Shown: positions 1-64,000 of the stretch, piece after piece
How the letters are laid out: each line of letters opens with the position of its first letter
Numbering within the stretch: position 1 is the first letter of the stretch
DNA from: Candidatus Avelusimicrobium bubulum
GTDB lineage: Bacteria; Elusimicrobiota; Elusimicrobia; Elusimicrobiales; Elusimicrobiaceae
NCBI GenBank assembly: GCA_902798835.1
Contig: CADBYN010000004.1
Span: 1-64,000, forward strand
DNA: 64,000 nt
Reading direction: 5' to 3'
The notes under the pieces: model-generated
Database searches by the model: none
What the model saw: the letters and a program-made list of their open reading frames with translations, nothing else
Told to the model about the DNA's origin: nothing
Made by a program: the position numbers and the translations under genes

Positions 1-117
1 TCGCCGGCGCCTCCGGTGCCGACGCATACCTTCGCGGAAAGACTCCTCAGGGAAACCGTATCCGAGAATAGCGGTAGGCGACAAGACGCGTATTTCGTTC
101 TTATTTTCTGTATTCAT
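1..117 (-). CDS. Partial N-terminus of an AtuA-like (DUF1446) protein
   Basis: The first 39 codons of a minus-strand gene that runs off the left edge. The protein begins MNTENKNEIRVLSPTAILGY and continues GFPEESFREGM. This resembles the start of the DUF1446/AtuA family (acyclic terpene utilisation, acyl-CoA catabolism), whose members often open with an 'ILSPTGMLGYGFPEES' type block. The start ATG lies 2 nt after the stop of the preceding membrane-protein gene, so it is probably the last gene of that operon. The final eight residues seen are almost all arginine or histidine. That is odd for the family, where a VxAGSTDPGP block is expected soon after, and may mean a frameshift at the edge. The identification rests on a short stretch and is tentative. 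Confidence 0.45.
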   Translation of the reverse strand, partial: MNTENKNEIRVLSPTAILGYGFPEESFREGMRRHRRRRR

Positions 118-119
118 AG

Positions 120-1790
120 TTATTTATCTCCCTCGTCCCAAACTTTATTCTGCTCGCTCGTTTGGCTCTCGCCCTTGTTGGCCTGTTCCACGTCTTTGAG
201 ATACTGATCTTTATGGCTAAGCATATGGTAAAATCCAAAGCCGCCACCCAAGAAAGCACCGCCAACCAGGGCACCTGTTGTACCGAAAAGCCATTTCCAA
301 TTTGAGGCATTCATAGTACCTTTGCCAAGCATACCCACTAACCAGGAAGTAGCAATTCCGGCCAAGAGCACCCCGCCTTCTACGTACCCAATAGTGGACC
401 ATTTGTCGTGATCTCCGCCGAGAATATTCACATAAGTTGCCACTTTATCAAATAACTTAACTGTCATCCAAACGGCCGCAATTGTTGCCGCTATTGCCAA
501 GCCCAAGAATATCCACTTGGCTATCGGGCCACTACCTCGGAAACATTTCAAGAATACACCAATTGCAATACTTAAGGCGGCTACAGCTGCAAAGATTTGC
601 CACATCCAATTCTGCAATTCACTTAAAGCCAAATTACGCTCGTCTTCACCAGCTTGGACGCCGGCAGCAAATCCTTTAAGACCGCGCATTTGACGGTCTG
701 TACTGTCCAAATCGCCGGAAGAAGAGCCTTGCCCGGTGGTTATATTTTCGCCATCTACCGTAAGTCCGCCGGAAATCTTGGCGCTGGCCAAGAACGGACG
801 GCCGCCTTCGTTAGCAGAGTTGGTTTTGTTTCTGTCAATTTCAGCACTGCGTTTGCGGATGTATTTCAATTCCGCGGCGGCGTTACCGTATCCCATACGG
901 CTGCCTTGGCCGTGAGCATTTTTTTCATCGCCAAGCCCGTCCGAACGGCCAAAACTAGCGCGCGAAGAACGCATGCGAGATCCCTCTTTCATGCCATTTA
1001 TAGCATTTTGGGCATCAGCCATAGCACCCTTAGCTTGCGCTAACGCGCCGGCCATTTCTTTGCTATTCATATTTTTGCCGCTATCTTGAATCACAAACGT
1101 ATTATTGCCGCCACTACCACCGCTGCCACCACTACTACCGGAACTACCACCGCCGGCAACGCGGGTATAATCGGTAGAAGCTTTGGTAAATTTAGCTGCT
1201 TGGGCGTTGGAACCGCCCGCGTCGCCGGAGGCTCCTTGTTGGGAAGCATTGGCTTGCGCTTGGGCCTTGTTCACAATGTCGCTGATACCAGGGATCTCTT
1301 TTTGCAAGTTAGAAAAATCTAACGCGGCATTTAACTGCTTATCCCCACTGGTACCCATACCCAGACCGGTTTCGCCCGCGCCCATTTGATAGGCTTTGGG
1401 GAGTTGCACGGAATCTGCGCCGTCTTGCCCGGCATAAGAGGGTTGCACATCGGCCTCTTCCATAGCACGCACGCGCTGTTGTTGTTCGTATTGTTTATTG
1501 AGCAAATTGATCGGCGCGGCATCCACCTGAAGGCTGGAATTAAGGGAGCCGTCAGCCGCATAACGGCCTTCGTACTGCCCACCGCCACCACTGCGGGAAA
1601 CATACACTACATCCCCTTGCTGCTCATAGGCAGAAGGCGGAATAAAAGAGGTATTGTTATCCGCAGGCGAGCTTAAATAAGTCATCGCCGCAAAACCGGC
1701 TGCGCCCACTACTGCCGTAATCCCGGCGGCTTGGGCAACAGTCACAGGCATTTTGCCCGCTTTGTCTTTTAACCATTTAAATATGTTCAT
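120..1790 (-). CDS. Unrecognised membrane protein in the pilus locus (556 aa)
   Basis: I do not recognise this family. It has one hydrophobic segment near the N-terminus (about residues 20-40), then a long low-complexity periplasmic-type region. That region is rich in Gly, Ser, Ala and Gln and includes a GGGSSGSSGGSGGSGG linker around residue 220. The C-terminal third contains about four membrane segments (near residues 395-415, 425-445, 470-490 and 500-525), then a charged tail. The gene is 48 bp downstream of another membrane protein of similar build (1839..3260), and the promoter at 3350..3378 probably serves both. Position after TadE/TadG-like genes suggests a part in pilus assembly or anchoring, but nothing in the sequence proves it. 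The start is an ATG preceded by AAGGAGAGC, a good ribosome site. Confidence 0.75.
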   Translation of the reverse strand: MNIFKWLKDKAGKMPVTVAQAAGITAVVGAAGFAAMTYLSSPADNNTSFIPPSAYEQQGDVVYVSRSGGGGQYEGRYAADGSLNSSLQVDAAPINLLNKQYEQQQRVRAMEEADVQPSYAGQDGADSVQLPKAYQMGAGETGLGMGTSGDKQLNAALDFSNLQKEIPGISDIVNKAQAQANASQQGASGDAGGSNAQAAKFTKASTDYTRVAGGGSSGSSGGSGGSGGNNTFVIQDSGKNMNSKEMAGALAQAKGAMADAQNAINGMKEGSRMRSSRASFGRSDGLGDEKNAHGQGSRMGYGNAAAELKYIRKRSAEIDRNKTNSANEGGRPFLASAKISGGLTVDGENITTGQGSSSGDLDSTDRQMRGLKGFAAGVQAGEDERNLALSELQNWMWQIFAAVAALSIAIGVFLKCFRGSGPIAKWIFLGLAIAATIAAVWMTVKLFDKVATYVNILGGDHDKWSTIGYVEGGVLLAGIATSWLVGMLGKGTMNASNWKWLFGTTGALVGGAFLGGGFGFYHMLSHKDQYLKDVEQANKGESQTSEQNKVWDEGDK

Positions 1791-1838
1791 ACGCTCTCCT
1801 TACTGGAAAAAATTGTTATTATATCACTTCTAGAATTG

Positions 1839-3260
1839 TCATTGCCAACAACCCAACTGTTGCTTTTCCTCATTCCACCCATACGTTTTACCCTTTGGAC
1901 AATTGACCGTAGTGTTATTGTTATTGTTATTATTATTATTTGCCTGGCGCTGTGCGTTGGAGTCCCAAGCTCTTCCCAAAGTCTCGTTATAAGCTTGGTT
2001 TCCTGCCTCATTTGCCTTTCCAATAACAACCTCATCATGTTTAACCATATTTTGTCCATAATTTTTATAGTACCCTTTTTGGCCCATATCCTTGTCCAAC
2101 TGTTCCTTAAAGCTTCTATTATTCTTTGTTGCTCGATCGGAAATTTTCTTTATCTCAGACTCTGGTATGCCCATGTCTGCAGCTGTCTTTGCATCAGTTA
2201 TGCCTGCATAAAGCCTATCGCTTTCATCTCTATATACACCATTTTTAGCTCCGCGGCGGGCACTACTTGCCGAGATATTGGAGCTAAGGGTATCCATCGC
2301 CGTACCTAAGAAAGAATCCACTATCAGTTTGGCGGAACTTTTAGCTAAGTCAATGAGCATTTCTTCCCACCATTCTTTTTCTTTTTTCTTTTCTTCTTTC
2401 TTTTCTTTATCTTTAACGGCATCGGCCACTTTTTTATCTAAGTTATTCAAATCGGTAGTGGTGGACGGTGCGGAAGTATCCAGCGTAAGGCCGCTTTCTG
2501 CCAATTTGCTTAAATCCACCCCGTCTTTAAACGCATCGCTGCCTTTAATGTCCCCGCCGAAAAGTGCTTTGCCGGCATTTTTCATTTTGTTTTCGTTGAT
2601 GCGGGCGGCCGCTATACTGCCGGAACGAAATTGCGCCAAAGAGCGGCGGGCATCATCCGTTTTTAATTGTACAGGCCGCTCCTTACCGCGGTCTTCGCGT
2701 CCTTTAAATTGATGAAAATCACCTGCCGGGCCCCAGGTGGAATTTACCCCACTTCCGCCAGCACTTGCCATACCGCTATTTGAGAGCGTACCGATTTCGG
2801 TCTTGCTGCCCCCGCGGCCGGAACCGCCATAACCGCCGCTTCCGTATCCACGGGAAGAGCCGGAACCATATTCATACTCATCCTCATTACCTGACGAGGA
2901 AGAGCTCTCCGTATTTTTCTCTTCTTCCCCCTCTCCTTCTTCATTGAGGGCATCTTCTTCCTGGCGTTGTTCTTTTTCTTCTTTACTATAGAGTAATGTA
3001 GAGCCGTTTTCTTGCATGTCCGGGTAGGCGTTGGCTAATAAATATTTTTCAGCCTCGTCCGTGGCAAACGGCATTTGGGCTAAGTCATACCCGCGGGCGT
3101 TCATTCCGGCAAAGGAGTCATCATCCCCGCTGGTGGCTGCAGAAATCAACAAGATCAGCGCTACCACGAGCACTACCACAATTGCTCCGATGGTGTAGGC
3201 TTGTTTGCGGTTGAGTTTATTAAGCTTCTCAAAAACTTTCGGCGATTTAAGTTTAAACAT
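1839..3260 (-). CDS. Unrecognised single-pass protein with low-complexity regions (473 aa)
   Basis: Not a family I recognise. Residues 1-20 are basic (KSPKVFEKLNKLNRK). A strong membrane anchor follows at about 23-43 (VVVLVVALILLISAATSG), so most of the protein should be outside the cytoplasm. Residues 95-160 are very rich in Glu, Ser, Gly and Tyr (GSGSSRGYGSGGYGGSGRGG). Residues 280-300 are a Lys/Glu cluster, and nine consecutive Asn residues come shortly before the C-terminus. The last 25 residues hold two cysteines and end in CWQ. It is the first gene after a canonical promoter (3350..3378) and precedes a second membrane protein with similar N-terminal architecture. The two may form a pair that works with the neighbouring TadE/TadG-like proteins; that is inference from position only. 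Confidence 0.75.
   Translation of the reverse strand: MFKLKSPKVFEKLNKLNRKQAYTIGAIVVVLVVALILLISAATSGDDDSFAGMNARGYDLAQMPFATDEAEKYLLANAYPDMQENGSTLLYSKEEKEQRQEEDALNEEGEGEEEKNTESSSSSGNEDEYEYGSGSSRGYGSGGYGGSGRGGSKTEIGTLSNSGMASAGGSGVNSTWGPAGDFHQFKGREDRGKERPVQLKTDDARRSLAQFRSGSIAAARINENKMKNAGKALFGGDIKGSDAFKDGVDLSKLAESGLTLDTSAPSTTTDLNNLDKKVADAVKDKEKKEEKKKEKEWWEEMLIDLAKSSAKLIVDSFLGTAMDTLSSNISASSARRGAKNGVYRDESDRLYAGITDAKTAADMGIPESEIKKISDRATKNNRSFKEQLDKDMGQKGYYKNYGQNMVKHDEVVIGKANEAGNQAYNETLGRAWDSNAQRQANNNNNNNNNTTVNCPKGKTYGWNEEKQQLGCWQ
1914..1940 (-). repeat. Trinucleotide tract encoding nine Asn
   Basis: An AAT/AAC trinucleotide run of nine codons near the 3' end of the preceding low-complexity membrane-protein gene. 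Slippage would change the residue number without a frameshift. Confidence 0.8.
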
Positions 3261-3349
3261 AATTATACCCTATATACAAATAAAAACTACTCTTGCTGAC
3301 CCGCCACGCTTGCGCGTGCGCTCAAACACAGAGTGATACTTCTACTTTT

Positions 3350-3378
3350 AGTATAAGACTAAAACGCTGTTTTGTCAA
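3350..3378 (-). promoter_or_regulatory. Sigma-70 promoter for 3260 and 1790 genes
   Basis: Minus strand: TTGACA (3378-3373), a 17-nt spacer, TATACT (3355-3350). This is close to the bacterial consensus. It lies about 90 nt upstream of the ATG at 3260, in the 165-bp gap after the TadE-like gene. The leader contains a small CACGC-GCAA-GCGTG hairpin (about 3303-3316). The last two membrane-protein genes can thus be transcribed apart from the pilin genes. Confidence 0.75.
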
Positions 3379-3425
3379 GACCTATTTTAGTCCTGTCTTT
3401 GGCTTTTACAAGAATACAGCGCGTA

Positions 3426-3968
3426 TTATCTATTTTCAGGGCGGGCATACGGGGCCGGGCGTTCGTTGGGCCCTGCGTATTTGATTACCTGAATTTTGGC
3501 CCCCTCTTCGCACAAAAAGTTATACCCCTTAAAGCAATACCGATCCCGGTCGCATACTTTGTTTTTATCATACTTGCACAAAAAGGCAATGCGCGGTGCT
3601 TTGGTATTGGCGGTGAGGGTAATTTTAGTCCAATTGTTATTGGTATCTATATCCAAACGAAAGCTATTTAAACTTAAAAATTGGCGCATACCCGGGTTAT
3701 TAAACCCGATGATATCTTCCACCTTTTTCTGAATATCTTTTTTCAGGAAACGTCTATCCCACCCTTTTTCATAATATTCCGTTACGTGTGACTGTAATTG
3801 AAAACGCCGCGCGGCATACGTACCCGCGATCTGCATTTTTTGGTTAAGCACCAACAAGCCGGCAATTTTAATAATAAACAACAAAAATACAATCAACACC
3901 GGGAATAGTAACACCATTTCCGTAGTAGATTGCCCTTTTTGATTATGTATTAATCCGGCTTTGTTCAT
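3426..3968 (-). CDS. TadE-like pseudopilin
   Basis: Minor pseudopilin of a Tad/Flp system. The N-terminus reads HNQKGQSTTEMVLLFPVLIV: a glycine followed by Gln and a conserved Glu five residues into the mature form, then a long hydrophobic helix. This is the TadE/TadF signature, where the prepilin peptidase cuts after the Gly. The mature part (about 165 residues) has a globular C-terminal domain with four cysteines in FLCKYDKNKVCDRDRYCF and a later FLCEEG. The ATG follows directly on the stop of the TadG-like gene, so the two are translationally linked. Family known: TadE-like proteins assist Flp pilus assembly at the inner membrane. Specific role here is inferred. Confidence 0.8.
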   Translation of the reverse strand: MNKAGLIHNQKGQSTTEMVLLFPVLIVFLLFIIKIAGLLVLNQKMQIAGTYAARRFQLQSHVTEYYEKGWDRRFLKKDIQKKVEDIIGFNNPGMRQFLSLNSFRLDIDTNNNWTKITLTANTKAPRIAFLCKYDKNKVCDRDRYCFKGYNFLCEEGAKIQVIKYAGPNERPAPYARPENR

Positions 3969-5114
3969 TTACGGCCTCAAAATAACGTTATATTTAGGAA
4001 GCGGATTGGGCCACACGCAATTATTGTTGGTACGCGGGCAATTCAACACAACCGTATTGCGCACGTACGGTTTATACTTGGAGGTTAAGTCAATATTAAA
4101 ATGGTTGCGCGGCAGCGGAAAATTCTGCTTAAGCACAACCCCGCGTTTTAACGTTTTTAACCGGCTGCGCCCCGGACCTGTTACGTACGCAAATAAGAAT
4201 AACGGCTCCGCGTCCACTTCACTCATATCAAGGGGAATATCCACGGCACCCCCGGATCCGCCGGCCATTCCTGAAGAAGAAAAATTGAGCATCAGCTGAT
4301 TAGCTGTTTGACTTTTGGTGGGGATGGATAAAAATGGAAGCAGGCGCGAAGCACTTTGACGGGCACATTCGCTCTTTTTGCAATCATCTACGTTTAAAAA
4401 ATATCCTTCACGAAACATCCCCGCATTTTTAATCAACTTTTGGTATAAGTCTTTCTGTAAGTTAAACGTATCCCCTACTTGAACATACGTATTTAAAAAA
4501 GCCATCATGGCAGGGCTTCCCACTTGTTTAAAGGGAACGTAATGCTTTTCTACCATGTCTTTATTCATGATATGAAGACGGCCCTTAAACTCGGCAGGGT
4601 TTTCCTTCTCCCATTCCGTACGGTCATAGAGGAGGTTACCTTCTTCATCCTTCATCTCCTCAATTCCGTCGTATTTTGCGTAGTGAACGCCCCAGTCCAC
4701 CGAAGCCTGTTTGGGCGGCGGATTGTTCCGTGCCCCTCTATCATAATCGGGCGCAACAGTAGGGACAACTCCCGCCTGGAAGAATAAATCAAATACTGTC
4801 CAACCATCTTGTCCACGGTATAAATGATCCGGATCCACCACTTTAAGCGGCTCGTCATATGTTTTCAATACACGGTACGGCAGCGGCCCATTTAAAAGCC
4901 CTACCGCGTTCAAAAACACGCTTACCGTAGTCATTTGCGTATAGGCGGCATTATCTAAGGCAAACTGATGGCGCACTTTGGCAATTGAAACCTTGGTAGT
5001 TTCTGTCAGCAAATAAATGACCAACACAAATAACGGTAAGAGCAAAACAGCCGGCAAGAGGAGTTGTGCCCGGCGGTTTTGCAATGTACGGTTAATGTGA
5101 GACCATATATTCAT
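3969..5114 (-). CDS. TadG-like membrane-anchored pilus protein
   Basis: 381 residues with one N-terminal membrane segment (LLLPAVLLLPLFVLVIYLL, about residues 18-37) and a large extracytoplasmic domain. Size, topology and position between an Flp pilin and a TadE-like pseudopilin fit a TadG-type protein. There is no clear Gly-Gln-xxx-Glu prepilin motif, since the anchor is preceded by NRRAQLLLP. A paired cysteine motif, DDCKKSECARQ, sits near residue 240, and a short Gly/Ser stretch (SSSGMAGGSGGA) near 275. Start ATG is 1 nt after the stop of the small Flp gene. The family assignment rests on context and topology, not on a recognised domain. Confidence 0.6.
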   Translation of the reverse strand: MNIWSHINRTLQNRRAQLLLPAVLLLPLFVLVIYLLTETTKVSIAKVRHQFALDNAAYTQMTTVSVFLNAVGLLNGPLPYRVLKTYDEPLKVVDPDHLYRGQDGWTVFDLFFQAGVVPTVAPDYDRGARNNPPPKQASVDWGVHYAKYDGIEEMKDEEGNLLYDRTEWEKENPAEFKGRLHIMNKDMVEKHYVPFKQVGSPAMMAFLNTYVQVGDTFNLQKDLYQKLIKNAGMFREGYFLNVDDCKKSECARQSASRLLPFLSIPTKSQTANQLMLNFSSSGMAGGSGGAVDIPLDMSEVDAEPLFLFAYVTGPGRSRLKTLKRGVVLKQNFPLPRNHFNIDLTSKYKPYVRNTVVLNCPRTNNNCVWPNPLPKYNVILRP

Positions 5115-5115
5115 T

Positions 5116-5292
5116 TTATTGCCCCTCGGGTAACAATTGCCCGATAAAGGAAAACAAATAATGCACCATATCTGTATGAAACGCTGTTAAAAACGCGGAA
5201 AAAATCACCACCACGGAGGCAAGCATCAGCACATATTCAATAGTGGCTTGTCCCCGGCTAAGCGCTTCTGTTTCCGGTCGTTTGAGTTTCAT
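5116..5292 (-). CDS. Small Flp-type pilin (58 aa)
   Basis: A gene of only 59 codons. Its product begins MKLKRPETEALSRG and continues QATIEYVLMLAS. This is the class IVb/Flp prepilin layout: a basic leader ending in Gly, then Gln-xxx-Glu-Tyr and a single hydrophobic helix, with a short tail HYLFSFIGQLLPEGQ. Cleavage is expected between Gly14 and Gln15. The ATG is 4 bp after the stop of the NarL-type regulator, and the stop is 1 bp before the TadG-like ATG, so regulator and pilin are on the same message. It is the third Flp-like gene in the window; the other two (19944..20168 and 20192..20374) are 15 kb upstream in the same direction. It could be a minor pilin of the same apparatus or the major pilin of a second one. 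Confidence 0.85.
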   Translation of the reverse strand: MKLKRPETEALSRGQATIEYVLMLASVVVIFSAFLTAFHTDMVHYLFSFIGQLLPEGQ

Positions 5293-5296
5293 ACAA

Positions 5297-5995
5297 TTAG
5301 AACTCGTCTTCGTCCGTTACAATGTTTCCTTCCGAAGAAATGAGACCTTTTTCAATCGCTTTGACGACAGCTTCCGTGCGGCTGCTGACGCCCAACTTAT
5401 GAAAAGCACTATTCAAATGATTCTTAACTGTCTTGACGCTACAATTAAGTTCTTTGGCAAGTTCTTTATTGCTAAGCCCTTTGCCCAGCAAATCCATAAT
5501 TTTGATTTCTGTTTTGGTCAAAGTAGCTTGAGAGGGAACATTGCCTGCGTCCCCCATATTGCGCAAACCATGCAAAAGTTTCCCCATGAGTTGCTGCGGA
5601 ATCATGAGCCCTTCGCTGGTGAAAGTTTTGATGGAATTGACTAGCTCTGTAGCCGGCAACATTTTAGACAGATAGCCATTAGCTCCCGCTTGGATGGCAT
5701 CCAATACATGTGCCTCATCTTCAAAACTAGACAACATCAATACGTTGACTTGCGGGCAGGTCTCGCGAATTTTACGCGTGGCGTTAATCCCGTCGAGTTT
5801 GGGGAGTTTGATATCCATGAGCACCACATCCGGTTTTAATTTTTTAGCTAAAGCTACCGCTTCCACACCGTCGGATGCTTCCCCAACTACTTCCACCCAC
5901 TTCTCTCCGGTCAGAATATCTTTGATACCTTCCCGGAATAAAGTTTGGTCATCTGCAATTAATACAGTAATTTTTTTCTTCTTGTTTATTGGCAT
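5297..5995 (-). CDS. NarL/FixJ-family response regulator
   Basis: DNA-binding response regulator of 232 residues. The receiver domain covers about residues 9-125. Its acidic pocket is Asp15-Asp16, the phospho-acceptor is Asp61 in VVLMDIKLP, and LSS follows at the Thr/Ser switch position. A LuxR-type helix-turn-helix lies near 160-220 (LTKTEIKIMDLLGKGLSNKE and the recognition helix SVKTVKNHL). It follows two histidine-kinase genes by about 20 bp and is the likely output of that signalling set. Because a pilin gene starts 4 bp downstream, the regulator probably controls this pilus locus, possibly its own operon. Target sites were not identified. Confidence 0.92.
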   Translation of the reverse strand: MPINKKKKITVLIADDQTLFREGIKDILTGEKWVEVVGEASDGVEAVALAKKLKPDVVLMDIKLPKLDGINATRKIRETCPQVNVLMLSSFEDEAHVLDAIQAGANGYLSKMLPATELVNSIKTFTSEGLMIPQQLMGKLLHGLRNMGDAGNVPSQATLTKTEIKIMDLLGKGLSNKELAKELNCSVKTVKNHLNSAFHKLGVSSRTEAVVKAIEKGLISSEGNIVTDEDEF

Positions 5996-6017
5996 AATCT
6001 CCTCTCACTTCCAAAAT

Positions 6018-7136
6018 CTATTTATCAATCGGCAACGTAAAATTGAACGAAGCCCCTTTCCCAAGTCCATCGCTTTGCGCCCAAATACGTCCATCATGAT
6101 TGAGCACAATATCCTTGGCAATGGACAAACCTAATCCCAAGCGCCCCACACGGCTCTTGTCTCCCACTTGTGTAAAGCTGGTAAACAAATTGGGGGCCTG
6201 GTCCGGTTCGATCCCATCTCCAGAGTCTGTTACCGATACTTTAGCATTTTTTTCATCCATTTTACTAACTACAACGCTAATTTGTCCATTATCGGGAGTA
6301 TGACGCACCGCATTTTCCAAAATATTTGAGATAACTTGCCGGATACGTTTTTCGTCGGCAAACACGGGCACTTCCCCCCCACTTTCAAAGGTTACCAAAA
6401 TATTGCGCTTACTGGCTTTGTCTTTAAAAATTTCGGCTGTTTTGCGCAGGCTTTCTGTTAACTCAAAATGAGTTTTTTCAATACGCAGTTTCCCTTTTTC
6501 GATGGCAGCCCAGTCTACTAAATCTTTGATTAGATGTTCTATTTGCCCGATAGATTCATCCATAAACATCATTTTTTTCTGCTGTTCCTCATCTGGATTT
6601 AATTTCTTTTTGAGCATATCAAAACTCATTTTAAGTGTCATTAGTGAGTTGGATAAGTCGTGCGAGACAATGGAAAAGAATTTAGACTTCATATTATTTA
6701 ATCTGTCCAAATCCGCGTTACGTGTTTTTAATTGTGCGAGTAACTCCTTATTGCTTTGTTCCAAGAAGAACTTATCCAAGGCACGATTAATGGTCCGTTT
6801 TAAATAATCAAAATCTACCGGCTTGATCAAAAAATCATATACAGATTCCTGCATAGCTTCCATAATGGCATTAAGGGAAGCATAAGCGGTAATCATGATA
6901 ATTTGTGTATCCTGGTTGAAAGAACGTATCTTACGAATTAGGTCCCCCCCTTTTTCATCAGGCAGGTTGTAATCCATCAGAATTACATTAAAAAATTCGT
7001 TGGAACAAATTTCCATACACTCTGCGGCAGTCCCTGCTTGGTATACTTTATACCCTTCAATTTCAAGCAGATCAACTAACGTTTCACGCAGGTTATTATC
7101 GTCATCTACTACCAAAATCTTGACTTGCTTTTCCAT
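6018..7136 (-). CDS. Receiver-histidine kinase hybrid (REC-HisKA-HATPase)
   Basis: Soluble 372-residue protein with a receiver domain first and a kinase second. REC spans about residues 5-118, with Asp11-Asp12, phospho-acceptor Asp55 in VILMDYNLP and Lys105. A short coiled linker leads to HisKA with the phospho-acceptor histidine in FFSIVSHDLSNSL (His159). A HATPase_c domain follows: N box NILENAVRHTPDN, G1 DSGDGIEPD, G2 GRLGLGLSIA. There is no membrane segment. This layout suits a phosphorelay in which the upstream membrane kinase phosphorylates the REC domain and so sets the kinase that acts on the NarL regulator just downstream. Its start overlaps the end of the membrane kinase by 35 nt, which suggests coupled translation. 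Confidence 0.92.
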   Translation of the reverse strand: MEKQVKILVVDDDNNLRETLVDLLEIEGYKVYQAGTAAECMEICSNEFFNVILMDYNLPDEKGGDLIRKIRSFNQDTQIIMITAYASLNAIMEAMQESVYDFLIKPVDFDYLKRTINRALDKFFLEQSNKELLAQLKTRNADLDRLNNMKSKFFSIVSHDLSNSLMTLKMSFDMLKKKLNPDEEQQKKMMFMDESIGQIEHLIKDLVDWAAIEKGKLRIEKTHFELTESLRKTAEIFKDKASKRNILVTFESGGEVPVFADEKRIRQVISNILENAVRHTPDNGQISVVVSKMDEKNAKVSVTDSGDGIEPDQAPNLFTSFTQVGDKSRVGRLGLGLSIAKDIVLNHDGRIWAQSDGLGKGASFNFTLPIDK

Positions 7137-7818
7137 AATTTGTATCTCCCATTTTATGGTAAATTTTTAAAAAAACATAAAAGCCGGATCCTTTTCCGAG
7201 TTCACTTTTAATAAATAGTTTCCCATTGTGACGGAAAATAGCCTTACGCACTACCGCCAACCCTAATCCCGTACCGCGTGCTTTTGTAGTAAAGAACGGA
7301 GAGAACATCCCTTTTCGAACTTCGTCCGAGATACCCGTCCCCGTGTCTTGAATGTAAATACATACCAACCTGCGCCCCGCGCGCGAGCCGATCGTTAATG
7401 TTCCTCCGGCCGGCATAGCGTCCACCGCGTTGGTAATAATATTACGCAAGGCCTGTTTTATTTCTTCCGCATCTACTTTAATGCATACACTTTCCGAGTT
7501 CAACCGTTCTTCCACTTTAATATGCGCCGGCATAGGGAAAGAGCTAATCAATTCATGCAAATAGCTATTTACCTCTATGGTACTAAAAATCATTTTACGT
7601 GTGCGAGCATAACTCAATACTTCATTAATGATACTATTTGCTTGAACAATTTCACTCTCAATAACACTAAATTGTTTAATTAATTTCGGTTCTTGGGGGC
7701 GAACCAATGTTTTAAGTAAACGCGTGGCATTACTGATCACGGCCAGCGGGTTGCGAATTTCGTGGCTGATAATAGAAGCCATTTCCCCGATGGTGGCTAA
7801 TTGCTCATTTTTAACCAA
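7102..7818 (-). CDS. Histidine kinase catalytic part (3' piece of a split gene)
   Basis: The HisKA and HATPase_c half of a sensor kinase. It opens LVKNEQLATIGEMASIISHE, with the phospho-acceptor His in SIISHEIRNPLAV. N box (NIITNAVDAMPAGG), G1 (DTGTGISDE) and G2 (ARGTGLGLAVV) follow, so the catalytic core looks intact. The reading frame is shifted by one base relative to the sensor half (7811..8989); the best start here is only a TTG inside the overlap. One base removed near 7830 would give a continuous Cache-HAMP-HisKA-HATPase kinase. Either a sequence error or a real inactivating indel is likely. A natural two-gene arrangement through the 8-nt overlap is possible but less so, because the coiled linker is cut in mid-helix. 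Confidence 0.85.
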   Translation of the reverse strand: MVKNEQLATIGEMASIISHEIRNPLAVISNATRLLKTLVRPQEPKLIKQFSVIESEIVQANSIINEVLSYARTRKMIFSTIEVNSYLHELISSFPMPAHIKVEERLNSESVCIKVDAEEIKQALRNIITNAVDAMPAGGTLTIGSRAGRRLVCIYIQDTGTGISDEVRKGMFSPFFTTKARGTGLGLAVVRKAIFRHNGKLFIKSELGKGSGFYVFLKIYHKMGDTNYGKASQDFGSR

Positions 7819-8989
7819 TTCCCGGGTGGCAATTTGTAATCTCCAGCACTTGGTTCATTTGCGCCAATTCCTGCTGCGTCTTAATGAGTTCTTGCTGACG
7901 TTGGTGCAACGCCTGGGACATTTCCACAAACACATTGGCCAGATCTCCGATTTCATTGCGTGGAATTTCAACGTCACCACGCTGTACTACAAAATTTTCA
8001 TCCTCCCGCAATTTGATAGCCGCCGCACGTAAACGGGCCAGCGGGCGCGTAATAGGGATAATAACTAAATAACTGACTACTCCCACAAATAAAATCATGA
8101 TCAATGTGATAATTATCAAATCACTTTTCGAAGATCCAACAAATAATTTAGGGACCACACTTGCCGATTGAAACACATAGATAGACCAACCGACGTAAGG
8201 AACCGCCACCTTTGCAGCCAGCAGTTTTCCTTTCTTGTTAACTCGAACTTCACTTTTAGAGTCGCCTAGCATTTGATATCTTAACGTATCTATTATGGGA
8301 TACAACTCCGCAGCACTTTTCTCATCTAATCCTTCCGCCGCCCCGTTATAAGCAAGAGGCTTTTGCCCCTCGGAAATTAACAAAACCTCCATATCCAACG
8401 GATACCTTGGATTTAAAGAAGACTTGAAAATATCCTCTAAATAAACAGCAACGGCAAATATAGCCTGTACCGAAGATTTTTTTGAGTCTTGATACAAAGG
8501 AGTCGCCACCCAAATAAAGGGTTTTTTTTCAGCGTCATAATATACGGCACTTGTGAAGGTGCTCCACTTATTTAGGCAACGTTCTAAAAGTTCATGCTGT
8601 ACAGAAAGAAAACTGGAAATAGGGATATCGCCCCACTCAAATAGTATATTTGGCGGATCGGAAGGGGAAAGGATAGCCAGGTAAAACAAACTGGGGACAC
8701 GTTTTTGCAAATATGCAAAATCTTCCTCGGAAATAAAGTCCCGCTTATTCAAATCAACATGTAAATCAGCAAATTCGGTCAATACTTGGTTTTGTTCTTT
8801 TAAGGCAGTAGCAACGGTAAACGCCAATCGTTCCCCTATGGTCTTTTGTTTTTGCAATAGTTCTTTTTGAAGCAACGCGCTATTGATCTTCATGGTACGA
8901 TATCCGATAACTAATACCGGTACGATGGAGATAATAAAAAGCACGATAACTGCTTTAGGAAATAGTCCTTGTATCTTTTTAATTATCAT
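7811..8989 (-). CDS. Histidine kinase sensor part (5' piece of a split gene)
   Basis: The N-terminal sensor half of a membrane histidine kinase. A first membrane segment (about 14-31, VIVLFIISIVPVLVIGY) precedes a roughly 250-residue periplasmic region of double-Cache type. A second membrane segment follows at about 288-310 (LIIITLIMILFVGVVSYLV). A HAMP domain comes next (PITRPLARLRAAAIKLRED ... EIGDLANVF), then a Gln/Glu-rich coiled helix. The frame ends TNCHPGIG and stops, while the kinase core continues in the +1 frame from the same DNA. Cache domains usually bind small metabolites such as amino or organic acids; the ligand here is unknown. It follows a 70-bp gap holding a GC-rich hairpin. 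Confidence 0.85.
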   Translation of the reverse strand: MIIKKIQGLFPKAVIVLFIISIVPVLVIGYRTMKINSALLQKELLQKQKTIGERLAFTVATALKEQNQVLTEFADLHVDLNKRDFISEEDFAYLQKRVPSLFYLAILSPSDPPNILFEWGDIPISSFLSVQHELLERCLNKWSTFTSAVYYDAEKKPFIWVATPLYQDSKKSSVQAIFAVAVYLEDIFKSSLNPRYPLDMEVLLISEGQKPLAYNGAAEGLDEKSAAELYPIIDTLRYQMLGDSKSEVRVNKKGKLLAAKVAVPYVGWSIYVFQSASVVPKLFVGSSKSDLIIITLIMILFVGVVSYLVIIPITRPLARLRAAAIKLREDENFVVQRGDVEIPRNEIGDLANVFVEMSQALHQRQQELIKTQQELAQMNQVLEITNCHPGIG

Positions 8990-9010
8990 ACTGACCTTAA
9001 ACTACTGTAC

Positions 9011-9044
9011 AAACGGGGGCCAGGTGTAGGCCCAGCCCCCGTTT
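9011..9044 (-). terminator. GC-rich hairpin between thioredoxin-fold gene and kinase
   Basis: A 10-bp perfect stem (AAACGGGGGC with GCCCCCGTTT) and a 14-nt loop, 15 bp past the stop of the gene at 9060. On the minus strand only three T follow the stem, so it may be a weak terminator or attenuator that lowers expression of the signalling genes relative to the pilus genes. Confidence 0.6.
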
Positions 9045-9059
9045 AGAACAAATCAGTTA

Positions 9060-9998
9060 CTAACAACTTCCTGTAGGAGCCGCAGCCGCACCACGGGCCT
9101 TAGAAGGAACTAAAAAGGAAAATCCCTCTATTTGCGCTGCCGTGCCAAAATCCATTAATACTTTTCCTTCCCACAGGAATGTGGGAGAAGCACTAATGCC
9201 ATACGCTTCACCATAGGCGGCTTCTGCTTTTAATAATTCCAACCCTTCCTTATCAAATTTCTTCGCAATTTTTTTAGGATCAATCCCCGCTTCTTCCATG
9301 GCTTTATCCCAACGGCTGGAGCGATAATCTTTATTACGAATAGCCAAATACTGCCACAACTTTTTAGGATAATATTTAGCAATTAATAACTGCCGCACAT
9401 CTTCTTCCCATTCTGCCGAACCGTGCAAGCTCGTAAATCCCCTCGCAGGATCATAGTTCACAATATAACGCAGTTTTACGACCTTATCTTTAGGGAATTC
9501 CCCACTCTTTTTGGCTTCTATCACTGCATTTTCCGCCATGACTCCGTACGGGCACTGGGACATAACAAAAATTTCCATCACATTGTTAACGGCTTCTTTA
9601 TTTGTATATACGCCCGTGCGAGTTTGATGTGCAAGAACGATATAATCTGCCGTTTCTTGCGCAATTCCTTGCTTTAAAGGAAGTTCCATTTTAGCACGCA
9701 CTTCATCCGTTTTTTTAACTAAATACAACGGCAAAAAGCTATAGTCCAAATTCGCCAAAGTTTCATCCTGCATGGCTTGCAATTGGGTCATTTTGGTAAC
9801 TACAGGTTCCATCCCTAAAAATTGCCCCAATCCAGCCGTCAAGCGGGCATCTTCTCGTCCGGAAGCATATTCGCCGGATTCCACAACGATAAGTTCAGCC
9901 TTCGTTTGCTTACTTTTAGCTTTTTCTTTCTGAGCGGCAACGGCCTCCAGCGGTACGGCCAAAGCCGATACCAACAAAATAGCGAGCAGTTTCTTCAT
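9060..9998 (-). CDS. Secreted thioredoxin-fold protein with a single-Cys CPYG motif
   Basis: 312 residues with a clear signal peptide (MKKLLAILLVSALAVPLEAV then AAQ). Residues about 138-300 look like a DsbA/GILT-type thioredoxin fold: a strand MEIFVMS, then QCPYGVMAE, and a late SASPTFLW that supplies the cis-proline. The usual CxxC is CPYG, so only Cys149 remains, plus a cysteine as the very last residue (TGSC). This suggests a mixed-disulfide, chaperone-like or peroxidase-like role, not ordinary two-cysteine oxidation. Residues 30-130 hold an additional domain without cysteines. It may help fold cysteine-rich proteins of the locus, such as the giant Cys-rich protein at 22.4-26.6 kb; this is inference. 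Confidence 0.75.
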   Translation of the reverse strand: MKKLLAILLVSALAVPLEAVAAQKEKAKSKQTKAELIVVESGEYASGREDARLTAGLGQFLGMEPVVTKMTQLQAMQDETLANLDYSFLPLYLVKKTDEVRAKMELPLKQGIAQETADYIVLAHQTRTGVYTNKEAVNNVMEIFVMSQCPYGVMAENAVIEAKKSGEFPKDKVVKLRYIVNYDPARGFTSLHGSAEWEEDVRQLLIAKYYPKKLWQYLAIRNKDYRSSRWDKAMEEAGIDPKKIAKKFDKEGLELLKAEAAYGEAYGISASPTFLWEGKVLMDFGTAAQIEGFSFLVPSKARGAAAAPTGSC

Positions 9999-10012
9999 AT
10001 AATCACAACCCT

Positions 10013-10282
10013 CTATTTGTCTTCCAATTCAACGCGAATACCGCGCACACCCAACGAACATAAGAAATTGTACACAAACAGAAAAACAATCACAGATACC
10101 AGGAACAAAATAGTCCCCTGGATAGCAAACATGACAAGCCCCATTAAGTAGGACACCGTAAGCGTAGCTTCCGGTTTAAAAACTTCCAAGCAAGCCGTCA
10201 TGAGCATAAGCACAAATACAGCCAGCGGAAATACTGAAAAAAGCACATCTTTAATGGATATTTTTTTGATTTCTACTTTCAT
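10013..10282 (-). CDS. Small membrane protein (89 aa)
   Basis: No family recognised. Two or three hydrophobic segments are visible (about residues 14-30, 40-55 and 57-75), with a short basic N-terminus (MKVEIKKISIKD) and an acidic C-terminal tail (IRVELEDK). A good ribosome site (AGGAG) precedes the ATG. It lies between a HAMP-domain sensor protein and the thioredoxin-fold protein, with gaps of about 15 bp on both sides, so it is part of the same operon. Confidence 0.7.
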   Translation of the reverse strand: MKVEIKKISIKDVLFSVFPLAVFVLMLMTACLEVFKPEATLTVSYLMGLVMFAIQGTILFLVSVIVFLFVYNFLCSLGVRGIRVELEDK

Positions 10283-10299
10283 ACACTCTCCTAAAATGA

Positions 10300-11406
10300 T
10301 TACTTCTCAGGTTCTAGAACTACTACAATACGGTTTTTACCGGCGTCATCCGGCAACTGTACAGCTTTTACAACACATTTTACATTTGCATTCACAACAG
10401 ATCCGCGTAACACTTTGGTGGGATTTTCAAGGGCTTCTCCAACTACGTGAATAATCTCCTGCTGACGTCCGTCGAAAATATCCAACAGGTGAATTTTGCG
10501 ATCCTCCGGCTCTTTTAATTCAAAATTGGTATATAACACATTGTTATTTTCATCTACCACAATTGCACGGGTTCCCTTGGGTACAGCAACGGCAAAAATC
10601 GCTTTCCACCAGGTTTTCTCTTTCTCCAAGGCCATAATTTCACCATGCTCCAGGGATTTCATCTCCTCACTAATTTTACCCAGCAATCCTTGCGTCGCTT
10701 TTGCCACATCCCCTATTTCGTCCTTACGTTCCGGGTAGCCTAAAGACAAATTGTTAAAAGATACCGCGTCAATACTATCTTTAAGTGCATTGAGAGGACG
10801 GATCACCCGAAGCAACAAGAACAAGTACAACACGCCCCCTATAAGCAAAATCATAATAATAGCCCCAACAGCATAACGCACCATAGAAGCGCGAATCAAG
10901 TCCCGGGCGGCCGCGCGAGAAACAGTTAAATTAACCACCCCGGCTACACGATTGCCTTTAGCAAGCAGCGGAATGGCCATATCATACACTTCTCCCTTAG
11001 AAGCTAAAATAGCACGCGGAGACCCACTACGGATAGCATGGACAACGGCATTGGTATCAAAACCTACGGAATTGTCATAATCCGAATAGGACATCCCCAT
11101 AAATTTTGTATTTTCATGCCAGCGAATAGAGCCATCATAATTTAAATAAACAATATTTTTTACCCGGGCATCATTTTGCATCATGTCTTTCATTTGGCTG
11201 ACTTCCGGGAAAGACACTTGCGTAGGTTTTGCCGCCAATCCTTGCACCAACTGAGGGGCACGGAAACGGACCATTTCTACCATTTCATTTTGTAATTTTT
11301 TATCAAATACAAACTTGAACAAATTGTAATAAAACAATCCTCCAATTACCGCAGCATAAACAGTTACCAATACAAACCATAAAAGCCATTTTGAAGTCAG
11401 TTTCAT
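10300..11406 (-). CDS. Membrane sensor with HAMP and PAS-like domains, no kinase
   Basis: 368 residues. A membrane segment at about 8-28 is followed by an extracytoplasmic sensor region (about 30-175). A second membrane segment lies at 178-200 (AVGAIIMILLIGGVLYLFLL), then a HAMP domain (VIRPLNALKDSID ... DEIGDVAKATQGLL). The C-terminal 120 residues read like a PAS fold (RAIVVDENNNVLYTNFEL). There is no histidine-kinase, GGDEF, phosphatase or methyl-accepting signature. It therefore probably passes its signal by protein contact, perhaps to the kinases encoded 1-4 kb downstream or to the pilus motor. The ATG has a strong AGGAG site. Confidence 0.75.
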   Translation of the reverse strand: MKLTSKWLLWFVLVTVYAAVIGGLFYYNLFKFVFDKKLQNEMVEMVRFRAPQLVQGLAAKPTQVSFPEVSQMKDMMQNDARVKNIVYLNYDGSIRWHENTKFMGMSYSDYDNSVGFDTNAVVHAIRSGSPRAILASKGEVYDMAIPLLAKGNRVAGVVNLTVSRAAARDLIRASMVRYAVGAIIMILLIGGVLYLFLLLRVIRPLNALKDSIDAVSFNNLSLGYPERKDEIGDVAKATQGLLGKISEEMKSLEHGEIMALEKEKTWWKAIFAVAVPKGTRAIVVDENNNVLYTNFELKEPEDRKIHLLDIFDGRQQEIIHVVGEALENPTKVLRGSVVNANVKCVVKAVQLPDDAGKNRIVVVLEPEK

Positions 11407-11415
11407 GGGTTACTC

Positions 11416-12879
11416 CTATTTAATCATCATAAGTTCTTCCACTTTGCGAAGACCTAACTCCGCATCGGTGTTGCCCGGATCTAATTGTTTAGCCACAATC
11501 CATGCTTGGCGGGCTCGTTCAAAATCGTCTTGGTTGTATGCATCTAACCCTTCAATATATTTAGCACGTGAGGCAGCGCTTGCTTCCGCAGATACGCGTG
11601 TGATACCCCCGGATAAGCCCGGCACAACTTCACTAACACCAGGCATGCCATTGGTAGTAGTGGTAGTAGTTGTGGTAGTAGTTGTGGTCGTGGTACCGGG
11701 AATAGCTCCGGGAATAATCGGGGCAGGATTGTCCACCATAATAGTTTCCAGCACCTCGGCCGGCTCTTCTACTTTTTTCTCAGCTTCTTCAGCCAATTCT
11801 TTGGCCTTTTCAAGTGCCCTTTGGGCAGCCGCTTCAGCCTGTTGCGTCTCTAGTTCTAATTGTTTGGCACGCAATTCTTGATTGCGGATATAGCGTTCTT
11901 TGGCGTTACGTGCTTGCTTGATCATATTATCCATGGCAGCCGTATCTGCACCCCATTTTTTGGCGTTATTCCAATAAGAAATCGCTTTATCATACTGATA
12001 CGACCCATACGCCTTACATCCCGCCGTATAATAACCGCCCGCAATTTCGTTCTTGAGTTGCGACATATACTTCTGTATGCGCGGGTCACCCGGTTGAATT
12101 TTCTTAATTCGTTCAAATACCGCATAAGCCTCTACGTATTGGCCCTTGTTATAGAGTTCTAAGGCTTGCTTCATATTTTCTTGCAACTGTTGCTGGCGAA
12201 GTTTAGACTCTGCCTCAGAAATTTTAGTCACCAACGTAGTATCATCTTTGCGCATCAAAAGTGCGTTATACCAAGCATCCAACGCCGCTTGATATTCCCC
12301 GTTTTTCTCGGCAACATTTCCGCGCCGCGTGTATTCTTTGGCAATTTCGGCGTCTATTTGGCGCTTCCAAGATTGTGCCTTTGAATTGCCGGGTTGAAGG
12401 GTTAAAATTTCGTTTAACTTATCGTTTGCCTCTACCAAACGTCCACTATCATACAAGGCAGCCGCTTCTTTAAACTTGGAATCAATCACTTGTGATTCTG
12501 AAATGGTCCCGTAAGTTCCCATGTTATTGGCTTGTTTGGCCAATGTTTCGGCCTGCTTAAAGTTGGGGTCAATGGTTAAAATGGTTTGTGCAAGTTCTTG
12601 GGCACGTTGATAATCGCCTTGCCTGTAGAGTTGGTATGCGTTCTCGTACACCATACGCAAGGTATAATTTTGAATACGTTGCTTTTCGAGTTGCACCGTA
12701 GAAAGATATTGCTTCTTTTCTTCTACATCATTGAGGGTTCCCAAGGAAATCTTACCCAAATCCAGCAGCATTCCTTCCTCTTTACCGTATTGGCGCGTAG
12801 GTACTTCCCGCACGAATGTGGATGCAAAACCTTGAACAGCCATACTTAGCAAGATAACAGTGAGTAGATGTTTATTCAT
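11416..12879 (-). CDS. Secreted TPR protein of the Tad locus
   Basis: 487 residues with a signal peptide (MNKHLLTVILLSMAVQGFAS). At least five tetratricopeptide-like units are visible between residues 75 and 330, for example AYQLYRQGDYQRAQELAQTI, AALYDSGRLVEANDKLNEIL and ALELYNKGQYVEAYAVFERI. An Ala/Glu/Lys coiled segment follows (about 335-375), then a run of 14 threonines in a Pro/Gly linker, and one last TPR (AYNQDDFERARQAWIV). TadD-type TPR lipoproteins serve Tad systems, but this one has no lipobox cysteine. A periplasmic scaffold for secretin or motor assembly is a reasonable guess. Confidence 0.8.
   Translation of the reverse strand: MNKHLLTVILLSMAVQGFASTFVREVPTRQYGKEEGMLLDLGKISLGTLNDVEEKKQYLSTVQLEKQRIQNYTLRMVYENAYQLYRQGDYQRAQELAQTILTIDPNFKQAETLAKQANNMGTYGTISESQVIDSKFKEAAALYDSGRLVEANDKLNEILTLQPGNSKAQSWKRQIDAEIAKEYTRRGNVAEKNGEYQAALDAWYNALLMRKDDTTLVTKISEAESKLRQQQLQENMKQALELYNKGQYVEAYAVFERIKKIQPGDPRIQKYMSQLKNEIAGGYYTAGCKAYGSYQYDKAISYWNNAKKWGADTAAMDNMIKQARNAKERYIRNQELRAKQLELETQQAEAAAQRALEKAKELAEEAEKKVEEPAEVLETIMVDNPAPIIPGAIPGTTTTTTTTTTTTTTNGMPGVSEVVPGLSGGITRVSAEASAASRAKYIEGLDAYNQDDFERARQAWIVAKQLDPGNTDAELGLRKVEELMMIK
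11653..11694 (-). repeat. Trinucleotide tract encoding 14 Thr
   Basis: Fourteen consecutive ACN codons (mixed ACC, ACT, ACA, ACG) in the linker of the secreted TPR protein. The mix of synonymous codons suggests selection for threonine, not only DNA slippage. It is a likely flexible spacer and possible glycosylation site. Confidence 0.85.
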
Positions 12880-12888
12880 ACGAGTTCC

Positions 12889-13776
12889 TCAAAATCCAAG
12901 TCCCCCGGAGAGCAGGCCCCCCAACATAGGAGACAAAATAAGAATAAAAATTGTAGGGAAGATGAAAATAAACAACGGGAATAACATCTTGGTAGAAGCT
13001 TGTGCGGCCAATTTTTCAGCTTTGTTCAAACGGCGCGAACGCAAATCCGCCGAAAAGTTGCGCAACAGGTCTACTAAACTGGTACCCAGCTCATCAGACT
13101 GAATAATAAGCCCCACCAAAGAGCGCACTTCCTGTACACCGGTGCGCGCAGCAAAGCGTTCCAACGCTTCACGGCGGGAATATCCCAATTTAATTTCTCC
13201 AATTGTTTTTTCCAATTCTTCTTCTAAAATTGTTTTTTCGCGGGCTACTTTAATAATTCTTTCAAAGGCCGTCAAATAGTCCAACCCGGACTCAATAATA
13301 AGTGCCGCCAAATCTACCGTGGTAGAGAAGTTACCTAAAATTTCTTGCTGGCGTTTTTGAATGCGGCCTTTAATAATCACATCCGGCAAGATAAATCCAA
13401 TCGGCAAAAAGATAATAGGCCAAAATGATTTAAACAAAAGCATCATGGCTACCGGTAAAACAAAAGCCACTAAAATCTTAATATACAGAATGTCTACCGG
13501 CTGGGGCTTATCCGGGCTACCCAACTGCAAATACATGGTTTCGAGGGGTTCTTCCAAATGAAAGGTACTCAAACAAAACGCTGCAATTTTGTCCACGAAT
13601 TTAGCATCCGGATCCAGGCGTGCAAAACTGGAAGCCGATTTATAACGATGTACCGTAACATCGACAATCTCTTCTTTATCCTCGGCAGGAGCGAATAGAC
13701 GGAATATTCCCACGAAAACAGCCCCGGCACCTGCCAGCAGTATCAAATTTAAGCAAATAGTCATCAAACTGCTCAT
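12889..13776 (-). CDS. tadC: TadC, inner-membrane platform protein of the Tad pilus
   Basis: 295 residues. A GspF/T2SSF domain covers about residues 140-265 (LAALIIESGLDYLTAFERII ... VGLIIQSDELGTSLVDLLR ... KAEKLAAQASTKMLFPLFIF). Membrane segments are at the N-terminus (about 5-25), near 105-140 and at the C-terminus. TadB and TadC together form the inner-membrane platform on which the ATPase drives pilus assembly. Start ATG follows the tadB stop by 2 bp, as expected for two proteins needed in equal amounts. Length fits TadC (about 300). Confidence 0.92.
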   Translation of the reverse strand: MSSLMTICLNLILLAGAGAVFVGIFRLFAPAEDKEEIVDVTVHRYKSASSFARLDPDAKFVDKIAAFCLSTFHLEEPLETMYLQLGSPDKPQPVDILYIKILVAFVLPVAMMLLFKSFWPIIFLPIGFILPDVIIKGRIQKRQQEILGNFSTTVDLAALIIESGLDYLTAFERIIKVAREKTILEEELEKTIGEIKLGYSRREALERFAARTGVQEVRSLVGLIIQSDELGTSLVDLLRNFSADLRSRRLNKAEKLAAQASTKMLFPLFIFIFPTIFILILSPMLGGLLSGGLGF

Positions 13777-13778
13777 AA

Positions 13779-15416
13779 TTATACCCGAATATCTCCCAGT
13801 TTCTTAAGCACTTGCATCCCGATGAAAATCCACACCACACAGAACAGGAAAATAATCATCCCGACCGGGCTGGTGTAGAAGGAAATCATCTGCGTGGGGT
13901 TAAACACAAACATAACCGCCATCATAATAAACGGCATCACACTCACCACGATAGATTGAATACGTTGTTGAGCCGTCATAGCCTGCAACTTTTCTTCCAG
14001 CTTGCTTTCCTCGCGAATGTTTTCCACCAGACGCGCAAAAATAACCGGCAAATTACCACCTACCTGACGCTGAATGATAATAGCTTTTACGATATACGCC
14101 AACATACGGCTATCTACACGCGACACCATACCATCCAATGCTTGTTCAAAGGGCATACCTAAACGATAGTTTTTAACTACCAATCCAAATTCGTCCGAAA
14201 TAGGCGGAAGCAAGTCTTTAGATACCATTTCAAACCCTTGCACGATATCCATACCCGAACGCAATGAGTTTGATAACAAAATTAACGCATCCATAAGTTG
14301 TTTATTGACTTTAATTCCGCGGCTGCGTTTTAATGTTTCCAAGATAGAAGCGGGAACGCGCACGCTGATCATAGCCCCAAAGGCTAAAATCCCTAAGAAG
14401 ACAAACACGCCCAAGAACCCGCCAATCATCCATCCGAAGAAGAAACCAATTACCAGGAAGATGATAATAACGCCCATGACGATATACTTCACATCAATCG
14501 TTACGAATTGGCGGTTGAAATCTTCTGCCCAAATGGCACTTTTTTCGCGGTAATCTTCCATCATGGCCGTAATGGAATCCCGCTTGTTATTGATTAGGAA
14601 ATAGACAAACATACCCGCTAACAAAGACCCAACCAGAAGGAGCAGCAAACTATTCACTCGGTCTGCCCGGGTGGTTCGATACGTTTCGGGCTTAGGCGGA
14701 TCTGCCGTTGGAATGGCACTTCCCATAAACTGGGCATAGAGGTGATTGGCTAATACAACTACGGCCATCACAGATTTACGATATTTCTCATCTCGTTGCG
14801 AGACAGGGCTGGAGAAAGATTCTATGGTGCTGAAAAACTCGTTATTAATAAGTTCGAGCGTAGAAAGCATCGAACGCGCGCGCCCTTGCATGCTATCCTT
14901 CATTGTATAGAACTTATTCGAACGTAATAAATCTTTATTCAAACGGTCTAAAGTCGCCATTAAATTTAGTCGGTTGCCCACATAGCCGCGGGAAAGTTGT
15001 TCCAATACGATGGGTTTGTTCGGGTCTAAAGACTGAGCGGCCCTATCTAAATACAAATATACGTTAGAAAACGCTTGCCGCCACAAATCCACTTCACTAT
15101 AGGTGTAATCTTCAGCCTTTACATACAAGATCTTGTGGCTATCCATACGAGGAAGTTCTTCGGCAAACCAATCCGGCATAGTAACCGGCTTTTTCGCAGA
15201 AACTCCACACAAATCCGTAAGCGTATAGGTCTTTTCATCTTCTTTTGAATCAACATTGAAAAACCCTGCCAATATACGCATTTTGTCCTGCGCACATTGA
15301 ATTTTTTTCAAATCTTCCGTGTCTAAAGAACGCGCGCCCAAAACCCCTGGCAACAAAGTAATCATCAGGGAGATAGCACAAATTTTGAACCAAGATATCT
15401 GTTTTTTCATACGCAT
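13779..15416 (-). CDS. tadB: TadB, inner-membrane platform protein with N-terminal extension
   Basis: About 546 residues when started at the ATG giving [12 protein letters not shown], which lies 5 bp after the intended stop of the cpaEF gene. A start further upstream would only read the repeat array in a meaningless frame. The C-terminal 300 residues are TadB: membrane segments, then a T2SSF domain (LILLSNSLRSGMDIVQGFEM, VVKNYRLGMPFEQALDGMVS, IIIQRQVGGNLPVIFARLVE). Usual TadB proteins have about 300-320 residues. The extra 250 at the N-terminus carry a signal-peptide-like segment and a helical periplasmic region with two cysteines, and are unusual. Confidence 0.9.
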   Translation of the reverse strand: MRMKKQISWFKICAISLMITLLPGVLGARSLDTEDLKKIQCAQDKMRILAGFFNVDSKEDEKTYTLTDLCGVSAKKPVTMPDWFAEELPRMDSHKILYVKAEDYTYSEVDLWRQAFSNVYLYLDRAAQSLDPNKPIVLEQLSRGYVGNRLNLMATLDRLNKDLLRSNKFYTMKDSMQGRARSMLSTLELINNEFFSTIESFSSPVSQRDEKYRKSVMAVVVLANHLYAQFMGSAIPTADPPKPETYRTTRADRVNSLLLLLVGSLLAGMFVYFLINNKRDSITAMMEDYREKSAIWAEDFNRQFVTIDVKYIVMGVIIIFLVIGFFFGWMIGGFLGVFVFLGILAFGAMISVRVPASILETLKRSRGIKVNKQLMDALILLSNSLRSGMDIVQGFEMVSKDLLPPISDEFGLVVKNYRLGMPFEQALDGMVSRVDSRMLAYIVKAIIIQRQVGGNLPVIFARLVENIREESKLEEKLQAMTAQQRIQSIVVSVMPFIMMAVMFVFNPTQMISFYTSPVGMIIFLFCVVWIFIGMQVLKKLGDIRV

Positions 15417-17892
15417 TAACTTTAAACTGCCGGCGGAGCAGGTGGCATCGGCTCTTGCGGAGCGGGTGGCATCGGCTCTTGCGGAGCGGGTGGCATCGGC
15501 TCTTGTGGAGCGGGTGGCATCGGCTCTTGCGGAGCGGGTGGCATCGGCTCTTGCGGAGCGGGTGGCATCGGCTCTTGCGGAGCGGGTCTTGCGGAGCGGG
15601 TGGCATCGGCTCTTGCGGAGCGGGTGCATATGTAGAGGCTTGCAACGCTTCTACGGCACGCAAGTCAGGCTCTCCACTTGCATCCAACGGAACGGCTCCC
15701 TTCGTAAATACGTCTTTTGAAACGGGCCATCCTTTAGCTTCAAATTCATCATAAAATGTAGGCAAATTGCCGGTAGGGGCAAACACCCCTTGTACTTTTC
15801 CGTTTTCATCCACCCCGGTTTGCACATAGCGGAACAAATCGGTAGATTGAATCTCTCCGTTTACCTGCCCGTGCATTTCGGTAATATAGGTTACTTTACG
15901 GGAACCGTCTGAAAAACGGGACAACTGCACAATCATGTTTACGGCTGAGGAAATCATTTCGCGGATTACGTGCACCGGCAAATCAACCCCTGTTTGCAAG
16001 CACATGGCTTCCAAACGGGATAATCCGTCACGCGGAGTATTGGCGTGAATAGTAGTGAGCGATCCTTCGTGACCGGTGTTCATGGCTTGTAACATGTCTA
16101 ACGCTTCGCCGCCACGACACTCCCCGACTACAATGCGGTCCGGACGCATACGCAAACAGTTCTTTACTAAATCTTGAATAGTTACCGCCCCTTTTCCTTC
16201 TACGTTTGGCGGACGACTTTCCAACGATACCCAGTGCGGTTGTTGCAGCCGAAGTTCCGCCGTATCTTCCACCGTAATAATACGTTCATCATCGGCAATA
16301 TAACCCGAAATAGCATTTAAGAAGGTCGTTTTACCGGTACCGGTACCTCCGCACACAATGATGTTTTTGCGGATTTTAACACATTGCTTGATAAATTCCA
16401 TACATTCCGGGCTAATGGTACCAAAGCGGTAGTAATCTTCCGGACCAAACGGCTTTTGGGAGAAACGACGGATCGTCAATGTGGGCCCGGAAACAGCCAA
16501 CGGGGAAATAATAGCGTTCACACGGGAGCCGTCTTTCAAACGGGCGTCCACTAACGGTACAGATTCGTCGATACGGCGGCCTAACGGGGCCACAATACGT
16601 TTAATAACCTGCACCACTTGCTCGTTGTTTCTAAATTTGTATTTGGTGAGCGTCAACTTACCTTTTTGTTCGATAAAGATTTTATCAAAGGCGTTGACCA
16701 TAATTTCGGTAACGGCCGGGTCGCGCATGAGGACTTCCAGAGGCCCCAACCCTAAAATTTCATCTAATAATTCCGCAGAAAAACGAGCACGTTGTTCACG
16801 CGAAAATTGCAAATTGGGTTGTTTTTGCAAAATATCATCCACAATAGCGGCCACCCGTTTGCGTGTTTGTTCACTGGCAGAACTTTCGTCGCTGACCACA
16901 ATGTGTTCAATTTCTAACGTATGCACCACTTCCTTGTGCACCCGTTGCTTTAAATCATCCCAGAAGGAAAGTTTCGCCCCTTCTTTTTCATCGCTAATTA
17001 CGTGATTTTCGGCCGATTGCGTGTTCCCGTTATCAAACAACACCGGGCTCCAAATTTCTTGCGCGGCTTGCGTAAATTCGGCATCGGAAACGGACGCTGT
17101 CCAATCTTTAGGTGCCGGTTTTAAATCGCGGATTTTAGCAAGCACCAACCGCAGCCCTTTAACCCACTCCGCTTGCGGATTGACAACAATTTCCACTTCT
17201 TTACGGTTGGACGTAGCCATTACATCTTCGTCCCAAGGTAAGAATACATCTACTTCTTGTCCCAAAGAAGAGTAGAATCGTTCTACTTCTTCATACGCAA
17301 TAGAACCGGGCATATCATAAGCGTTGCAAATAACGCTAATGCGGTCCATGGGGTAATGTTGCTCTTTATAGTCATTAAAAAGCTGCACGGTAGAATTAAG
17401 ATGCGAACGCGTAGCCTGCGAGACCCAAAACAATTTATCTGCAATATCAAACGCAAAGGCTTGCATGGGGAAGCTGGAATCTACATCCAAGAAAATATCA
17501 AAGGTCTGTGCTAAACGCGATAAAATAGGAATTAAAATTTTGGGGCTAATGGAAGCCACTTGGGCACGCGTATTTCCTAACGGGAGCACACCTACGCCCC
17601 ATTGAGACATGGAAATTTTTCCTCTTAAAAGCCCCCCTACTACTGCGATGTTTGTGTTCCCCAACGTTTTCAAAATGTCGGCTACACTAACGGGTTTTTT
17701 AATGTTTAAATAAAAGCTGTGTTCTTGACGTGCCAACGGATCCAACGGAACAATAAGCACGGGGCGTTTTTGAATACCCGCCCAACCAAGTGCTAAGTTA
17801 AGAGTAAGGGTTGTCTTCCCGGCGCCTTCTTTCGGGCCGGAAAATGCAATAATCTTTGATTCTGATTTACTATGTTCTTTCTCTGCTGCCAT
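15250..17892 (-). CDS. CpaE-CpaF fusion: pilus-localising ATPase joined to assembly ATPase
   Basis: Two Tad ATPases in one chain. Residues about 10-260 are a MinD/ParA-like domain with a Walker A of deviant type ([10 protein letters not shown]), as in CpaE/TadZ, which places the pilus at a cell site. Residues about 340-740 are the secretion ATPase CpaF/Tad[15 protein letters not shown], Walker [10 protein letters not shown] (about 515-523), an Asp box (ITVEDTAEL), and Walker B ([17 protein letters not shown]). The tail is Pro-rich and enters a 24-bp repeat array. A shortened repeat unit shifts the frame there, so the sequence as given reads PLRKSRCH repeats and runs 170 bp into tadB. In the original frame the tail would be MPPAPQEP repeats ending at 15422, 5 bp before tadB. 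Start chosen at ATG 17892. Confidence 0.9.
15441..15625 (-). repeat. 24-bp tandem repeat array with one 14-bp unit
   Basis: Seven copies of a 24-bp unit (core GGCATCGGCTCTTGCGGAGC on the plus strand), beginning at 15441, 15465, 15489, 15513, 15537, 15561 and 15599. An incomplete unit of 14 bp starts at 15585. The copies are nearly identical; one has a T for C. Read on the minus strand it encodes MPPAPQEP repeats at the C-terminus of the CpaE-CpaF protein until the short unit, after which the frame shifts. No frame of the unit has a stop codon. Confidence 0.95.
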
Positions 17893-17899
17893 ATTCAAA

Positions 17900-18646
17900 C
17901 TATTCTACAATTTCGACTGTAATGAACAAGAAAAGGGAACGTTGTTCTTCTGTTACGTCTTTGCTCTTGAACAGGAGCCCGATTAACGGAATTCTGCCCA
18001 GGAAAGGCACGCGGTCTTCGCTTACGTTGCGTGCACTGCTTTTCAGCCCGCCAATGACTAAGGTTTCCCCGCTATTCAATTCCACGTGGGTCTCTACCGA
18101 GCGGTTCGTAAAAGAGGGCGCCGTAGCCGTACCGATTACCACCGTACGGGAATAGTCTACCGTAGATACTTCCAACTGTACACTCACGTCAATAATATTG
18201 TTACGTTCCGGGATGATCGTAGGAAGAACGTTGAGCAAAATACCATAATCTTCCAACTGAGATCCTACCCCTTGGTTATTCACTACAGGTATCGGAACTC
18301 TACCCCCTACGGTAATACGGGCTTGGTTTCCGGAAGCCGTTACAATTTTAGGATTGGATAATACCTGGGCACGCCCTTCGGTTTCCATCAAACGCAAGCG
18401 CGTAGCAACCGCCGTTTTACGTTGAAATTCACCCAAGGATAAAATACCAGGAATCGTGGCCTCTTCAAAATCAAACAATTGGTTCCAAGAAAACCCCTTT
18501 ACACTTTGCAGCGTACCGCTGATTTCCACTACGTCAGCGCTAACGGCTACCAGCCGTGTCTTTTTAGCATGCACGCTACAAGGCGTCAGCATACTAAGTA
18601 AGAAAATCGCTCCTGCAACTGCGTAAGTAATTTTTCTATTTGTCAT
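17900..18646 (-). CDS. Minimal secretin of the Tad pilus (CpaC/RcpA-like)
   Basis: Outer-membrane channel subunit. It has a signal peptide (about 1-27, ending CSVHA) and then almost only the secretin C-domain: MRLMETEGRAQVLSNPKIVT type block, ARITVGGRVPIPVV, EDYGILLNVLPTII, ELNSGETLVIGGLKSS and VPFLGRIPLIGLLFKSK. These are the classical secretin landmarks. At 248 residues it is about half the usual CpaC/RcpA length (about 450-500). The periplasmic BON and N1 domains that dock to the inner-membrane parts are missing, apart from a short segment of about 45 residues. Another protein here, perhaps the TPR protein or the CpaB-like protein, may replace that link. Confidence 0.88.
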   Translation of the reverse strand: MTNRKITYAVAGAIFLLSMLTPCSVHAKKTRLVAVSADVVEISGTLQSVKGFSWNQLFDFEEATIPGILSLGEFQRKTAVATRLRLMETEGRAQVLSNPKIVTASGNQARITVGGRVPIPVVNNQGVGSQLEDYGILLNVLPTIIPERNNIIDVSVQLEVSTVDYSRTVVIGTATAPSFTNRSVETHVELNSGETLVIGGLKSSARNVSEDRVPFLGRIPLIGLLFKSKDVTEEQRSLFLFITVEIVE

Positions 18647-18657
18647 GTGTCATCCCA

Positions 18658-19413
18658 TTAGTTAAATAATTTATCAAATGTTGCAATTTCCATTAAGTAG
18701 TTCGTTACGTCTCCGTGAGAACGTAAGATGACCGTAATTTTGCCCTGTTGTTGGGCTAGTGCCAAATACTGGGCATCACGCGGGGAAAGTGCCAATGCTA
18801 AAGAAACGCTATCCGAATAGGCAGAAGCATCTTCATCTTTGCTCTTTAACGCACTGGCGGACTTGGCGTCTAATCCTTGTCCTAAGTCATTACCCACACC
18901 TAATACTTTAATGTTCTGCAAAAGGGTTACCGTTACATTTTGATGTCGGCCGTCTTTCATATCCGCTTCAAATGTAAACAAAATATCCACGTTATCATCC
19001 GGTTTAATGAGCGAGGCCGTAGCCACCGGGATATCGTTGACAATATAACCGCGCATCTGTACCGGAATTTTGCTGGAAAGCCCCGCTTCCGGAGACAAGG
19101 AAGTGATGGCATATTTAGAAATCTGGTTTCCTTTGGGAATTTGAATACGCGCCACAGCGTTTTCAATTGCTTTAAAATCCGCATCGGTTGTATAGGTAAA
19201 AGCATCTTTTTGCAAATAGGCAGCCGGTATGGGAACCGTTTTAATAGAAGCACGGTTGATTACTTCACGCTCTTTAATATCCCGCGTGGGAACAAACACA
19301 TATTTAGGATTTTTGGAGTCGTTCAATTTTTTCTCTGCACGACTTACAATCATGGCATACACAATGGCCGCTAAAATGGCCAATACCAACGGCAATAAAA
19401 AACCTCTTCTCAT
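18658..19413 (-). CDS. cpaB: CpaB/RcpC, Tad pilus assembly protein
   Basis: 251 residues. An N-terminal membrane anchor (about 5-22, FLLPLVLAILAAIVYAMI) is followed by a SAF domain (VPTRDIKEREVINRASIKTV ... IPKGNQISKYAI). The RcpC/CpaB-type domain comes after it (GYIVNDIPVATASLIKPDD, VDILFTFE ... VTLLQNIKVLGVG). CpaB sits in the periplasm and is thought to gate or stabilise the secretin. It lies 11 bp upstream of the short secretin, the usual Tad order. Confidence 0.93.
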   Translation of the reverse strand: MRRGFLLPLVLAILAAIVYAMIVSRAEKKLNDSKNPKYVFVPTRDIKEREVINRASIKTVPIPAAYLQKDAFTYTTDADFKAIENAVARIQIPKGNQISKYAITSLSPEAGLSSKIPVQMRGYIVNDIPVATASLIKPDDNVDILFTFEADMKDGRHQNVTVTLLQNIKVLGVGNDLGQGLDAKSASALKSKDEDASAYSDSVSLALALSPRDAQYLALAQQQGKITVILRSHGDVTNYLMEIATFDKLFN

Positions 19414-19454
19414 TTTATCTCCTTACAACTTAAATTAAATAATCCAAAATCTGT

Positions 19455-19940
19455 TTATCGCTGATCCGAACTTAAGTACGCCTTTTCCACCGGCATACGC
19501 GCCGTAGCGGTTAACCTTCGGATCCCTTCCCGGCGGGGCTCATTGGCCAAAATATAACTCGTCCCCGGGAAAGCCAACTTTAGTGGATATACCACCGTTA
19601 CTACCACATCTTGGTGCCGGTGTTTTTTATACATAGGGTCCATACCCGTTGTTTCCACCTTCACCTGCACGGTAAGCCTATCGGCTTCCTGGCCAAACAC
19701 TTTACGTTTGGCGTGATCAATCTTTTGCTGCATTATTGTCCGGTTTGCAAGGCCGCTGGGCTTATCTACCCCAACTAACGAAGCGATACGGGCAAACTCA
19801 TAGGAAGCGTGATTTAATACAACCGTTCGGTAAGCGATATTGCCATACTCCAACACGAAGAAAATCACCAGCAGGAACACTGGCAAAATAAGCATTAACT
19901 CTACGGTTACTTGGCCACGCTCCCTATGAAATAGTTTCAT
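19455..19940 (-). CDS. TadE-like pseudopilin
   Basis: 161 residues. The N-terminus MKLFHRERGQVTVELMLILP shows the short basic leader, a cleavage Gly, and the Gln-xxx-Glu pattern of TadE pseudopilins. A hydrophobic helix VFLLVIFFVLEYGNIAYR follows, with a mixed globular domain of about 120 residues. It lies 3 bp after the second Flp pilin gene. The similar protein at 3426..3968 is a distant paralogue. Confidence 0.88.
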   Translation of the reverse strand: MKLFHRERGQVTVELMLILPVFLLVIFFVLEYGNIAYRTVVLNHASYEFARIASLVGVDKPSGLANRTIMQQKIDHAKRKVFGQEADRLTVQVKVETTGMDPMYKKHRHQDVVVTVVYPLKLAFPGTSYILANEPRREGIRRLTATARMPVEKAYLSSDQR

Positions 19941-19943
19941 ATC

Positions 19944-20168
19944 TTAAGCAGCGCTGTTTACACCACCCAAAATTTTCTGCTTAACGTTTTCATACACTTC
20001 CGGCATGAAACTCTTTACCGCAGCGCCGACGCCTAACGCAATACCTACTACCACTACGAGCATGAGCACGTATTCTACCGTGTTTTGCCCTTCTTTTTTA
20101 GTAAGCGTACCCAAGGCTTTGGCTTTGAGCATATCTACTTTGTTTTGCAACATGACGATATATTTCAT
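19944..20168 (-). CDS. flp: Flp-type pilin (74 aa)
   Basis: Prepilin of the class IVb/Flp family. A long leader of about 26 residues (rich in Lys) ends KKEG; the mature form starts QNTVEYVLMLVVVVGIALGV, with the conserved Glu5-Tyr6 and a hydrophobic helix, then FMPEVYENVKQKILGGVNSA. Longer and with a more typical tail than its neighbour, it is my preferred candidate for the major pilin. Ribosome site GGAGG precedes the ATG. Confidence 0.9.
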   Translation of the reverse strand: MKYIVMLQNKVDMLKAKALGTLTKKEGQNTVEYVLMLVVVVGIALGVGAAVKSFMPEVYENVKQKILGGVNSAA

Positions 20169-20191
20169 AACTCCTCCTGGAATCCTAAATT

Positions 20192-20374
20192 TTAGCCTGC
20201 ATTATAATCCGTCAAAATAACTTTTGCACCTTGCTCGAACTGCTGGGGCACCAAGTGCGAGTACAACACATAGAAAGAAAGGAATGCCCCCATCAACCCG
20301 GCCGCTACTATAATATATTCCACGGCCCCTTGGCCTTTTTTATTTGCAAGAACTTTCTTTCCAGTTTTCAACAT
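20192..20374 (-). CDS. flp: Flp-type pilin (60 aa)
   Basis: Prepilin with leader MLKTGKKVLANKKG and mature start QGAVEYIIVAAGLMGAFLSF, giving the Gly-Gln-xxx-Glu-Tyr signature of Flp pilins. The mature chain is about 46 residues. It is the first of two adjacent pilin genes, and its ATG is 3 bp after the stop of the PorV-like gene. The sequences of the two pilins differ beyond the motif, so they probably have distinct places in the fibre. Confidence 0.9.
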   Translation of the reverse strand: MLKTGKKVLANKKGQGAVEYIIVAAGLMGAFLSFYVLYSHLVPQQFEQGAKVILTDYNAG

Positions 20375-20377
20375 ATC

Positions 20378-21355
20378 CTAAAATTGGATAGACAACGCCA
20401 ACTGCTGCGACGTGCCTAATGCCCCAAACGGGGTAACCGCATAATCAATCGAGGCGCCATAGCCAAAGAGTTCTCCGCTATACACACCTGCACCAAACGA
20501 TACGCGGGAAGTTTCTTCCAGCCCTACTTTCTTTACCCAACTATCGTCTGTATTGATACCGGTATTATCACGCGTGTAATATCCTACGCGCAAATCGAAC
20601 CGGGCAACTTGTAACAAATCTTCGGGGATGTGAATTTCAAGTCCCACACCATAACGGGCTTTATCGTCGCAATATTTCGTATATTCGCCGGAAACGGTGA
20701 AATAGCGCGTATTGAGATCAGCCCCTAAACGCAGCCCGCGCGGCATTTCATCTTTATCGCCGATGTTGACAAGGGCACCACCTAAGCCGAGCCAATTAAC
20801 CAGGCGCAGTTTAGCCCCCACATCAAAACCCACGTTATCATAGTGATTATGACCGTGGCCGTTATACAAACGTTCGGTTACATACTTAGCCGTACCGCCA
20901 ATCTGTAATTTTTGGTCGATAAATCCGCGAGCGACAGATAAACTGCCCACAAAGTTTTGCACCGGGATACCTACTTCCGGGTTTTTATTACCCCATTCAT
21001 CGCGGAAGTCAAAGTCATCCATATCCATATAGTTTAACGTCAAGCCGATAATTGTTTTGCCGATCGGGTGTAAATACGCTAACGTACGGGATTTATAACC
21101 TTGTAAATAATCCTGGTACGCAAACTGCAATTCATGCGTGGTGGCGCTGGCGGCCCCGGCCGGGTTCCAAAACAGCGCTTCCGGCCCGTCGGCCACAGAC
21201 ACAAAAGCGTTACCTAGTGCCTGGGCACGCGGAGCCCCCGCATCGATCTTTAAGAAGGCCCCCGCACTGGTACCTGCATTTTTATTGATGGCCAGCGCGT
21301 TGGTGCTAAGAAGTCCTACTAACAAACCTGCCGTCACTATATTTGATATCTTCAT
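20378..21355 (-). CDS. PorV/UPF0164-like outer-membrane beta-barrel protein
   Basis: 325 residues with a signal peptide (MKISNIVTAGLLVGLLSTNA then LA). It opens with the hallmark of the PorV/PorQ/UPF0164 family: NAGTSAGAFLKIDAGAPRAQ, ALGNAFVSVADGPEALFWNP, AG. Alternating beta strands follow to the C-terminal Phe (LALSIQF), as in outer-membrane barrels. In Bacteroidota PorV shuttles cargo in the type IX secretion system. Here it lies between the giant FlgD-Ig-like protein and the Flp pilins, so it may export, process or anchor that giant protein. It is not itself a known Tad component. Confidence 0.85.
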   Translation of the reverse strand: MKISNIVTAGLLVGLLSTNALAINKNAGTSAGAFLKIDAGAPRAQALGNAFVSVADGPEALFWNPAGAASATTHELQFAYQDYLQGYKSRTLAYLHPIGKTIIGLTLNYMDMDDFDFRDEWGNKNPEVGIPVQNFVGSLSVARGFIDQKLQIGGTAKYVTERLYNGHGHNHYDNVGFDVGAKLRLVNWLGLGGALVNIGDKDEMPRGLRLGADLNTRYFTVSGEYTKYCDDKARYGVGLEIHIPEDLLQVARFDLRVGYYTRDNTGINTDDSWVKKVGLEETSRVSFGAGVYSGELFGYGASIDYAVTPFGALGTSQQLALSIQF

Positions 21356-21393
21356 AAATTCACTATTCCTCTTATATTATAGCACGAAGTTAC

Positions 21394-22473
21394 CTACGGG
21401 ATTAATATCTTTACCACCTTTTGGCAATGTTCGCGCCCGTTATAGGCTTTAAAATCTACCAGGCCGAAGTATACACCGCGTGCCACTTTCTTGCCGTGTT
21501 GGTTGGTACGATCCCATCTGCAGCGCAAGGCCGCGTTACGTACGTTGGCAAACGCGTTCAAGTCCACACGATGGTACTGACCATCCGCATCTTTCACGTT
21601 GTTATCCGGTTGGAAGTACAGGCTCGATCCCATGGTGGTTTGATAGTTATTCGCATCCACACATGTATAGTCTGCGTCGCGTACTAAGTCACCGGCCAAG
21701 TTGAAGTACTTAATGGATACCGTACCCGGCACCGGCATCTTGGTAATTTCGAGCGTACCTTTGCTGGCATCGTTGAGCGGGTTGGGGTAGAAGAACACGG
21801 TCTTCTTCCAATCTTCACAGACAAACCGTCCGTCGCCGATAGCGATAGTCGCTTTGTGCAAGTTCTGATACTCGTACGTATCAGCCACACGGGCGATTTT
21901 CCACTCATTGGGATTTTCCGCCTTGTCATTTCCGAGCAAGATCTCACCCGTTACCGAGTCGATCGCCGCCGTATCGAGCGACGTTACGAAGCGGAACGGA
22001 TATATCCCGTCGGGTACTTCTTGGCCCGCATAATCCAGGCCGTCCCACACTTCTTCGACCAGCGTGGTACCGGGGCGGATACCCACAATGGAGCGCACAA
22101 GCACTTCGCGGATATCTTGTACTTCTAACCCAGTGGTCGGGTTACGCAACGTACCTTTGGAGTAATCAAAGATGGTGGTACCCGGTTTTAAGATTTGGAT
22201 AGCTACTTTCATCGGCACAGAGACCTGATAGCCGATCTTCATATTTTGGCCACGTTGAGAAATGGCGTAGTTATCGTTCTCTAACAAGTCGAATACTTTT
22301 AACAGATCCGCGTTCAAGGTAATGGACTTGACCGTCGGTTCATAGAGTCCGGCATCGGGGTAATTCCGCGCCGTCAAACGCACCTCATAGATACCGGGTT
22401 TAACGTAGTTACCGGTATGGTCGGTGCCGTCCCAATAAATCTTGCGGATTGCGCGAGCACATATGGTCTTCAA
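21394..22473 (-). CDS. C-terminal part of the giant FlgD-Ig repeat protein (split frame)
   Basis: About 359 residues with no signal peptide, which continue the preceding large protein in the +1 frame. They contain a FlgD-Ig-like unit at the very start (IRKIYWDGTDHTGNYVKPGI then YEVRL), a second (EEVWDGLDYAGQEVPDGIYP), and a last one ending CRWDRTNQHGKKVARGVYFG. The C-terminus (KVVKILIP) is that of a complete protein. The apparent start is a TTG within the overlap, and no ribosome site precedes it. It is best read as the 3' end of one long gene, interrupted by a single-base shift near 22470. Confidence 0.85.
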   Translation of the reverse strand: MKTICARAIRKIYWDGTDHTGNYVKPGIYEVRLTARNYPDAGLYEPTVKSITLNADLLKVFDLLENDNYAISQRGQNMKIGYQVSVPMKVAIQILKPGTTIFDYSKGTLRNPTTGLEVQDIREVLVRSIVGIRPGTTLVEEVWDGLDYAGQEVPDGIYPFRFVTSLDTAAIDSVTGEILLGNDKAENPNEWKIARVADTYEYQNLHKATIAIGDGRFVCEDWKKTVFFYPNPLNDASKGTLEITKMPVPGTVSIKYFNLAGDLVRDADYTCVDANNYQTTMGSSLYFQPDNNVKDADGQYHRVDLNAFANVRNAALRCRWDRTNQHGKKVARGVYFGLVDFKAYNGREHCQKVVKILIP

Positions 22474-25400
22474 GTGCTACGATAGCCACTTCCACCTGAG
22501 CCGCGCGGGAGATCGAGAAGTTGATCTCATAGGGCGGGATGAAATGCAACGTGGTGCTAGACGCATTGAAAAGTTGCGGTGCGTTGGGGAACACGGCTAC
22601 GCTGCCGTCCAAGAAGTACACCGGCCCGCGGGTAACGTTGATTTTGTGGACCACTTTATCCGAGGCGTAGAGGTAATCTTCCTGTTGGACGTCGATGTTG
22701 TTCTCTTTTCCGTATTCTTCCCCTCTTCTAAACGGTTCGCCGGAAATAGTATAGGTATGTCCGCTGCCAAACGTGGTGTTTGCATCACGCAACTTATCAT
22801 AATAGTAGCGGTTGAACGGCTCGTTGGAGCGCGCGGAGATGAAGAACGGATATTGACCGTCGGGCACCATTTCGTAAGGGCAGTTGGCTTTTTCTTTAGA
22901 GCCTTTGCACTTATTGATTTCTTCTTCCGTATGGCGGCCGGCATCCGGGGTGGGGTTGTAGAAGTACAACGCATCCCATTCTTCCATTACAATTCCGTCA
23001 TCGCCGATACGCAAGCTGGAGCGGTCAAACGTGTGGATCGGCTGCAAGCGCACATCCACTACGCCCGATGAGGCCTCCCCTGCATTGGCGGGGTAATTGG
23101 TAAAGTTTTTATCGTTTACATAGATACACGCTGTTTGGGTTTGGTTAACCTTGGCAGGATCTACATAACAAGATTGTCCCGCAGCAGTACAGGGTTCACC
23201 ACCTACTCTTGTGAATACGGCACCATCTGTCTCTCTATCGCATACCCGCGGCGGCCAAGCAGCCAAGGAAGTGGAAGGCACATCCAATACTTCTTGTTTC
23301 AAGTAAATAGTATATTTATTGCTAAACGGCTCGTTGTTGTGATAATGATGTCCTTCCGGTAAATTTTCCGGGTCATCGGCTGGATCTTGATTTAAGTTCG
23401 TCAAATCATCATTCAAATCTCGATTTCCATAAATATCATGTTCAGCAACAGCGGTCCAAGTATTGCGATACATACCATTCACCAATTGTACTTGTGAGAC
23501 ACCCACTTCCAAATCAGCGGGGCTGACAGCTGCAAAGGCGATTCCATCCTGTGCCGGCGTAAAAGTTTGTGACACAGCTAAACTTTCTAATCCGGTTTTC
23601 TTCGCTTGATACACACCTGTTACATGCGCGTCATTATACTCGCCGGTGGTACTATTATAATGAGGGATGACTACATCCTTATTATATATATTCACCTGCG
23701 CGTTCATAGTTTTGGACAGATGGTACGAAATCGTGGCTTTGGCGTTGCTATCGCCATATACGTCCGTGGTGGACACATCTACCACGCGGTACATATCCAC
23801 GGGGAAGACCTCAATGGCTTCGTTGCTCATAGCGGGGAACATAGCGTCCTTCGCTTTGACGCGGAACATGTACGTGCCGGGGTAGACCATACGGCCTTGA
23901 TCGTCGCGGCCATCCCACGTTAAGGTATTAAGTTGCGCAGCTACGTTCGGCTCGCCCTCTTGCAAGGTTAAGTGTTTCACTATTACGCCGGCGGTGTTTT
24001 CCACGGTGGCGATTACTTGTGCATCGCGGTCCAAGGAATATTTAAAGATATACGGATCCAAACCATACGCCGTTGGGCTCGATCCCAAGGTGGCGTAGCT
24101 GGCGGGTTGCATGGTGATACCCACCAAGCCGCGTTCCAATTCCAAGGTGCCCACGGTGTATTTTAAGGTTTTTACACCGGTAAAACATTGGTTGTTAATT
24201 TCTTTTCCGTCACCAGAACAGGTAGCTTGCGCTGTGAATTTAGGCGATTTCCCATCTGCAGACCCAATGGCGTTTACATATTTGCCATTATAAGGTATTT
24301 CTGCCCATAATACATAGACGTAGTTACCATCCGGCATCGGGGCACCGTAAGCGTAAGTTTCCGAACGGTTGGTGGCGGTAGCAATTTGCCCGTTCGCCAT
24401 TTTTTCGCCTACTGCATAGGAGCGCACACAATTGGTCGGATTGCCGGAAGCATCTTTGGCTTGGCAGGTACCGTCCCAACGTTGCGTGTAATTCATGCGA
24501 CCGGATTTTTGCTCCACACTACGATATACTAATGAACCGGTAAAATCGGTTGCATTCGTACTAATGGTAGGCCCGGTTCCCGTGGGTTTGGAAGAATCGG
24601 TTAAAACTTCGGATACACCGTTAGGGCCCGTGAATGTAGTGCCCGGAGTGTATACTTCCCAATATACGGTAGAAGGTTCCGTCGGCACGTAAGAAATGGT
24701 AGCATAGGCGGTGGACTTTTTGTTAAGCCCAGTCACTTGCACATCCGTCAGTTTTAAGGGATCCAACGACACTTGACGTGTTACCGCGCGCGAGAAGTCA
24801 ATGCCCGGCCATTCATCTTGGGATTTGGCTTGAATAGAGGCAATATAATTGCCCGCCGGCAAGAGGAACCCTTCATCATGGCGGCCATCCCATGAATCAA
24901 AATCGGAGATTTGCGTATCTTTGTCGGTACCTTTCATACCTTCGCCGGTACGCGGTTGCCAATCCACCAAAGTGCGAACAATAACACCCGTAGCCGCCGT
25001 ATAATCTCCCCCCGCAGCAAAACTAGCTTCATTGGTAGAATTACCCGTTCCCGGAACAACTCCGTACGCATAAGAAGCATTATCGGCAGTAGACGCATCA
25101 AAAATGGCAATGCGCACGTCGGCATCTTTACTTAAACGATAGGTAAATGTGTAAGGTTGTGCGGACACCGGAGTAATGGTACCTACCAAGCTGGGGGTAC
25201 TGCGCACGGTGTGCACGTTGGTTACGTCAATTTGTATCGGGATTTGGGTGGCCCCGTTGTGGCCGGGATACACACCCGTTTCTTGAATTTCAATACGGTC
25301 TGCAATCAAACCGTCCGAAGGTACATTGGTGTAAGTGGTGGCGCGGTAACCGAATTGTCCGTTGGATTTACCAAACTCGCCGGCAATTTCATAAAAACCG

Positions 25401-26566
25401 TCCCACCCGGTGCAGAAATTAAGTTGTGCATTCGTCTCCGCCCCGTTAAAAACAAAAATTACACAATCACTATGACCTGGCCCGGTACAACATCCTTGAT
25501 AAGTAGTTGAGGAAACCCCTGGGTTACATGATGCAACCTGGTAGGAATATAACTGGTTCTTTTCTTTGGCAGCTGCATACGTTGTTGACGTGGACCAACA
25601 TTTTGATGGTTCCGTAGCACCCGTCAAGCTGACAGTACATGTACCACTTGTACTTCTTGTAGCACATGTACCACTCTTTGAAGAACCCGTACAAATCCAA
25701 ATATTCCAATTTTCGCTCACCGTTGTATACAACCGACATGTAGCAGCGCCATCCGGACTACAAGTGTACGTCCCGTCTCCTGTTACTGTACATGTTACCG
25801 TTCCTACAGCATCTGTTCCATTACAAATCCAGTGAGCGCCCACACATTCGGCTACTTGTGTATTTGAACCGGATGTCGAATCTCTTCCAGCGTTGGAACA
25901 GCGATAAGAACCACAGGTATATCTGCTAGGATCGCTAACATCTTGTGCCGGGTACACATCGATGGAACGAATGGTAGGGGTTTCATCCGGGTTTTTGGGG
26001 TTTTTGCCGTTGTAGTATTTAAAAATATCAAACGTAATGCGCTGCAAGGGGAACGCAATAGAATACGTAGATTGGCCTACGGGCAAGTTACTGCACGCAT
26101 ACGACGCGCACAACCCCAAACAATGGTTAGGGTAGGCGTTGGCAGTAGTCGGCGCGGGGTAAGGTTGGTCGTACTCAATGAGGCCCGAGCTCACCCACGG
26201 GTCATTTTGCGTTGCATTGGAACTAGGATTGACCTGAGAATACGGAGACACAATAAAACTACGGTCATCCGTTTCCGTACTTCCAGTATCGGTGTCAGCA
26301 GCAGGCCAAGGCAATAGCTTTCCGTTTGTCGCAGTCGCTTCTGATATAAAGCCGTTACAATATAACGCTCTATCCTGGGCAGAAGTGGAGCCGTCCGTAT
26401 CTGTATCAGCTTTATAGCCGTTTGTATAATATACCGCAGTACCGATGGTGTTGACCGTTTGGGCGAAAAGCGGCGCGCACAGCGCTACAAATAAGATTGT
26501 TAAAATGGACGTTTTTACCGTCTGAGGTTTACAAAAAGTATGAAGTAAATGTTGAAGTTTTGTCAT
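22409..26566 (-). CDS. Giant secreted protein with FlgD-Ig-like repeats and Cys-rich insert
   Basis: About 1385 residues from the ATG giving MTKLQHLLHTFCK; this start puts a signal peptide (SILTILFVALCAPLFAQ) near the N-terminus and has AGGG 12 nt upstream. Several FlgD-Ig-like units are visible by their WDG motifs: SWDGRHDEGFLLPAGNYIAS, QRWDGTCQAKDASGNP, LTWDGRDDQGRMVYPGTYMF and EEWDALYFYNPTPDAG. Residues about 220-420 are an extremely Cys/Ser/Thr-rich insert (about 20 cysteines) with more A+T-rich codons than its surroundings. It ends out of frame (RHRPYR) while the repeat continues in the next frame (21394..22473). As first gene of the Tad operon and neighbour of a PorV-like protein, it may be a surface adhesin or tip protein; that is inference. 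Confidence 0.85.
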   Translation of the reverse strand: MTKLQHLLHTFCKPQTVKTSILTILFVALCAPLFAQTVNTIGTAVYYTNGYKADTDTDGSTSAQDRALYCNGFISEATATNGKLLPWPAADTDTGSTETDDRSFIVSPYSQVNPSSNATQNDPWVSSGLIEYDQPYPAPTTANAYPNHCLGLCASYACSNLPVGQSTYSIAFPLQRITFDIFKYYNGKNPKNPDETPTIRSIDVYPAQDVSDPSRYTCGSYRCSNAGRDSTSGSNTQVAECVGAHWICNGTDAVGTVTCTVTGDGTYTCSPDGAATCRLYTTVSENWNIWICTGSSKSGTCATRSTSGTCTVSLTGATEPSKCWSTSTTYAAAKEKNQLYSYQVASCNPGVSSTTYQGCCTGPGHSDCVIFVFNGAETNAQLNFCTGWDGFYEIAGEFGKSNGQFGYRATTYTNVPSDGLIADRIEIQETGVYPGHNGATQIPIQIDVTNVHTVRSTPSLVGTITPVSAQPYTFTYRLSKDADVRIAIFDASTADNASYAYGVVPGTGNSTNEASFAAGGDYTAATGVIVRTLVDWQPRTGEGMKGTDKDTQISDFDSWDGRHDEGFLLPAGNYIASIQAKSQDEWPGIDFSRAVTRQVSLDPLKLTDVQVTGLNKKSTAYATISYVPTEPSTVYWEVYTPGTTFTGPNGVSEVLTDSSKPTGTGPTISTNATDFTGSLVYRSVEQKSGRMNYTQRWDGTCQAKDASGNPTNCVRSYAVGEKMANGQIATATNRSETYAYGAPMPDGNYVYVLWAEIPYNGKYVNAIGSADGKSPKFTAQATCSGDGKEINNQCFTGVKTLKYTVGTLELERGLVGITMQPASYATLGSSPTAYGLDPYIFKYSLDRDAQVIATVENTAGVIVKHLTLQEGEPNVAAQLNTLTWDGRDDQGRMVYPGTYMFRVKAKDAMFPAMSNEAIEVFPVDMYRVVDVSTTDVYGDSNAKATISYHLSKTMNAQVNIYNKDVVIPHYNSTTGEYNDAHVTGVYQAKKTGLESLAVSQTFTPAQDGIAFAAVSPADLEVGVSQVQLVNGMYRNTWTAVAEHDIYGNRDLNDDLTNLNQDPADDPENLPEGHHYHNNEPFSNKYTIYLKQEVLDVPSTSLAAWPPRVCDRETDGAVFTRVGGEPCTAAGQSCYVDPAKVNQTQTACIYVNDKNFTNYPANAGEASSGVVDVRLQPIHTFDRSSLRIGDDGIVMEEWDALYFYNPTPDAGRHTEEEINKCKGSKEKANCPYEMVPDGQYPFFISARSNEPFNRYYYDKLRDANTTFGSGHTYTISGEPFRRGEEYGKENNIDVQQEDYLYASDKVVHKINVTRGPVYFLDGSVAVFPNAPQLFNASSTTLHFIPPYEINFSISRAAQVEVAIVALEDHMCSRNPQDLLGRHRPYR

Positions 26567-26735
26567 TTCGTTTTTAGTCCCTTGCAAGGTTTTATTTACT
26601 ACCATTGTAGTAAATTTCACGTATAAAAACTACATACAAACCGCGCTTTGTTTTTATTCAAAACAAACCGCAGTTTACGACATTTTTTTCTGCGTAGAAC
26701 TGCCTAAAATTTCTAGGCGGGAACTACACTCCTAA

Positions 26736-26764
26736 ATTTTCGCAAGTTTTAAGAGAAATGTCAA
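26736..26764 (-). promoter_or_regulatory. Promoter of the Tad operon
   Basis: Minus strand: TTGACA (26764-26759), 17-nt spacer ending TGC, then GAAAAT (26741-26736), so a consensus -35 with an extended -10 (TGC). The transcript would have a leader of about 165 nt with a GCCTA...TAGGC hairpin (near 26701-26717) and an inverted pair TTTGTTTT/AAAACAAA-like around 26645-26668. Together with the terminator of the gene behind it, this fills the 290-bp gap 26567-26856. Confidence 0.7.
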
Positions 26765-26794
26765 TACTTTTTTTAGAGATAAATTCCGAGGGGG

Positions 26795-26834
26795 AAAAAA
26801 GCACTTAATCCCACAACTTTTTTAAGGGCTTTTT
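26795..26834 (-). terminator. Terminator after the diguanylate cyclase gene
   Basis: On the minus strand AAAAAGC-C-CTTAA pairs with TTAAG-T-GCTTTTTT around a 13-nt loop, with one mismatch and a T-run. It lies 23 bp past the stop at 26857 and closes the 12-kb operon that starts at 38741. Confidence 0.7.
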
Positions 26835-26856
26835 ACACATGATTTCCGTCGGAGAG

Positions 26857-28368
26857 TTATTCTTTTTTGTAATCGGCAGTCTGGTCGACCACTTCGCGAT
26901 ACGCAGCAAAGTGCCCGCGGCCGTTTTTCTTAACTACGTAGAGTGCCTTGTCGGCTTTTTCCAACAGGTCTTCGGACGAAGAAGCATCCGTGGGGAAAGA
27001 GGCAATCCCTTGGCTGATGGAAATGTGAATTTCTTCGCCGTTGGTGTACTTGGTGGGCAGCGTAATGGCATTGATGCGGTCTTGCAAACGCTTAGCAATA
27101 ATTTTGGATTCATCACTATTGGTGCTGGGCAGCATAATGACCATTTCATCCCCCCCAAAACGGCACGGCACATCCGTTTGGCGCAAGCTGGTGCGAATAA
27201 TACGGCTCACTTCCTGCAAGGCCCAGTCCCCAATCTGGTGGCCGTAGTTGTCGTTGATTTGTTTGAAAAAATCAATGTCCAAAATCAGTAGCGATAACGT
27301 TAAATTAAACCGTTTGGCGCGGTACATTTCTTCGGCAAATTTTTCGTTGAAATAACGGCGCACCGGCAAGCGCGTCAGTTCGTCATAGTTGGAAAGTTCC
27401 TGCACGCGCTCAAACAAGCGCGCGTTATCGATCGACAACGCCATTTGCGAAGCAAATTGCTGCAGCGAAATAAAATCCAAATAGCCAATTCTTCGGCGGG
27501 AAAGCACATTATCAAACGCCAAAAAACCTACTTTACTGCGCTGCACTTTTAAGGGAATATAAATAACGCTGCGCGTGGAACGATACGTAGCTTCTGCATC
27601 AAATACTTCTTTCAAAAGGGATTGTTCCTGCTCGCCGATTTCTTCTTGCGTTTGACGCGTCACTTGCCCGGAAATATCCACGCAAAGCGCGCTCTTAATG
27701 CGCCGCGCATAGGCATCGGTTAAATACAAACGCACCCGGTCAAAGCGGAAATATTTTTGCACCCCTTGCAAAATAATCTCCAAGCCGTCTTCCAGGCGCA
27801 GCGAAGAAGCAAACACCGTCGACAAATCATTGAGCGCGGTGGAAACATTTAAGCGTTGGTTTTTGGCTTGGTCAATTTCCGTGTTGCGCAAATTGTGTGA
27901 AATTTCTTGCCCCAGTGCCTTGATCAGTTCCTTTTCTTGCGAAGTAAATCCGCGGCGTTTATTAAACCGCTCCAAGCGCAGCACGCCTACTTTGTCTTGC
28001 ATGTAGTTGTACACTTCGCCGTTTTTTAAACCCATGCTGGGGCGCTGCCACTTGAGCAGTACATAAATAGCGGGATAACTTAAATCTTCCGTTTCGGTAA
28101 TACCCTCTTGCAAGAGTTTGCGCAAAAAATTAGACTCGCCTATCACGGAAATATCTTCTTGTTTGTCCATGCAGTATTCTTTTTTGCACATCATGCGCAG
28201 CGACAAGATAGCACGCTCTTGCTGCCAGTCAAAAAAGTAAATGCGATCGAGCTTAAATAAATTGCGTAAAACAGGCAGCGCGCTTTCCAATAGTTCGCGT
28301 TTGTTTTGAAACGCCTGGTTTAGCTGCTTATGAAATTTATAAAGGGTATACGATTTCTTATCAAACAT
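26857..28368 (-). CDS. GAF-GGDEF diguanylate cyclase
   Basis: 503 residues, no membrane segment. One or two GAF-like sensor domains (about 20-160 and 175-320; the second is clearer, with VRLYLTD and YIPLKVQRSKVGFLAFDN) precede a GGDEF domain (about 325-490). The active-site loop is FGGDEM at 404-409, an accepted variant of GGDEF. An RxxD inhibitory site (Arg396-Asp399) stands five residues before it. The metal-binding Asp lies in LILDIDFFKQINDNYGH. It should make cyclic di-GMP from two GTP. The ATG is 2 bp behind the stop of a solute-binding-like protein that lacks a signal peptide, so that protein may be its sensory partner. Confidence 0.92.
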   Translation of the reverse strand: MFDKKSYTLYKFHKQLNQAFQNKRELLESALPVLRNLFKLDRIYFFDWQQERAILSLRMMCKKEYCMDKQEDISVIGESNFLRKLLQEGITETEDLSYPAIYVLLKWQRPSMGLKNGEVYNYMQDKVGVLRLERFNKRRGFTSQEKELIKALGQEISHNLRNTEIDQAKNQRLNVSTALNDLSTVFASSLRLEDGLEIILQGVQKYFRFDRVRLYLTDAYARRIKSALCVDISGQVTRQTQEEIGEQEQSLLKEVFDAEATYRSTRSVIYIPLKVQRSKVGFLAFDNVLSRRRIGYLDFISLQQFASQMALSIDNARLFERVQELSNYDELTRLPVRRYFNEKFAEEMYRAKRFNLTLSLLILDIDFFKQINDNYGHQIGDWALQEVSRIIRTSLRQTDVPCRFGGDEMVIMLPSTNSDESKIIAKRLQDRINAITLPTKYTNGEEIHISISQGIASFPTDASSSEDLLEKADKALYVVKKNGRGHFAAYREVVDQTADYKKE

Positions 28369-28370
28369 AA

Positions 28371-29576
28371 TTAACTCTCATAAATAGAAAGCAAATATTC
28401 TATTTCTTTAGCGGCCAAGTCCAATTCCCGATCTAACGACGCTTGTGTAAAACGTCCCTCTACAATTTGCGTAGCACACACCGCCAAAATACGTTTTAAA
28501 ATTTCCATGATTGTACCCATAATTGTAATATTGGGTAACGTTTGCGCGGCAGTTAAAATTTTACCATACACATGCAAGCGCCGGCTGGAAGAAAGCATAA
28601 AAAGCTCCAAAGCCTCGTCGAACGCAGGGAAAACTTCCAAGAGTTTTGCATAATGCACTTGAATTTCCGGCCGGGCGCAAAATTTAATAAAGGCAAGCGC
28701 TTCTTTTTTATGTTGCGAGTGCACATTAATAAATAGGTTCATGCCGGACATGTACGCCGTGGGTGTATCTCCCGTGGACGGAACAGGCACCGTATGTACC
28801 TGGGTACCGCGCCGCGCGTCAAAAGTGCTAAGCCCTAACTTGCGCGAGAGCATCAAACTTGCTTTGCCCGAAACCATCGTTCCTAACGAGCCGCGTTCGC
28901 GCAAAATCGGCATAAAGTTGTTAAGCGCCAAGTTGATATAATCGCGCAAACCGTCTTTGAACGCTTGGCTGGCAACGGAAGTCTTTTTCAAGTCCTGCGT
29001 GAGCAAATCTGCCCCTCTTCCCCACACACACGGCAAGGCGCTGCGTATGGAAAGCGAGCCACGCCAATCCCCGTTTTGCACAGGGTAATAGCCGGGAACA
29101 TCTTTAAATTGCTCGCGAAGTGCGGCGCAAATGTTGAGCAAACCCTCCCAAGTAGAAAGGTCCTTTTCCGGGTTATTAGTTACTAATTTTAAGTGATCTA
29201 CACGATAATGAAGCCCGCTTATATCAAACCACCACGGATAGGAATAGATATCTTTCGTACCGGGTTTATAACAATGATTTTTCAGCGGCGTCAAACATGT
29301 AGAGAGTGAGAGCCCGGGATCTAACTGAGATAAGTTTTCAGCCACGCCCTCACGCACGAGTAGCGCTGTCCAATAGTGTGGAATTTGAATTAAATCGGGG
29401 ATTTCTTCTTCGTGCGTGGGGTTTTTGATCGTAAACATCCGCCGCCAAAGCACGTTGCGCGTAAACACACGCACAGATATGGGAATATTGGGGTTTTCTT
29501 TCTTAAACAAAGTTAAGAAAGACGCGTATGTTTCTTTGGTTTGGTCCCCGGCATCGGGCATGGTCCATAAAATCAT
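28371..29576 (-). CDS. Solute-binding-protein-like protein without signal peptide
   Basis: 401 residues with the layout of family 1 ABC sugar-binding proteins: an opening strand (MILWTMPDAGDQTKETYASF), then IPDLIQIPHYWTALLVREGV, an aromatic hinge YSYPWWFDISGLHYRVDHLK, GKASLMLS, and a C-terminal EALAFIKFCARPEIQVHYAK. Such proteins normally carry a signal peptide or lipobox. This one starts directly with the first beta strand, and a strong AAGGAG site 7 nt before the ATG fixes the start. It should therefore stay in the cytoplasm. No permease or ATPase gene is nearby. Its stop is 2 bp from the GGDEF gene, which suggests a cytosolic ligand sensor for that enzyme. A mis-targeted remnant of a transporter is the alternative. 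Confidence 0.85.
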   Translation of the reverse strand: MILWTMPDAGDQTKETYASFLTLFKKENPNIPISVRVFTRNVLWRRMFTIKNPTHEEEIPDLIQIPHYWTALLVREGVAENLSQLDPGLSLSTCLTPLKNHCYKPGTKDIYSYPWWFDISGLHYRVDHLKLVTNNPEKDLSTWEGLLNICAALREQFKDVPGYYPVQNGDWRGSLSIRSALPCVWGRGADLLTQDLKKTSVASQAFKDGLRDYINLALNNFMPILRERGSLGTMVSGKASLMLSRKLGLSTFDARRGTQVHTVPVPSTGDTPTAYMSGMNLFINVHSQHKKEALAFIKFCARPEIQVHYAKLLEVFPAFDEALELFMLSSSRRLHVYGKILTAAQTLPNITIMGTIMEILKRILAVCATQIVEGRFTQASLDRELDLAAKEIEYLLSIYES

Positions 29577-29593
29577 TTCCTACTCCTTACACA

Positions 29594-30427
29594 CTACCAA
29601 CTGCGCACTTTCATATTGGGATCTATATCCACGTTGGCCTTAAATGGTTTTCCTGTTTGTTGGGCATATTCTAACTTTTTATATGCCGCCAATGCAATCA
29701 TAGCTGCATTATCGGAAGACAATTTGCGCTCTACAAAGTATACTGTTTTTCCTTGTGCTTGTGCACCTGCTTGCATACGCTCGCGCAGCAAACTGTTCGC
29801 GGCAACTCCACCACCGACTGCAATATAGTTTACCTTATATTTCTTAGCGGCAAGCAACGTTTTAGTGACCAAGGTATCCACCATTGCTTCTTCAAAGCTG
29901 GCGCATACGTCGGGCACAGAAATCGTTTGATGATCACGCAAATAATAACTCACGGCCGTTTTAATACCGCTAAACGAAAATTCCCACGTACCCGGCAAGA
30001 GCGGCCGCGGGAATGCAATGGCATCGCGATGTCCTTTTAAGGCTTGGGCTGATACTTGCGGACCTCCCGGATACGGGAGCCCCAACAATTTTGCTACTTT
30101 ATCAAACGCTTCGCCGGCGGCATCATCGCGCGTTTTGCCCAGCACCTTATATTGCCCGTAATTTTTTACATACCAAAGCTCGGTGTGCCCGCCCGATACC
30201 ACCAACGCCACGAGCGGAAATTGCAAGCGGTTTTTGACTTCGCCGCCTTCAAAATCACATGCAAAAATATGTCCTTCCAAATGGTTTACGCCCACCAGCG
30301 GCACTTGCTTGTACGCCGCTAAAGTTTCGGCGGCTACACGCCCCACCATCAACCCGCCAGGCAAGCCCGGCCCACTGGCAAACGCCACACAATCAATGTC
30401 TCTTGGCAGCGTGTGCCCGGCTGGCAA
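29594..30427 (-). CDS. tsaD: TsaD, C-terminal piece (split gene)
   Basis: About 277 residues covering most of TsaD, the Kae1/Gcp-type ATPase that makes the t6A37 tRNA modification together with TsaB, TsaC and TsaE. Metal-binding HxxxH ([10 protein letters not shown]), the ASKHA blocks [31 protein letters not shown] and [14 protein letters not shown], and the closing SSDNAAMIA are all present. The frame is +1 to the N-terminal piece (30393..30575). Comparison with normal TsaD suggests that about 50 bp between ELASRAH and the DIDCVA strand are missing. tsaD is usually essential, so an assembly error is a serious possibility. Confidence 0.9.
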
Positions 30428-30575
30428 GTTCCGGCACTACGCCATGATATTTTTTATGTTCCTCTATTTGGGAATAAATCACGTTACTCAAAAGCTTCTT
30501 CCCGTCTTGCAACACGGCAGCGGAAGTTTCATCACAGGTAGATTCAATTCCTAGAATAGTAAACGTTTGTTTCAT
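30393..30575 (-). CDS. tsaD: TsaD, N-terminal piece (split gene)
   Basis: Sixty residues starting [20 protein letters not shown], the nucleotide-binding opening of TsaD, and reaching the conserved [12 protein letters not shown], where the frame is lost (AAKRH, stop). The remaining protein reads on in the +1 frame from about 30427. The ATG is 3 bp after the ctpA stop. The break falls where GCCAGCCGGGCACAC can be read as ASRAH in one frame and PAGHT in the other, as would result from a deletion between similar short sequences. Confidence 0.88.
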
Positions 30576-30577
30576 AA

Positions 30578-31942
30578 TTATTTCGCGGCTTTATCGTCTT
30601 TCTTAGTTTCCGATTTTCCTTCTTTTTTAGCTTTGCGCTCTTGTGCGGCTTTTTCGGCCTTGGCCTTGGCCTCTTCCAGCGTAATTTTGCCTGTTAAAAT
30701 TTCCACGGCTTGATCCAATACGGGATCTTTCACCTTAAATTCCGGTTGTTTAGTGGCTTTGCCCGGAGTATAGATGATATCGCTATATTGCATAAACACT
30801 TTGGCTTCGTCTTCCGGGGCGAACTCCACTTCCACATCCGGGAAAATTCCCCCCTCGTCGGCTTTGGTTTTATCGCGGTAGTTGCGTTGAATAAGTTTAC
30901 CCGATGGCGTGTAATACTTTGCAATGGTCAAGCGCAGCCCGGCTCCTCCGGATAAAGGCATTACTTGTTGCACACTGGCTTTACCGAACGAACGTTGCCC
31001 CACAATAATAGCACGGTGGTTATCTTGCAGCGCACCGGAAACAATTTCGCTGGCACTAGCAGACCCCTGGTTAATAAGTACTGCCATGGGAATATCGGGG
31101 TATAACGGGTCTCCGTCTGTTTTGAATTCTTGGTAATACTCCGGCTTGCGGCCTTTCGTATACACAATCATCTCGCCATCTGGCAAGAATAGTTTAGAAA
31201 TATCTACCGCCCCGTTGAGTAAGCCGCCGGGGTTAAAGCGCAGGTCCAATACCAATGCTTTCATCCCTTGCTTAGTTAAATCTGCCAGCGCTTTTTGGAC
31301 TTCTTCGCTGCTATGGCCGGAGAAATCAACCAGATACACATACCCCACGTGGTCAGGCAACATACGATGATAAACTACTTCGGGAACGATGATGGCACGT
31401 TTGAGGGTAATATCCGGAATTTTTTCATATTCCCCCGCTTCATTTTTGCGGCTTAATGTAAGTTTTACTTTGCTGCCGGCTTTGCCGCGCATAAGGGAAA
31501 CGGCTTCGTCAAGTTTCATATCCGTCACGTCTTTATCATCCACAAACAAGATGCGGTCTTGCGGCATGATACCGGCTTTGAAGGCAGGGGTTCCGGGCAT
31601 AGGGGTCATTACCGTAATAAAACCGTCTACTTTTTGAAGACGAATTCCCAAACCGCCGAACTCGCCCTTGGTATCATTTTTAAGTTCTTTGTAATCTTTG
31701 GGCTCTAAGTAAGAGGAAAAATCGTCCAGTTCTTCCACCACTCCTTTAATGGCACCGGATACCAGCTGGTCGGTATCGGTAACTTCCACATAGTTTTCTT
31801 TTACAAATTCCAACACGTCCACAAGGGTACGTAATTTTTTGAGGCTGCCGTCCACCGCCCCATAGGCATACGGAAACAAGGTTCCCACAAAAAATAATAC
31901 TGCCGACCAAGCTACAATTTTATTTAATTTAGTTGTTTTCAT
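30578..31942 (-). CDS. ctpA: CtpA-like C-terminal processing protease (S41)
   Basis: 454 residues: signal/anchor segment (about 10-28), an N-terminal helical domain, a PDZ domain (about 95-165, [20 protein letters not shown]), and the S41 protease domain. The catalytic dyad is Ser296 in [13 protein letters not shown] and Lys321 in RSFGKASVQ. These periplasmic proteases trim or degrade proteins by their C-termini, and in several bacteria control murein hydrolases. The gene lies 8 bp after an EnvC-like murein-hydrolase activator, which fits that role. The last 35 residues are a Lys/Ala/Glu-rich tail ([20 protein letters not shown]) without homology to the family core. Confidence 0.93.
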
Positions 31943-31950
31943 AATTCCCC

Positions 31951-33096
31951 TTATTTAAGCCAATCTGTTGGATCTACCGCCGTAGTTCCCTGGCGAATTT
32001 CAAAGTAAACAGCGCTCTGCCCCGTACCGGAAGAAGCTTGGGTATCTCTGCCTACGGTACCCACTATTCCTTGCGTTTCAACTTTGCTACCTACGGACAC
32101 GCGAATTTCTTTTAAAAATCCGTAGATGGTAAAAAATCCTTTGGCGTGATCGATAATTACTACATTGCCATAAGACCTAAACGGCCCCGCGTAAATCACG
32201 CTTCCGGCGGCACTGGCTTTTACGGCAGTTCCCGTGGAGGCGGCAATTTTAATACCATCTCTAAAAATCCACGTATTCAAATCGGAGCGATATTCCTTAC
32301 CGAACTGGCTAATCACTTTGCCTTGCACCGGCCAGGGCAACGAATGCGGCGGCACATTAATTTTAGGGCCTGAAGATTTAGTAGAAGTATTTTTCTTGGC
32401 GGCCTCTTTACGTTTACGCTCGAAATTAGCCAATAAATTATTCAATTCCGAGGCAGATTTATTGAGCTCATTAATTTCTTTGCGCACGCTATCCACTTTG
32501 CGTTTGGTAACGTCTAGATCTTGTTGTTTCTTTTGGAACGACTGAGAAATAACGGCCTGTTCTTTTTTAAGTTTACTGCTTTGCGCTTGCAAGGTTTTAT
32601 TGCGTGCGGTAAAAGCATCAAAACGTTCTTTGGCTTCCTGGTTTTCATTTTGAAGGGCCACCGCAAACGAAGCCTTATGCGTAAGCATACGGTCCACAAA
32701 AATATCCAATTCTGTTTGGTCTTGTGCGCAAACGTCACAAGTCGGTTGCATATAGTAATTTTTCATTTCTTCCCACACAACCCCTTTCCACATGGGCATA
32801 CTGCGCTCCAAAGCGGTGCGTTTATCTTCGATAGAAATTAAATTTTGCTCAATCATCGAAATATCCATTTCCACTTTATTTTTCATTTTCTCAGCTTGCG
32901 CCTGTTGATTTTGCAAAGCGGAAATTTCTTTAGAAATTTTCTTTTCTTGTTCGCGATATTTTCTCAGTTCTGCTTCTTTTTTTTGCGTTTGATTTTTTAA
33001 TTTAGCTAATTCTTGTTTGCGATCGGCCGCTTCATCTGCCCACGCAGAGGAAGTGCACACACACGCTACAAAAAAGAGTCCTAAAATTTTTGCCAT
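31951..33096 (-). CDS. EnvC-like murein hydrolase activator
   Basis: 381 residues: signal peptide (ending SAWA), about 200 residues of coiled coil (two long blocks rich in Lys, Glu and Gln), and a LytM/M23 domain at the C-terminus. The zinc ligands of active M23 peptidases are replaced: FRDGIKI stands for HxGxD and TIYGFL for HLS/HxH. The domain is thus probably non-catalytic, as in EnvC, which activates amidases at the division site under control of FtsEX. The gene overlaps the 3' end of ftsX by 16 nt, which supports this pairing. Two cysteines at CDVC in the coiled part are unusual. Confidence 0.88.
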   Translation of the reverse strand: MAKILGLFFVACVCTSSAWADEAADRKQELAKLKNQTQKKEAELRKYREQEKKISKEISALQNQQAQAEKMKNKVEMDISMIEQNLISIEDKRTALERSMPMWKGVVWEEMKNYYMQPTCDVCAQDQTELDIFVDRMLTHKASFAVALQNENQEAKERFDAFTARNKTLQAQSSKLKKEQAVISQSFQKKQQDLDVTKRKVDSVRKEINELNKSASELNNLLANFERKRKEAAKKNTSTKSSGPKINVPPHSLPWPVQGKVISQFGKEYRSDLNTWIFRDGIKIAASTGTAVKASAAGSVIYAGPFRSYGNVVIIDHAKGFFTIYGFLKEIRVSVGSKVETQGIVGTVGRDTQASSGTGQSAVYFEIRQGTTAVDPTDWLK

Positions 33097-33866
33097 TTAG
33101 AAAATGTCCATCCCAATAGTCCGCAACACACCACCAACAACACTTGGCGGTGCCACGTGGTAAAATAGGCTAGCACATCCGCCAGCGGCCCCAGCGGGCA
33201 AATCAGTATTCCCAAGGCAACTGCCGACAAAGCACCGGCTAACACGCCGGAAATTACGCCGCCCAACGCGTGGCCTTGTTCGTACGGGAAGGCCTCCACC
33301 AAAAACATAAAAGCAATAAATCCCAAGAGGGCCAACGCGCCCAATATCCGCACCAACTTTGAAGCGAACCCCACGTAAAAAAGCATTTGCGCGTGTTGCT
33401 CGTTGTAATGCGGGGTAAGGTCTTCGTACTCAGCATTTAAATTATCTACAAACGGGCGAATATTATTTATCGCCGGGATAGAAAGCGTAATTTCAAAATA
33501 AGCCGGCATTTGATTTTTGCCCATCAGCAATAGCGAATCTACCAATTGCGGATTTTTGCGCTGCACAACCGCCAGCGCATCTTCCGGTGACAAAAGGCGC
33601 ACGCTGGTAATATCTTGTTTTTGGTTCAGCGTTTCTCCCCATTGTTCCAGCACCGTACTTTCCGCCGGCGCATCCACGGTTAAAATTACTTTAAAAGATT
33701 CCTTGAGCGTATTGTAGTAATCTTCCAACCCTTTGTCCACAAATAACAGGGCTTGTGTGATTAACGCGATAGAAAACACAAGCAAAAACAGTTTACGATA
33801 CAAGTGTCCCACTTGTTTAGAGCGAGTACGTTGTTTCGGTTTGGTTTCTTCAAAAAGTTCGTCCAT
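33081..33866 (-). CDS. ftsX: FtsX-like division protein
   Basis: About 261 residues from the ATG giving MDELFEETKP, which follows AGGGGAG; a TTG six codons further up is less likely. Topology is that of FtsX: cytoplasmic N-terminus, membrane segment (LFLLVFSIALITQALLFV), an extracellular domain of about 120 residues with the ECD pattern (ESFKVILTVDAPAESTVLEQ, ITSVRLLSPEDALAVVQRKN), and three further membrane segments. FtsX with the ATPase FtsE controls cell-wall hydrolases at division. No ftsE is present here, although it normally precedes ftsX. The protein also works upstream of the overlapping EnvC-like gene. Confidence 0.88.
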   Translation of the reverse strand: MDELFEETKPKQRTRSKQVGHLYRKLFLLVFSIALITQALLFVDKGLEDYYNTLKESFKVILTVDAPAESTVLEQWGETLNQKQDITSVRLLSPEDALAVVQRKNPQLVDSLLLMGKNQMPAYFEITLSIPAINNIRPFVDNLNAEYEDLTPHYNEQHAQMLFYVGFASKLVRILGALALLGFIAFMFLVEAFPYEQGHALGGVISGVLAGALSAVALGILICPLGPLADVLAYFTTWHRQVLLVVCCGLLGWTFSKWQKF

Positions 33867-33880
33867 AATCTCCCCTAAAT

Positions 33881-35332
33881 TCAAGCTATCGTCTTGCGGT
33901 AAAGCTCTAAATAGACCTGCGCTGATTTATCCCATGACACGTCCGTACGCATGGCACTGCGCATCAGCCGGTTCCAAAGCACGCGGTTACGGGTGTACAT
34001 CGTAAGCGCCTTTACTACTGCGTTATAAATCCCGGCGGGGGTAAATAAGTCAATAAAGAATCCCGTAGCGGTATTTTCATTTTTGCCATCAAACCCAACG
34101 ACCGTATCCACTAGTCCCCCCACTTTTGAAACAATCGGCAATGTACCGTATCGCATCGCAATAAGTTGGGAAAGCCCGCACGGCTCAAAACGCGAAGGCA
34201 TCAAAAACATATCCGCACCCGCATAAATTTTGTGTGCCAATTCTTCATCCAAGCGGCCCGTATAACTGACCGTTCCGGGATAAGACCGAGCCAAACTTTG
34301 GTAAGCTTTTTCGAGCATTGGATCCCCTTTTCCCAAAATGACAAATTGCGCTTGTTTATGCAATTTTTCAATCAGTCCAATCACTACGTCGAGCCCCTTT
34401 TGATAATCCAACCGCGATACAATCCCGATGATCGGTTTATCGCCATCTTGTGTCAGCTTACATTGTTGCTGCAAAACCAACTTGGCGGCTAACTTACCAC
34501 GGGTGGATTCGTTGGCATCATATCCTACCGAAAGGACCGGGTCAATTTCCGGGTCCCAAATATCGGTATCGATTCCGTTGACGATACCGCAGAAATTTTT
34601 GCTCCGTGCACGCAGCACCCCGTCCAAGCCAAAACCCATAGCCGAGTCGCGCTGAATTTCGCGGGCATAGTTGGGGCTGACGGTATTGATATTATCGGCA
34701 AACACAAGCCCGCTTTTTAAGAAACTAATACCGCCATAATATTCAAATTTCTCCGGCGTGTAATCTACCGGGTGGAAACCCGCTTTACGGAAAGCCGAAT
34801 ACGAATAATGCCCCTGATAAGCGATATTATGAATCGTGTATAAACTGCGCGTGCGGGTATAGAAAGCATCCAACTTATAGACGGTTTTTAAGTAGGCAGG
34901 GATTAAGCCGGTTTGCCAATCGTGGCAATGGATAATATCCGGGCGAAAGCCGATAAATTTACAACCCTCTAGCACCGCGCGGTTAAAGAAAATAAACCGC
35001 TCGTCATTATCGGGGAATTCGCCCTCTTTATCGCGGTACAAATCCGGGCGGTCAAAATATTTGCGGTTTCCTACAAAGAACACAAGCACGTTACCCCAAT
35101 TGATGTAGGATAGCGAAGCCTGCTCGATTTTATCGCCCACCGGAATCAAATACACTCCGGGCACAATTTTTAGTGAAGACACCCGCACAATGTTTCTGTA
35201 GTGCGGCAAAAACAACAAAACCTTATTCCCCTTATAGCCGGCAAACTGCTGGCATAAAGCCCCAACCACGTCAGCCAAACCGCCCGTTTTACAAAACGGG
35301 AACGCCTCGCTAGCGGCTAAAACAATGTTCAT
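33881..35332 (-). CDS. glgA: Glycogen (starch) synthase GlgA
   Basis: 483 residues, standard GT5 family length. The N-terminal ADP-glucose loop is KTGGLADVVGALCQQ; other landmarks are HCHDWQTGLIPAYLK, TIHNIAYQG, GIDTDIWDPEID, SRLDYQKGLDVVI and the catalytic SRFEPCGLSQLIAMRYG. It adds glucose from ADP-glucose to alpha-1,4-glucan chains. Its ATG overlaps the scpB stop by 4 nt (ATGA), and other glycogen genes are not in view, so its place among chromosome-segregation and division genes is unusual. Confidence 0.95.
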   Translation of the reverse strand: MNIVLAASEAFPFCKTGGLADVVGALCQQFAGYKGNKVLLFLPHYRNIVRVSSLKIVPGVYLIPVGDKIEQASLSYINWGNVLVFFVGNRKYFDRPDLYRDKEGEFPDNDERFIFFNRAVLEGCKFIGFRPDIIHCHDWQTGLIPAYLKTVYKLDAFYTRTRSLYTIHNIAYQGHYSYSAFRKAGFHPVDYTPEKFEYYGGISFLKSGLVFADNINTVSPNYAREIQRDSAMGFGLDGVLRARSKNFCGIVNGIDTDIWDPEIDPVLSVGYDANESTRGKLAAKLVLQQQCKLTQDGDKPIIGIVSRLDYQKGLDVVIGLIEKLHKQAQFVILGKGDPMLEKAYQSLARSYPGTVSYTGRLDEELAHKIYAGADMFLMPSRFEPCGLSQLIAMRYGTLPIVSKVGGLVDTVVGFDGKNENTATGFFIDLFTPAGIYNAVVKALTMYTRNRVLWNRLMRSAMRTDVSWDKSAQVYLELYRKTIA

Positions 35333-36255
35333 TTCGTTTCCTCCTGCGAAGAATTTTCTTCGCTTTGCGGGGTTTGCGCGGCAACCGTATCCTCTTCAAA
35401 CGGCAACCCTTCTACTGCTTGCTGCGCGCTGTCCCCCGTGAGGGTTAAATCACCCTGATTATAACTGTTTCGTTGGAAGAACGGATCGGGCGTGGACGCT
35501 TCCAACGCTTCCAAGCGTTCTTCTCCTTCCAATTCTTCTACGGGGATAATGCGCGGCTGCCCCAGCGGCGGCAACGGCTCCCCAAACGGCAAATCTTCTT
35601 GCTTCTCTTCCAAATTCTTAGCGGCAAATACCTGTAAATCAGGCAGTTCGCTTACTTTATTGAGGCCAAACATCCGCAAAAATTCGTCGGTCGTTCCGTA
35701 CACCATCGGGTGGCCGATCGTATCCTTTCGCCCTACTACACGCACCAGTCCGCGGTCCAACAATTTCTCAAGCGGTCCGGCGATATCCACCCCGCGAATT
35801 CCTTCAATTTCGGCGCGGGTGAGCGGTTGTTTGTAGGCGATAATAGCCAAAGTTTCCAAGGCCGCGTTGGATAAGCGCGTGGTCATCTTTTCATTATACA
35901 AACGGCGCACCCAGCGGCCGTATTCGGGCTTGGTGCACATTTGGTATCCGCCGGCAATTTCCATAATTTGGATCGCACTGCCGCGCACGGTGTACATATC
36001 TTGCAGTTTGGTAATGGCTTCGCGCACTTCCTTGGCGTTGGTATTTTCAATCACGTCCACCAAGCGCGATACTTTTACCGGGCGGTCCGTAATGAAAAGC
36101 AACGTCTCAATAATTTTTTGCAAATCTTCGCTTTCTAAAAGCGCAGGGGTTTGCTCCGTTTGCGTTTGCTCCGTGGCGGCCTCTGTTTGTGTCGATTCGG
36201 CCGGGGCGGGTTGCGCTTGTGGTTGCGCGTTTAGTTCTTGCGTTTCTTCATTCAT
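35329..36255 (-). CDS. scpB: ScpB, condensin-associated segregation protein
   Basis: About 308 residues from the ATG giving MNEETQELNA (GCAGGAG site upstream). The core winged-helix pair is at about 45-210: DLQKIIETLLFITDRPVKVS, NAALETLAIIAYKQPLTRAE and IEGIRGVD. This fits ScpB, which binds ScpA and the SMC heads. The ends are extended and low in complexity: a Gln/Ala/Thr-rich N-terminus and an acidic, Gln-rich C-terminus of about 90 residues. Usual length is about 190. It follows scpA, overlapping no coding DNA, and is translationally joined to glgA. Confidence 0.94.
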   Translation of the reverse strand: MNEETQELNAQPQAQPAPAESTQTEAATEQTQTEQTPALLESEDLQKIIETLLFITDRPVKVSRLVDVIENTNAKEVREAITKLQDMYTVRGSAIQIMEIAGGYQMCTKPEYGRWVRRLYNEKMTTRLSNAALETLAIIAYKQPLTRAEIEGIRGVDIAGPLEKLLDRGLVRVVGRKDTIGHPMVYGTTDEFLRMFGLNKVSELPDLQVFAAKNLEEKQEDLPFGEPLPPLGQPRIIPVEELEGEERLEALEASTPDPFFQRNSYNQGDLTLTGDSAQQAVEGLPFEEDTVAAQTPQSEENSSQEETK

Positions 36256-36268
36256 ACGTTCTCCTGCG

Positions 36269-37036
36269 TTAATTCTCATCACCGTGCATTAAGGTTTTAA
36301 AATCTTTGTCTTTGTTTTCGGGGTTTAAATAAATGCGGATCTGCCCTTCGAGCTTATCTTGCCGGGCGATAATTTTTTTAATTTTCATCAGCTCCAGCAC
36401 GGCCATAAAGCAAGTAATAATGCCGCGTTTTTTCGTCTCCCCTACAAAAATATCGTCCAAGAGCACCCACTCGCGGTCCTTAAATAAATTGACCACTTTT
36501 TCCATTTTGGTTTCAATGGGGAATTCTTCTACTTTTAACAGCTCAATGCGTTTGCGCTCGTCCAAACGGTCAAAGGCCCTCTTAACAGCGGCCAAGAGAT
36601 CAAAGAGCTGCAAGTTGAGCACTTTATCCCCGTTATCGAAAATGGGTGCTTCGCGATAAAATTTGTCTTTGTTTTCTTCTAGCTTTTCGTTTAAAAATTT
36701 GCTGGCTTCTTTGTATTTTTGGTACTCCAGCAACTTGGCTACCAACTCCTTCATGGGGTTGGGGCCTTCGTCTTCGCTGGTGGGAGCCTGGGAAGGGAGC
36801 AGCGTTTTGGCCTTAATCTGCATGAGCGTGCTGGCCATGACCAAAAATTCGCCGGCTACTTCCAAATTAAGCTCCTTCATCACGTTCAAGTAATCCAGAT
36901 ATTGCGTGGTAATTTCGGCGATGTTGATGTCGCAAATATCCAGGTTATCTTTTTTGATTAAGTGCAACAAAAGGTCCATCGGTCCTTCAAAGACGTTGAT
37001 GTGCACATTAATCGGGGTAGGAGCGCTTGTAATCAT
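36269..37036 (-). CDS. scpA: ScpA, kleisin subunit of the SMC complex
   Basis: 255 residues. The N-terminal kleisin block is VHINVFEGPMDLLLHLIKKD, followed by DICDINIAEITTQYLDYLNV and the helical MASTLMQIKAKTLLP. The C-terminal winged helix (ITCFMAVLELMKIKKIIARQ) bridges to SMC. It is followed at once by scpB, the normal pairing. The complex compacts and segregates the chromosome. Confidence 0.95.
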   Translation of the reverse strand: MITSAPTPINVHINVFEGPMDLLLHLIKKDNLDICDINIAEITTQYLDYLNVMKELNLEVAGEFLVMASTLMQIKAKTLLPSQAPTSEDEGPNPMKELVAKLLEYQKYKEASKFLNEKLEENKDKFYREAPIFDNGDKVLNLQLFDLLAAVKRAFDRLDERKRIELLKVEEFPIETKMEKVVNLFKDREWVLLDDIFVGETKKRGIITCFMAVLELMKIKKIIARQDKLEGQIRIYLNPENKDKDFKTLMHGDEN

Positions 37037-37038
37037 AG

Positions 37039-38094
37039 TTATTTAATAATCCGCATGACCTTTTTTACTTTGGTAAGCGTGGCGTCAGCATTAGCACGCG
37101 CTTTTTCTTTACCTTCTTCTACAATGCGCGCGAGTTGCGCCTTGTCATTTTCAAAAATTTTGCGCCGCTCGTTAAATGCGGCAAGTTCCGGCTCCATCAG
37201 GGCAAACAATTCTTTTTTGCACGCCACACACCCTAGTGCACCGGCTTTACACTCCTCGCAACGTTTCTGCGCGTTGGGGTTATAAATTTTGTGAAACGCA
37301 AACGCCACACATCCTTCGGGGTTGGCGGGATCGTTTTTCCCTTTTTTGTTGGGGTCGGTAAACATCGTCATCACTTTTTTGCGTACACTTTCAAGGTCTT
37401 CCCCGAGGAAAATAGAATTGTTATATGACTTGGACATTTTGCGCCCGTCTAAGCCCGGCACGCGGGCCACGCTCGTATAGAGGGGTTGCGGCTCGGTAAA
37501 TACTTGCTCGCCGTAGATTTCGGCAAACCGGCGCGAAAGATCACGCGCAATTTCCAAGTGCGCGGTTTGGTCTTTTCCCACGGGCACAAAACTTGCTTGC
37601 TGGATGAGAATATCCGTAGCCATCAGCACCGGATACCCCAAAAACCCAAAGCACGAAATTTCATCATCCGCGGCAATAGAGGCCACCTTTTCGCCCAAGG
37701 TTTTTTCGTCTAGTTGCCCGGCATATTTTTGCTTTAAGAGTTCCTGGATTTGCTCTTTGTACGTCGGGTTTCTAAGCAGCCACCCTAACGGCGTAATCAT
37801 CCCTAAAAGTGTATTGAGTTCGCTTACTTGCGGGATATCACTTTGAATAAAAATCGTACATTTTTTCGGGTCGAGCCCGGCGGTGAGCCAGTCAATGAGC
37901 ATATCCTCGCTGTTTTGCGCTAAGTTTTCGGTATGCTGATAGGCCGTCGTCAAAGAGTGCAGATCTGCCACAAAAAAGTAGCAGTTATATTTATCTTGCA
38001 GCGCGACCCAATTTTTGAGTGCTCCGTGAAAGTTCCCCAGGTGAAGTTTGCCCGTAGGACGCATGCCGGAAAGTACAATTTTATTCTCTGCCAT
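37039..38094 (-). CDS. trpS: Tryptophanyl-tRNA synthetase
   Basis: 351 residues, class I synthetase. The HIGH-type motif is TGKLHLGNFHGALK and the KMSKS loop is GLDGRKMSKSYNN. The segment CEECKAGALGCVACKKELF near residue 285 is a four-cysteine insert seen in a subset of bacterial TrpS and probably binds a metal ion. It charges tRNA-Trp with tryptophan. The stop lies 2 bp before the scpA ATG, and it follows the site-2 protease gene by 8 bp. Confidence 0.96.
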   Translation of the reverse strand: MAENKIVLSGMRPTGKLHLGNFHGALKNWVALQDKYNCYFFVADLHSLTTAYQHTENLAQNSEDMLIDWLTAGLDPKKCTIFIQSDIPQVSELNTLLGMITPLGWLLRNPTYKEQIQELLKQKYAGQLDEKTLGEKVASIAADDEISCFGFLGYPVLMATDILIQQASFVPVGKDQTAHLEIARDLSRRFAEIYGEQVFTEPQPLYTSVARVPGLDGRKMSKSYNNSIFLGEDLESVRKKVMTMFTDPNKKGKNDPANPEGCVAFAFHKIYNPNAQKRCEECKAGALGCVACKKELFALMEPELAAFNERRKIFENDKAQLARIVEEGKEKARANADATLTKVKKVMRIIK

Positions 38095-38102
38095 AAAAAC
38101 CT

Positions 38103-38741
38103 CTATAAACCAAAAATTTTTACTAACACATTAACGATTAAAAACGTCGGCGGAAAAATAATATATTTCACCACGCCCGTCAAAATCAGAGCAACCACAA
38201 TCCACATTCCATAGCGGCCTACAAACAAGTCATACTTCATAGCCGTCTGCACAGGCAGTAGTGCCGTTGCCACGCGCCCGCCGTCGAGCGGTGGAATAGG
38301 AATTAAATTAAACACGGCCAAAAACACATTGATAAACATCCCGTATTGCAAGATGTGCATCAGCGCCAGCACCGTATGCTGCCCTAAATGCGCGTGCAGC
38401 ACGAGGGTCAATTTTAATAAAGCCGCGCACAACGCCGCCAGTATCAAGTTAATTGCGGGCCCGGCAAACGCCACCTTGCCCATATCTTTACGCGGGGACG
38501 GCAAGCGCACCGGATTGACGGGAACGGGCTTGGCCCAGCCAAACAGCGGCCAACCGAATAACCAACACACCGCAGGCACCAATATCGTACCCACTAGGTC
38601 GACGTGATAAATGGGGTTTAATGTCAGGCGCCCGCTCAAATACGCGGTATCATCCCCCATGCGATAGGCCACATAGCCGTGCGCGAACTCGTGCAGGATG
38701 ATTGAAAAAAACAAGACCGGTAGTAAGACAATAATATCCAT
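38103..38741 (-). CDS. Site-2 protease family membrane metalloprotease (M50)
   Basis: 212 residues with about five membrane segments. The zinc motif is HEFAHGYVAYRMGD (HExxH) close to the N-terminus, and the third ligand region is NLIPIPPLDGGRV. This is the short, PDZ-less form of S2P/YwhC type found in many bacteria beside trpS and scpA. It cuts within or near the membrane; substrate unknown. Its ATG comes only 6 nt after an extended -10 sequence, so the message may be leaderless. It is the first gene of a run of eleven. Confidence 0.93.
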   Translation of the reverse strand: MDIIVLLPVLFFSIILHEFAHGYVAYRMGDDTAYLSGRLTLNPIYHVDLVGTILVPAVCWLFGWPLFGWAKPVPVNPVRLPSPRKDMGKVAFAGPAINLILAALCAALLKLTLVLHAHLGQHTVLALMHILQYGMFINVFLAVFNLIPIPPLDGGRVATALLPVQTAMKYDLFVGRYGMWIVVALILTGVVKYIIFPPTFLIVNVLVKIFGL

Positions 38742-38747
38742 ACTAGT

Positions 38748-38756
38748 ATTCTAGCA
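38748..38756 (-). promoter_or_regulatory. Extended -10 promoter of the site-2 protease operon
   Basis: Minus strand TTGCTAGAAT: a TG at one base before TAGAAT. Only 6 nt separate it from the ATG at 38741, so transcription probably begins at or beside the start codon and the first message end has little or no leader. No good -35 is seen. Confidence 0.5.
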
Positions 38757-38824
38757 ATTTTACACCGGTTTAGGGGATATTTTTTCGTACGCGCGCGAAA
38801 GTCGAAACAATTGACTCAAAATTA

Positions 38825-38833
38825 TGTTACAAT
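38825..38833 (+). promoter_or_regulatory. Extended -10 promoter before the structured prepilin leader
   Basis: TGTTACAAT at 38825-38833 is an extended -10. A TTGACT at 38811 is too near (11 nt) to serve as its -35. A start at about 38840 would give a leader of about 215 nt that includes the structured segment and ends at the prepilin ATG 39055. Confidence 0.5.
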
Positions 38834-38863
38834 AAAACAGTAGTTAAAAATTACAGATTATTT

Positions 38864-39041
38864 GCTGGAAGTGCAGGGAGAGCCTGCGCAGCGCAAGGCC
38901 GTAAGGCCAAGCACATTTCCGTCCACCGAATAATCGTCTGCTTTTGCGTCTGCCCCGTAAGGGGTGGACGGGCGACGATTATTGCACGGGTTACGGAAAT
39001 GGCTTATGCGATAGTTCGTCGTCTTTTTTTGCACTTCCGCA
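38864..39041 (+). ncRNA. Structured RNA leader or small RNA before a prepilin gene
   Basis: Paired segments are seen at several distances: GGAAGTGCA (38867-38875) with TGCACTTCC (39030-39038); CATTTCCGT (38914-38922) with ACGGAAATG (38993-39001); AATAATCGTC (38929-38938) with GACGATTATT (38974-38983); and hairpins GGCC-GTAA-GGCC (38897-38908) and CCCC-GTAA-GGGG. CCGTCCACC (38919-38927) can also pair with GGTGGACGG (38963-38971), which crosses or excludes the other helices. The stretch has no convincing gene and stands between an extended -10 and the ribosome site of the prepilin. It matches no riboswitch class that I can name. A separate RNA such as a 6S-type molecule is the alternative. Confidence 0.6.
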
Positions 39042-39054
39042 AGAGAGGGAAAAT

Positions 39055-39690
39055 ATGGATACAAAAAATCAAATCAACCGTCATTCCCGAAAGTTTTTAT
39101 CGGGAATCCCCACCGCATTGAAAATACAAGGAGGAGATCCCCGATTACAGGCCTCGGGGATGACGTCTCATGGTTTCACGCTCATTGAGCTATTGGTCGT
39201 GGTGCTGATTATCGGCATTTTAGCCGCTATTGCCCTGCCGCAATACCAAAAAGCCGTGGAAAAAAGCCGACTAGCAGAGGCCTTGCAAAATATATCAACT
39301 ATTCAACAAGCAGTAGATTTACATGTTTTAGTCAACGGATACCCATCCAACGGAAGATTTTTTCTCTTGAGTGGCGGAATAGCAGAAAATAATTACAAAA
39401 TAGGTCGACTAGATATTGATTTAGAAAAATCATTAACTTGTCGGGATTACCAAGTTTGCAGCAGTTCCTCCTTTTCATACTCCGCTTACTGTCAACCCAC
39501 TGGATGCGAAATAGACGTCATCCGAAGTAAGGACGGAGATTCAGAAAATGAAAGACGAGATTATGGGCTGTGGCTCAACAAATCATCCACTACAGGGGAA
39601 TGGACAAAAACTTGCGAAGTAATGCAAGGTCCTGAATACGCTGAAAAAATCTGCGAAAGTTTACAAGAACAAGGATGGGAGCAGCTCTAA
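39055..39690 (+). CDS. Type IV prepilin with long leader containing a repeat element
   Basis: 211 residues from the ATG preceded by GAGAGGG. The class III signal is TSHGFTLIELLVVVLIIG, cleaved after Gly40 so that Phe becomes residue 1, with Glu5. The conserved helix ends in ALPQYQKAVEKSRLAEAL and a pseudopilin-type domain with four to six cysteines follows. Normal leaders of this family are about 4-10 residues (compare MHKG in the pilin at 41145..41672). Here it is 40 because an 87-bp palindromic repeat is inserted in frame. An inner ATG at the end of the repeat would give a short leader MTSHG, so that two starts are possible. The gene is the only minor-pilin type gene on this strand here and follows the structured leader. 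Confidence 0.9.
   Translation: MDTKNQINRHSRKFLSGIPTALKIQGGDPRLQASGMTSHGFTLIELLVVVLIIGILAAIALPQYQKAVEKSRLAEALQNISTIQQAVDLHVLVNGYPSNGRFFLLSGGIAENNYKIGRLDIDLEKSLTCRDYQVCSSSSFSYSAYCQPTGCEIDVIRSKDGDSENERRDYGLWLNKSSTTGEWTKTCEVMQGPEYAEKICESLQEQGWEQL
39079..39165 (+). repeat. 87-bp palindromic repeat element inside a prepilin gene
   Basis: Begins CGTCATTCCCG and ends CGGGGATGACG, so the outer ends are inverted repeats. Two inner hairpins are CCCGA...TCGGG and CCCCGA...TCGGGG. The length is a multiple of three, without a stop in the prepilin frame (peptide ...HSRKFLSGIPTALKIQGG...). A second, diverged copy lies at 61001..61089 in the other orientation. Resembles small palindromic elements such as those inserted in Rickettsia genes. 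Confidence 0.8.
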
Positions 39691-39703
39691 TTCAAGCAAC
39701 CAA

Positions 39704-40273
39704 TTATTTAACTTTCTTAATCTGTTGTGCTTGCGCGGCTTTGAGTTTTTCCAAAAAAGCCGCTTTTACATTGAGCATATTATTTAAGGGCGCGGTCTTT
39801 AAATGACAAATGCCAATGGCCGCGGCATCGGCGGTATCGTCGGGGTTGATCACTTTATCCAAGTGGAGCGTGAGTTGCACCATGCGCTGCACTTGTTTTT
39901 TATCGGCAGTACCTGTGCCGCAGATTATCATTTTGACGCGTTTGGGGGAGTAAAACGTAATGGGTTTTTGGGCTTGCTCGCACGCTAAAATAATCACGCC
40001 GCGTGTCATGACGGTATTGGCCATACTTTGCGCACGCTTTAGAAAATAGTTCTGCTCCATGGCCACTTGATCGGGCCGGTACTGCGTCAATACTTTTTGG
40101 AGTTCTTGGTAGACAAAATCAAGGCGCTGGGGAAGTTCCTGCCCGGCATCGGTGTGAATAAGTCCGCACGCAATAAGCGAAAGAACGGAACGGGCATCTC
40201 TAGTGAGTATGGCCCATCCCGTTCTGTCTAAACCGGGGTCTATGCCTAAAACGGTGGTCGTTTTAGTATTCAC
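39704..40273 (-). CDS. ruvC: RuvC Holliday-junction resolvase
   Basis: 189 residues. The four acidic catalytic residues are seen: Asp12 in GIDPGLDRTGW, Glu73 in AMEQNYF, and Asp146 and Asp149 in DDTADAAAIGICH. It resolves four-way junctions made by RuvAB during recombination repair. ruvA and ruvB are not in the window. It is 10 bp downstream of yebC, the common pairing. The C-terminus carries a Lys-rich tail beyond the usual 170 residues. It converges on the prepilin gene with 13 bp between stops. Confidence 0.95.
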   Translation of the reverse strand: MNTKTTTVLGIDPGLDRTGWAILTRDARSVLSLIACGLIHTDAGQELPQRLDFVYQELQKVLTQYRPDQVAMEQNYFLKRAQSMANTVMTRGVIILACEQAQKPITFYSPKRVKMIICGTGTADKKQVQRMVQLTLHLDKVINPDDTADAAAIGICHLKTAPLNNMLNVKAAFLEKLKAAQAQQIKKVK

Positions 40274-40283
40274 AACACCTCTA

Positions 40284-41045
40284 TTATTCGGCTTCTAATT
40301 TAGCGGCAATATCTTCGGGAATGTCGGAGTTGTCATAGACGTTTTTCGTATCATCGTGATCGTCTAGTGCTTCCAACATTTTCATCAAGGTTTCCGCAGC
40401 ATGTTCATCCGAAATGGTTACGTTGGTATCCGGAATCATCGTCAAATCGGCAGATACCGGCGTAATACCTTTGGCCTCGATGGCTTTTTTCACAGCTTCC
40501 AGCTCGGCCATATCGGGGTTAGTGATTACTTCATACACATCGCCCGAAGTGCGCACATCTTCGGCACCGGCTTCTAAGGCCAGGTTCATTAAATCATCTT
40601 CGCCAATGTCTTCTTTTTTGACAATGACCATGCCTTTGCTTTTGAACATATAAGACACGCAGCCCGCCGTACCGATAGAGCCGCCGTGGCTGGTGAAAAT
40701 TTTGCGAATTTCGGAGAAGGTGCGGTTTTTGTTATCGGTGGTGCACTCTACAATAATAGCTACCGAGCCGGGGCCGTATCCTTCGTAGGTAATTTCTTCG
40801 TACGAAACGCCCGGCAACTGACCGGTACCTTTCATAATAGCGCGTTTGACGTTATCGGACGGCATGTTCGCGGCACGTGCATCGTCCACGGCTTTACGAA
40901 GGCGCGGGTTTTGATCCGGGTTACCGCCGCTCATTTTAGCAGCGATGGTAATTTCGCGTAAGATTTTAGTAAATACTTTTCCTTTTTTTGCGTCTACGAG
41001 GGCTTTCTTGTGTTTAATACCGGCCCAGTGTGAATGTCCACCCAT
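40284..41045 (-). CDS. yebC: YebC/TACO1-family protein
   Basis: 253 residues with the family opening MGGHSHWAGIKHKKALVDAK, then KGKVFTKILREITIAAKMSG and the block YEGYGPGSVAIIVECTTDNK. YebC proteins have long been annotated as transcriptional regulators; recent work on the family also links them to translation of proline stretches. The second role would suit a genome whose pilus ATPase has a proline-rich repeat tail. It is the first gene of a yebC-ruvC operon with an extended -10 about 35 nt upstream and an AAGGAG ribosome site. Confidence 0.95.
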   Translation of the reverse strand: MGGHSHWAGIKHKKALVDAKKGKVFTKILREITIAAKMSGGNPDQNPRLRKAVDDARAANMPSDNVKRAIMKGTGQLPGVSYEEITYEGYGPGSVAIIVECTTDNKNRTFSEIRKIFTSHGGSIGTAGCVSYMFKSKGMVIVKKEDIGEDDLMNLALEAGAEDVRTSGDVYEVITNPDMAELEAVKKAIEAKGITPVSADLTMIPDTNVTISDEHAAETLMKMLEALDDHDDTKNVYDNSDIPEDIAAKLEAE

Positions 41046-41080
41046 AGGGTTTACTCCTTGGTTTAGAATTAGATAGTTTT

Positions 41081-41089
41081 ATTGTAGCA
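41081..41089 (-). promoter_or_regulatory. Extended -10 promoter of yebC-ruvC
   Basis: Minus strand TGCTACAAT, 35 nt before the yebC ATG. No good -35 is visible. The 99-bp gap between yebC and the prepilin at 41145 holds nothing else that I recognise. Confidence 0.6.
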
Positions 41090-41144
41090 TATTTTGGGCA
41101 CACGAGTGTGCACCTATAGCCTACAATTTCAACTAATCCTCTCC

Positions 41145-41672
41145 TTATCCCTCTGTATCATCTACCACAGGCATATTCAAAGAATTACAAACTTTCCCGC
41201 CAAATTCGGTATTGTACCAACAAGTCCACCCTCCGGGGATGGCGGACTCACCCTCGGGATAATTTTGGTATCTCCAAATGCGGTACTGCGCGTTTGGAAA
41301 GCAATTTTCACGTGCTTTGCCGGTATCATGCCCCGGGCAATACATCAGTTGCACTCCTTCGGGTCCGTTCATATCAAACACAAAACCGTTACCACAATAA
41401 TATTCATTGGTCGTTCCCCACTCATTGGTACGAGGCGCACATGCGGAAGGCATAGTAATATCCATATCATTGGCTAAATTGTTATACGGATATTCGCCAT
41501 GTTCCAAGTAATAAACTTCCTTGGCATTAGCAATCGAATCCATCAGCGGCAGGTAAGCGCTCGCCCGCGATTTGGCTACCGCCTTCTGGTATTGCGGCAA
41601 GGCAATCGCCGCCAGAATACCGATGATCAACACCACAACTAACAACTCAATTAATGTGAACCCTTTATGCAT
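41145..41672 (-). CDS. Type IV prepilin / pseudopilin
   Basis: 175 residues. Leader MHKG, cleavage before Phe5, then FTLIELLVVVLIIGILAAIA and LPQYQKAVAKSR, the N-terminal helix of type IV pilins. The C-terminal domain carries eight cysteines (for example CAPRTNEW, YYCGNG, YCPGHD, CFPN, WTCWY, VCNSLN), so several disulfides are likely. The N-terminal 35 residues are almost identical to the prepilin at 39055..39690, while the rest differs. This is the typical pattern of a large pseudopilin family with one conserved helix and varying heads. AAGGAG ribosome site. Confidence 0.92.
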   Translation of the reverse strand: MHKGFTLIELLVVVLIIGILAAIALPQYQKAVAKSRASAYLPLMDSIANAKEVYYLEHGEYPYNNLANDMDITMPSACAPRTNEWGTTNEYYCGNGFVFDMNGPEGVQLMYCPGHDTGKARENCFPNAQYRIWRYQNYPEGESAIPGGWTCWYNTEFGGKVCNSLNMPVVDDTEG

Positions 41673-41902
41673 AACAATCTCCTTCGCTTATAAATATAAA
41701 TGGGAAACTCCCTATTGTAAGTCTAAAACTTTCCGACAAAATTTCAAGTGTTTTTTGAAAAATCTTCTTGACAAAAAAGGGCCGCTGCTTTTCCCTAACC
41801 CCTTGCGCGAACAAAGGAGGAATACTGGCAACACGCGCCCGGAGGGCGGAGGTATCCGACTGCGTGCGCAACAAAGTATTACACCAAATTGCGCAGAAAA
41901 AG
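41673..41902 (-). other. Non-coding gap between prepilin and tRNA-Arg
   Basis: 230 bp. On the minus strand a weak promoter for the prepilin (TTGAAA, 16 nt, TAGACT; around 41725-41752) may be present. A GC-rich stretch near 41820-41870 can fold imperfectly. I see no convincing gene. Confidence 0.4.
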
Positions 41903-41975
41903 TGCCCCGCATGGGATTCGAACCCGTATCACCGGTTCCGAAGACCGGTACTCTATCCAGTTGAGCTAACGGGGC
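41903..41975 (-). tRNA. tRNA-Arg (anticodon TCG)
   Basis: Cloverleaf on the minus strand: acceptor GCCCCGT with GCGGGGC, D-arm AGCTCAACTGGATAGAG, anticodon stem CCGGT/ACCGG with loop CTTCGGA (anticodon TCG after T33), and T-loop TTCGAAT. The discriminator base is A. CCA is not encoded. Confidence 0.93.
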
Positions 41976-42027
41976 ATACCTGTATTGTACCAATTTATAC
42001 TCCCACGCGCTTACATTATTTTCCCGC

Positions 42028-42057
42028 TTGAAAAACCGAGTATGTTTTTATTACAAT
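42028..42057 (+). promoter_or_regulatory. Promoter for CpXC-cca operon, near-leaderless
   Basis: TTGAAA (42028-42033), 18-nt spacer, TACAAT (42052-42057). The start codon at 42065 lies 7 nt after the -10, where transcription should begin, so the message is probably leaderless; no ribosome site is seen. Confidence 0.65.
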
Positions 42058-42064
42058 ACTGCAT

Positions 42065-42709
42065 ATGAGATCCCTTCAAAATGAAGCCAGCGCGCACTGC
42101 CCAAACGGGTGCGAAGAATTTGACGTAACCTATTGGTCACTCGTGCGCGGCGATGAAAATGACGATTTAAAAGATGCTATTTTAGGCGGCGAACTTAACT
42201 TAGTGCGCTGCCCGGAGTGCGGCACGTATTTTCATCACGATGGCGAAATTATCTATTTTGATGCACCGGCCGAGCTGCTTACGTTCGTGTTTTCCCCCAA
42301 AGACAAAGCGCGCGCGCAAGAGTTGACCGACAAAATCGAACATGATTACGAAGTGATCAAAAATTCCCTTTTAAAAGAGTTGCATTTAGACTATCCCCCC
42401 CTCTGTGTATTCGGGTTGGAGGAGTTGCAACATTTATTACATCACGAGGAGGAGTTAACCTCCGAATCGGAAGTAATTGCGGCAGCGTCGGCCTCGCAAG
42501 GTTTTGAAGTTTTACGCTTAAAACCCTCCTACGCCCGCAAACACCACTTTCCGCTCTACATACCTGCTCCGTCGGTAAAAAAGCCTACGGCTAACGACTA
42601 TGCCGTGGCCGCAGCCAAGATACTTAAAAGCGGGCTGAACTCGCCCTTGCTTTTAAATTTCAAAGACCACATGAGCCAAACGGATGCTAAAGTTCCGGTA
42701 TTATTATGA
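42065..42709 (+). CDS. CpXC-domain protein
   Basis: 214 residues. The N-terminal CpXC zinc-finger-like domain is recognised by CPNGCEEF near the start, an aromatic VTYWSLVRGDEN, the block AILGGELNLVRCPECGTYFH, and IIYFDAPAELLTFVFSP. Four cysteines in two pairs probably hold a metal. The rest is helical and without recognised domain. Function of the family is not known. The gene ends in a 4-nt overlap with cca, so it may serve in RNA metabolism, but this is only context. Confidence 0.85.
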   Translation: MRSLQNEASAHCPNGCEEFDVTYWSLVRGDENDDLKDAILGGELNLVRCPECGTYFHHDGEIIYFDAPAELLTFVFSPKDKARAQELTDKIEHDYEVIKNSLLKELHLDYPPLCVFGLEELQHLLHHEEELTSESEVIAAASASQGFEVLRLKPSYARKHHFPLYIPAPSVKKPTANDYAVAAAKILKSGLNSPLLLNFKDHMSQTDAKVPVLL

Positions 42710-43818
42710 GCGAAATTATCCCTGAAAAATATCACGATCTACTATTATCCATCGGTGCCTATGCCCAAAAATTAGGCTTGCGCGCCTGGGTGGTGGGCGG
42801 TGCCGTGCGCGATTTTTACCTTGGGCGTGACACGGTAGACATTGACCTCACCTTTGACGGAACGCAGGAATCTGTTGCCAACTTTTGCATTAAGATGTGG
42901 GGTGGCACCAAGCGCAAGTTTTCTAAATTCGGCGTATATAAGGTAAATTTAGATAACGGCTTGCACCTGGATTTGGCGCGTCTGCGGCATGAAACGTACG
43001 CCTTCCCGGGAGCCTTGCCCGAAGTATTTTTCACTAAAGACGTCAAACAAGATTTGTTCCGCCGGGATTTTACCGTCAATGCGTGGGCACTTTCTATCCT
43101 GCCTGAGAGCTTCGGCAAAAGTGTAGACCCGTATGGAGCCAAAAAAGATATTGATGCCGGGTTGGTGCGCGTGCTGCACGAAAAAAGTTTTCTCGATGAT
43201 CCCACCCGTATGTTGCGCGGGTTGCGTTTTGCCGGACGTTTCGGTTGGAAAGCCGCGCCTAAAACCAAACAACTTTTTTTGGAGGCCGACCGCGAACAAG
43301 CACTTTTGTTAATTTCGCGCGAACGCTTTAGCCAAGAATTTTTAAAAGTGCTGGCCGAAGAAAAAATCAAAGCCGTGTTCAACTATCTCATTGAATTTGA
43401 TTTATTAAAATTCGCCTGGCCGAGTTTAACTTGGCACGCGGGCCTAACCAAACTGTCCGCCCCCGAAGAACGCCTGGGGCTCTTGGTTTGCGCGCTGGGG
43501 GAAAACGGGGATGAATTCTTGCACAGTTTACACCCGAGCAAAGAGCTCTCCCGTGTGATTAAGGAAATTTCGCGCGTAGCCGAAGAACACTTAACGCCGC
43601 TTATCGCGCTGAGTGATTTTCAACGCCGCGTATTAAATACGTTCTTCCCCAAATTACCGCCGCAGGCGTTGGGCCCTTGCGTGCTCAGGGGGCAGGATCT
43701 AAAAGATTTAGGTGTCTACGGACGCAGCATTTCCAACTTGTTGGTTACGGTGCGCAAAGCGCAATGGGAAGGAAAAATTACTACGCGCGAAGAAGCTCTC
43801 AAATTGCTCCATCTGTAA
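42706..43818 (+). CDS. cca: CCA-adding enzyme / poly(A) polymerase family nucleotidyltransferase
   Basis: 370 residues of the class II nucleotidyltransferase superfamily. The catalytic motif is LRAWVVGGAVRDFYLGRD with DIDLTF following, then RRDFTVNAWAL and RVLHEKSFLDDPTRMLRGLR, which together are the head and neck domains. It adds or repairs the 3' CCA of tRNA or polyadenylates RNA; sequence alone cannot separate the two. The adjacent tRNA-Arg and tRNA-Arg(CCT) genes lack encoded CCA, so such an enzyme is needed. A terminator follows at 43844. Confidence 0.9.
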   Translation: MSEIIPEKYHDLLLSIGAYAQKLGLRAWVVGGAVRDFYLGRDTVDIDLTFDGTQESVANFCIKMWGGTKRKFSKFGVYKVNLDNGLHLDLARLRHETYAFPGALPEVFFTKDVKQDLFRRDFTVNAWALSILPESFGKSVDPYGAKKDIDAGLVRVLHEKSFLDDPTRMLRGLRFAGRFGWKAAPKTKQLFLEADREQALLLISRERFSQEFLKVLAEEKIKAVFNYLIEFDLLKFAWPSLTWHAGLTKLSAPEERLGLLVCALGENGDEFLHSLHPSKELSRVIKEISRVAEEHLTPLIALSDFQRRVLNTFFPKLPPQALGPCVLRGQDLKDLGVYGRSISNLLVTVRKAQWEGKITTREEALKLLHL

Positions 43819-43843
43819 TATCCGCCAAGACAAGATATAAAAT

Positions 43844-43873
43844 CCCCTCGTTTTACAACGAGGGGGTCTTTTC
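43844..43873 (+). terminator. Bidirectional terminator after cca
   Basis: CCCCTCGTT-TTAC-AACGAGGGG, a 9-bp perfect stem with tetraloop (43844-43865) and TCTTTTCT after it. On the minus strand the stem is followed by ATTTTAT, so it can also stop leftward transcripts. Confidence 0.85.
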
Positions 43874-43891
43874 TGATTTAACCATTTTATA

Positions 43892-43952
43892 TTAGTTGGC
43901 ACTAATTCAAATGTGTTATATACAAGATAACTAATTTAAATTAGTTTGTCAA
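43892..43952 (-). promoter_or_regulatory. Orphan promoter with palindromic operators
   Basis: Minus strand: TTGACA (43952-43947), 17-nt spacer, TATCTT (43929-43924). The 18-bp perfect palindrome AACTAATTTAAATTAGTT (43929-43946) fills the spacer. A second dyad TTAGT-TGGC-ACTAA lies at 43892-43905, downstream of the predicted start. No gene follows before the bidirectional terminator at 43844-43865, so a transcript of about 75 nt would result. Confidence 0.5.
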
Positions 43953-44019
43953 GTATTTTTTGAAATTTTTTCAATTCTCTGTTTTTTTCGACGGGAACAA
44001 TTTACAGTTCACATGTTGT
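43953..44019. other. A+T-rich gap between convergent units
   Basis: Together with the operator region, the 200 bp between cca and the membrane protein at 44020 are A+T-rich. I find no gene; only a T-rich run at 43962-43990 that could aid termination. Confidence 0.4.
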
Positions 44020-44445
44020 TTATCGGGATGTTTTTAGGCGGAAGTAGAAAAACAAATAAGCGGCGCCGGCCATTTGCAAGGTAAAACCCAACGCCACAAA
44101 CACGTACTGATATACTTTAAGTGATTCAATCGACGGCGAAAACAACCAATAATACGTATGCCCGATCGCTTGCAAAAGCGGGGTGAAAATAAAATCTACC
44201 GTCGTAAGTAGAGCGATGATTCCCTGTAAAACAGTAAGGGCAGAGACATATTTTTCTTCAAGCAAAATAAAAACCACTTGCCCCACGTATAAGATCAAAT
44301 ATCCCAAATGCAGCCGAAACAGCACCGGGTCCGTGAGCAAATCGTGCGCTATGAGCCACAAGTTAATCAGCGTCCCCAATACGCAAAACGCCCATATCAA
44401 TTGCACAAAAAGTGGGAAATGTAAGAAACGGGATAACGATTTCAT
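44020..44445 (-). CDS. Small four-helix membrane protein (141 aa)
   Basis: No family recognised. Four membrane segments are visible (about 12-32, 42-62, 68-90 and 112-134) with short loops, a basic N-terminus (MKSLSRFLHF) and a basic tail (FRLKTSR). The gene follows the ddl stop by 3 bp and so is the last gene of the murA-folC-ddl operon. A role in the cell envelope is possible by context only. Confidence 0.75.
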   Translation of the reverse strand: MKSLSRFLHFPLFVQLIWAFCVLGTLINLWLIAHDLLTDPVLFRLHLGYLILYVGQVVFILLEEKYVSALTVLQGIIALLTTVDFIFTPLLQAIGHTYYWLFSPSIESLKVYQYVFVALGFTLQMAGAAYLFFYFRLKTSR

Positions 44446-44448
44446 AGT

Positions 44449-45519
44449 TTACCGTGACGTAACTAAACTTTGTTTTTGGCGATACGCTTGCCGGGCCAGT
44501 TCAATGAGTTCGTCCAAAATTTGCTCGTAGTGCACGCCGCTGGCTTCAAAAAGTTGCGGAAACAGGCTCGTTTCACTCATTCCGGGAATGGTATTAATTT
44601 CAGACATGTAATACTTGCCCGAAGCATCCATCAAAAAATCTACGCGCGCCAGGCCGTGGCCTTGCAGCTGGCGAAATAACGCCCGTGTATCGCGGCGCAT
44701 GGCTTGCTGCGTTTGTGCCGGGATTTTGGCGGGCACCTCTGTTTCGCATCCGCCGGCAACTACATATTTTGCGTTATAGTCAAAAAACTCCCCGGCTACG
44801 GTACGCAATTCTCCGCACGCCGAAGTTACCACGTGATTGTCCTGTCCATACACGGCACAAAAGATCTCCCGGGCGTGGTCTACCCCTTGTTCTATCAGCA
44901 CATCGGTATCAAATGTAAGGGCCGTTTGGATAGCCGGGTCTAATTGGTCCATGCGGGTCACTTTGCTCACCCCCACCGAAGAGCCCAAACGTACCGGTTT
45001 TACAAATACCGGCAACCGTTCTTGCACCCAAGCCGCCAAGGCTGCTTTATCGTACGGCTCGTGGCGCGAAACTCTTTGATAAGGCGTAATGGGGATACCG
45101 GCTTTCTGGGCTAAAAGTTTGGTAAGTTCTTTATCCATCCCCACCGCCGAGGTCAGCACCCCGCACCCCACATACGGAACTTGGAGCGTTTCTAAAAATC
45201 CTTGCAGCGTACCGTCTTCACAGTTGGTGCCGTGTACTACCGGAAACACCACATCGGCCTTGACGCAAAAAGAGCCATCTAGCGCCTGGAACGTTTTGTC
45301 TGGGCACAATACCGGGGTTATCGCAATATCCTCGGGCGTTTGCGGCCCGCAGGTTTTTTGTAAAAACCAGTATCCCTCTTTGCTGATAAACACCGGATAA
45401 ATTTGATATTTGGCGGTTTGCGCGGCCAACACGCGGCACACGGTTTGCGCACTATGCACAGACACTTCGTGCTCGGTTGATTTTCCGCCGTACAAGACGA
45501 TTACTTTAGTAGCAGACAT
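44449..45519 (-). CDS. ddl: D-alanine-D-alanine ligase
   Basis: About 356 residues from the ATG giving MSATKVIVLYGGKSTEHEVS; a TTG two codons further up is less likely. The family marks are GGKSTEHEVSVHSA, HGTNCEDGTLQGFLE, the ATP-grasp block VFVKPVRLGSSVGVSKV and the metal-binding DFLMDASGKYYMSEINTIPG. The enzyme joins two D-Ala for the peptidoglycan stem peptide and belongs with murA in the same operon. Its SD is weak, but the ATG is 7 bp after the preceding stop. Confidence 0.96.
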   Translation of the reverse strand: MSATKVIVLYGGKSTEHEVSVHSAQTVCRVLAAQTAKYQIYPVFISKEGYWFLQKTCGPQTPEDIAITPVLCPDKTFQALDGSFCVKADVVFPVVHGTNCEDGTLQGFLETLQVPYVGCGVLTSAVGMDKELTKLLAQKAGIPITPYQRVSRHEPYDKAALAAWVQERLPVFVKPVRLGSSVGVSKVTRMDQLDPAIQTALTFDTDVLIEQGVDHAREIFCAVYGQDNHVVTSACGELRTVAGEFFDYNAKYVVAGGCETEVPAKIPAQTQQAMRRDTRALFRQLQGHGLARVDFLMDASGKYYMSEINTIPGMSETSLFPQLFEASGVHYEQILDELIELARQAYRQKQSLVTSR

Positions 45520-45525
45520 ATACAA

Positions 45526-47583
45526 TTATCGGTCTTCCCGGAAGATAGACCATTTCATCCGCCCGATGAAACTATTGGTTTTTTCCAAAAAGTCTTCGTC
45601 GTCAAACAAAGGCTCCGCAACGGGCGAGGTAGTCACTTTAATTTCCGGTAAATCTTTTGAACTTTGGATGTGTGTGTTGGGAGGCGCGGGAACTACCCGG
45701 CGCGTGGAAACGACTTCCCAATCTTCCTCTTGGCGCGCGGACGAAAGCACCATTTTGCGGCCTAATGAATGTAAAACCGGGGCTGCAGGGCGACGCAAGG
45801 GCGGCGCAGGTTGTACGGATGCGCGTTGGCCTTGTTCCATGCCTTCTTGTGCACGTTGCTGGGCCTGTTTTTGGTGATGTTCTTGCACCACGCGGGCCGC
45901 CAGCAGCGCCGCGCTTTGGGTGCGCAGTTGTTGATTTTCTTGCTCTAGCGTTTGGGCTTGAGTCTGCAAGGTATCGTGCTCATCGGACAGGATTTTCTTT
46001 TCTTGCGACAATTTTTCAACTTGCGCATGCAACGTCTTTAATTCTTCGCTTTGATGAGAAAAAGCGTCTTGCTCCGTGCTTAATTGTTCAATATGGCTCT
46101 TTAAAGAGGCGGTTTCCCCTTCTAAGGCTTGCGTGCGTTGGGAAAGTGTTACATTATGCGTGACTAATTGTTCATTGTGCTGCACCAAGCTTGCGTTACG
46201 CTGCGTCAATTCCGCATTGTCGTGCGACAGTTCCTCGTTATTTTGGGATAGGTCACGATTGGTCTGCGTTAACTCTTCGTTATGTTGCGTTAACGTCTCA
46301 TTATTTTGCAGCAGTTCGGTATTGGCACGGGTCAATTCCTCGTTATGCTGCGACAGCGTTGCATTATCTTGGGAAAGCGTGGTATTGGCTTGGGTCAGCT
46401 CCTCGTTATGCTGGTTGAGTTGCGTGTTCTGCTGGCCGAGCACTTCAATTTTTTGTTTTAGTTGGTCGATGACCGCGTCGTTTTGATTAATCTTAGTCAC
46501 TAATTGTTGGAAGTTCTTTTCCAACATTTCTTTTTCGCGGCGGATGGTTTCCAAAGACATCTGTGACTGTTCCAACTCTACCGCCAAGCGGTCGCGTTGT
46601 TCTTCCAGCACGCGCAACTGTGAAGTAAAGACGGCAAGCCGTTTGGTATGTTCCCCTGAATTCTGATTTTGCAGGGCGGCAATCGTACTGCGCACGGCAG
46701 CCAGTTCTTGTTCTTTATCTGCCAGCTGCGCTTGCAGGGCCTCTTTTTCGGCCGATGCATGTTGCAGTTTGATATTTTCCGCCTTCAAAGATTCTATTTC
46801 CTCTACCTGTTGCATACACGTATCGGACATTTCTTTAAGGCGGCTCTCTAAATTGGTTACCTTTTGCTGATATTCCTGCTTGATGGAAATAATACGCCCT
46901 TCAAAATCGAAGGATTTAAAGCGTTCTTCGGCGGCACTTAATTGGTCGCGCAAAGACAAAATTTCTTTGGCTTGATCGGCCGATTTTTTAAGCGCGTCCA
47001 TTTTCTCCTGCTGGGCCTTTTTAATTTCGCGGTCCAGCGCGCTATTGACGGCTTTTAATTGCGAGGCCTTTTGGCGCAAACTGTTAAAGCGGCGGGTTTG
47101 TTCATCCCGTTCACGCTGCAGTTGGGCTTGCGCATCTATGGTAATTGCAGCGGGTTGCGACACAGGATATACTTCCGGGAGCGGATCAAAACTGCGTTGG
47201 GTGATCGGCTCGTGGAATGAAAATGTGTTTGCTTCTTGCGTGCGGGCCAAGTTTTCTACGCTGGTGCGCAAGGTAGCAATCGTACGAGACAGATGTTCCA
47301 AAAAAGCATCCTTGTCTCTTTGGCGCTCCACCACTTCGCGGGTGCGTGCCAACTCGGTTAAAATAAGCCGGTTTTGGGTGGTAGAAGCCTCAAATTTTTC
47401 TTCTAATTCGTGAATTTTTTGTTCTAGTTTTTCAAAACTGCGCGCGTATTGCGCAGGGCGCACGGACGGCGTTGAGGAGGAAAAATCCTCCGGGGCAGCC
47501 TGGGATGGAAAAGGTTGTTCTTTAAATTTTTCTAAAAATTGCGCAATATCGTTGTTTCCGTCAAAATCTTTATCTAACGCCAT
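45526..47583 (-). CDS. Long coiled-coil protein (685 aa)
   Basis: Almost the whole chain, about residues 50-590, is predicted by eye as coiled coil: long runs of Glu, Gln, Lys, Asn and Leu with heptad spacing and no membrane segment. Residues about 385-485 consist of near-identical seven-residue units of the type HNEELTQ, ANTTLSQ, DNATLSQ, HNEELTR, which give a very regular heptad repeat. The N-terminus is acidic and the last 100 residues are Pro-rich and basic. I do not recognise a family. Its place before ddl and after folC and murA suggests a cytoskeletal or division-scaffold role, but this is inference. Confidence 0.8.
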   Translation of the reverse strand: MALDKDFDGNNDIAQFLEKFKEQPFPSQAAPEDFSSSTPSVRPAQYARSFEKLEQKIHELEEKFEASTTQNRLILTELARTREVVERQRDKDAFLEHLSRTIATLRTSVENLARTQEANTFSFHEPITQRSFDPLPEVYPVSQPAAITIDAQAQLQRERDEQTRRFNSLRQKASQLKAVNSALDREIKKAQQEKMDALKKSADQAKEILSLRDQLSAAEERFKSFDFEGRIISIKQEYQQKVTNLESRLKEMSDTCMQQVEEIESLKAENIKLQHASAEKEALQAQLADKEQELAAVRSTIAALQNQNSGEHTKRLAVFTSQLRVLEEQRDRLAVELEQSQMSLETIRREKEMLEKNFQQLVTKINQNDAVIDQLKQKIEVLGQQNTQLNQHNEELTQANTTLSQDNATLSQHNEELTRANTELLQNNETLTQHNEELTQTNRDLSQNNEELSHDNAELTQRNASLVQHNEQLVTHNVTLSQRTQALEGETASLKSHIEQLSTEQDAFSHQSEELKTLHAQVEKLSQEKKILSDEHDTLQTQAQTLEQENQQLRTQSAALLAARVVQEHHQKQAQQRAQEGMEQGQRASVQPAPPLRRPAAPVLHSLGRKMVLSSARQEEDWEVVSTRRVVPAPPNTHIQSSKDLPEIKVTTSPVAEPLFDDEDFLEKTNSFIGRMKWSIFREDR

Positions 47584-47635
47584 ATCAAATCCTCAAGAAG
47601 TCCTTACTCTATTAAACTACATTGAGAAAAGCGTG

Positions 47636-48871
47636 TCAACTGTTTAACATCCTTCGCACAGCACCCACTAAATAGAACGACCCCGCGCACAATACAACCT
47701 GCGCTTTTTGCGCTTCTTTAAGCGCGGCTTTGCAGTCCGGCTCGAAAGTGATGTTAGCGGTACGCAACAAATCTCCAAAATCTTGCTTTTGGGCTGCACG
47801 CGGGGAAGGCGGCATGCTCACAATTACGCGCGCAAAGTGCGGGGCCAACAGAGCAAGCATTTTTCTAAAATCTTTATCCTTCATAAAACCGCACAAAAGC
47901 GTTGGATTTTGCCGTGCGTAAGGCGTTTTTTGCCAAAACATGAGCAAATTTTCCACCGCTTGCGGGTTGTGTGCCCCGTCTAAAATAAAGCGCGTTTTCC
48001 CCCTTTGGATATACTCAAAACGCCCGGGCAGCCGCACGGTTTCAAATGCCTTTTTGAGTGCGTCCTCGCCTATGCCTAATTGCCGCGCGGCCTGGTAAAC
48101 AAGGCACGCATTTTGGGTCTGTTTTCCGCCCAAGAGATGCAGTTTCCACGCTACCTTACCCGCTAAGCGTAAAAGCGTAAATCCGTTTTCAAAGTCGTGT
48201 TCAATTTCATCAAACGGCTGGCCGGTTTGCACCCACATAATCGGCGCATTTTTATCTCGTGTGGTTTGCGTAATTATCTGCACCGCTTCCGGCGCAACTT
48301 CCCCGCAAAGCACCGGCACGCCGGGTTTAACAATCCCGGCTTTTTCGGCGGCAATTTGCGCCAACGTATCGCCCAAGATTTGTGTATGATCCAGCCCGAC
48401 CGAAGTAATCATAGACAATACAGGCACGCATATATTGGTGGGGTCTTTGCGCCCGCCCAGGCCGGTTTCAAGCACCACATATTCCGCTTTTTGCGTAGCA
48501 AAATAGACAAATGCCGCCGCGGTTACAAGTTCAAAAAAATTCAGCGGCTCTTGCTCTGCACCTAGCACAGCTTGCACAGATTTTTTGAAATCCTCTTGCG
48601 AAATAGCGCGCCCGTTAATTTGGATACGCTCGGTAGGACTCATTAAATGCGGCGACACAAACAACCCGGTCTTGTGCCCGGCACACGTAAGCGTGTGAGC
48701 CACAAGTGTGCACACACTCCCTTTGCCGTTGGTGCCCGCCACGTGAATAATTTTATAATTGTTTTGTGGATGATTTAAGCGAGCCAGCAGCGCTTTAAAC
48801 GCAACCAAACCCGCCCCACTGTTGCGCGCGGTGCGGGTTTGAAGTTCCCTAAACCAGTCGTTAAAATTCAT
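47636..48871 (-). CDS. folC: FolC bifunctional folylpolyglutamate/dihydrofolate synthase
   Basis: 411 residues of the Mur-ligase superfamily. P-loop IIHVAGTNGKGSVCTLVAHT, then SPHLMSPTERIQING, LETGLGGRKDPTN, TSVGLDHTQILGDTLAQIAA, EKAGIVKPG and the late DGAHNPQAVENLL. It adds glutamates to folates and makes dihydrofolate from dihydropteroate. Its start overlaps the 3' end of murA by 11 nt. Confidence 0.95.
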   Translation of the reverse strand: MNFNDWFRELQTRTARNSGAGLVAFKALLARLNHPQNNYKIIHVAGTNGKGSVCTLVAHTLTCAGHKTGLFVSPHLMSPTERIQINGRAISQEDFKKSVQAVLGAEQEPLNFFELVTAAAFVYFATQKAEYVVLETGLGGRKDPTNICVPVLSMITSVGLDHTQILGDTLAQIAAEKAGIVKPGVPVLCGEVAPEAVQIITQTTRDKNAPIMWVQTGQPFDEIEHDFENGFTLLRLAGKVAWKLHLLGGKQTQNACLVYQAARQLGIGEDALKKAFETVRLPGRFEYIQRGKTRFILDGAHNPQAVENLLMFWQKTPYARQNPTLLCGFMKDKDFRKMLALLAPHFARVIVSMPPSPRAAQKQDFGDLLRTANITFEPDCKAALKEAQKAQVVLCAGSFYLVGAVRRMLNS

Positions 48872-50132
48872 TTTTATCGGGGTTATAGCGGCGGATGGTG
48901 GCGCCTAACGCGGTTAGTTTATCTTCCAACTTTTCGTAGCCGCGGTCAATGTGATACACACGCTCGACTTCCGTTTCCCCTTCGGCACAAAGCCCCGCCA
49001 TCACCAAAGCAAACCCACCGCGCAGGTCCGATGCTTGCACGTGTGCGGCGGATAATTTTTCCACACCGGTTACGCGCGCGACGCTTTTTTCGGTATAGAT
49101 TCGCGCACCCATACGCACCAGTTCGGGCGCATGCATAAAGCGGTTTTCAAAAATATCCTCATCAATTTCCGCCGTGCCGCTACATAAACTCATCAGCGTC
49201 ATCCAGGGAGCTTGCAAGTCGGTAGCAAAGCCGGGATACGGCGCCGTGCGTACCCGCACCGGATTAATTTTCCCGTCGTAAGCGTGTACATGCACAGAGG
49301 TATCGGTTACGTCTAGAGTAAAGCCGGCTTCGCGCAAGTCGCTAAGTAAAATGGCGTTGTGCTGCGGCACACAATCTGCGACGGTGACATCTCCGCGCGT
49401 AGCGGCGGCGGCTAACATAAACGAACCCGACTCAATACGGTCGGCCACCACCGTATGTTCCGCCCCATGCAGGGCCTTTACGCCATGAACAATCAAGCGG
49501 CCTTTGTCATCGGTTTTAATCTGCGCACCCATTTTATTGAGAAATAAAATCACGTCATCCACTTCGGGCTCTTTGGCGGTATTTTCCAAAATGGTTTCGC
49601 CGGGGATGAGCGCGGCACACATTAATATATTCTGCGTAGCCCCTACGCTGGGAAAGCGTAAAATAATTTGCGCCGGACTTAATTTTTTTGCGCGGATAAT
49701 GACGTTGCCGGCTTTGATTTCGCACTGGGCGCCAAGTTGTTCAAACCCTTTTAAGTGAATATCCACCGGGCGCACGCCAATGGCACAACCGCCGGGCAGC
49801 GGAATATCGGCCTCTCCAAAGCGCGTTAAGAGCGGCCCGGCCACCCAAAAGCTGGCGCGCATTTGTTTGACCAGTTCATAAGGCAAACCGTTTTTCAAGG
49901 GACCGTTCGCTTCTACGGTAACGGTGTTATTTTGATACGTAATTTTCTTACCCAAATATTCCAAAATTTTAAGTGTCGTGCGCACATCACGCAAGTTGGG
50001 CACGCGGCGCAAGACACATTTCTCGTCGGTAAGTAACGTGGCCACCAAAATAGGCAGCGCGGCATTTTTACTGCCGCTGATGTGTACCGTACCGTTTAAT
50101 TTTTTCCCGCCGTTAATTAAAAATCGATCCAT
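48861..50132 (-). CDS. murA: UDP-N-acetylglucosamine enolpyruvyl transferase MurA
   Basis: 423 residues. The opening INGGKKLNGTVHISGSKNAA with its Lys-Asn pair, the RLPGGCAIGVRPVDIHLKGF-type loop (here PLPGGCAIGVRPVDIH) with the active-site Cys, and the late MTLMSLCSGTA and ENRFMHAPELVRMGA are those of MurA. It starts peptidoglycan synthesis by moving enolpyruvate from PEP to UDP-GlcNAc. The Cys is the fosfomycin target, so the cell should be fosfomycin-sensitive at this step. Confidence 0.96.
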   Translation of the reverse strand: MDRFLINGGKKLNGTVHISGSKNAALPILVATLLTDEKCVLRRVPNLRDVRTTLKILEYLGKKITYQNNTVTVEANGPLKNGLPYELVKQMRASFWVAGPLLTRFGEADIPLPGGCAIGVRPVDIHLKGFEQLGAQCEIKAGNVIIRAKKLSPAQIILRFPSVGATQNILMCAALIPGETILENTAKEPEVDDVILFLNKMGAQIKTDDKGRLIVHGVKALHGAEHTVVADRIESGSFMLAAAATRGDVTVADCVPQHNAILLSDLREAGFTLDVTDTSVHVHAYDGKINPVRVRTAPYPGFATDLQAPWMTLMSLCSGTAEIDEDIFENRFMHAPELVRMGARIYTEKSVARVTGVEKLSAAHVQASDLRGGFALVMAGLCAEGETEVERVYHIDRGYEKLEDKLTALGATIRRYNPDKNEF

Positions 50133-50140
50133 AAATTCTC

Positions 50141-50977
50141 CTAATTGCGCGTAGCAAATACAAAACGCTCTACGTTAAATATATCTTTTTTGACTTGTGC
50201 TTGCCAACCGATTTCGCTAAGCCCGCGCGCAAGCGGCCACGCTTGTCCGTCATCAAGTTCCAAGGCCAACAGCCCACCCGGGTTTAAAAAACTATCCGCC
50301 GCTTGGCACAAAGGGCGCGTAATTTCAAAACCATCCGCCCCGCCGTCAAGAGCCAGGCGCGGTTCGTGTTGCACTTCGCGCGTGAGGTTGGCTAAGTTTT
50401 GCGTAGGGATATAGGGCGGGTTGGCAATAATCAAATCAAACGTGCCCATCACTTCTTCCCACAAATTACTTTGCAAAAGTTGCACGCGCTGTTCTACTTT
50501 ATGTTTGCGGATATTTTGTTGCGCTATTTGCAAAGCGGCTTGTGAAATATCCACAGCCAGTACGCGCGCGTTAGGGAATTTGACCGCTAAGGCCACGGCA
50601 ATGCACCCGCTGCCCGTGCACATATCCAAAAACGTGTAACGTCCTTTGTGCTCAAAATGCGCGGCAACTTGCTGCACTAAATCTTCGGTTTCCGGGCGGG
50701 GAGTAAGCACATCGGGCGATACGATTATATCCAACCCGCAAAACGGTTGCACGCCCACAATGTGCGAGAGCGGCTCTCCCTGTTCTTTGCGCGCCAGCAA
50801 TTTTTCAAATTGTTGTTGGTCTTTGGCGGAAATTTCAAAACTGCTATTAGCCAGCACCCACGTGCGCGTGACACCCAGCACATACGCCAGGAGCCATTGG
50901 CTATTGGCTTCGGGCTCGTCACTCTGGGCGGCACTTAGACGCGCTTGTGCGCGGGCTAGAAGTTGGGCAAGTGTCAT
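50141..50977 (-). CDS. prmC: PrmC, release-factor glutamine methyltransferase
   Basis: 278 residues. The N-terminal helical domain is followed by an AdoMet-dependent fold: FLDMCTGSGCIAVALA (motif I) and the substrate motif IIANPPYIPTQNL. It methylates the Gln of the GGQ loop in RF1, the gene next to it. The prfA stop and the prmC start share one base (TAATG), the usual coupling of these two genes. Confidence 0.96.
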   Translation of the reverse strand: MTLAQLLARAQARLSAAQSDEPEANSQWLLAYVLGVTRTWVLANSSFEISAKDQQQFEKLLARKEQGEPLSHIVGVQPFCGLDIIVSPDVLTPRPETEDLVQQVAAHFEHKGRYTFLDMCTGSGCIAVALAVKFPNARVLAVDISQAALQIAQQNIRKHKVEQRVQLLQSNLWEEVMGTFDLIIANPPYIPTQNLANLTREVQHEPRLALDGGADGFEITRPLCQAADSFLNPGGLLALELDDGQAWPLARGLSEIGWQAQVKKDIFNVERFVFATRN

Positions 50978-52035
50978 TAGATTTGCAGATTTTTGAGTTT
51001 TTGTTCCACACGGTATGTGCGCAAGTCCGTTAAAATCGGCTCAATGTTTCCTTCCATAATTTCCAACAAATTATGATAGGAAATATTGGTGCGGTGATCG
51101 GTCACGCGGCTTTGCGGGAAGTTATACGTGCGTATTTTTTCCGAGCGGTCGCCGGTACCCACTTGGCTTTTGCGCTCGTCGTAAATTTCTTTATTGCGCT
51201 TTTCTTCTTCAATTTGATAAAGTTTTGCGCGCAGCATGGCTAGTGCTTTTTCGCGGTTAGCGCCTTGGTGGCGTTCTTCGCGGCAGGAAACTACAATGCC
51301 GGTGGGTTTGTGCAAAATGCGCACGGCCGTTTCTACTTTGTTGACGTTTTGGCCGCCGTGACCGCCGGCGCGGGAAGTTTCTAGTTCCAAATCTTCGGGG
51401 CGGATTTCGATATCAATTTCTTCGGCCTCGGGCATGATAGCCACCGTCACAGTAGAGGTGTGCACGCGGCCGGATGTTTCGGTATCGGGCACGCGTTGTA
51501 CGCGGTGCGTGCCGGCTTCGGTACGCAACCACGAGTAAGCCCCGTCTCCTTTAATAAACATACTCACATATTTGCACCCTTTAAGGCCGGTAGGGGTAAA
51601 TTCCAAAATTTCCGTTGTCCAGCCTTTGGTTTGTGCAAAGTGCTGATACACGCGCAAGAGTTCGGCCGCAAACAAAGCCGATTCATCCCCTCCGGCACCG
51701 GGGCGAATTTCCAAGTAAATATTTTTGGAATCGTTCGGGTCCGGCGGGATAACTAAAATACGCAGTTCCTTTTGAAGTTGTGGCAATTTTTCTTCTAATT
51801 CAGCCAATTCATCGGCGGCCATTTTGACTAAATCTTTATCTTCGCCGGCTTCAATCATCGCGCGGTCATCGGCGATGGCTTTTTGCGTTTGCGCAATTTC
51901 GCGTTCTTTTTCGATGATGGGTTTTAGAAAAGCGTGGCGTTTGGCTTTTTGGGTAAGCTGCGCGCCGGACAAATTGCCGGAATATAATTCTTTTTCCAGC
52001 GTTTCAAATTCTTGTGCGTATTTAGAGGTATCCAT
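50977..52035 (-). CDS. prfA: Peptide chain release factor 1
   Basis: 352 residues. GGQ loop in [20 protein letters not shown], and the PxT tripeptide region [20 protein letters not shown] with PDT in place of PAT, the mark of RF1 (UAA/UAG). The C-terminus holds [22 protein letters not shown]2 would have SPF. The Gln of GGQ is the substrate of PrmC downstream. Usual length is about 355-360. Confidence 0.96.
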
Positions 52036-52046
52036 AAGTTTTCCTA

Positions 52047-52087
52047 TGAAAAAAGAGCAGACCCCTTACGGTAGTCTGCTCTTTTTA
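52047..52087 (-). terminator. Terminator after rpmE
   Basis: AAAAAGAGCAGAC and GTCTGCTCTTTTT form a 13-bp stem with an 11-nt loop (52049-52087), with T-runs on both strands. It lies 10 bp past the rpmE stop and before prfA. Confidence 0.9.
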
Positions 52088-52097
52088 TAAAGCGTAG

Positions 52098-52448
52098 CTA
52101 TTTCGCTTTGGCTTCGGCCTTTTTTTCAGCCTTGGGAGCTGCTTTTTTGGCAGCCGGTTTTTTTACCGCGGCTTTTTTGGCGACCGGTTTTTGAAGTTTG
52201 GCTTTGGCCTTTACTTCGGTTTTGGGCTTGCGCACCATGGTTTTACCTTCGGTCTTGGCAAAGCGTTTGTTGAATTTTTCCACCATACCTTCGGTATCCA
52301 AGAGTTTCTGTTTACCGGTAAAGAACGGATGGCAAGCGGAGCAAATGTCCAACTTCAAGTTTTTGGCAGTGGAACGAGTCACAAACTTATTACCGCAAGC
52401 GCAGGTAACTTCCACAAATTCATACGTCGGGTGTAATTTTTCTTTCAT
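52098..52448 (-). CDS. rpmE: Ribosomal protein L31 with Lys/Ala-rich tail
   Basis: 116 residues. The first 70 are L31 ([20 protein letters not shown], then [20 protein letters not shown]) with Cys16, Cys18, Cys36 and Cys39, the zinc-binding form. The last 45 residues are built from [18 protein letters not shown]-like units. Bacterial L31 normally ends at about 70 residues. The tail resembles that of the sigma factor at 61395. The gene has its own extended -10 promoter and a good AAGGAAG site, with a terminator after it. Confidence 0.95.
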
Positions 52449-52481
52449 TTTTCTGTCTTCCTTATCAAAATCTGATACTTT

Positions 52482-52490
52482 ATTATAGCA
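52482..52490 (-). promoter_or_regulatory. Extended -10 promoter of rpmE
   Basis: Minus strand TGCTATAAT, with TTCCAA 17 nt upstream of the TATAAT as a weak -35. Transcription would begin about 27 nt before the ATG. Confidence 0.7.
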
Positions 52491-52533
52491 TATCTGGCGG
52501 GAAATTGGAAACTGTCCTTTTCCCCGCCTTCTA

Positions 52534-54015
52534 TTAAAACGCGTTGACTTCCATTTGCTTAAAGAAATCTTTATTCGATTTCGTGGCTGTCAGCTTGGAA
52601 AGCAACATGGTCATCGCGTCCACGGAACTTAACGGGGCGAGCACTTTGCGCATGATCCACACTTTATTGAGTTCATCCTCGCTAAGCAGCAAATTCTCTT
52701 TGCGTGTAGAGCTGCGGTTGATATCCACCGCCGGGAAAATGCGCCGTTCGGAAAGTTTGCGGTCCAGCGTAAGTTCGCTGTTGCCGGTACCTTTGAACTC
52801 TTCAAAAATAACTTCGTCCATGCGGCTGCCGGTTTCAATCATCGCGGTGGCAATAATCGTCAAAGATCCGCCTTCTTCAATGTTACGCGCGGCCCCTAAA
52901 AAGCGTTTAGGCTTTTGCAAGGAAGTCGCTTCCAACCCGCCGGTCAGCACGCGGCCGGAAGAAGGGGCCACGGTGTTATACGCGCGGGCTAAACGAGTTA
53001 AGGAGTCGAGCAAGATTACCACATCTTTGCCTTGTTCGGCCAAGCGTTTGGCTTTGTTAAGCACCATCTCAGCCACTTGTACGTGGCGATCGGCCGGCTC
53101 GTCAAAGGTGGAGGCTACTACTTCGCCTTTTACGCTGCGGCTCATATCGGTTACTTCTTCGGGGCGTTCATCAATGAGTAGCACCATCAGCACGGTATCT
53201 TTGTAATTTTCGGCGATAGAGTGTGCAATGGCTTGCAAAATCATGGTTTTCCCGCTTTTGGGCGGAGCAACGATAAGCGCACGCTGCCCTTTACCAATCG
53301 GCGCAATCATATCAATCACGCGCTGGGTGATGGCGTTTTTATCGGTTTCCAACGTAAAGCGCTCGTTAGGGTGCAATGGCGTTAAGTTTTCAAACAACGG
53401 GCGGTTGTAAATTTTATCGGTTTCCACGCCGTTTACTTTTTGTACTTGGAGCATGGCAAAGTAACGTTCGTTATCTTTGGGCGGGCGGATAAGGCCTTCA
53501 ATGGTGTCGCCTTTGCGCAGGCCAAAGCGTTTAATTTGTGAGGGAGACACATAAATATCGTCGCCGCTGGAGAGATAATTATTTTCTTCCGAGCGCAAAA
53601 AGCCAAATCCGTCGGGCAGAATTTCCAGAACCCCCCCGCCGTAGACCGAGCCGTTTTGCTTAGCTTGGATGGCCATAATGCGGCCGATGAGCTCTTGCTT
53701 GCGAAGGCCCGAAATATCCTCTAAATTGTAATTGGTAGCTAACTTGGTCAGTTCCGCTACGCTTAACTTATTGAGTTCGCGCGCGTCCAATACTTTAGCA
53801 CCGTTAGGTTGACGCGGCGGTTGCTGGTTATTATTATTGAACGGACGTTGTTGCGGGCGATTGTTATTGTTGCGCGCAGGGCGTTGTTCACGCGGTTTGT
53901 TGTCCGCAGCGGCCGGAGCCGGGGTTTGAGTGGAAGCCGTTTTGGCAGAAGCCTTGGCGGCTTTGGTTTCTTTAGCAGGTTTTGTGGTTTTTTCCTGCAT
54001 GACTTGTTCTTCCAT
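52534..54015 (-). CDS. rho: Transcription termination factor Rho
   Basis: 493 residues. The first 75 are an N-terminal extension rich in Lys, Ala, Pro, Asn and Gln ([20 protein letters not shown]), not needed for the fold. The Rho N-domain ([20 protein letters not shown]) and the cold-shock RNA-binding domain ([20 protein letters not shown]) follow. The ATPase has Walker [13 protein letters not shown], Walker [17 protein letters not shown] and the Q/R loops. It unwinds RNA from transcribing polymerase. Insertions of this kind, rich in Asn and Arg, occur in Rho proteins of some phyla and may add RNA binding. Confidence 0.96.
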
Positions 54016-54023
54016 GACTACTC

Positions 54024-54611
54024 CTATTGATGTGGTAATACTTCTAAAACTTTACAAAAACGTTCTACACTTTTTTTGAGCTGCGCTTTGGTGGCGTGGA
54101 AAAATACCCCGTCGGCGCGCTTTACTTTTTGCGCTTCGGGCAACTGAAATTTCATGCGCCGGTCATATTCGGCCTGCGTAAATTTGCGCGCTTTTAAGCG
54201 TGCGGGTAACGTCTTGGGATCGGCCAGCACTACAATATTTAAATCGGTCCATTGATCCCACCCGGCTTCAAATAAAAGCGGGGCTTCCACTACCACCAAA
54301 CGCGCTTTACTTTTTTTAATTTGCGCGCGCACTTCTTTTAAGATAAGCGGATGTAAAATCTGCTCAATTTTCTTATGTTTAGGCCTGTTGTTAAAAACCA
54401 ACGCTGCCAGTTGATACGTCTGTGCCGTTCCTACTGCGGCGTAAATTTTTTTACGCACGGCCGGGCAGGTGCGCAACTTTTGGGCGATTTCATCGCACGA
54501 AATGGTATCTGCCCCACACGCGGCAAAATACTTTAGCGCGGTGCTTTTTCCGCTAAGCATACTACCGCTTAACCCGATAATCCATTTAGATTTTACACGA
54601 GAATTTTTCAT
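54024..54611 (-). CDS. coaE: Dephospho-CoA kinase
   Basis: 195 residues. P-loop [19 protein letters not shown], then [11 protein letters not shown] and a DEAD-like [26 protein letters not shown] follows. It adds the last phosphate in coenzyme A synthesis. Start ATG overlaps the polA stop (ATGA), and rho follows 8 bp later. The G-x4-GK(S/T) loop is GSMLSGKS. Confidence 0.94.
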
Positions 54612-57181
54612 GAAATTTTTTCAAGTTCGTACCAGTTTTTTCCGGCCTTGGCACTTACCAAAAGCGGCACACGTAGCTTAACCGCATTTTGCATTAACTC
54701 TTTAATCTGCGCGGTGCGCGTTGCCAGTCCTTCTTGCGGCAATTCAAATATCAGCTCGTCATGCACTTGCATAATCATATGCACATTTGTACCGCGCAAG
54801 GCATTAAACACATCAATCATGGCTTTTTTAATAATATCGGCCGAGCCGCCTTGTACAATGGTGTTAATCGCGGCGCGCTGGGCAAACGAAGCCATCGAGC
54901 CAATCCCCATATTAAACTCGGGCAAATACCGCACATGACCGAGCATTGTTTTGACATATCCGTTTTGGCGGGCGAGTGCGATATTTTTATCAATCCATTC
55001 ACGCACTACGCGGTAATTCTTAAAATAATTGTCGATGTATTCTTTTGCTTCACGTAAAGATATGCCAAGTGATTGGGACAGACCCATCGGACCCTGCCCA
55101 TATATGATACCAAAATTAATGGCCTTTGCGCTAGAGCGCATTTCGGGAGTGACCATTAAGGGCATCACGCCAAAGACTTGCGCGGCGGTTTGCGTGTGAA
55201 TATCCCCCCCTTCTAAAAACGAGTCAATTAGCACGGGGTCTTGGCTTTCGTGCGCCAACACGCGCAAATCAATTTGCGAGTAGTCCACACTCAGCATTAC
55301 GTTGCCCGGCGCAGCACAAAACGCGCGGCGCAGTTGGCGGCCCTTTTCGGTACGCACGGGAATATTTTGCAAATTGGGGCTGGAGCTGGAAAGCCGCCCG
55401 GTCACCGTTCCGGTTTGATCTAGATACGAGTGCACCACATTATTTTCATCCGCAAGGAGCAGTAAATTATCCACGTAGGTTGATTTTAGTTTACTGCTGG
55501 CGCGGTAATCCAAAATGGTACGCGCGATGGGATACGCGTCGGCAATTTCTTCCAGCACGCTCTCATCGGTAGAATAGCCGGTTTTAGTTTTGCGCACGGG
55601 CGGAATTTTCATCTCTTCAAATAAAAGCGCGCCCAGTTGTTTGGGGGAATTAATGTTGACCGCGTGGCCGGCTTGCGCGTCCACAGACGCCTGGCACTCT
55701 TGCATTTCCTGCTCCAAGAGCACCTTAAAACTCTCTAACCAGCCCGGGTCAATGCGAAGCCCTTTCCACTCCATATCTGCCAGCACCATCATCAAGGGAA
55801 GTTCAAGCGTTTGATACAGTTCATACTGCCCGCTTTTTTTCAGTTCGGCCGTTAATTTTTCCTGCAGCGGCCAAATATATTGATTATACGTGCTAAGTAG
55901 CGCCGCGGGATCTTCTTCGCTAATGGTGGCCGAGAAATACTGCGCACACGCTCCGCCAAAACTCAAATCGCCCGACGGGTCCAAGAGATATTTTGCCAAT
56001 CGCCCGTCAAAACAATTCAAAAAGTGTCCCTCTAAATTAAGGTCCAGCAAACGCAAGGTAAGTTTCAAATCGTATCCGATTTTTTCAATCGCATCATTTA
56101 AAAAAATTTCCTTAAGCGTGCTCAATTCCCAGGGTTGAATTTCGGCAATAGGCACAAGGGCCGCTTCTTTTGCGTTCAAACCTACTACCATCAGTTCGTC
56201 ATCGGCATGCACAAACACACGCGGGGCACTTTGCGCCCGCTTTAACGCATCACTTAGCGCCAATTTTTGCACGGGCGCGGGGGCTTGAAACAACGCAGGC
56301 GCTGGCGCGGCGGCGGGTACAAGATCGAGTAAATTTTTAAATTCGTATTGCGCAAATAATTTGCTTAGTGCAGCCCGGTCCGCCAAGTGCACGCGGTAAT
56401 CGTCAAGCACAAAAGGCATGGCCAGCGTGTGGTCAAACACCACCAGTTGTTTGGATAAAAGCGCGCTTCCTTCGCCATTGAGTAATTTTTGGGTAAGCTG
56501 CGGCCTAATTTGTGGATCGCCGTTGTGCGCGGCACGCAAAATATCTTCCAGGTGACCGAATTTGTTAATTAACTCCACCGCGCTTTTGGGGCCGATTCCC
56601 GCCGCACCGGGCACATTGTCCGAAGCGTCGCCCACCAGCGCAAAATAATCCGGCAGAAATTGCGGAGCCACGCCAAATTTTTCCATCGCGGCTTGCGGCC
56701 CTTTGATGGCATCCTTGCCCGAGGGCCAAATAGAAATCCACTCGTTCAGAAATTGATAAACGTCTTTATCGGTAGTGACTAGCGCACTGGGCACTTGCGC
56801 TTTAGCAGCCTCACGCGCCAAAAACGCCATCAGGTCATCGGCTTCAATGCCGTTTTGCGCTACGACGGTTAACCCCAGCTGCGCGACCAACTCGCGCGCA
56901 AGTTGCAACTGTCGCACCAGCGCCTCATCGGGCGCGGCGCGGTTGGCTTTGTAAGCGGGCAAGAGCGCTTTGCGCCGGGCACAACCGCCGGGCGAATCAA
57001 AACACACCGCCACATAGTCGGGGTGCTGGGTGTTGAGCATTTTTAGAATCCAACGCAAAAACCCATACAGTGCCCCTACTTCCAGCCCGGTGGAAGTAGA
57101 CAGTTTTGGCAACGCATGATAATTGCGGTGCAAAAAGTTATGGGCATCTACCAAATAAAACTGTGGCGTAGGTTGTGTCAT
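54608..57181 (-). CDS. polA: DNA polymerase I
   Basis: 857 residues. Residues 1-290 are the 5'-3' nuclease (LVDAHNFLHRNYHALPKLST, GDASDNVPGAAGIGPKSAVE). The middle domain (about 300-480) lacks the first proofreading motif: where DTETDS is expected it reads VFVHADDELMVVGL. Proofreading is thus probably absent, as in Taq polymerase. The polymerase domain has motif A VMLSVDYSQIDLRVLAHES, motif B RSSAKAINFGIIYGQ and motif C MQVHDELIFEL. It fills gaps and removes primers. Joined to coaE by an ATGA overlap. Confidence 0.97.
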   Translation of the reverse strand: MTQPTPQFYLVDAHNFLHRNYHALPKLSTSTGLEVGALYGFLRWILKMLNTQHPDYVAVCFDSPGGCARRKALLPAYKANRAAPDEALVRQLQLARELVAQLGLTVVAQNGIEADDLMAFLAREAAKAQVPSALVTTDKDVYQFLNEWISIWPSGKDAIKGPQAAMEKFGVAPQFLPDYFALVGDASDNVPGAAGIGPKSAVELINKFGHLEDILRAAHNGDPQIRPQLTQKLLNGEGSALLSKQLVVFDHTLAMPFVLDDYRVHLADRAALSKLFAQYEFKNLLDLVPAAAPAPALFQAPAPVQKLALSDALKRAQSAPRVFVHADDELMVVGLNAKEAALVPIAEIQPWELSTLKEIFLNDAIEKIGYDLKLTLRLLDLNLEGHFLNCFDGRLAKYLLDPSGDLSFGGACAQYFSATISEEDPAALLSTYNQYIWPLQEKLTAELKKSGQYELYQTLELPLMMVLADMEWKGLRIDPGWLESFKVLLEQEMQECQASVDAQAGHAVNINSPKQLGALLFEEMKIPPVRKTKTGYSTDESVLEEIADAYPIARTILDYRASSKLKSTYVDNLLLLADENNVVHSYLDQTGTVTGRLSSSSPNLQNIPVRTEKGRQLRRAFCAAPGNVMLSVDYSQIDLRVLAHESQDPVLIDSFLEGGDIHTQTAAQVFGVMPLMVTPEMRSSAKAINFGIIYGQGPMGLSQSLGISLREAKEYIDNYFKNYRVVREWIDKNIALARQNGYVKTMLGHVRYLPEFNMGIGSMASFAQRAAINTIVQGGSADIIKKAMIDVFNALRGTNVHMIMQVHDELIFELPQEGLATRTAQIKELMQNAVKLRVPLLVSAKAGKNWYELEKIS

Positions 57182-57195
57182 ATATATAAGGAAAG

Positions 57196-57234
57196 GAAAA
57201 AAGAATTTCCCGCCGTGGCTCTCACAGCGGGAAG
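57196..57234 (-). terminator. Terminator after trxA
   Basis: On the minus strand TTCCCGC and GCGGGAA pair around a loop with an inner GTG/CAC, followed by ATTCTTTTTT. It lies 8 bp past the trxA stop and before polA; polA must use read-through or its own promoter. Confidence 0.85.
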
Positions 57235-57241
57235 TAGAAAG

Positions 57242-57565
57242 TTAGTTAAGCAACGCGTCTAGTTTAGCGGCCAGGGCATCTTTGGACTGCAACCCCGTGG
57301 CTTGAAATACAATTTGCCCGTTCTTAAACGCGATGAGCGTAGGCACGGATGAAATTTGATATTTCCCTGCGGTATTCATTCCTTGGTCCACATCCAGCTT
57401 GCAGACTTTTACTTTGCCGGCGTATTCATTTGCTAATTCTTCCACCACCGGGGCCAACATCCGGCACGGTCCGCACCAGGTAGCCCAAAAGTCCACCAGC
57501 ACGGGCTCTTTGGCATTTAATACTTCTTCTTCGAAATTTGCATCTGTTAAAATTACTTCACTCAT
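57242..57565 (-). CDS. trxA: Thioredoxin
   Basis: 107 residues, the standard length. Active site FWATWCGPCRMLAP with the CGPC pair, cis-Pro in SSVPTLIAF, and the conserved Asp near residue 25 in VLVDFW. It reduces disulfides in the cytoplasm. The gene has its own extended -10 and a terminator. Confidence 0.97.
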   Translation of the reverse strand: MSEVILTDANFEEEVLNAKEPVLVDFWATWCGPCRMLAPVVEELANEYAGKVKVCKLDVDQGMNTAGKYQISSVPTLIAFKNGQIVFQATGLQSKDALAAKLDALLN

Positions 57566-57593
57566 AACTACCTCACTACAAGTTTATAGAGAC

Positions 57594-57602
57594 AGTATAG
57601 CA
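57594..57602 (-). promoter_or_regulatory. Extended -10 promoter of trxA
   Basis: Minus strand TGCTATACT, with TTGCAC 19 nt upstream of TATACT as a possible -35. About 28 nt separate the -10 from the ATG, which has a GAGGTAG site. Confidence 0.6.
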
Positions 57603-57705
57603 AAAACGAGCCAATTTTGTGCAATCAAATTTTTTGGGGGCGGGATTTCAATTTCTTATCTTTCCGGTTGCAAAGTATTGTACAATAGATAAAGAGGAAC
57701 GTGCT

Positions 57706-58773
57706 ATGAAAGAAAAGGTATTCTGTGTGGTTACGCCCGCTGCACGCGTGTATTACAAAGCCACCCCCGTTGCCAAAGAATTTTTGGATAAAGATAAAAA
57801 CGTCGTCAACATGACCGGGCAAATCCCGGACGGAACCGTGGCAGAATTTTCGGTTACTTCCGTAACTACTAAAAACTTTGAAAACGGAAAGCTGCACGGC
57901 AAGTTGGAGATTATCGACCTGACAGATCAAACCGTTACATTTAGCGAAGAATACGAACACGGCCAACTCGTACACGTGACCGAACAGACCATTCCTCCCG
58001 TTGCCCCGGCCGTACAAGAAGATAAAGCCACCCCCGTTTATCCCGGCCCTGTGATGAAAACGTCCTCGGACTTACGCGCTTTTTATGTGGACGGAAAACA
58101 AGTAGCCCAGGAAACGCTCTCTTCCAACGGGGCCACGCTGGAGTTACTGGGTGACATTCCCGACGGAGAAATCAAAGAGTTTACCGAAAACGGCAAATTA
58201 AAGACCGAAGCCGTCTATAAAAACAACAAACTAAACGGCCAGTTGGTACGCTACACGGACGATGGCAAATTGCTATGCAAGGAAACGTACGAAAACGGCA
58301 TCCTAAAGGGGCCGGCCGAATATTATTCGTACCGCAAAGATGATTTTTTGTGCACACGGTGCAATTATAAAAATGCAGTGCTCGACGGGGAATTAACCCT
58401 CTCGCAAGCAAACGGCACCCTGCGCGAGCGGGCCCTCTACACCAAAGGCCGTCTGCACGGGCCACGCACAACCTTTTATTCCACCGGCGATAAAGAAGCC
58501 ATCGAAACCTGGAGCGAGGGCAAACTGCAAGGGGAACGCACGCTTTTCTTCCCCACCGGGCAAGTGTGGTGTAAGGAGAATTACCGCAACGGCCGTTTGG
58601 ACGGGGAACGTACCGAGTTTTACATCCATCAAAAACCGCGCTTACAAGAATTCTATTCGGAAGGACTGCTCGATGGAAAACGTGCCATGTATGATGAACA
58701 GGGCCACTTGCTCACCAGCGAGGAATATCACTGGGGAAATATCGTGCACGACACAGAGTCGAGTTCACTATGA
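57706..58773 (+). CDS. YwqK/MORN-repeat protein (355 aa)
   Basis: Start at the ATG with AGAGG upstream, giving MKEKVFCVVTPAARVYYKAT. The chain consists of about ten MORN-2-type units of about 22 residues, for example NGKLKTEAVYKNNKLNGQLV, DGKLLCKETYENGILKGPAE and TGQVWCKENYRNGRLDGERT. Such YwqK-like proteins form extended beta sheets. They are often labelled antitoxins, but with no toxin beside it a structural or binding role is as likely. No signal peptide. A TACAAT at 57681-57686 may be its -10. It overlaps ispE by 4 nt. Confidence 0.85.
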   Translation: MKEKVFCVVTPAARVYYKATPVAKEFLDKDKNVVNMTGQIPDGTVAEFSVTSVTTKNFENGKLHGKLEIIDLTDQTVTFSEEYEHGQLVHVTEQTIPPVAPAVQEDKATPVYPGPVMKTSSDLRAFYVDGKQVAQETLSSNGATLELLGDIPDGEIKEFTENGKLKTEAVYKNNKLNGQLVRYTDDGKLLCKETYENGILKGPAEYYSYRKDDFLCTRCNYKNAVLDGELTLSQANGTLRERALYTKGRLHGPRTTFYSTGDKEAIETWSEGKLQGERTLFFPTGQVWCKENYRNGRLDGERTEFYIHQKPRLQEFYSEGLLDGKRAMYDEQGHLLTSEEYHWGNIVHDTESSSL

Positions 58774-59699
58774 GACGCACACGTTTCTGCCCTGCAAAGG
58801 TAAATTTATTTCTAGAAGTTACCGGCAAACGCCCTAACGGATACCACGAATTGTCCACCCTGTTTGCCAAGATCGACTTGGGCGATTGGGTGACGGTGGA
58901 TGTGACCCCTGCCAAAAAAACTTCTATCTCGCTGCAAGTGACCGGGCCGCGGCGGGCGGGTATTCCCGCCAATGCGCACAACCTGGTATGCAAAGCCGCG
59001 CAAGCTTTTTTAGATTACTACTGTTTGCAAGCGCACATCCAACTCAAACTGGATAAACACGTCCCCACCGGGGCCGGGCTGGGGGGCGGATCTTCCGACG
59101 CGGCCGGAGTGCTGCTGTGTCTGTGCGATATCTTTGCCAAAGATCCTTTTGAACTGCTGGAAACGGCCGCTCAACTGGGGGCCGACGTTCCCCTCTTTCT
59201 TTACCCGCAGACCTTTTTAAAAGGGGAAGGCATTGGCGAGAAATTAACCCCGCTTCCCGCGGCAGACTCTTTGCCTTATTTATTGCTGATTTATCCTTGC
59301 ACGGCGGTATCTACCAAGCAAGTGTTTGCGCGCATGCACGTTGCGTCCTCGGCAGATATATTGACAAATACCACTAAATTAGATAAACTAATGGATGCCG
59401 TTAGGAAAGGGCTCCCCGCCAAAGAATGGGGGCCGTTGCTCTTTAATAGATTGGAAGAATTTGTTCTCCCGTTTGAGCCTTGCATCTTGGAAACGCTACG
59501 TCTGCTACAACAGGCAAACGAAGGAACAGGTATTATGTCTGGTTCGGGTTCTACCGTGTTTACATTAGTTGGCACTAAACAACATGTGCAAGAACTTGCA
59601 GCAAAACTGCAACATGCAAAGAGGCTGGTTTTCCCGGTTTCTTTTTACAGAGGACCAACAGATGCAGATTACGGAGATAAAAGTTCATCTCATGGATGA
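58770..59699 (+). CDS. ispE: IspE, 4-diphosphocytidyl-2-C-methylerythritol kinase
   Basis: 309 residues of the GHMP kinase family. Opening RRTRFCPAKVNLFLEVTGKR, with PAKVNL the first family motif; ATP loop HVPTGAGLGGGSSDAAGVLL; late motif MSGSGSTVFTLVG. It phosphorylates CDP-methylerythritol in the non-mevalonate isoprenoid pathway. Its last 38 nt overlap the start of spoVG. Confidence 0.96.
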   Translation: MRRTRFCPAKVNLFLEVTGKRPNGYHELSTLFAKIDLGDWVTVDVTPAKKTSISLQVTGPRRAGIPANAHNLVCKAAQAFLDYYCLQAHIQLKLDKHVPTGAGLGGGSSDAAGVLLCLCDIFAKDPFELLETAAQLGADVPLFLYPQTFLKGEGIGEKLTPLPAADSLPYLLLIYPCTAVSTKQVFARMHVASSADILTNTTKLDKLMDAVRKGLPAKEWGPLLFNRLEEFVLPFEPCILETLRLLQQANEGTGIMSGSGSTVFTLVGTKQHVQELAAKLQHAKRLVFPVSFYRGPTDADYGDKSSSHG

Positions 59700-59958
59700 A
59701 GAACGCCTTAAAGCGTTTGTGAGTGTAACGTTTGATAATTGCTTTGCGGTGCGCAATATGAAAGTAGTAGAAGGGCAAAACGGACTGATGTTGTGTATGC
59801 CCTCGCGCAAAACGGCAGATGAAACCCATAAAGATTTAGCGCATCCAATCACGCAGGAATTTCGCCGTTACTTGGAAGAACACATCCTGCAGGCTTATTA
59901 CAAAGAGCTCGGTAAACGCGAGCAATTAGTAGCAGCCAATCAGACGTTTGTAAGATAA
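59662..59958 (+). CDS. spoVG: SpoVG family RNA/DNA-binding regulator
   Basis: 98 residues from the ATG giving MQITEIKVHLMDEERLKAFV, preceded by AGAGGA. The block SVTFDNCFAVRNMKVVEGQN and GLMLCMPSRKT is the SpoVG signature, and AHPITQEFRRYLEEHIL closes the fold. In Gram-positives and spirochaetes SpoVG binds nucleic acids and regulates gene expression. The ispE-spoVG pair is also known from Firmicutes. A tRNA-Gln follows 8 bp after its stop and is likely cotranscribed. Confidence 0.95.
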   Translation: MQITEIKVHLMDEERLKAFVSVTFDNCFAVRNMKVVEGQNGLMLCMPSRKTADETHKDLAHPITQEFRRYLEEHILQAYYKELGKREQLVAANQTFVR

Positions 59959-59966
59959 CGATTTAA

Positions 59967-60040
59967 TTCCGGATGGTGAAATGGTATCACTACTGGTTTT
60001 GGTCCAGTCATTCTAGGTTCGAGTCCTAGTCCGGAAACCA
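59967..60040 (+). tRNA. tRNA-Gln (anticodon TTG) with encoded CCA
   Basis: Acceptor TTCCGGA with TCCGGAA, D-arm GTGAAATGGTATCAC, anticodon stem ACTGG/CCAGT with loop TTTTGGT (anticodon TTG), T-arm CTAGG-TTCGAGT-CCTAG, discriminator A, then CCA. Unlike the two tRNA-Arg genes here, CCA is encoded. A terminator follows directly. Confidence 0.95.
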
Positions 60041-60044
60041 AATT

Positions 60045-60070
60045 AAAAAGCTCCCTTTTGGGAGCTTTTT
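60045..60070 (+). terminator. Terminator after tRNA-Gln
   Basis: AAAAAGCTCCC-TTTT-GGGAGCTTTTT, an 11-bp perfect stem counting the A/T pairs, with a T-run on both strands. Ends the YwqK-ispE-spoVG-tRNA transcript. Confidence 0.95.
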
Positions 60071-60105
60071 AGTTTGGTGTCTTCGGACAGCAACACCCAC
60101 TGCTG

Positions 60106-60276
60106 GGTGTTGCGTTAGGACTCGAAAGCCGCAGCGTTGTACGAGTTTTGCCACAGGCAAAGGCGAGTACCGCGAGGCGGGGTCGCGAGCGGCGAGGGTC
60201 AACGAGCCGACTTGTGACCGAGTCCCGGTGGTGTTGCGTTAGGACTCGAAAGCCGCAGCGTTGTACGAGTTTTGCC
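60106..60276. repeat. Pair of 47-bp direct repeats, 124 bp apart
   Basis: Copies at 60106-60152 and 60230-60276 are identical (core GTGTTGCGTTAGGACTCGAA ... GTACGAGTTTTGCC). Between them is a G+C-rich stretch of 77 bp with several GCGAG and CGAGCC motifs. A small dyad AACACCCA-CTGC-TGGGTGTT precedes the first copy and overlaps it (60091-60110). The 230 bp between the tRNA terminator and the nitroreductase hold nothing coding that I trust. Confidence 0.9.
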
Positions 60277-60298
60277 GAGTACTTGCTTAAGATCCCCC

Positions 60299-60904
60299 TT
60301 ACGGGCACGCTACATGCACGCGCTGTTCAATGGGTAAGAACGTTTTGTCCGGTGCGTGTTCCGATAGCGCTACCCCAAAGGGCATTTGCGCAATCAACTT
60401 CCAATCCAACGGTATGTGGAATTGCCGGTGCACTTCCCAATCAATAAGCGGATTATAATGTTGCAAGCTGGCCCCCATCCCGTTTTCGGCTAGTGCGCTC
60501 CACACGGCAAACTCGGTCATAGCGTTGGCCTGATACGCCCAGCGCGGGAAATTATCTTTGTACGCCGGGAATTGCGCCTGCAAACTTTCCACCACGCTCC
60601 AATCTTCAAAGAATAAAATCGTGCCGTATGCCGCCGCGAAAGACGCCAATTTTTCCTCGGTCGGGACAAATTTCTCCGGCGGAATAATTGCTTGCAATTC
60701 GTGCTTAACAATCTGCCAAAACTGCCTGTGACGCGCGTCGCACAATAGCACCATGCGCGAGCTTTGGCTATTAAACGGGCTGGGCGTATGCAACACGCAC
60801 GTTTGCAGCAGTTTGACCAGTTCCTCTTTGGGCAGCGTACTTTTATTGGTAAGATCATAGCGGCTGCGGCGCAGTTTGATTAGGTCCAAAAATTCGTGTT
60901 TCAT
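60299..60904 (-). CDS. Nitroreductase family protein
   Basis: 201 residues. The pattern LRRSRYDLTNKSTLPKEELV (flavin-binding Arg), APSPFNSQSS-like TPSPFNSQSSRMVLLC, and the late WSALAENGMGASLQHYNPLI fit the FMN-dependent nitroreductase family, close to the fungal Frm2/Hbn1 and bacterial YodC-like branch. These enzymes reduce nitro or quinone compounds with NAD(P)H; the substrate here is not known. The gene stands alone with a good promoter and an AAGGAGG site. Confidence 0.88.
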   Translation of the reverse strand: MKHEFLDLIKLRRSRYDLTNKSTLPKEELVKLLQTCVLHTPSPFNSQSSRMVLLCDARHRQFWQIVKHELQAIIPPEKFVPTEEKLASFAAAYGTILFFEDWSVVESLQAQFPAYKDNFPRWAYQANAMTEFAVWSALAENGMGASLQHYNPLIDWEVHRQFHIPLDWKLIAQMPFGVALSEHAPDKTFLPIEQRVHVACP

Positions 60905-60931
60905 AATTTTCCCCTCCTTGTGTGTAGAGTA

Positions 60932-60960
60932 GGATAGGAGTTTTAGTTTTCCCCGTCAAG
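60932..60960 (-). promoter_or_regulatory. Promoter of the nitroreductase gene
   Basis: Minus strand: TTGACG (60960-60955), 17-nt spacer, TATCCT (60937-60932). It lies 28 nt before the ATG at 60904. Confidence 0.75.
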
Positions 60961-61000
60961 CACGAAAAATTGATTAGATAGCGCCGCGATAAAACAAAAT

Positions 61001-61089
61001 CTCATCCCGAGGGGTCGTTGCTCAGGATCTTCGATGCTCGTTGTTTCTGAAGTGGTGTAGATTCCCGGTTACGGCCCGCGGGAATGACA
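61001..61089 (-). repeat. Second, diverged copy of the palindromic repeat element
   Basis: Reads CTCATCCCGAGG at one end and CCCGCGGGAATGAC at the other. It aligns with the complement of the element at 39079..39165, with shared GGATCT, CTTGT/TCGTTGTTT and GGTG-GATTCCCG segments, but with many changes. It lies in non-coding DNA between the nitroreductase and tRNA-Arg. Confidence 0.65.
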
Positions 61090-61191
61090 CATTAATTTAC
61101 CTAGTGAACAACAACGGTCTGGGTTTTCAATGAAAAATGCCCTAATTCTAGGCGCGAACGAAGATTTACCAAGTTTTCAGATTTGCGCCTA

Positions 61192-61272
61192 GGTAAGGCC
61201 GCAAGTTGAACGTGGCGTACGTCTGCAAGACAACGCGCAGCGTTGCAGGTACGCGAGTGAAAGTCGGCCTTA
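61192..61272. other. Nested hairpin in the gap before tRNA-Arg
   Basis: AAGGCCG pairs with CGGCCTT at the ends; inside, GCGTAC pairs with GTACGC, CTGCAA with TTGCAG, and CGC with GCG round GCA. The same arms follow a CCTAGGCGC/GCGCCTAGG pair (near 61149-61187). Could be a structured RNA, or a remnant of a repeat. The gap 60961-61315 holds no gene that I can support. Confidence 0.5.
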
Positions 61273-61315
61273 GATAGGCCAAATGTGGAAACCGCAACTT
61301 TGAAAGAAAAAACTC

Positions 61316-61389
61316 TACCCCCGGCGGGAGTTGAACTCGCAACCTCTTCCTTAGGACGGAATCGCTCTATCCAATTGAGCTACGGGGGC
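61316..61389 (-). tRNA. tRNA-Arg (anticodon CCT)
   Basis: Acceptor GCCCCCG with CGGGGGT (one G-T pair), D-arm GCTCAATTGGATAGAGC, anticodon loop GTCCTAA (CCT), T-loop TTCAACT. The T-stem has an A-C mismatch and the anticodon stem an A-G at its end, so folding is a little imperfect. CCA is not encoded. It lies only 5 bp past the stop of the sigma-factor gene on the same strand and may be cotranscribed with it. Confidence 0.88.
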
Positions 61390-61394
61390 GTAAA

Positions 61395-62516
61395 TTAACG
61401 TCTTTTGGCGGTTTTTTTGGCTGCCGGCTTGGCCGTTGATTTTTTAGCGGCTTTCTTAGCTGCGGCTTTCTTAGCTGCGGATTTTTTGGGACCGGCTTTT
61501 TTATCGCGGGCTTGCGCGGCTTTTTTCTTGGCCATTTGTTTCTTGGCCTGCTCTACTTTGTGGCGGATGAATTTAGCCAAGGGGCTTTCTTCTTCGTCGC
61601 CCAAGATATTGGTGGTAACTTGCTTACGCAAGTCAATATGGAATTTGGTGGTGCGGTAATTTTCTTCTTTCTCTTCCACATCAAAAATACCCGCGCGCAG
61701 CGCAGCTTGGCGCAAAATGCGTATAGCGCGGTCTTCGATTTGGCGCACCCGCTCGCGCGAGAGACCCATAATGTCAGCTACTTCGCCCAAGGTTTTGGGG
61801 GTATTGTCGTCCAGCCCGTAGCGCAACCCGATGACAGTGCGGTCGCGCTCGTCCAAATTATCCAGGCTTTCTTTCAAATTGGTTTGGCCTTCGCTATTGA
61901 CAAATACGTCGTGCGGGTTGCCTTTTCCGTCGTCGCTGATCATTTCTTCCAGCGTCATTTCGTCTTCTTCGCCTACGATGGCGGTAAGTGAATCCACCCC
62001 GTGGGCCGCATCCAACGTCTCGATGATTGTTTTTACTTGGCGGGCGGTTAAATTCAGTTCGTCGGCCATTTCCCGCAAAGACGGGTCGCGCCCGTTTACT
62101 TCTTTAAGTTCGTTCCACGCGCGAAACCATTTTTTAAGTTTCAGCCACGCGTGCGAGGGAATTTTAATTGTGCCGGATTGTTCTTCGATAAACTTGCGGA
62201 TATATTGTTCAATCCAGTAAATCGCATAGGTAGAGAAACGATACCCTTTTTGCGGATCAAAGCGCTCGATGGCTTGCATCAGCCCCAAGTTTCCTTCTTC
62301 TACTAAGTCCATCAGTTCCATGCCGGGGCGCAAAAACCGTTTTGCCGTAGGAATGACCAAACGCAGGTGCATTTCCATTACGCGTTGCTTGGCTTGCGCG
62401 TCGCCTTTTTTTACCCGTTTCCACAACTTGGCCATTTCTTCGCGGTCGATTTCCTTGGAGAGCTGGCTTAAATTTTTAAAATATTCACTGGCACTATCTA
62501 GTTCTGTGTAATCCAT
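61395..62516 (-). CDS. rpoD: Sigma-70 family factor with histone-like C-terminal tail
   Basis: 373 residues. Region 2 is clear (AKQRVMEMHLRLVIPTAKRF, LVEEGNLGLMQAIERFDPQK, GYRFSTYAIYWIEQYIRKFI), then region 3 and region 4.2 (TLGEVADIMGLSRERVRQIE). Region 1.1 is absent. In the -10 recognition helix the usual WWIRQAIT reads YWIEQYIR: Gln stays, but Arg to Glu, Ala to Tyr and Thr to Arg differ. Residues 310-373 form a Lys/Ala tail (KKSAAKKAAAKKAAKKSTAK) like histone H1. I take it for the main sigma factor of the cell or a close group 2 relative; the gene symbol is by likeness only. Confidence 0.85.
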   Translation of the reverse strand: MDYTELDSASEYFKNLSQLSKEIDREEMAKLWKRVKKGDAQAKQRVMEMHLRLVIPTAKRFLRPGMELMDLVEEGNLGLMQAIERFDPQKGYRFSTYAIYWIEQYIRKFIEEQSGTIKIPSHAWLKLKKWFRAWNELKEVNGRDPSLREMADELNLTARQVKTIIETLDAAHGVDSLTAIVGEEDEMTLEEMISDDGKGNPHDVFVNSEGQTNLKESLDNLDERDRTVIGLRYGLDDNTPKTLGEVADIMGLSRERVRQIEDRAIRILRQAALRAGIFDVEEKEENYRTTKFHIDLRKQVTTNILGDEEESPLAKFIRHKVEQAKKQMAKKKAAQARDKKAGPKKSAAKKAAAKKAAKKSTAKPAAKKTAKRR

Positions 62517-62525
62517 AGTAGTATT

Positions 62526-62534
62526 ATCCTAGCA
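62526..62534 (-). promoter_or_regulatory. Extended -10 promoter of the sigma-factor gene
   Basis: Minus strand TGCTAGGAT with 9 nt between it and the ATG at 62516. The message would have a leader of a few nucleotides at most, without room for a ribosome site. Confidence 0.45.
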
Positions 62535-62546
62535 AATTAAAAGCAA

Positions 62547-63737
62547 CTATTTCTTAAGTTGCTCAAGCGCTTTGGCAAGCACTTGTTTTGCATCCCCCAC
62601 AAAAGCATATTTGCACATATTGAAAATAGGTGCGTTGGCATCTTTGTTGATGCCGATAATCACTTCACTATGCTCAATTCCCACGGTGTGCTGCACCGCG
62701 CCGGAAATTCCACACGCGATGTAGAGTTTGCTGGAAATTGTCACGCCGCTTTGGCCGATTTGGTTTTCTTTGGGTTGCAGTCCCATATCAATCGCCGCAC
62801 GGGAAGCCCCCACCTTGCCGCCGAGTTTAGCGGCTAACTTATTAAGCAAATCAAACCCCGCCTGGTCTTTCATCCCGCGTCCACCGGCAAGAACGACTTC
62901 GGCTTCGTCCAACTGTTGCGCGGTAGATACCGGGTCCATGTGTGTTTGCAGTACGCGCACCTTACCGGCTTCCACCGGCACGGGGATCGTCTCGCTAATC
63001 AGTTGCGCCATGCGTCCGGCGGTGGTAACCACTTTCTTAAACACATTGGGGCGCACGGTGGCCATTTGCGGGCGGTAACCCGGGCATTTGATATCAGCTA
63101 AAATGTTTCCGCCAAAGGCCGGGCGGGTTTGAATTAAATTGCCCTCTTTGACAGACAAGTTGGTACAGTCGGCCGTTAAACCCACAAAGAGTTCCGAAGA
63201 AATACGCGGGGATAAATCGCGCCCGATATACGTAGACGGAAACAACACCGCGCTGGGCGTATATTTTTTGATGAGCGTAACCATCGCGTTGGCATACGCG
63301 AGCGTATTGTACGTATGATACGCCGGGGAGCTGACGGCATAAATTTTATCGGTACCGTATTGCGAAAGTTCCGGCGCGTAGTTTTCTACATCCTCGCCGA
63401 TAACCACCGCGCAAAGTTCCTCGCCTAATTGGTCGGCCAGTTCGCGCCCTTTGGATAGAAGTTCAAACCCCACCGGGCGTACTTTTTGCGTATGTCCGTC
63501 GTCGCTGATTTCAATAAACACCCACACGCCTTTGTAGGCGGAAATATCTTTTTTTACCGCCGGGGTCGTAGCCGCCGGCAAGCAAAGCGCATGCATCGGG
63601 CACACGCTCACGCACGAGCCGCACATCGTACACGCGGCCGAGGCCGTCGCTTTTCCGCCCACTACGGAGAGTGCCCCAAACGGACAAGCAGAAACACATT
63701 TGCCACATCCTACACAATTTTGAGCAATTTGAATCAT
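62547..63737 (-). CDS. etfA: Electron transfer flavoprotein alpha subunit with ferredoxin domain
   Basis: 396 residues. The N-terminal 60 residues are a two-cluster ferredoxin (CVGCGKCVSACPFGAL and CTMCGSCVSVCPMHAL, two CxxCxxCxxxC motifs). The rest is EtfA: residues about 70-240 the alpha domain (SDDGHTQKVRPVGFELLSKG), then the FAD domain with VVLAGGRGMKD, ASRAAIDMGLQPKENQIGQS, GVTISSKLYIACGISGAVQH and GINKDANAPIF. Forms with added ferredoxin occur in anaerobes and pass electrons between NADH, ferredoxin and acyl-CoA or lactate dehydrogenases, often by bifurcation. Overlaps the etfB stop by 4 nt. Confidence 0.95.
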   Translation of the reverse strand: MIQIAQNCVGCGKCVSACPFGALSVVGGKATASAACTMCGSCVSVCPMHALCLPAATTPAVKKDISAYKGVWVFIEISDDGHTQKVRPVGFELLSKGRELADQLGEELCAVVIGEDVENYAPELSQYGTDKIYAVSSPAYHTYNTLAYANAMVTLIKKYTPSAVLFPSTYIGRDLSPRISSELFVGLTADCTNLSVKEGNLIQTRPAFGGNILADIKCPGYRPQMATVRPNVFKKVVTTAGRMAQLISETIPVPVEAGKVRVLQTHMDPVSTAQQLDEAEVVLAGGRGMKDQAGFDLLNKLAAKLGGKVGASRAAIDMGLQPKENQIGQSGVTISSKLYIACGISGAVQHTVGIEHSEVIIGINKDANAPIFNMCKYAFVGDAKQVLAKALEQLKK

Positions 63738-64000
63738 TTGACAAAACTCTCCCTTTTCAAAATTTCCACCAGCTTGTTAGCTAGTTCCACCGAAGTGCCG
63801 GTAAACACTTCGCCTTTGGGGCGCCCGGCCGGCGGGAAGATGCGGTCCACCCGCGTGGGCGAACCGTTTAGCCCCAGCTTACTCGGGTCCGCGCCGATAT
63901 CGGCCGCGGTCCACGTGGCGGTAGGTTTTGCTTGCGCGTTGTGCGCCGCTAAGAACGAAGGATACTTTGGCGCGTAATCTACCGGCATGGTCATGGTGAC
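63734..64000 (-). CDS. etfB: Electron transfer flavoprotein beta subunit, C-terminal part
   Basis: The last 88 residues of a gene that runs off the right edge. TWTAADIGADPSKLGLNGSP followed by TRVDRIF and a closing GTSVELANKLVEILKRE are typical of the EtfB end. The stop overlaps the etfA start (ATGA), the normal order etfB-etfA. The nucleotide-binding part lies outside the window. Confidence 0.92.
   Translation of the reverse strand, partial: VTMTMPVDYAPKYPSFLAAHNAQAKPTATWTAADIGADPSKLGLNGSPTRVDRIFPPAGRPKGEVFTGTSVELANKLVEILKRESFVK

What the first reader, a model, noticed from the sequence alone, without database searches (positions are those of the whole stretch)
9060..26764. Composite Tad pilus locus joined to a giant FlgD-Ig protein, a PorV-like barrel and sensor proteins
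Seen: one co-directional run from a promoter at 26.75 kb, with a giant signal-peptide protein of FlgD-Ig-like units, a PorV/UPF0164-like barrel, two Flp pilins, TadE, CpaB, a short secretin, CpaE-CpaF, TadB, TadC, a TPR protein, a HAMP sensor and a thioredoxin-fold protein. Known: Tad loci make Flp pili; PorV works in type IX secretion, whose cargo often ends in Ig-like or FlgD-like domains. Inference: the locus may export a very large Cys-rich adhesin by means of, or onto, a Tad-type machine. I know of no described Tad system with these first two genes.
Basis: partly seen in the sequence, partly recalled or inferred. Interest (0 to 1): 0.8.

Follow-up and report, generated by a model that had tools for sequence, protein, structure and literature searches.

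The report
Giant adhesin export pair in pilus operon
In a whole class of little-studied bacteria (Elusimicrobia), the genes for a sticky pilus are joined in one operon to a giant surface-type protein and to a carrier barrel of the kind used by a secretion system usually described as confined to another phylum, which suggests that this export route is wider than believed and works together with the pilus.

Summary
Confirmed and extended. The window lies in a reduced Elusimicrobiota MAG. The run giant FlgD-Ig protein, PorV-like barrel, Flp pilins, TadE, CpaB, short secretin, CpaE-CpaF fusion, TadB, TadC, TPR, HAMP is conserved across class Elusimicrobia. Where both genes were listed, PorV-like lies upstream of CpaF, same strand, in 129 of 136 genomes; at least four of the seven exceptions sit at contig ends. 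None of 74 Tad loci from outside Elusimicrobiota has it. The link is not chance. The first two genes form a type IX-like cargo and carrier pair: the giant ends in a domain resembling type A sorting domains, the barrel is PorV-family. In larger relatives 17 of 20 PorV genes outside Tad loci directly follow such a cargo gene (background 5 of 237). Most genomes of the phylum, this one included, encode a distant homologue of the translocon SprA. Best reading: the giant is exported by SprA plus its own PorV, not through the Tad secretin, and the operon co-expresses it as an adhesin acting with the pilus. Not a canonical T9SS: no PorU sortase found; GldM test weak. The window's giant gene carries a deletion and frameshift.

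The parts
26736..26764 (-). Promoter candidate TTGACA-17-GAAAAT upstream of the giant
   Evidence: Consensus scan not above chance; boxes conserved in relatives
22409..26620 (-). Giant FlgD-Ig protein, N-terminal and middle part (1403 aa as read; start codon uncertain)
   Evidence: FlgD_ig; orthologue in about 40 loci
21394..22473 (-). C-terminal part of the giant, out of frame here; ends in a type A-like sorting domain (21397-21786)
   Evidence: A2 family matches TIGR04183, CHU_C, Por_Secre_tail
20378..21355 (-). PorV-family outer-membrane barrel, proposed carrier of the giant
   Evidence: NF033709 89.8 bits; profile to PorV 6h3i_F 7e-5; barrel model
20192..20374 (-). Flp-type pilin 1 (60 aa)
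   Evidence: Weak class III signal hit; sequence; synteny
19944..20168 (-). Flp-type pilin 2 (74 aa)
   Evidence: Weak Flp1_like hit; synteny
19455..19940 (-). TadE minor pilin
   Evidence: PF07811
18658..19413 (-). CpaB/RcpC
   Evidence: TIGR03177 over cut-off; RcpC
17900..18646 (-). Short secretin (248 aa): signal peptide-like start and secretin domain, little N-domain
   Evidence: PF00263; lengths in class and other phyla
15250..17898 (-). CpaE-CpaF fusion (ParA-like plus T2SSE ATPase); last ~100 residues are read out of a tandem repeat
13779..15629 (-). TadB (true start likely after the repeat)
   Evidence: T2SSF; about 540 aa in relatives
12889..13776 (-). TadC
   Evidence: T2SSF
11416..12879 (-). 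Exported TPR protein in the TadD position
   Evidence: TPR families; synteny
10300..11406 (-). HAMP sensor without kinase domain
   Evidence: HAMP hit below cut-off; conserved in class
9060..9998 (-). Thioredoxin-fold (DsbA-like) exported protein; f1-type loci
   Evidence: Weak DSBA hit; occurrence

Best explanation
The locus is a class-wide Elusimicrobia variant of the Tad pilus operon that includes a type IX-like cargo and carrier pair. The giant FlgD-Ig protein enters the periplasm by Sec. Its type A-like C-terminal domain is recognised by the neighbouring PorV-family barrel at the genome's SprA-like pore, and PorV carries it out of the side of the pore to the cell surface. There it acts as a long adhesin alongside the Flp pilus made by the rest of the operon. 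The thioredoxin-fold protein probably helps to form disulfides in the Cys-rich giants of the gut lineages. Shown: gene order and its conservation, family assignments, the pairing of cargo with PorV genes, and the presence of a SprA homologue. Inferred: that SprA, PorV and the C-terminal domain work together here, the adhesin role, and the functional tie to the pilus. What powers export is unknown.
For: Conserved order in class loci and PorV upstream of CpaF in 129 of 136 genomes (data). Giant C-termini match T9SS type A sorting domain in 20 of 26, CHU_C in 22 of 26. PorV-family assignment. SprA homologue: TIGR04189 in 77 of 80 class genomes, profile to SprA 6h3i_A at 3.9e-27, 258 of 295 phylum genomes. 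PorV genes away from Tad follow a cargo gene in 17 of 20 cases against 5 of 237 background. In the window's genome the sorting-type domain occurs once, at the giant. Known mechanism of PorV and SprA: PMC10994853; cargo gene followed by its shuttle gene in F. johnsoniae: PMC12618676.
Against: SprA-like matches TIGR04189 below its cut-off. Sorting-domain matches are weak. No PorU sortase; GldM not found (uninformative control). Several genomes of genus g55 have SprA-like but no PorV match, so SprA may have a role without PorV, or their PorV is too divergent for that search. Export, adhesion and any contact with the pilus are untested.
Confidence: 0.7

Rival explanations
1. The giant and the barrel are parts of the Tad machine itself: the barrel supports the shortened secretin in the outer membrane, and the giant is carried through or onto the pilus channel as a tip or base protein.
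For: Fixed position in the Tad operon across the class; secretin 239-282 aa in nearly all loci against a median of 553 in other phyla; Tad tips with variable domains exist (PMC12075869).
Against: PorV and cargo pairs occur away from Tad and in a genome with no CpaF match (G123). The giant has a Sec-type start, not a pilin start, and a sorting-type end. A SprA homologue is present.
Confidence: 0.15
2. The barrel is a FadL-like uptake porin and the giant an ordinary periplasmic or surface repeat protein; their place in the operon reflects shared regulation only.
For: Structure search of the model ranks FadL and other porins first; the second barrel of the g2 genomes hits Toluene_X/FadL weakly.
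Against: The sequence profile finds PorV as its only significant solved structure; cargo-PorV pairing 17 of 20; sorting-domain matches; SprA homologue present.
Confidence: 0.1

Closest known systems
Tad (Flp, type IVc) pilus, e.g. Caulobacter Cpa and Pseudomonas/Aggregatibacter Rcp-Tad; Tad in Elusimicrobia noted in PMC6668835
   Same: Flp-type pilins, TadE, CpaB, secretin, CpaE, CpaF, TadB, TadC, TPR protein in the usual arrangement
   Different: CpaE fused to CpaF, secretin with little N-domain, giant and PorV genes at the head, no prepilin peptidase in the locus (one elsewhere)
Type IX secretion system core of Bacteroidota (SprA/Sov, PorV, C-terminal sorting domain)
   Same: SprA homologue, PorV-family barrel, cargo ending in a type A-like domain
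   Different: Distant homologues in another phylum; PorU not found; GldM not found (weak test); several carriers, each next to a cargo gene, instead of one general PorV
SprB-SprF type pairs of Flavobacterium johnsoniae (type B cargo adhesin and shuttle gene directly downstream, PMC12618676)
   Same: Large cargo gene followed directly by its shuttle barrel gene
   Different: Here the carrier is PorV-family and the signal type A-like, and the pair sits in a Tad operon
Myxococcus Kil pilus with exchangeable tips (PMC12075869)
   Same: Tad-type pilus linked to variable surface proteins, in several versions per genome
   Different: Kil tips are minor pilins; the giant here has a Sec-type start, Ig-like modules and a sorting-type end

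Membership tests
Tad pilus | CpaF/TadA ATPase with TadB and TadC platform | tested here: met
   TIGR03819 328.7 bits (cut-off 373), T2SSE and two T2SSF over cut-off
Tad pilus | Flp major pilin | tested here: inconclusive
   Two short pilin-like genes with weak hits only, right position and conserved
Tad pilus | TadE minor pilin, CpaB/RcpC, secretin | tested here: met
   PF07811, TIGR03177, PF00263 over cut-off
Tad pilus | TadZ/CpaE | tested here: met
   ParA-like domain fused to CpaF (lengths)
Tad pilus | TadV prepilin peptidase in the locus | tested here: not met
   Only one Peptidase_A24 in the genome, on contig C11; an accessory feature that may be encoded apart (PMC6668835)
Type IX secretion system | SprA/Sov translocon | tested here: met
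   As a distant homologue: profile to 6h3i_A 3.9e-27 in three collinear stretches; below the TIGR04189 cut-off
Type IX secretion system | PorV carrier | tested here: met
   At family level: NF033709 89.8 bits, cut-off 90; PorV 6h3i_F; not the PorV equivalog NF033710 (22 bits)
Type IX secretion system | Cargo with C-terminal sorting domain | tested here: inconclusive
   20 of 26 match TIGR04183 and 22 of 26 CHU_C at E up to 0.1, best 4.4e-6 and 5.3e-6
Type IX secretion system | PorU sortase | tested here: not met
   No match over cut-off in 80 class genomes, none at all in the window's genome
Type IX secretion system | GldL-GldM motor | tested here: inconclusive
   GldM none of 41 genomes, but the control set did not ring either; GldL not searched
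Type IX secretion system | PorK, PorN, PorW/SprE ring and linker | not tested

The most novel reading that the evidence does not exclude
The Tad machine and the type IX-like pair are physically one apparatus: PorV with its giant docks at the N-domain-poor Tad secretin, so that pilus cycling places, stretches or powers the release of a giant adhesin at the pilus mouth. This would be a pilus and secretion-system hybrid with no described counterpart known to me.
Probability: 0.13. Interest if true: 0.92.

Novelty: new variant of a known kind. Interest (0 to 1): 0.74.

Why it matters
The T9SS papers read here describe the system as confined to Bacteroidota. A widespread SprA homologue, many PorV-family barrels and cargo genes placed next to them point to a SprA-PorV export route in another phylum. 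In the reduced gut genome of the window the route seems pared down to one SprA homologue, one clear PorV and one recognisable cargo, tied to the pilus operon. This makes an open question testable: what the smallest working SprA-PorV system is, what powers it if the known motor is missing, and whether a pilus and a secretion route are built to act together.

Tried and rejected
A natural fusion of giant and PorV in G107 (1374-aa ORF, L163): the frame skips the giant's normal end (VKKILIP, stop) and runs into PorV's own start, so most likely a frameshift. PorV as exclusive to the Tad locus: rejected; eight larger relatives have 7-24 PorV matches each, and the window's genome has one distant second relative of 428 aa. 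Single-sequence searches against solved structures found nothing for SprA-like or PorV; profiles did. Structure of the giant's end: model too poor to use. Sigma-54 control: no site at the giant. A structured RNA leader: the window's leader folds well (z -4.4), but its sequence is not conserved in relatives and no Rfam family reaches its gathering score there. Strict co-occurrence of SprA with PorV: not found in genus g55. Literature: no paper found in the held library that reports SprA in Elusimicrobiota or PorV in a Tad locus; most subscription papers and all preprints are missing there.

Full report
1. Observation. The window lies in a 1.35-Mb Elusimicrobiota MAG, nearest to uncultured Elusimicrobium and Elusimicrobiales. 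From the giant to CpaE-CpaF no gap exceeds 41 bp, which fits an operon. Promoter-like sites are not enriched over shuffles, but the boxes of the candidate at 26764-26736 are conserved upstream of the giant in relatives, while the leader after it is not.

2. The giant is damaged in this assembly. It appears as two overlapping ORFs in different frames. Alignment with five relatives shows that about 30-41 codons are missing near 22454-22458 together with a frame change. In relatives it is one ORF of about 940-1800 aa. Whether this is a real mutation or an assembly fault cannot be told here. The HAMP kinase at 7.1-9.0 kb is split in a similar way (L005 has one 628-aa kinase ORF).

3. Conservation. 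Of 295 genomes of the phylum, 239 have a CpaE-CpaF match and 243 a match to the PorV-like protein. Of 136 genomes in which both are among the listed matches, 129 have PorV-like upstream of CpaF on the same strand, 2474-3431 bp away. At least four of the seven others (G016, G081, G266, G284) have CpaF within 1.6 kb of the upstream contig end (coordinates). Gene maps of 46 loci, 40 taken by place (chosen for these matches) and six from genome contigs, show the same order in families f1, f2, f7, f8, f10, f13 and f14 wherever the contig reaches, with small local exceptions, down to about 35-40% identity of PorV. In contrast, 74 Tad loci from outside Elusimicrobiota, chosen by CpaF similarity, have no PorV match; one (L055) has a distant protein with a similar C-terminal domain. 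So the link is old and, on this evidence, specific to the lineage. Other classes of the phylum were not mapped.

4. The giant's end. The last 130 residues of 26 giants (alignment A2) carry PNP, a conserved core and, in nearly all, an ILIP-like C-terminus. Scanned one by one, 20 match the T9SS type A sorting domain TIGR04183, 22 CHU_C, 13 Por_Secre_tail and 24 PorZ, mostly weakly. In the window's genome the domain profile matches once, at the giant; the eight other genomes of its genus that were tested also gave one match each. That count may be low where contigs end inside the domain (paragraph 8).

5. The barrel. NF033709 (PorV/PorQ family) gives 89.8 bits against a cut-off of 90. A six-row profile finds PorV of the F. 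johnsoniae translocon at 7e-5 as the only significant solved structure. AlphaFold gives a barrel-like model at mean pLDDT 60.7, with FadL-type and other porin barrels as best structural matches. The window's genome has this PorV and one distant relative.

6. The missing partner. TIGR04189 (SprA) matches a protein, mostly of 1750-1950 aa, in 77 of 80 class genomes, including the window's own on contig C36, below the cut-off. A profile of 19 such proteins finds SprA 6h3i_A at 3.9e-27 in three collinear stretches. With that profile 258 of 295 phylum genomes have it, mostly once. Pfam has no convincing match for single members. PorU: no match over cut-off, none in the window's genome. GldM: none of 41, but the control did not ring.

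7. The pair as a module. In eight larger relatives the PorV profile has 7-24 matches each. Twenty PorV genes other than the Tad-linked ones were read: 17 directly follow, on the same strand, a gene whose C-terminus matches the same domain, against 5 of 237 genes around SprA-like genes (Fisher p = 1.9e-19). The twenty were picked from the stronger matches and the background is a convenience sample, so the p-value is a guide. In one of the twenty (L236, G061) PorV and giant are close to the Tad type, so it may be near a Tad locus beyond the stretch read. Two genomes of gut genus g2 keep a second pair: a thermolysin/M36-like protease with a FlgD-Ig end, followed by a second PorV. G123 has such pairs and a SprA-like gene but no CpaF match. 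So cargo and carrier do not need Tad.

8. Mechanism. In F. johnsoniae PorV sits across the side opening of SprA, its loops bind the cargo's C-terminal domain inside the pore, and energy input pulls PorV with cargo away (PMC10994853). Type B adhesins have their own shuttle gene directly downstream (PMC12618676). The arrangement here has the same form: cargo gene, then carrier gene. I infer that the giant is exported by the SprA-like pore with its own PorV. Its role as adhesin is inferred from size, Ig-like modules and the pilus context. Some species carry two or three giant genes at different places; their N-terminal parts differ most and later parts are much more alike (G077, G089, G025). That would suit a variable binding end on a common stalk, and may explain why many contigs end just upstream of PorV. 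The thioredoxin-fold gene is present in the loci whose giants have 24-53 Cys and was not found in nearly all those with 4-20, L009 being an exception.

9. The Tad part is itself altered: CpaE and CpaF are fused, and the secretin has 239-282 aa in nearly all loci against a median of 553 in other phyla. In P. aeruginosa the secretin's N-domain contacts RcpC (PMC12307814). Its loss might leave room for another partner, but nothing here shows that PorV fills it.

10. Verdict. Observation confirmed, with a damaged giant gene. The suspected link is supported, the type IX hint is right in kind, and export through Tad is not supported. It should not be filed as a canonical T9SS, because PorU was tested and not met; it works, most likely, like the SprA-PorV core of one.

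Noticed in passing
window 15433-15626: Tandem repeat of 24 bp (about 6.5 copies in its best stretch) between CpaF and TadB, read as HPLRKSRC-type peptide in the CpaF tail and as RSARADAT in the TadB frame; it lengthens both ORFs beyond the length usual in relatives.
   Followed up: partly
window 22409-22473: The giant gene has lost about 30-41 codons with a frame change, so its sorting-type end is out of frame in this assembly.
   Followed up: partly
L209-L215 (G089, G077, G025): Two or three giant genes per genome at different places, with mosaic variable N-terminal parts and much more similar later parts; looks like a variable adhesin family that recombines.
   Followed up: partly
L220 5570-10187 and L221 8581-13201: Second cargo and carrier pair in gut genus g2: thermolysin/M36-like protease with FlgD-Ig end followed by a PorV-family barrel.
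   Followed up: partly
L189 6899-10686 (G000:C36): SprA-like gene of the window's own genome, cut by the contig end; in relatives a 1750-1950 aa protein, and single members match no Pfam family convincingly.
   Followed up: yes
window 3426-8989: Downstream same-strand genes: HAMP kinase split over a frameshift (7102-8989), receiver-kinase, LuxR-type regulator, a 381-aa protein without family and a second TadE; the kinase and regulator genes also follow the locus in L005 and L006.
   Followed up: partly
window 26600-26740: Leader of the giant folds more stably than shuffles (z -4.4) but is not conserved in relatives; a GGDEF-type gene (26857-28368, named from its sequence only) lies directly upstream.
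   Followed up: yes

What the first reader, a model, noticed from the sequence alone, without database searches (positions are those of the whole stretch)
28368..29576. Cytosolic solute-binding-like protein coupled to a diguanylate cyclase
Seen: a full-length family 1 binding protein without any signal peptide, its start fixed by AAGGAG, and a GAF-GGDEF gene starting 2 bp after its stop. Known: periplasmic binding proteins normally feed transporters. No transporter genes are near. Inference: it may sense a cytoplasmic sugar or oligosaccharide and control c-di-GMP production, perhaps linked to the glgA gene in the same operon and to pilus genes.
Basis: partly seen in the sequence, partly recalled or inferred. 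Interest (0 to 1): 0.7.

Follow-up and report, generated by a model that had tools for sequence, protein, structure and literature searches.

The report
Intracellular binding protein paired with c-di-GMP synthase
Across much of the bacterial phylum Elusimicrobiota, a sugar-binding-type protein that normally works outside the cell has no export signal and is encoded directly before an enzyme that makes the signalling molecule c-di-GMP, so it probably senses a metabolite inside the cell and sets that signal.

Summary
The window comes from an Elusimicrobiaceae genome (near Ca. Avelusimicrobium). At 28371-29576 (-) lies a complete family-1 solute-binding protein (SBP): PF13416/PF01547, AlphaFold2 pLDDT 90, best match cellobiose-bound CbpB, Z 43.9. 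It has no signal peptide. Two bases after its stop begins a cytosolic GAF-GAF-GGDEF diguanylate cyclase (DGC) with intact active and inhibitory sites. The pair is lineage-wide. SBP occurs in 128 of 131 genomes of the order, and the DGC lies immediately downstream wherever the contig reaches that far, including other families and another class whose remaining neighbourhood differs. None of 114 SBP loci shows a signal peptide. The genome's only ABC permease pair is peptide-type. Hence the SBP is not a transporter subunit; most likely it is the intracellular ligand sensor of the DGC (inference, not assayed). The pocket changed: deep-branching members keep both sugar-stacking tryptophans of beta-glucan binders; most derived members, including this one, carry conserved Arg/Lys there, suggesting a charged ligand. 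The glgA link is not conserved. The Tad-pilus cluster follows the pair in four genomes from both families of the order. SBP-controlled DGCs are known, but with periplasmic SBPs; an all-cytosolic version is a new variant.

The parts
28371..29576 (-). Signal-peptide-less family-1 solute-binding protein (putative cytosolic ligand sensor), 401 aa
   Evidence: Pfam SBP_bac_8/SBP_bac_1; full SBP fold, VIA-align Z 43.9 (rmsd 2.5, 382 residues) to CbpB-cellobiose 7x0j
26857..28368 (-). Soluble GAF-GAF-GGDEF diguanylate cyclase, 503 aa, RxxD I-site and GGDEM active-site motif
   Evidence: no transmembrane stretch
29583..29588 (-). Ribosome-binding site AAGGAG, 6 nt before the SBP start codon
   Evidence: Read directly
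29594..30577 (-). tsaD immediately upstream (conserved neighbour; reading frame interrupted near its 5' end in this assembly)
   Evidence: intact in relatives
30578..33884 (-). ctpA (30578-31942), envC-like M23 peptidase gene (31951-33096), ftsX (33081-33884): conserved upstream block
33881..35332 (-). glgA (glycogen synthase), adjacent here but not conserved as a neighbour
21394..26620 (-). Large FlgD-Ig surface/secreted protein gene downstream of the DGC (frame interrupted here; one 1647-residue frame in relative L190)
11416..19940 (-). Tad/Flp pilus cluster genes (TadE-like, CpaB/RcpC, MinD+T2SSE ATPase, T2SSF) that follow the pair in several relatives

Best explanation
The SBP is a cytosolic ligand sensor for the diguanylate cyclase encoded right behind it. 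An SBP whose export signal was lost early in Elusimicrobiota closes on an intracellular metabolite; the open or closed form then binds the soluble GAF-GAF-GGDEF enzyme, probably at the N-terminal GAF domain, and changes GGDEF dimerisation and hence c-di-GMP synthesis. c-di-GMP would act on type IV or Tad pili and the cell surface; the genome carries an MshEN-type pilus ATPase and a PilZ protein. Shown: sequence, predicted fold, lack of export signal, lack of a matching transporter, strict adjacency, intact DGC motifs, conservation and remodelling of the pocket. Inferred: physical interaction, direction of control, ligand (a beta-linked oligosaccharide in basal members, more likely a charged sugar or nucleotide-type metabolite in this lineage), output.
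For: Pair adjacency: every locus whose contig extends past the SBP has the DGC next; the exceptions are contig ends. Still adjacent in L167-L170, where tsaD/ctpA/envC/ftsX are not found nearby, and in another class of the phylum. Co-occurrence in the order, counted by hand from the lists: SBP 128/131; DGC 126/131, the two with SBP but no DGC being cut at contig ends (L007, L012); the three genomes without SBP also lack the DGC. Even the divergent DGCs of family f11 have a weak SBP homologue directly upstream. No signal peptide: 90 of 114 SBP frames have under 15 residues between the previous stop and the fold start, and none of the rest shows a hydrophobic leader. Full SBP fold. DGC soluble with intact catalytic residues and I-site. 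No sugar-type ABC permease in the genome; mostly two PF00528 hits in the genus, one to three in fragmented assemblies. Pocket: Trp equal to Tt W67 invariant (113/113), acidic residue at Tt E117 in 110/113, two stacking Trp kept in 6 basal loci and replaced by a basic pair in 98 of 107 others. c-di-GMP machinery present.
Against: No interaction, ligand binding or cyclase activity has been measured. Adjacency and co-transcription do not prove physical contact. GAF domains can bind small molecules themselves, so the DGC could have its own input. The N-terminal GAF, the presumed docking site, is poorly conserved. No fused SBP-DGC protein was found. The 113 pocket sequences include loci held twice and are related by descent, so the residue counts are not independent events.
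Confidence: 0.62

Rival explanations
1. The SBP fold has been co-opted as a structural adaptor that no longer binds a ligand; it activates, stabilises or localises the DGC constitutively.
For: Both sugar-stacking Trp positions are lost in most members, and an obligate partner would also give strict adjacency.
Against: Other pocket positions stay under strong constraint: Tt W67 equivalent invariant, Tt E117 equivalent acidic in 110 of 113, a conserved basic pair in 98 of 107, which fits re-specialisation better than loss.
Confidence: 0.18
2. The SBP is an intracellular enzyme or metabolite carrier on the SBP fold that shares an operon with the DGC without touching it.
For: SBP-fold proteins with other cytosolic functions exist (PMC9602780 mentions cytosolic proteins with alternative functions recognised by SBP profiles).
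Against: The pair stays together where the surrounding genes are different (L167-L170), and the full-length DGC orthologue was not seen without an SBP-like gene in front wherever the locus could be read.
Confidence: 0.12
3. The SBP is exported without a recognisable signal and serves an importer elsewhere in the genome; the DGC is an unrelated neighbour.
For: SBPs of this family normally work outside the cytoplasm with ABC importers (PMC9602780).
Against: No signal peptide in any of 114 loci and no room for one in 90; the only permease pair in the genome is peptide-type; adjacency to a soluble DGC throughout.
Confidence: 0.03

Closest known systems
NspS-MbaA polyamine sensing (Vibrio cholerae; also Sinorhizobium meliloti)
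   Same: A solute-binding protein works as ligand receptor for a GGDEF protein and so sets c-di-GMP (PMC8967002, PMC9993111).
   Different: NspS is periplasmic and acts on the membrane receptor MbaA (GGDEF-EAL). Here the SBP has no signal peptide and belongs to a sugar-type family, and the DGC is soluble with two GAF domains and no EAL.
Beta-glucoside/cellodextrin-binding SBPs: CbpB of Clostridium thermocellum (7x0i-7x0n), beta-glycoside-binding protein of Thermus thermophilus (7c63-7c71)
   Same: Same fold over the whole chain (Z 41-44); W67 and E117 equivalents conserved; basal Elusimicrobiota members also keep W41/W90 and W256/W296.
   Different: Those are importer subunits that bind neutral glucans. 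The window protein has R40 and K246 at or beside the two stacking positions, no transporter and no export signal.
Soluble GGDEF diguanylate cyclases with N-terminal sensor domains, e.g. phytochrome-DGC of Idiomarina (5llx)
   Same: Sensor domains, coupling helix, GGDEF with I-site.
   Different: Input is proposed to come from a separate binding protein.
SBP-activated sensor kinases and chemoreceptors
   Same: Ligand-loaded SBP binds a signalling receptor; genes often adjacent (PMC11113362, PMC9602780).
   Different: Those described there act on transmembrane receptors from outside the cytoplasm.

Membership tests
Family-1 solute-binding proteins (PF01547/PF13416) | Profile match and two-lobed SBP fold over the whole chain | tested here: met
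   E 2e-14, above the curated cut-off; Z 43.9, rmsd 2.5, 382 aligned residues
ABC-importer SBP (extracytoplasmic) | Signal peptide or lipobox for export | tested here: not met
   fold starts at residue 2; no leader in 114 relatives
ABC-importer SBP (extracytoplasmic) | Cognate permease/ATPase genes nearby or in the genome | tested here: not met
   the only PF00528 pair in the genome is peptide (Dpp/Opp) type, next to its own ATPases; genome 96% complete; same low count in the genus
Beta-glucan-binding SBP subgroup (CbpB / Tt beta-glycoside-binding protein) | Pocket Trp that stack on the sugar (Cb W90/W296, equal to Tt W41/W256) | tested here: not met
   R40 and L247 (K246 beside it) in the window protein; both Trp kept only in basal relatives L164, L166-L170
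Beta-glucan-binding SBP subgroup (CbpB / Tt beta-glycoside-binding protein) | Equivalents of Tt W67 and E117 | tested here: met
   W69 in 113/113, D/E118 in 110/113
GGDEF diguanylate cyclase | GGDEF domain with catalytic residues | tested here: met
   PF00990, E 4e-47; D364, N372, D373, D381, G405, G406, E408, K480 invariant; motif reads GGDEM
GGDEF diguanylate cyclase | Inhibitory RxxD I-site | tested here: met
   RQTD before GGDEM
GGDEF diguanylate cyclase | Makes c-di-GMP from GTP | not testable with these tools
   Needs an enzyme assay
NspS-MbaA-type SBP-controlled c-di-GMP receptor | SBP gene next to the GGDEF gene | tested here: met
NspS-MbaA-type SBP-controlled c-di-GMP receptor | Periplasmic SBP acting on a membrane-bound receptor | tested here: not met
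   neither protein has a signal peptide or transmembrane helix
NspS-MbaA-type SBP-controlled c-di-GMP receptor | Ligand-dependent binding of the SBP to the GGDEF protein | not testable with these tools

The most novel reading that the evidence does not exclude
A wholly intracellular two-protein c-di-GMP sensor, ancestral in part of the phylum Elusimicrobiota: a former transporter binding protein retained in the cytosol reports an intracellular metabolite to a soluble diguanylate cyclase. Its pocket was re-specialised from neutral beta-glucans in basal lineages to a charged ligand, such as a sugar phosphate or nucleotide sugar, in Elusimicrobiales.
Probability: 0.35. Interest if true: 0.78.

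Novelty: new variant of a known kind. Interest (0 to 1): 0.62.

Why it matters
Binding proteins are treated as extracytoplasmic almost by definition, and their known role in signalling is to report outside ligands to membrane receptors. A lineage-wide case in which the receptor and the c-di-GMP enzyme are both cytosolic would show that this sensor fold can be internalised to report metabolism to a second-messenger pathway. It would also give Elusimicrobiota, for which a full-text search found no study of c-di-GMP signalling, a defined and testable signal input.

Tried and rejected
Fusions: long stop-to-stop frames in GC-rich genomes (L158-L160, 720-750 aa) are overlapping frames, not fusions. 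The 780-aa frame at G041 joins an SBP-like region with a leader to a permease domain, an ordinary transporter SBP; similar long frames at L032 and L171 were read the same way. N-terminal GAF as specificity marker: too divergent (mean column identity 27%). glgA/glycogen link: not conserved. Outside the phylum: the one genome-wide scan listed 80 loci; those whose titles name the organism are Elusimicrobiota, a few are only called 'bacterium'. It used a single peptide pattern, so presence in other phyla is not excluded. Literature: searches on cytoplasmic SBP plus diguanylate cyclase found only periplasmic cases; most subscription papers are not held. That G096 (one contig, 1,643,562 bases) may be Elusimicrobium minutum Pei191 is from memory and not tested.

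Full report
Observation. The ORF at 28371-29576 (-) is a complete 401-residue solute-binding protein (SBP). Pfam gives SBP_bac_8 (E 2e-14) and SBP_bac_1 (E 8e-10); phmmer finds the Thermus beta-glycoside-binding protein in the PDB (E 2.8e-20, residues 3-394). AlphaFold2 gives a full fold with mean pLDDT 90.4, the first strand starting at residue 2. VIA-align places it nearest to CbpB with cellobiose (7x0j, Z 43.9, rmsd 2.5, 382 residues) and the Thermus protein (7c69, Z 43.1, rmsd 2.7, 387 residues), which are close to a tie. AAGGAG stands six bases before the ATG. The diguanylate cyclase (DGC) begins 2 bp after the SBP stop.

The DGC. Residues 327-485 match GGDEF (E 4e-47) and 192-315 a GAF domain. 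The model (pLDDT 86.8, pTM 0.56, so the domain arrangement is uncertain) shows GAF1 at about 1-142, a long helix, GAF2 at about 192-295, a coupling helix and GGDEF; assigning residues 1-142 to a GAF domain rests on the strand/helix pattern and was not confirmed by Pfam. The closest solved structures are GGDEF domains (Z 26) and, over the whole length but with large rmsd, a phytochrome-DGC. The catalytic residues are invariant across 34 relatives; the I-site reads RQTD and the motif GGDEM, with GGDEI/GGDEV in relatives. The highest 19-residue hydropathy is 0.96, so there is no transmembrane helix.

No export signal. Of 114 relatives, 90 have under 15 residues between the preceding stop and the fold start, and none of the others shows a hydrophobic leader. 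The maximum 19-residue hydropathy in the first 60 residues of the window SBP is 0.35, against about 1.6 for the upstream exported proteins EnvC and CtpA.

No transporter. The genome (96% complete) has two PF00528 permeases, adjacent, beside two ABC ATPase genes; by reading the sequences they are the Dpp/Opp peptide type. Most genomes of the genus searched have exactly two such hits, and a few fragmented ones one or three. The other family of the order has more permeases, yet no such gene was needed to explain the loci read, where the pair stands between tsaD and the surface-protein genes.

Distribution. In the phylum search the SBP profile found 128 of 131 genomes of the order and a scatter of other families. 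The DGC profile found 126 of 131; the two genomes with SBP but no DGC are those whose contigs end inside the DGC (L007 and L012), and the three without SBP also lack the DGC. These tallies were counted by hand from the printed lists. In the loci read, the DGC follows the SBP wherever the contig extends far enough; the exceptions are contig ends (L039/L110, L098, L108, L126). In most loci the block ftsX-envC-ctpA-tsaD stands before the pair. In L167-L170 it does not, but the pair is intact; two of these (L168, L170) belong to another class. Family f11, first counted as DGC without SBP, proved to have a weak SBP homologue directly upstream of the DGC.

Pocket. Residues known from the two solved relatives were mapped on 113 locus sequences, some held twice. 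W41, W67, E117 and W177 are the positions mutated in the Thermus entries (titles). The Trp equal to Thermus W67 is invariant, and the acidic residue equal to E117 is D or E in 110. The two Trp that stack on glucose in CbpB (W90, W296; PMC9601137) are kept in six loci (L164, L166-L170), which also keep other positions shared by the Thermus and Clostridium proteins. They are absent in the other 107, where position 40 is R/K in 100, position 246 is R/K in 104, and both in 98. In a tree the six group next to the Thermus and Clostridium proteins, so the sugar-type pocket is most simply ancestral. The six also lack a signal peptide and are followed by the DGC, so internalisation and pairing most simply came before the pocket changed. 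A charged ligand for the derived pocket is an inference from the basic pair, not a result.

Neighbourhood and output. glgA adjoins the block in the window and some relatives but not in many loci of the genus, nor in the other family, so a glycogen link is not supported. Downstream, a large FlgD-Ig protein, a PorV-like protein and the Tad/Flp pilus cluster follow in G029 and G096 (family f1) and in G043 and G046 (family f2), but were not found in the stretches fetched for G040, G113 and G159. The genome has three GGDEF, one EAL and one HD-GYP-type hits, one PilZ protein and a PilB-like ATPase with an MshEN domain, so c-di-GMP can plausibly be made, degraded and read, with pili a reasonable target.

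Interpretation. Direct control of the DGC by the SBP is the simplest account of a cytosolic SBP without transporter that is tied to one soluble DGC over such a depth. The precedent is NspS-MbaA, in which a periplasmic SBP controls a membrane GGDEF-EAL protein (PMC8967002). A survey of SBPs describes them as extracytosolic, with about 1% of retrieved proteins predicted cytosolic, and lists DGC activation by SBPs only under transmembrane receptors (PMC9602780). I found no description of an all-cytosolic pair in the open library. It is filed as a new variant of SBP-controlled c-di-GMP signalling, not as an NspS-MbaA member, because the membrane-side features are not met.

Limits. Nothing here measures binding, ligand or activity. 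No complex prediction was possible, and the scan beyond the phylum used one peptide pattern only.

Noticed in passing
window 30427-30577: The 5' part of tsaD is out of frame with the rest (stop codons in the upstream part), while relatives have one open frame of about 340 aa; a sequencing or assembly error or a recent frameshift.
   Followed up: partly
window 21394-26620: A large FlgD-Ig-domain protein is split into two frames (1403 aa and 359 aa) that overlap near 22409-22473; relative L190 has a single frame of 1647 residues.
   Followed up: partly
window 15433-15626: A 24-bp tandem repeat (about 6.5 copies in 15433-15587, 97% matches) lies where the Tad ATPase ORF overlaps the next pilus ORF; the ATPase frame is longer than in relatives (882 versus about 720-770 aa).
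   Followed up: no
L181 1897-3285, L182 2601-3926, L183 2585-3970: Family f11 genomes carry a strongly diverged SBP-like protein (E about 1e-8 to 1e-13, no Pfam hit for L181) directly before the same DGC.
   Followed up: partly
L033 4181-6523 (also L032, L171): SBP-like region with a leader in one long frame with an ABC permease domain (PF00528 hit in the same 780-aa frame of G041).
   Followed up: partly
L178 800-1267; L179 193-1929: The single PilZ protein of the genome lies just upstream of a miaA-like gene, and the MshEN domain is on a PilB-like ATPase next to a secretin-like gene: candidate c-di-GMP targets.
   Followed up: no
window 28374-28400 and A1 alignment C-terminus: The SBP ends in a strongly conserved motif (E-x-x-Y-L-L-S-[ILV]-Y in most Elusimicrobiales), a possible contact site with the DGC or simply the core of the last helix.
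   Followed up: no

Follow-up and report, generated by a model that had tools for sequence, protein, structure and literature searches.

The leader of a type IV prepilin gene in the window (the whole stretch of 64,000 nucleotides analysed here, from Candidatus Avelusimicrobium bubulum) is, judging from comparative sequence analysis and with a probability of roughly 0.83, a cis-acting four-strand transcription attenuator. Its strands X, Y, Z and W (Table 1) can pair as X:Y together with Z:W, the latter being the hairpin of an intrinsic terminator, or as Y:Z, enclosed by the helix P4; comparison of homologues gives good support to the four helices, to their exclusion of one another and to the terminator. 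With these homologues, the leader appears to form an undescribed family of cis-regulatory RNAs, of which 53-131 copies can be reached in one genome of 1.1-1.7 Mb. Our best reading is a new family of signal-gated transcription attenuators, riboswitch-like, with a putative ligand. We know of no riboswitch class whose number of copies per genome comes near these values.

The leader occupies positions 38840-39054 (215 nt). On one side of it begins an M50 site-2 protease gene on the minus strand (38103-38741), on the other the prepilin ORF. Its minimum free energy is -97.7 kcal/mol, against -63.6 +/- 4.1 in 200 dinucleotide shuffles, none of which equalled it (z = -8.3): the preliminary description of this DNA had called the leader strongly structured, and it is more so than was claimed. 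The same description rightly placed it between an extended -10 element and a ribosome site, here ahead of the ATG at 39055, recognized the downstream gene as a prepilin, and reported two GTAA hairpins, which lie at 38897-38908 and 38953-38964. A generic promoter and terminator consensus scan gave no match at the leader, including no full sigma-70 -35/-10 pair; the terminator escaped it because its loop exceeds the length limit of the scan. The rest of the window holds no further copy of the element.

Table 1. Features of the attenuator and of its surroundings, in window positions.
Feature	Position	Strand	Evidence
Accessory cassette: promoter, leader and prepilin ORF	38798..39691	+	missing as one unit from the closest relative examined
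Extended -10 promoter element TGTTACAAT	38825..38833	+	sequence; RNA start about 38840
Strand 1 (X), pairs with Y (OFF)	38856..38868	+	covariation; partner swaps 0/2000; RNAalifold consensus of long subtype
Hairpin P2 (GTGCAGG/CCTGCGC, loop GAGAG)	38871..38889	+	98% paired over 100 distinct sequences; covariation in 7 pairs
Hairpin P3, GTAA loop	38893..38912	+	covariation
P4 5' strand, copy-specific lock helix	38914..38922	+	two-sided changes in 9/9 pairs; 97% paired; private in 40/40 paralogues
Strand 2 (Y), pairs with X (OFF) or Z (ON)	38923..38935	+	covariation; partner swaps
P5 5' strand, part of Y:Z antiterminator	38929..38938	+	93.5% paired; two-sided changes in 7/10 pairs
Hairpin P6, GTAA loop, between Y and Z	38948..38969	+	covariation; two hairpins instead in long subtype
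Strand 3 (Z), pairs with Y (ON) or W (terminator, OFF)	38971..38985	+	covariation; partner swaps
P4 3' strand, within terminator loop	38993..39001	+	covariation; partner swaps; own-partner match
Strand 4 (W), terminator 3' strand	39008..39023	+	covariation; partner swaps
U7 tract of intrinsic terminator	39024..39030	+	U tract immediately behind W in nearly every homologue
GCACTTCC, can pair with 38867-38874	39031..39038	+	duplex kept in most subtype A members
Type IV prepilin ORF, 211 aa	39055..39690	+	Pfam N_methyl, E = 1.7e-7

Compensatory changes among homologues, on which the preliminary description had made its proposal depend, are overwhelmingly present. In 12 homologues, the structure is 92% paired and has 21 pairs with two-sided changes, matched by none of 500 shuffles; the terminator structure is 96.9% paired, and both alternative structures outscore shuffles and slides. 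In 101 sequences, helices P2-P6, to which the alignment was fitted, reach a covariation score of 0.728 against 0.249 when shuffled. The helices X:Y and Z:W are absent from the covariance model, and therefore provide a fairer test: they are 84% paired, with a score of 0.268 against 0.173 +/- 0.005 in shuffles, and slides are only 28-57% paired. An APC-corrected scan of all column pairs ranks pairs of P4, P2, P3 and P6 highest, and the X:Y pair 38864-38927 emerges from it unprompted.

The exchange of partners between members leads to the same helices. Among 59 members less than 80% identical, the pairing energy with the strand's own partner surpasses all 2000 partner swaps for X:Y, Y:Z, Z:W, P4 and P2; the control pairings X:W and X:P4b give no signal, and were rejected as extra states. 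Sets of strands change together among the 101 aligned members, for example X GATTATTTG with Y CAAATAATC, X CTGTTTTTGG with Y CCAAAAACAG, and X GACTTGTTTTCGG with Y CCGGAAGTAAGTC. For the long subtype, RNAalifold yields the OFF state unaided. The terminator segment 38971-39030, folded alone, has an energy of -25.2 kcal/mol (z = -5.7), and practically all homologues have such a terminator, Z:W followed by a U tract, between promoter and start codon. We thus find an antiterminator that shares a strand with the terminator, excludes it, and is backed by covariation, as befits an attenuator.

The preliminary description had also seen a switch in two helices that cross each other. One of them, AATAATCGTC/GACGATTATT (38929-38938/38974-38983), is real and conserved; the other, CCGTCCACC/GGTGGACGG (38919-38927/38963-38971), is present in the sequence and not conserved, with no covariation; paired cells make up 51.4% in 12 homologues and 53.0% in shuffles. 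Competing helices do exist, but the decisive ones had gone unreported: they are 38856-38868/38923-38935 and the terminator 38971-38985/39008-39023 with its U7 tract.

Staged folding of growing transcripts, a thermodynamic snapshot rather than a kinetic simulation, made with a program that excludes pseudoknots, predicts X:Y in 101 of 101 members before Z is made, and Y:Z in 100 and P4 in 97 of the 101 before W is made. In the complete leader, the terminator prevails in 70 of 101; the remaining 30% or so, which are not predicted to favour it, count against our reading. The copy in the window is predicted to be near ON/OFF balance, leaning ON, with 8.8 expected pairs for Y:Z and 3.0 for Z:W. In subtype A, a further helix, 39031-39038/38867-38874, is possible only in read-through RNA; one member (L042) has it compensated, and it might stabilise the 5' end of the mRNA.

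These states suggest the following sequence of events. Behind a moving RNA polymerase, X would pair first with Y, enclosing P2 and P3. Once transcribed, Z would displace X, and P4 (38914-38922/38993-39001) would close around Y:Z and the hairpin P6 that lies between its strands. Should Y:Z and P4 last until the polymerase is beyond the U tract, transcription of the gene would follow (ON); should W recapture Z, X would pair again with Y, and the Z:W hairpin with its U7 tract would terminate transcription and release a short RNA (OFF). Transcription presumably ends at the U tract, and a common intracellular signal would set the balance between the two states; the output would be a coordinated expression of prepilins and of other surface or DNA-modification genes in gut Elusimicrobiota.

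What the signal may be is suggested by the conserved unpaired bases, a small set, fewer than in most riboswitch aptamers, found mostly beside P4 and after X. The best conserved are GCA and UCC beside the 5' strand of P4, and RGGUY and GCUY beside its 3' strand. Since they lie at both ends of P4, an effector would most likely grip the ON fold, which would make a gene-ON device of the riboswitch type. Given an attenuator, we put the chance that it is a small-molecule riboswitch at about even. The effector could be a nucleotide second messenger, for example a cyclic dinucleotide, because the regulon consists of surface genes and GGDEF proteins are universal in the genus (66 of 66 genomes). The presence of GGDEF proteins was discarded as a predictor of the element: being universal, it does not tell apart genomes with and without the RNA.

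The family was delimited by sequence search. A DNA search of the genome of the window and of 60 relatives found similar leaders, 63-87% identical, directly upstream of prepilin genes at differing loci, and a covariance model, R1, was built from 12 of them. It matches 39 of 66 genomes of the same genus, further genera of this family and also a second family (f21) in the phylum, with essentially no matches elsewhere among 340 Elusimicrobiota genomes. Loci sharing only the promoter and the first strand led to a long subtype of 212 positions, with X = CTGTTTTTGG and Y = CCAAAAACAG, whose model, R2, matches 83 of the 149 genomes of the order, nearly all within the family; in this order-wide search, a count of 16 in a genome stands for at least 16. 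With looser limits, R2 finds 6 copies in the genome of the window, and 94, 54, 131, 63 and 53 in G026, G070, G069, G101 and G109, these counts being matches at E <= 1e-4 among up to 150 candidates scored per genome, and G026 being 72% complete. The two models together trace the element across Elusimicrobiaceae and Endomicrobiaceae, with 8 copies in the genome of the window and 53-131 in five relatives; most genomes are draft assemblies, E-values of the models are rough, and copy numbers depend on the threshold.

In a pattern scan covering 85,000 species genomes, the carriers were Elusimicrobium and other Elusimicrobiaceae, mostly from animal gut and faeces, and Endomicrobium. Its matches in Chitinophagaceae, Cytophagales, Poribacteria and Saprospiraceae (L151, L153, L164, L166) were not confirmed by the covariance model and were taken as chance. 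Outside the two host-associated families, single weak matches (G227:C32:1594-1761, and one in G125) are possible distant members.

The genes downstream of the element are varied. A prepilin motif lies at most 500 nt downstream in 62 of the 120 R1 copies examined; in 61 prepilin cases the element is 17-98 nt from the start codon, with a median of 36. In G069, a stretch of 385 kb contains 39 copies, of which 38 directly precede a prepilin gene (two of these assignments were read by eye from the ORFs) and one precedes another ORF. Other R1 copies stand before GT8, GT2, GT9/TibC-type and LicD proteins; before beta-barrel outer-membrane proteins, lipoproteins and a PH-domain membrane protein; and before an acyl-carrier-like protein, a sulfatase-domain protein, a dynamin-like (LeoBC-like) GTPase and a type III DNA methyltransferase. 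In Endomicrobiaceae, copies precede beta-rich secreted proteins, GT61 and UbiA prenyltransferase, as well as EcoRI-type and HsdR_N-methylase fusions, a type III methylase and a radical SAM protein. A device specific to pilins is thus rejected, since glycosyltransferases, outer-membrane proteins and others share the element. Pili, LPS and type I/III restriction-modification systems are phase-variable classes in other bacteria (review PMC11868660), and the classes found downstream of the element are those that other bacteria phase-vary.

Several loci have features of their own. Before one glycosyltransferase-like gene with a TibC N-terminal domain, two attenuators stand in tandem (L110, G111:C6, 1501-1689 and 1736-1923). 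Near its 5' end (39077-39166), the prepilin ORF of the window contains a hairpin-forming repeat of the type GTCATTCCCG...CGGGAATCC, which is translated in frame and gives the prepilin an unusually long leader peptide; a similar insert occurs in L040/L032. A TA-rich -10 is found at a similar distance in many homologues, not all, and the copies without an obvious promoter count against the best explanation. Members L033, L035, L074, L082 and L090 have no clear -10, and carry an AGGAG-like motif 30-50 nt upstream of strand X. The genome of the window (1.35 Mb) contains about 65-70 prepilin-like genes, mostly dispersed. In about ten others among them (L184, L185, L194, L197, L199, L200, L203, L205, L206, L189), the promoter spacer contains a homopolymer of T10-T15, CTTGAATC-T(n)-CTTATAAT, which lies about 90-142 nt upstream of the FTLIE motif; the length of the tract differs between copies, and these tracts are probably slipped-strand phase-variable promoters.

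The helix P4 behaves differently from the other stems. Dozens of attenuators in a genome have the switching core in common, and yet among 40 copies sampled in G069 no two share a P4 5' strand; its mean pairwise identity is 0.34, against 0.47-0.92 for the other stems. In the long subtype, where P4 lies outside the R2 model, each P4 strand finds its best match in its own partner, in all 40 copies sampled. Between near-identical leaders, which are likely orthologues, P4 is mostly retained: mean identity is 0.94 where the remainder is at least 90% identical. This diversity may be plain compensatory drift, or selection for copies that do not cross-pair. It is a long shot that P4 serves as a private address, by which a cognate RNA acting in trans, or something else that reads P4, could switch single attenuators; if so, P4 would make for an RNA-addressed repertoire of surface proteins.

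Other explanations of the same data must be weighed. The most serious keeps the attenuator and lets a protein, an RNA-binding antiterminator or terminator factor, set its state instead of a small molecule; we consider it possible, and clearly less probable than not. The unpaired conserved bases are few, helices with conserved flanks could serve as a protein site, and the regulon consists of surface genes; however, P2 and P3, inspected by eye, do not show the two-hexaloop pattern of ANTAR targets. The near-even balance predicted for many copies, including that of the window, would also suit an attenuator without effector, in which a fixed and partly leaky terminator gives a low basal level or cell-to-cell noise. 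We hold this to be unlikely: if the terminator were simply weak, covariation of four exclusive strands would not persist across more than 100 copies, and noise, not being heritable, is no substitute for phase variation.

Up to 131 copies per genome could instead point to a mobile or repetitive DNA element, a recombination handle that swaps pilin cassettes and whose structure is incidental. In the relative G009, the M50 protease and ruvC are 71 bp apart; the left flank is homologous up to 38797 and the right flank from about 39692 on, and promoter, leader and pilin gene therefore came or went as one block, at this one locus a clean insertion without obvious target duplication. In one member (L177), a transposase gene follows. 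Compensatory changes in exclusive helices, the placement of the terminator and the distance to the start codon nevertheless indicate selection on RNA; the viral contigs, phages and plasmids searched have no copies, and paralogues are diverged (mostly 50-75% identical) rather than fresh copies, which makes this explanation very improbable. A known riboswitch class, such as c-di-GMP-I or II, is the least credible of all. c-di-GMP riboswitches are found before pilin genes elsewhere. The related cGAMP class is the subject of PMC8835794. However, the members of the subtypes that were scanned have no Rfam match, at gathering scores or at relaxed E-values, and both sequence and structure refute a known class; a new fold might still bind the same ligand.

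The preliminary description had found no c-di-GMP-I (GEMM) core and suggested a possible new class, and both points stand. None of 4227 Rfam 15 families reaches its gathering score, and RF01051 has no match on 38750-39250 even at E up to 10; a genus-wide search with RF01051 also gave none, but control genomes were silent too, so that only the direct scans count. Weak matches to mir-145, MIR171 and Dictyostelium SRP were dismissed as hairpin look-alikes in bacterial DNA. We found no description of the element in the open-access literature. Read in this way, the attenuator would reveal how Elusimicrobiota that live with hosts control a prepilin repertoire of unusual size, about 65-70 genes in the genome of the window, and one leader with one terminator is a ready in vitro handle for an effector search.

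The strand logic is that of trp-type attenuators, in which 1:2 with 3:4 terminates and 2:3 antiterminates. Unlike these, the leader in the window has no visible leader-peptide ORF (inspection found no ATG or GTG with a ribosome site before strand 1), its strands 1 and 2 enclose two covarying hairpins, and 2:3 is reinforced by the lock helix P4. With transcriptional riboswitches that exchange terminator and antiterminator (such as the ZMP riboswitch, PMC7337938; review PMC10907184), the element shares a 5' leader, a structured domain and a strand exchange into a terminator before the gene; it differs from them by the lack of an Rfam match and by its very many copies per genome. The c-di-GMP-I riboswitch shares the gene context of pilins and surface genes, but differs in fold. 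Finally, phase-variable contingency loci (PMC11868660) involve the same functional classes, with heritable DNA change where RNA folding would act here: the control of contingency-type genes (pili, glycosyltransferases, outer-membrane proteins, restriction-modification) would extend to an RNA switch.
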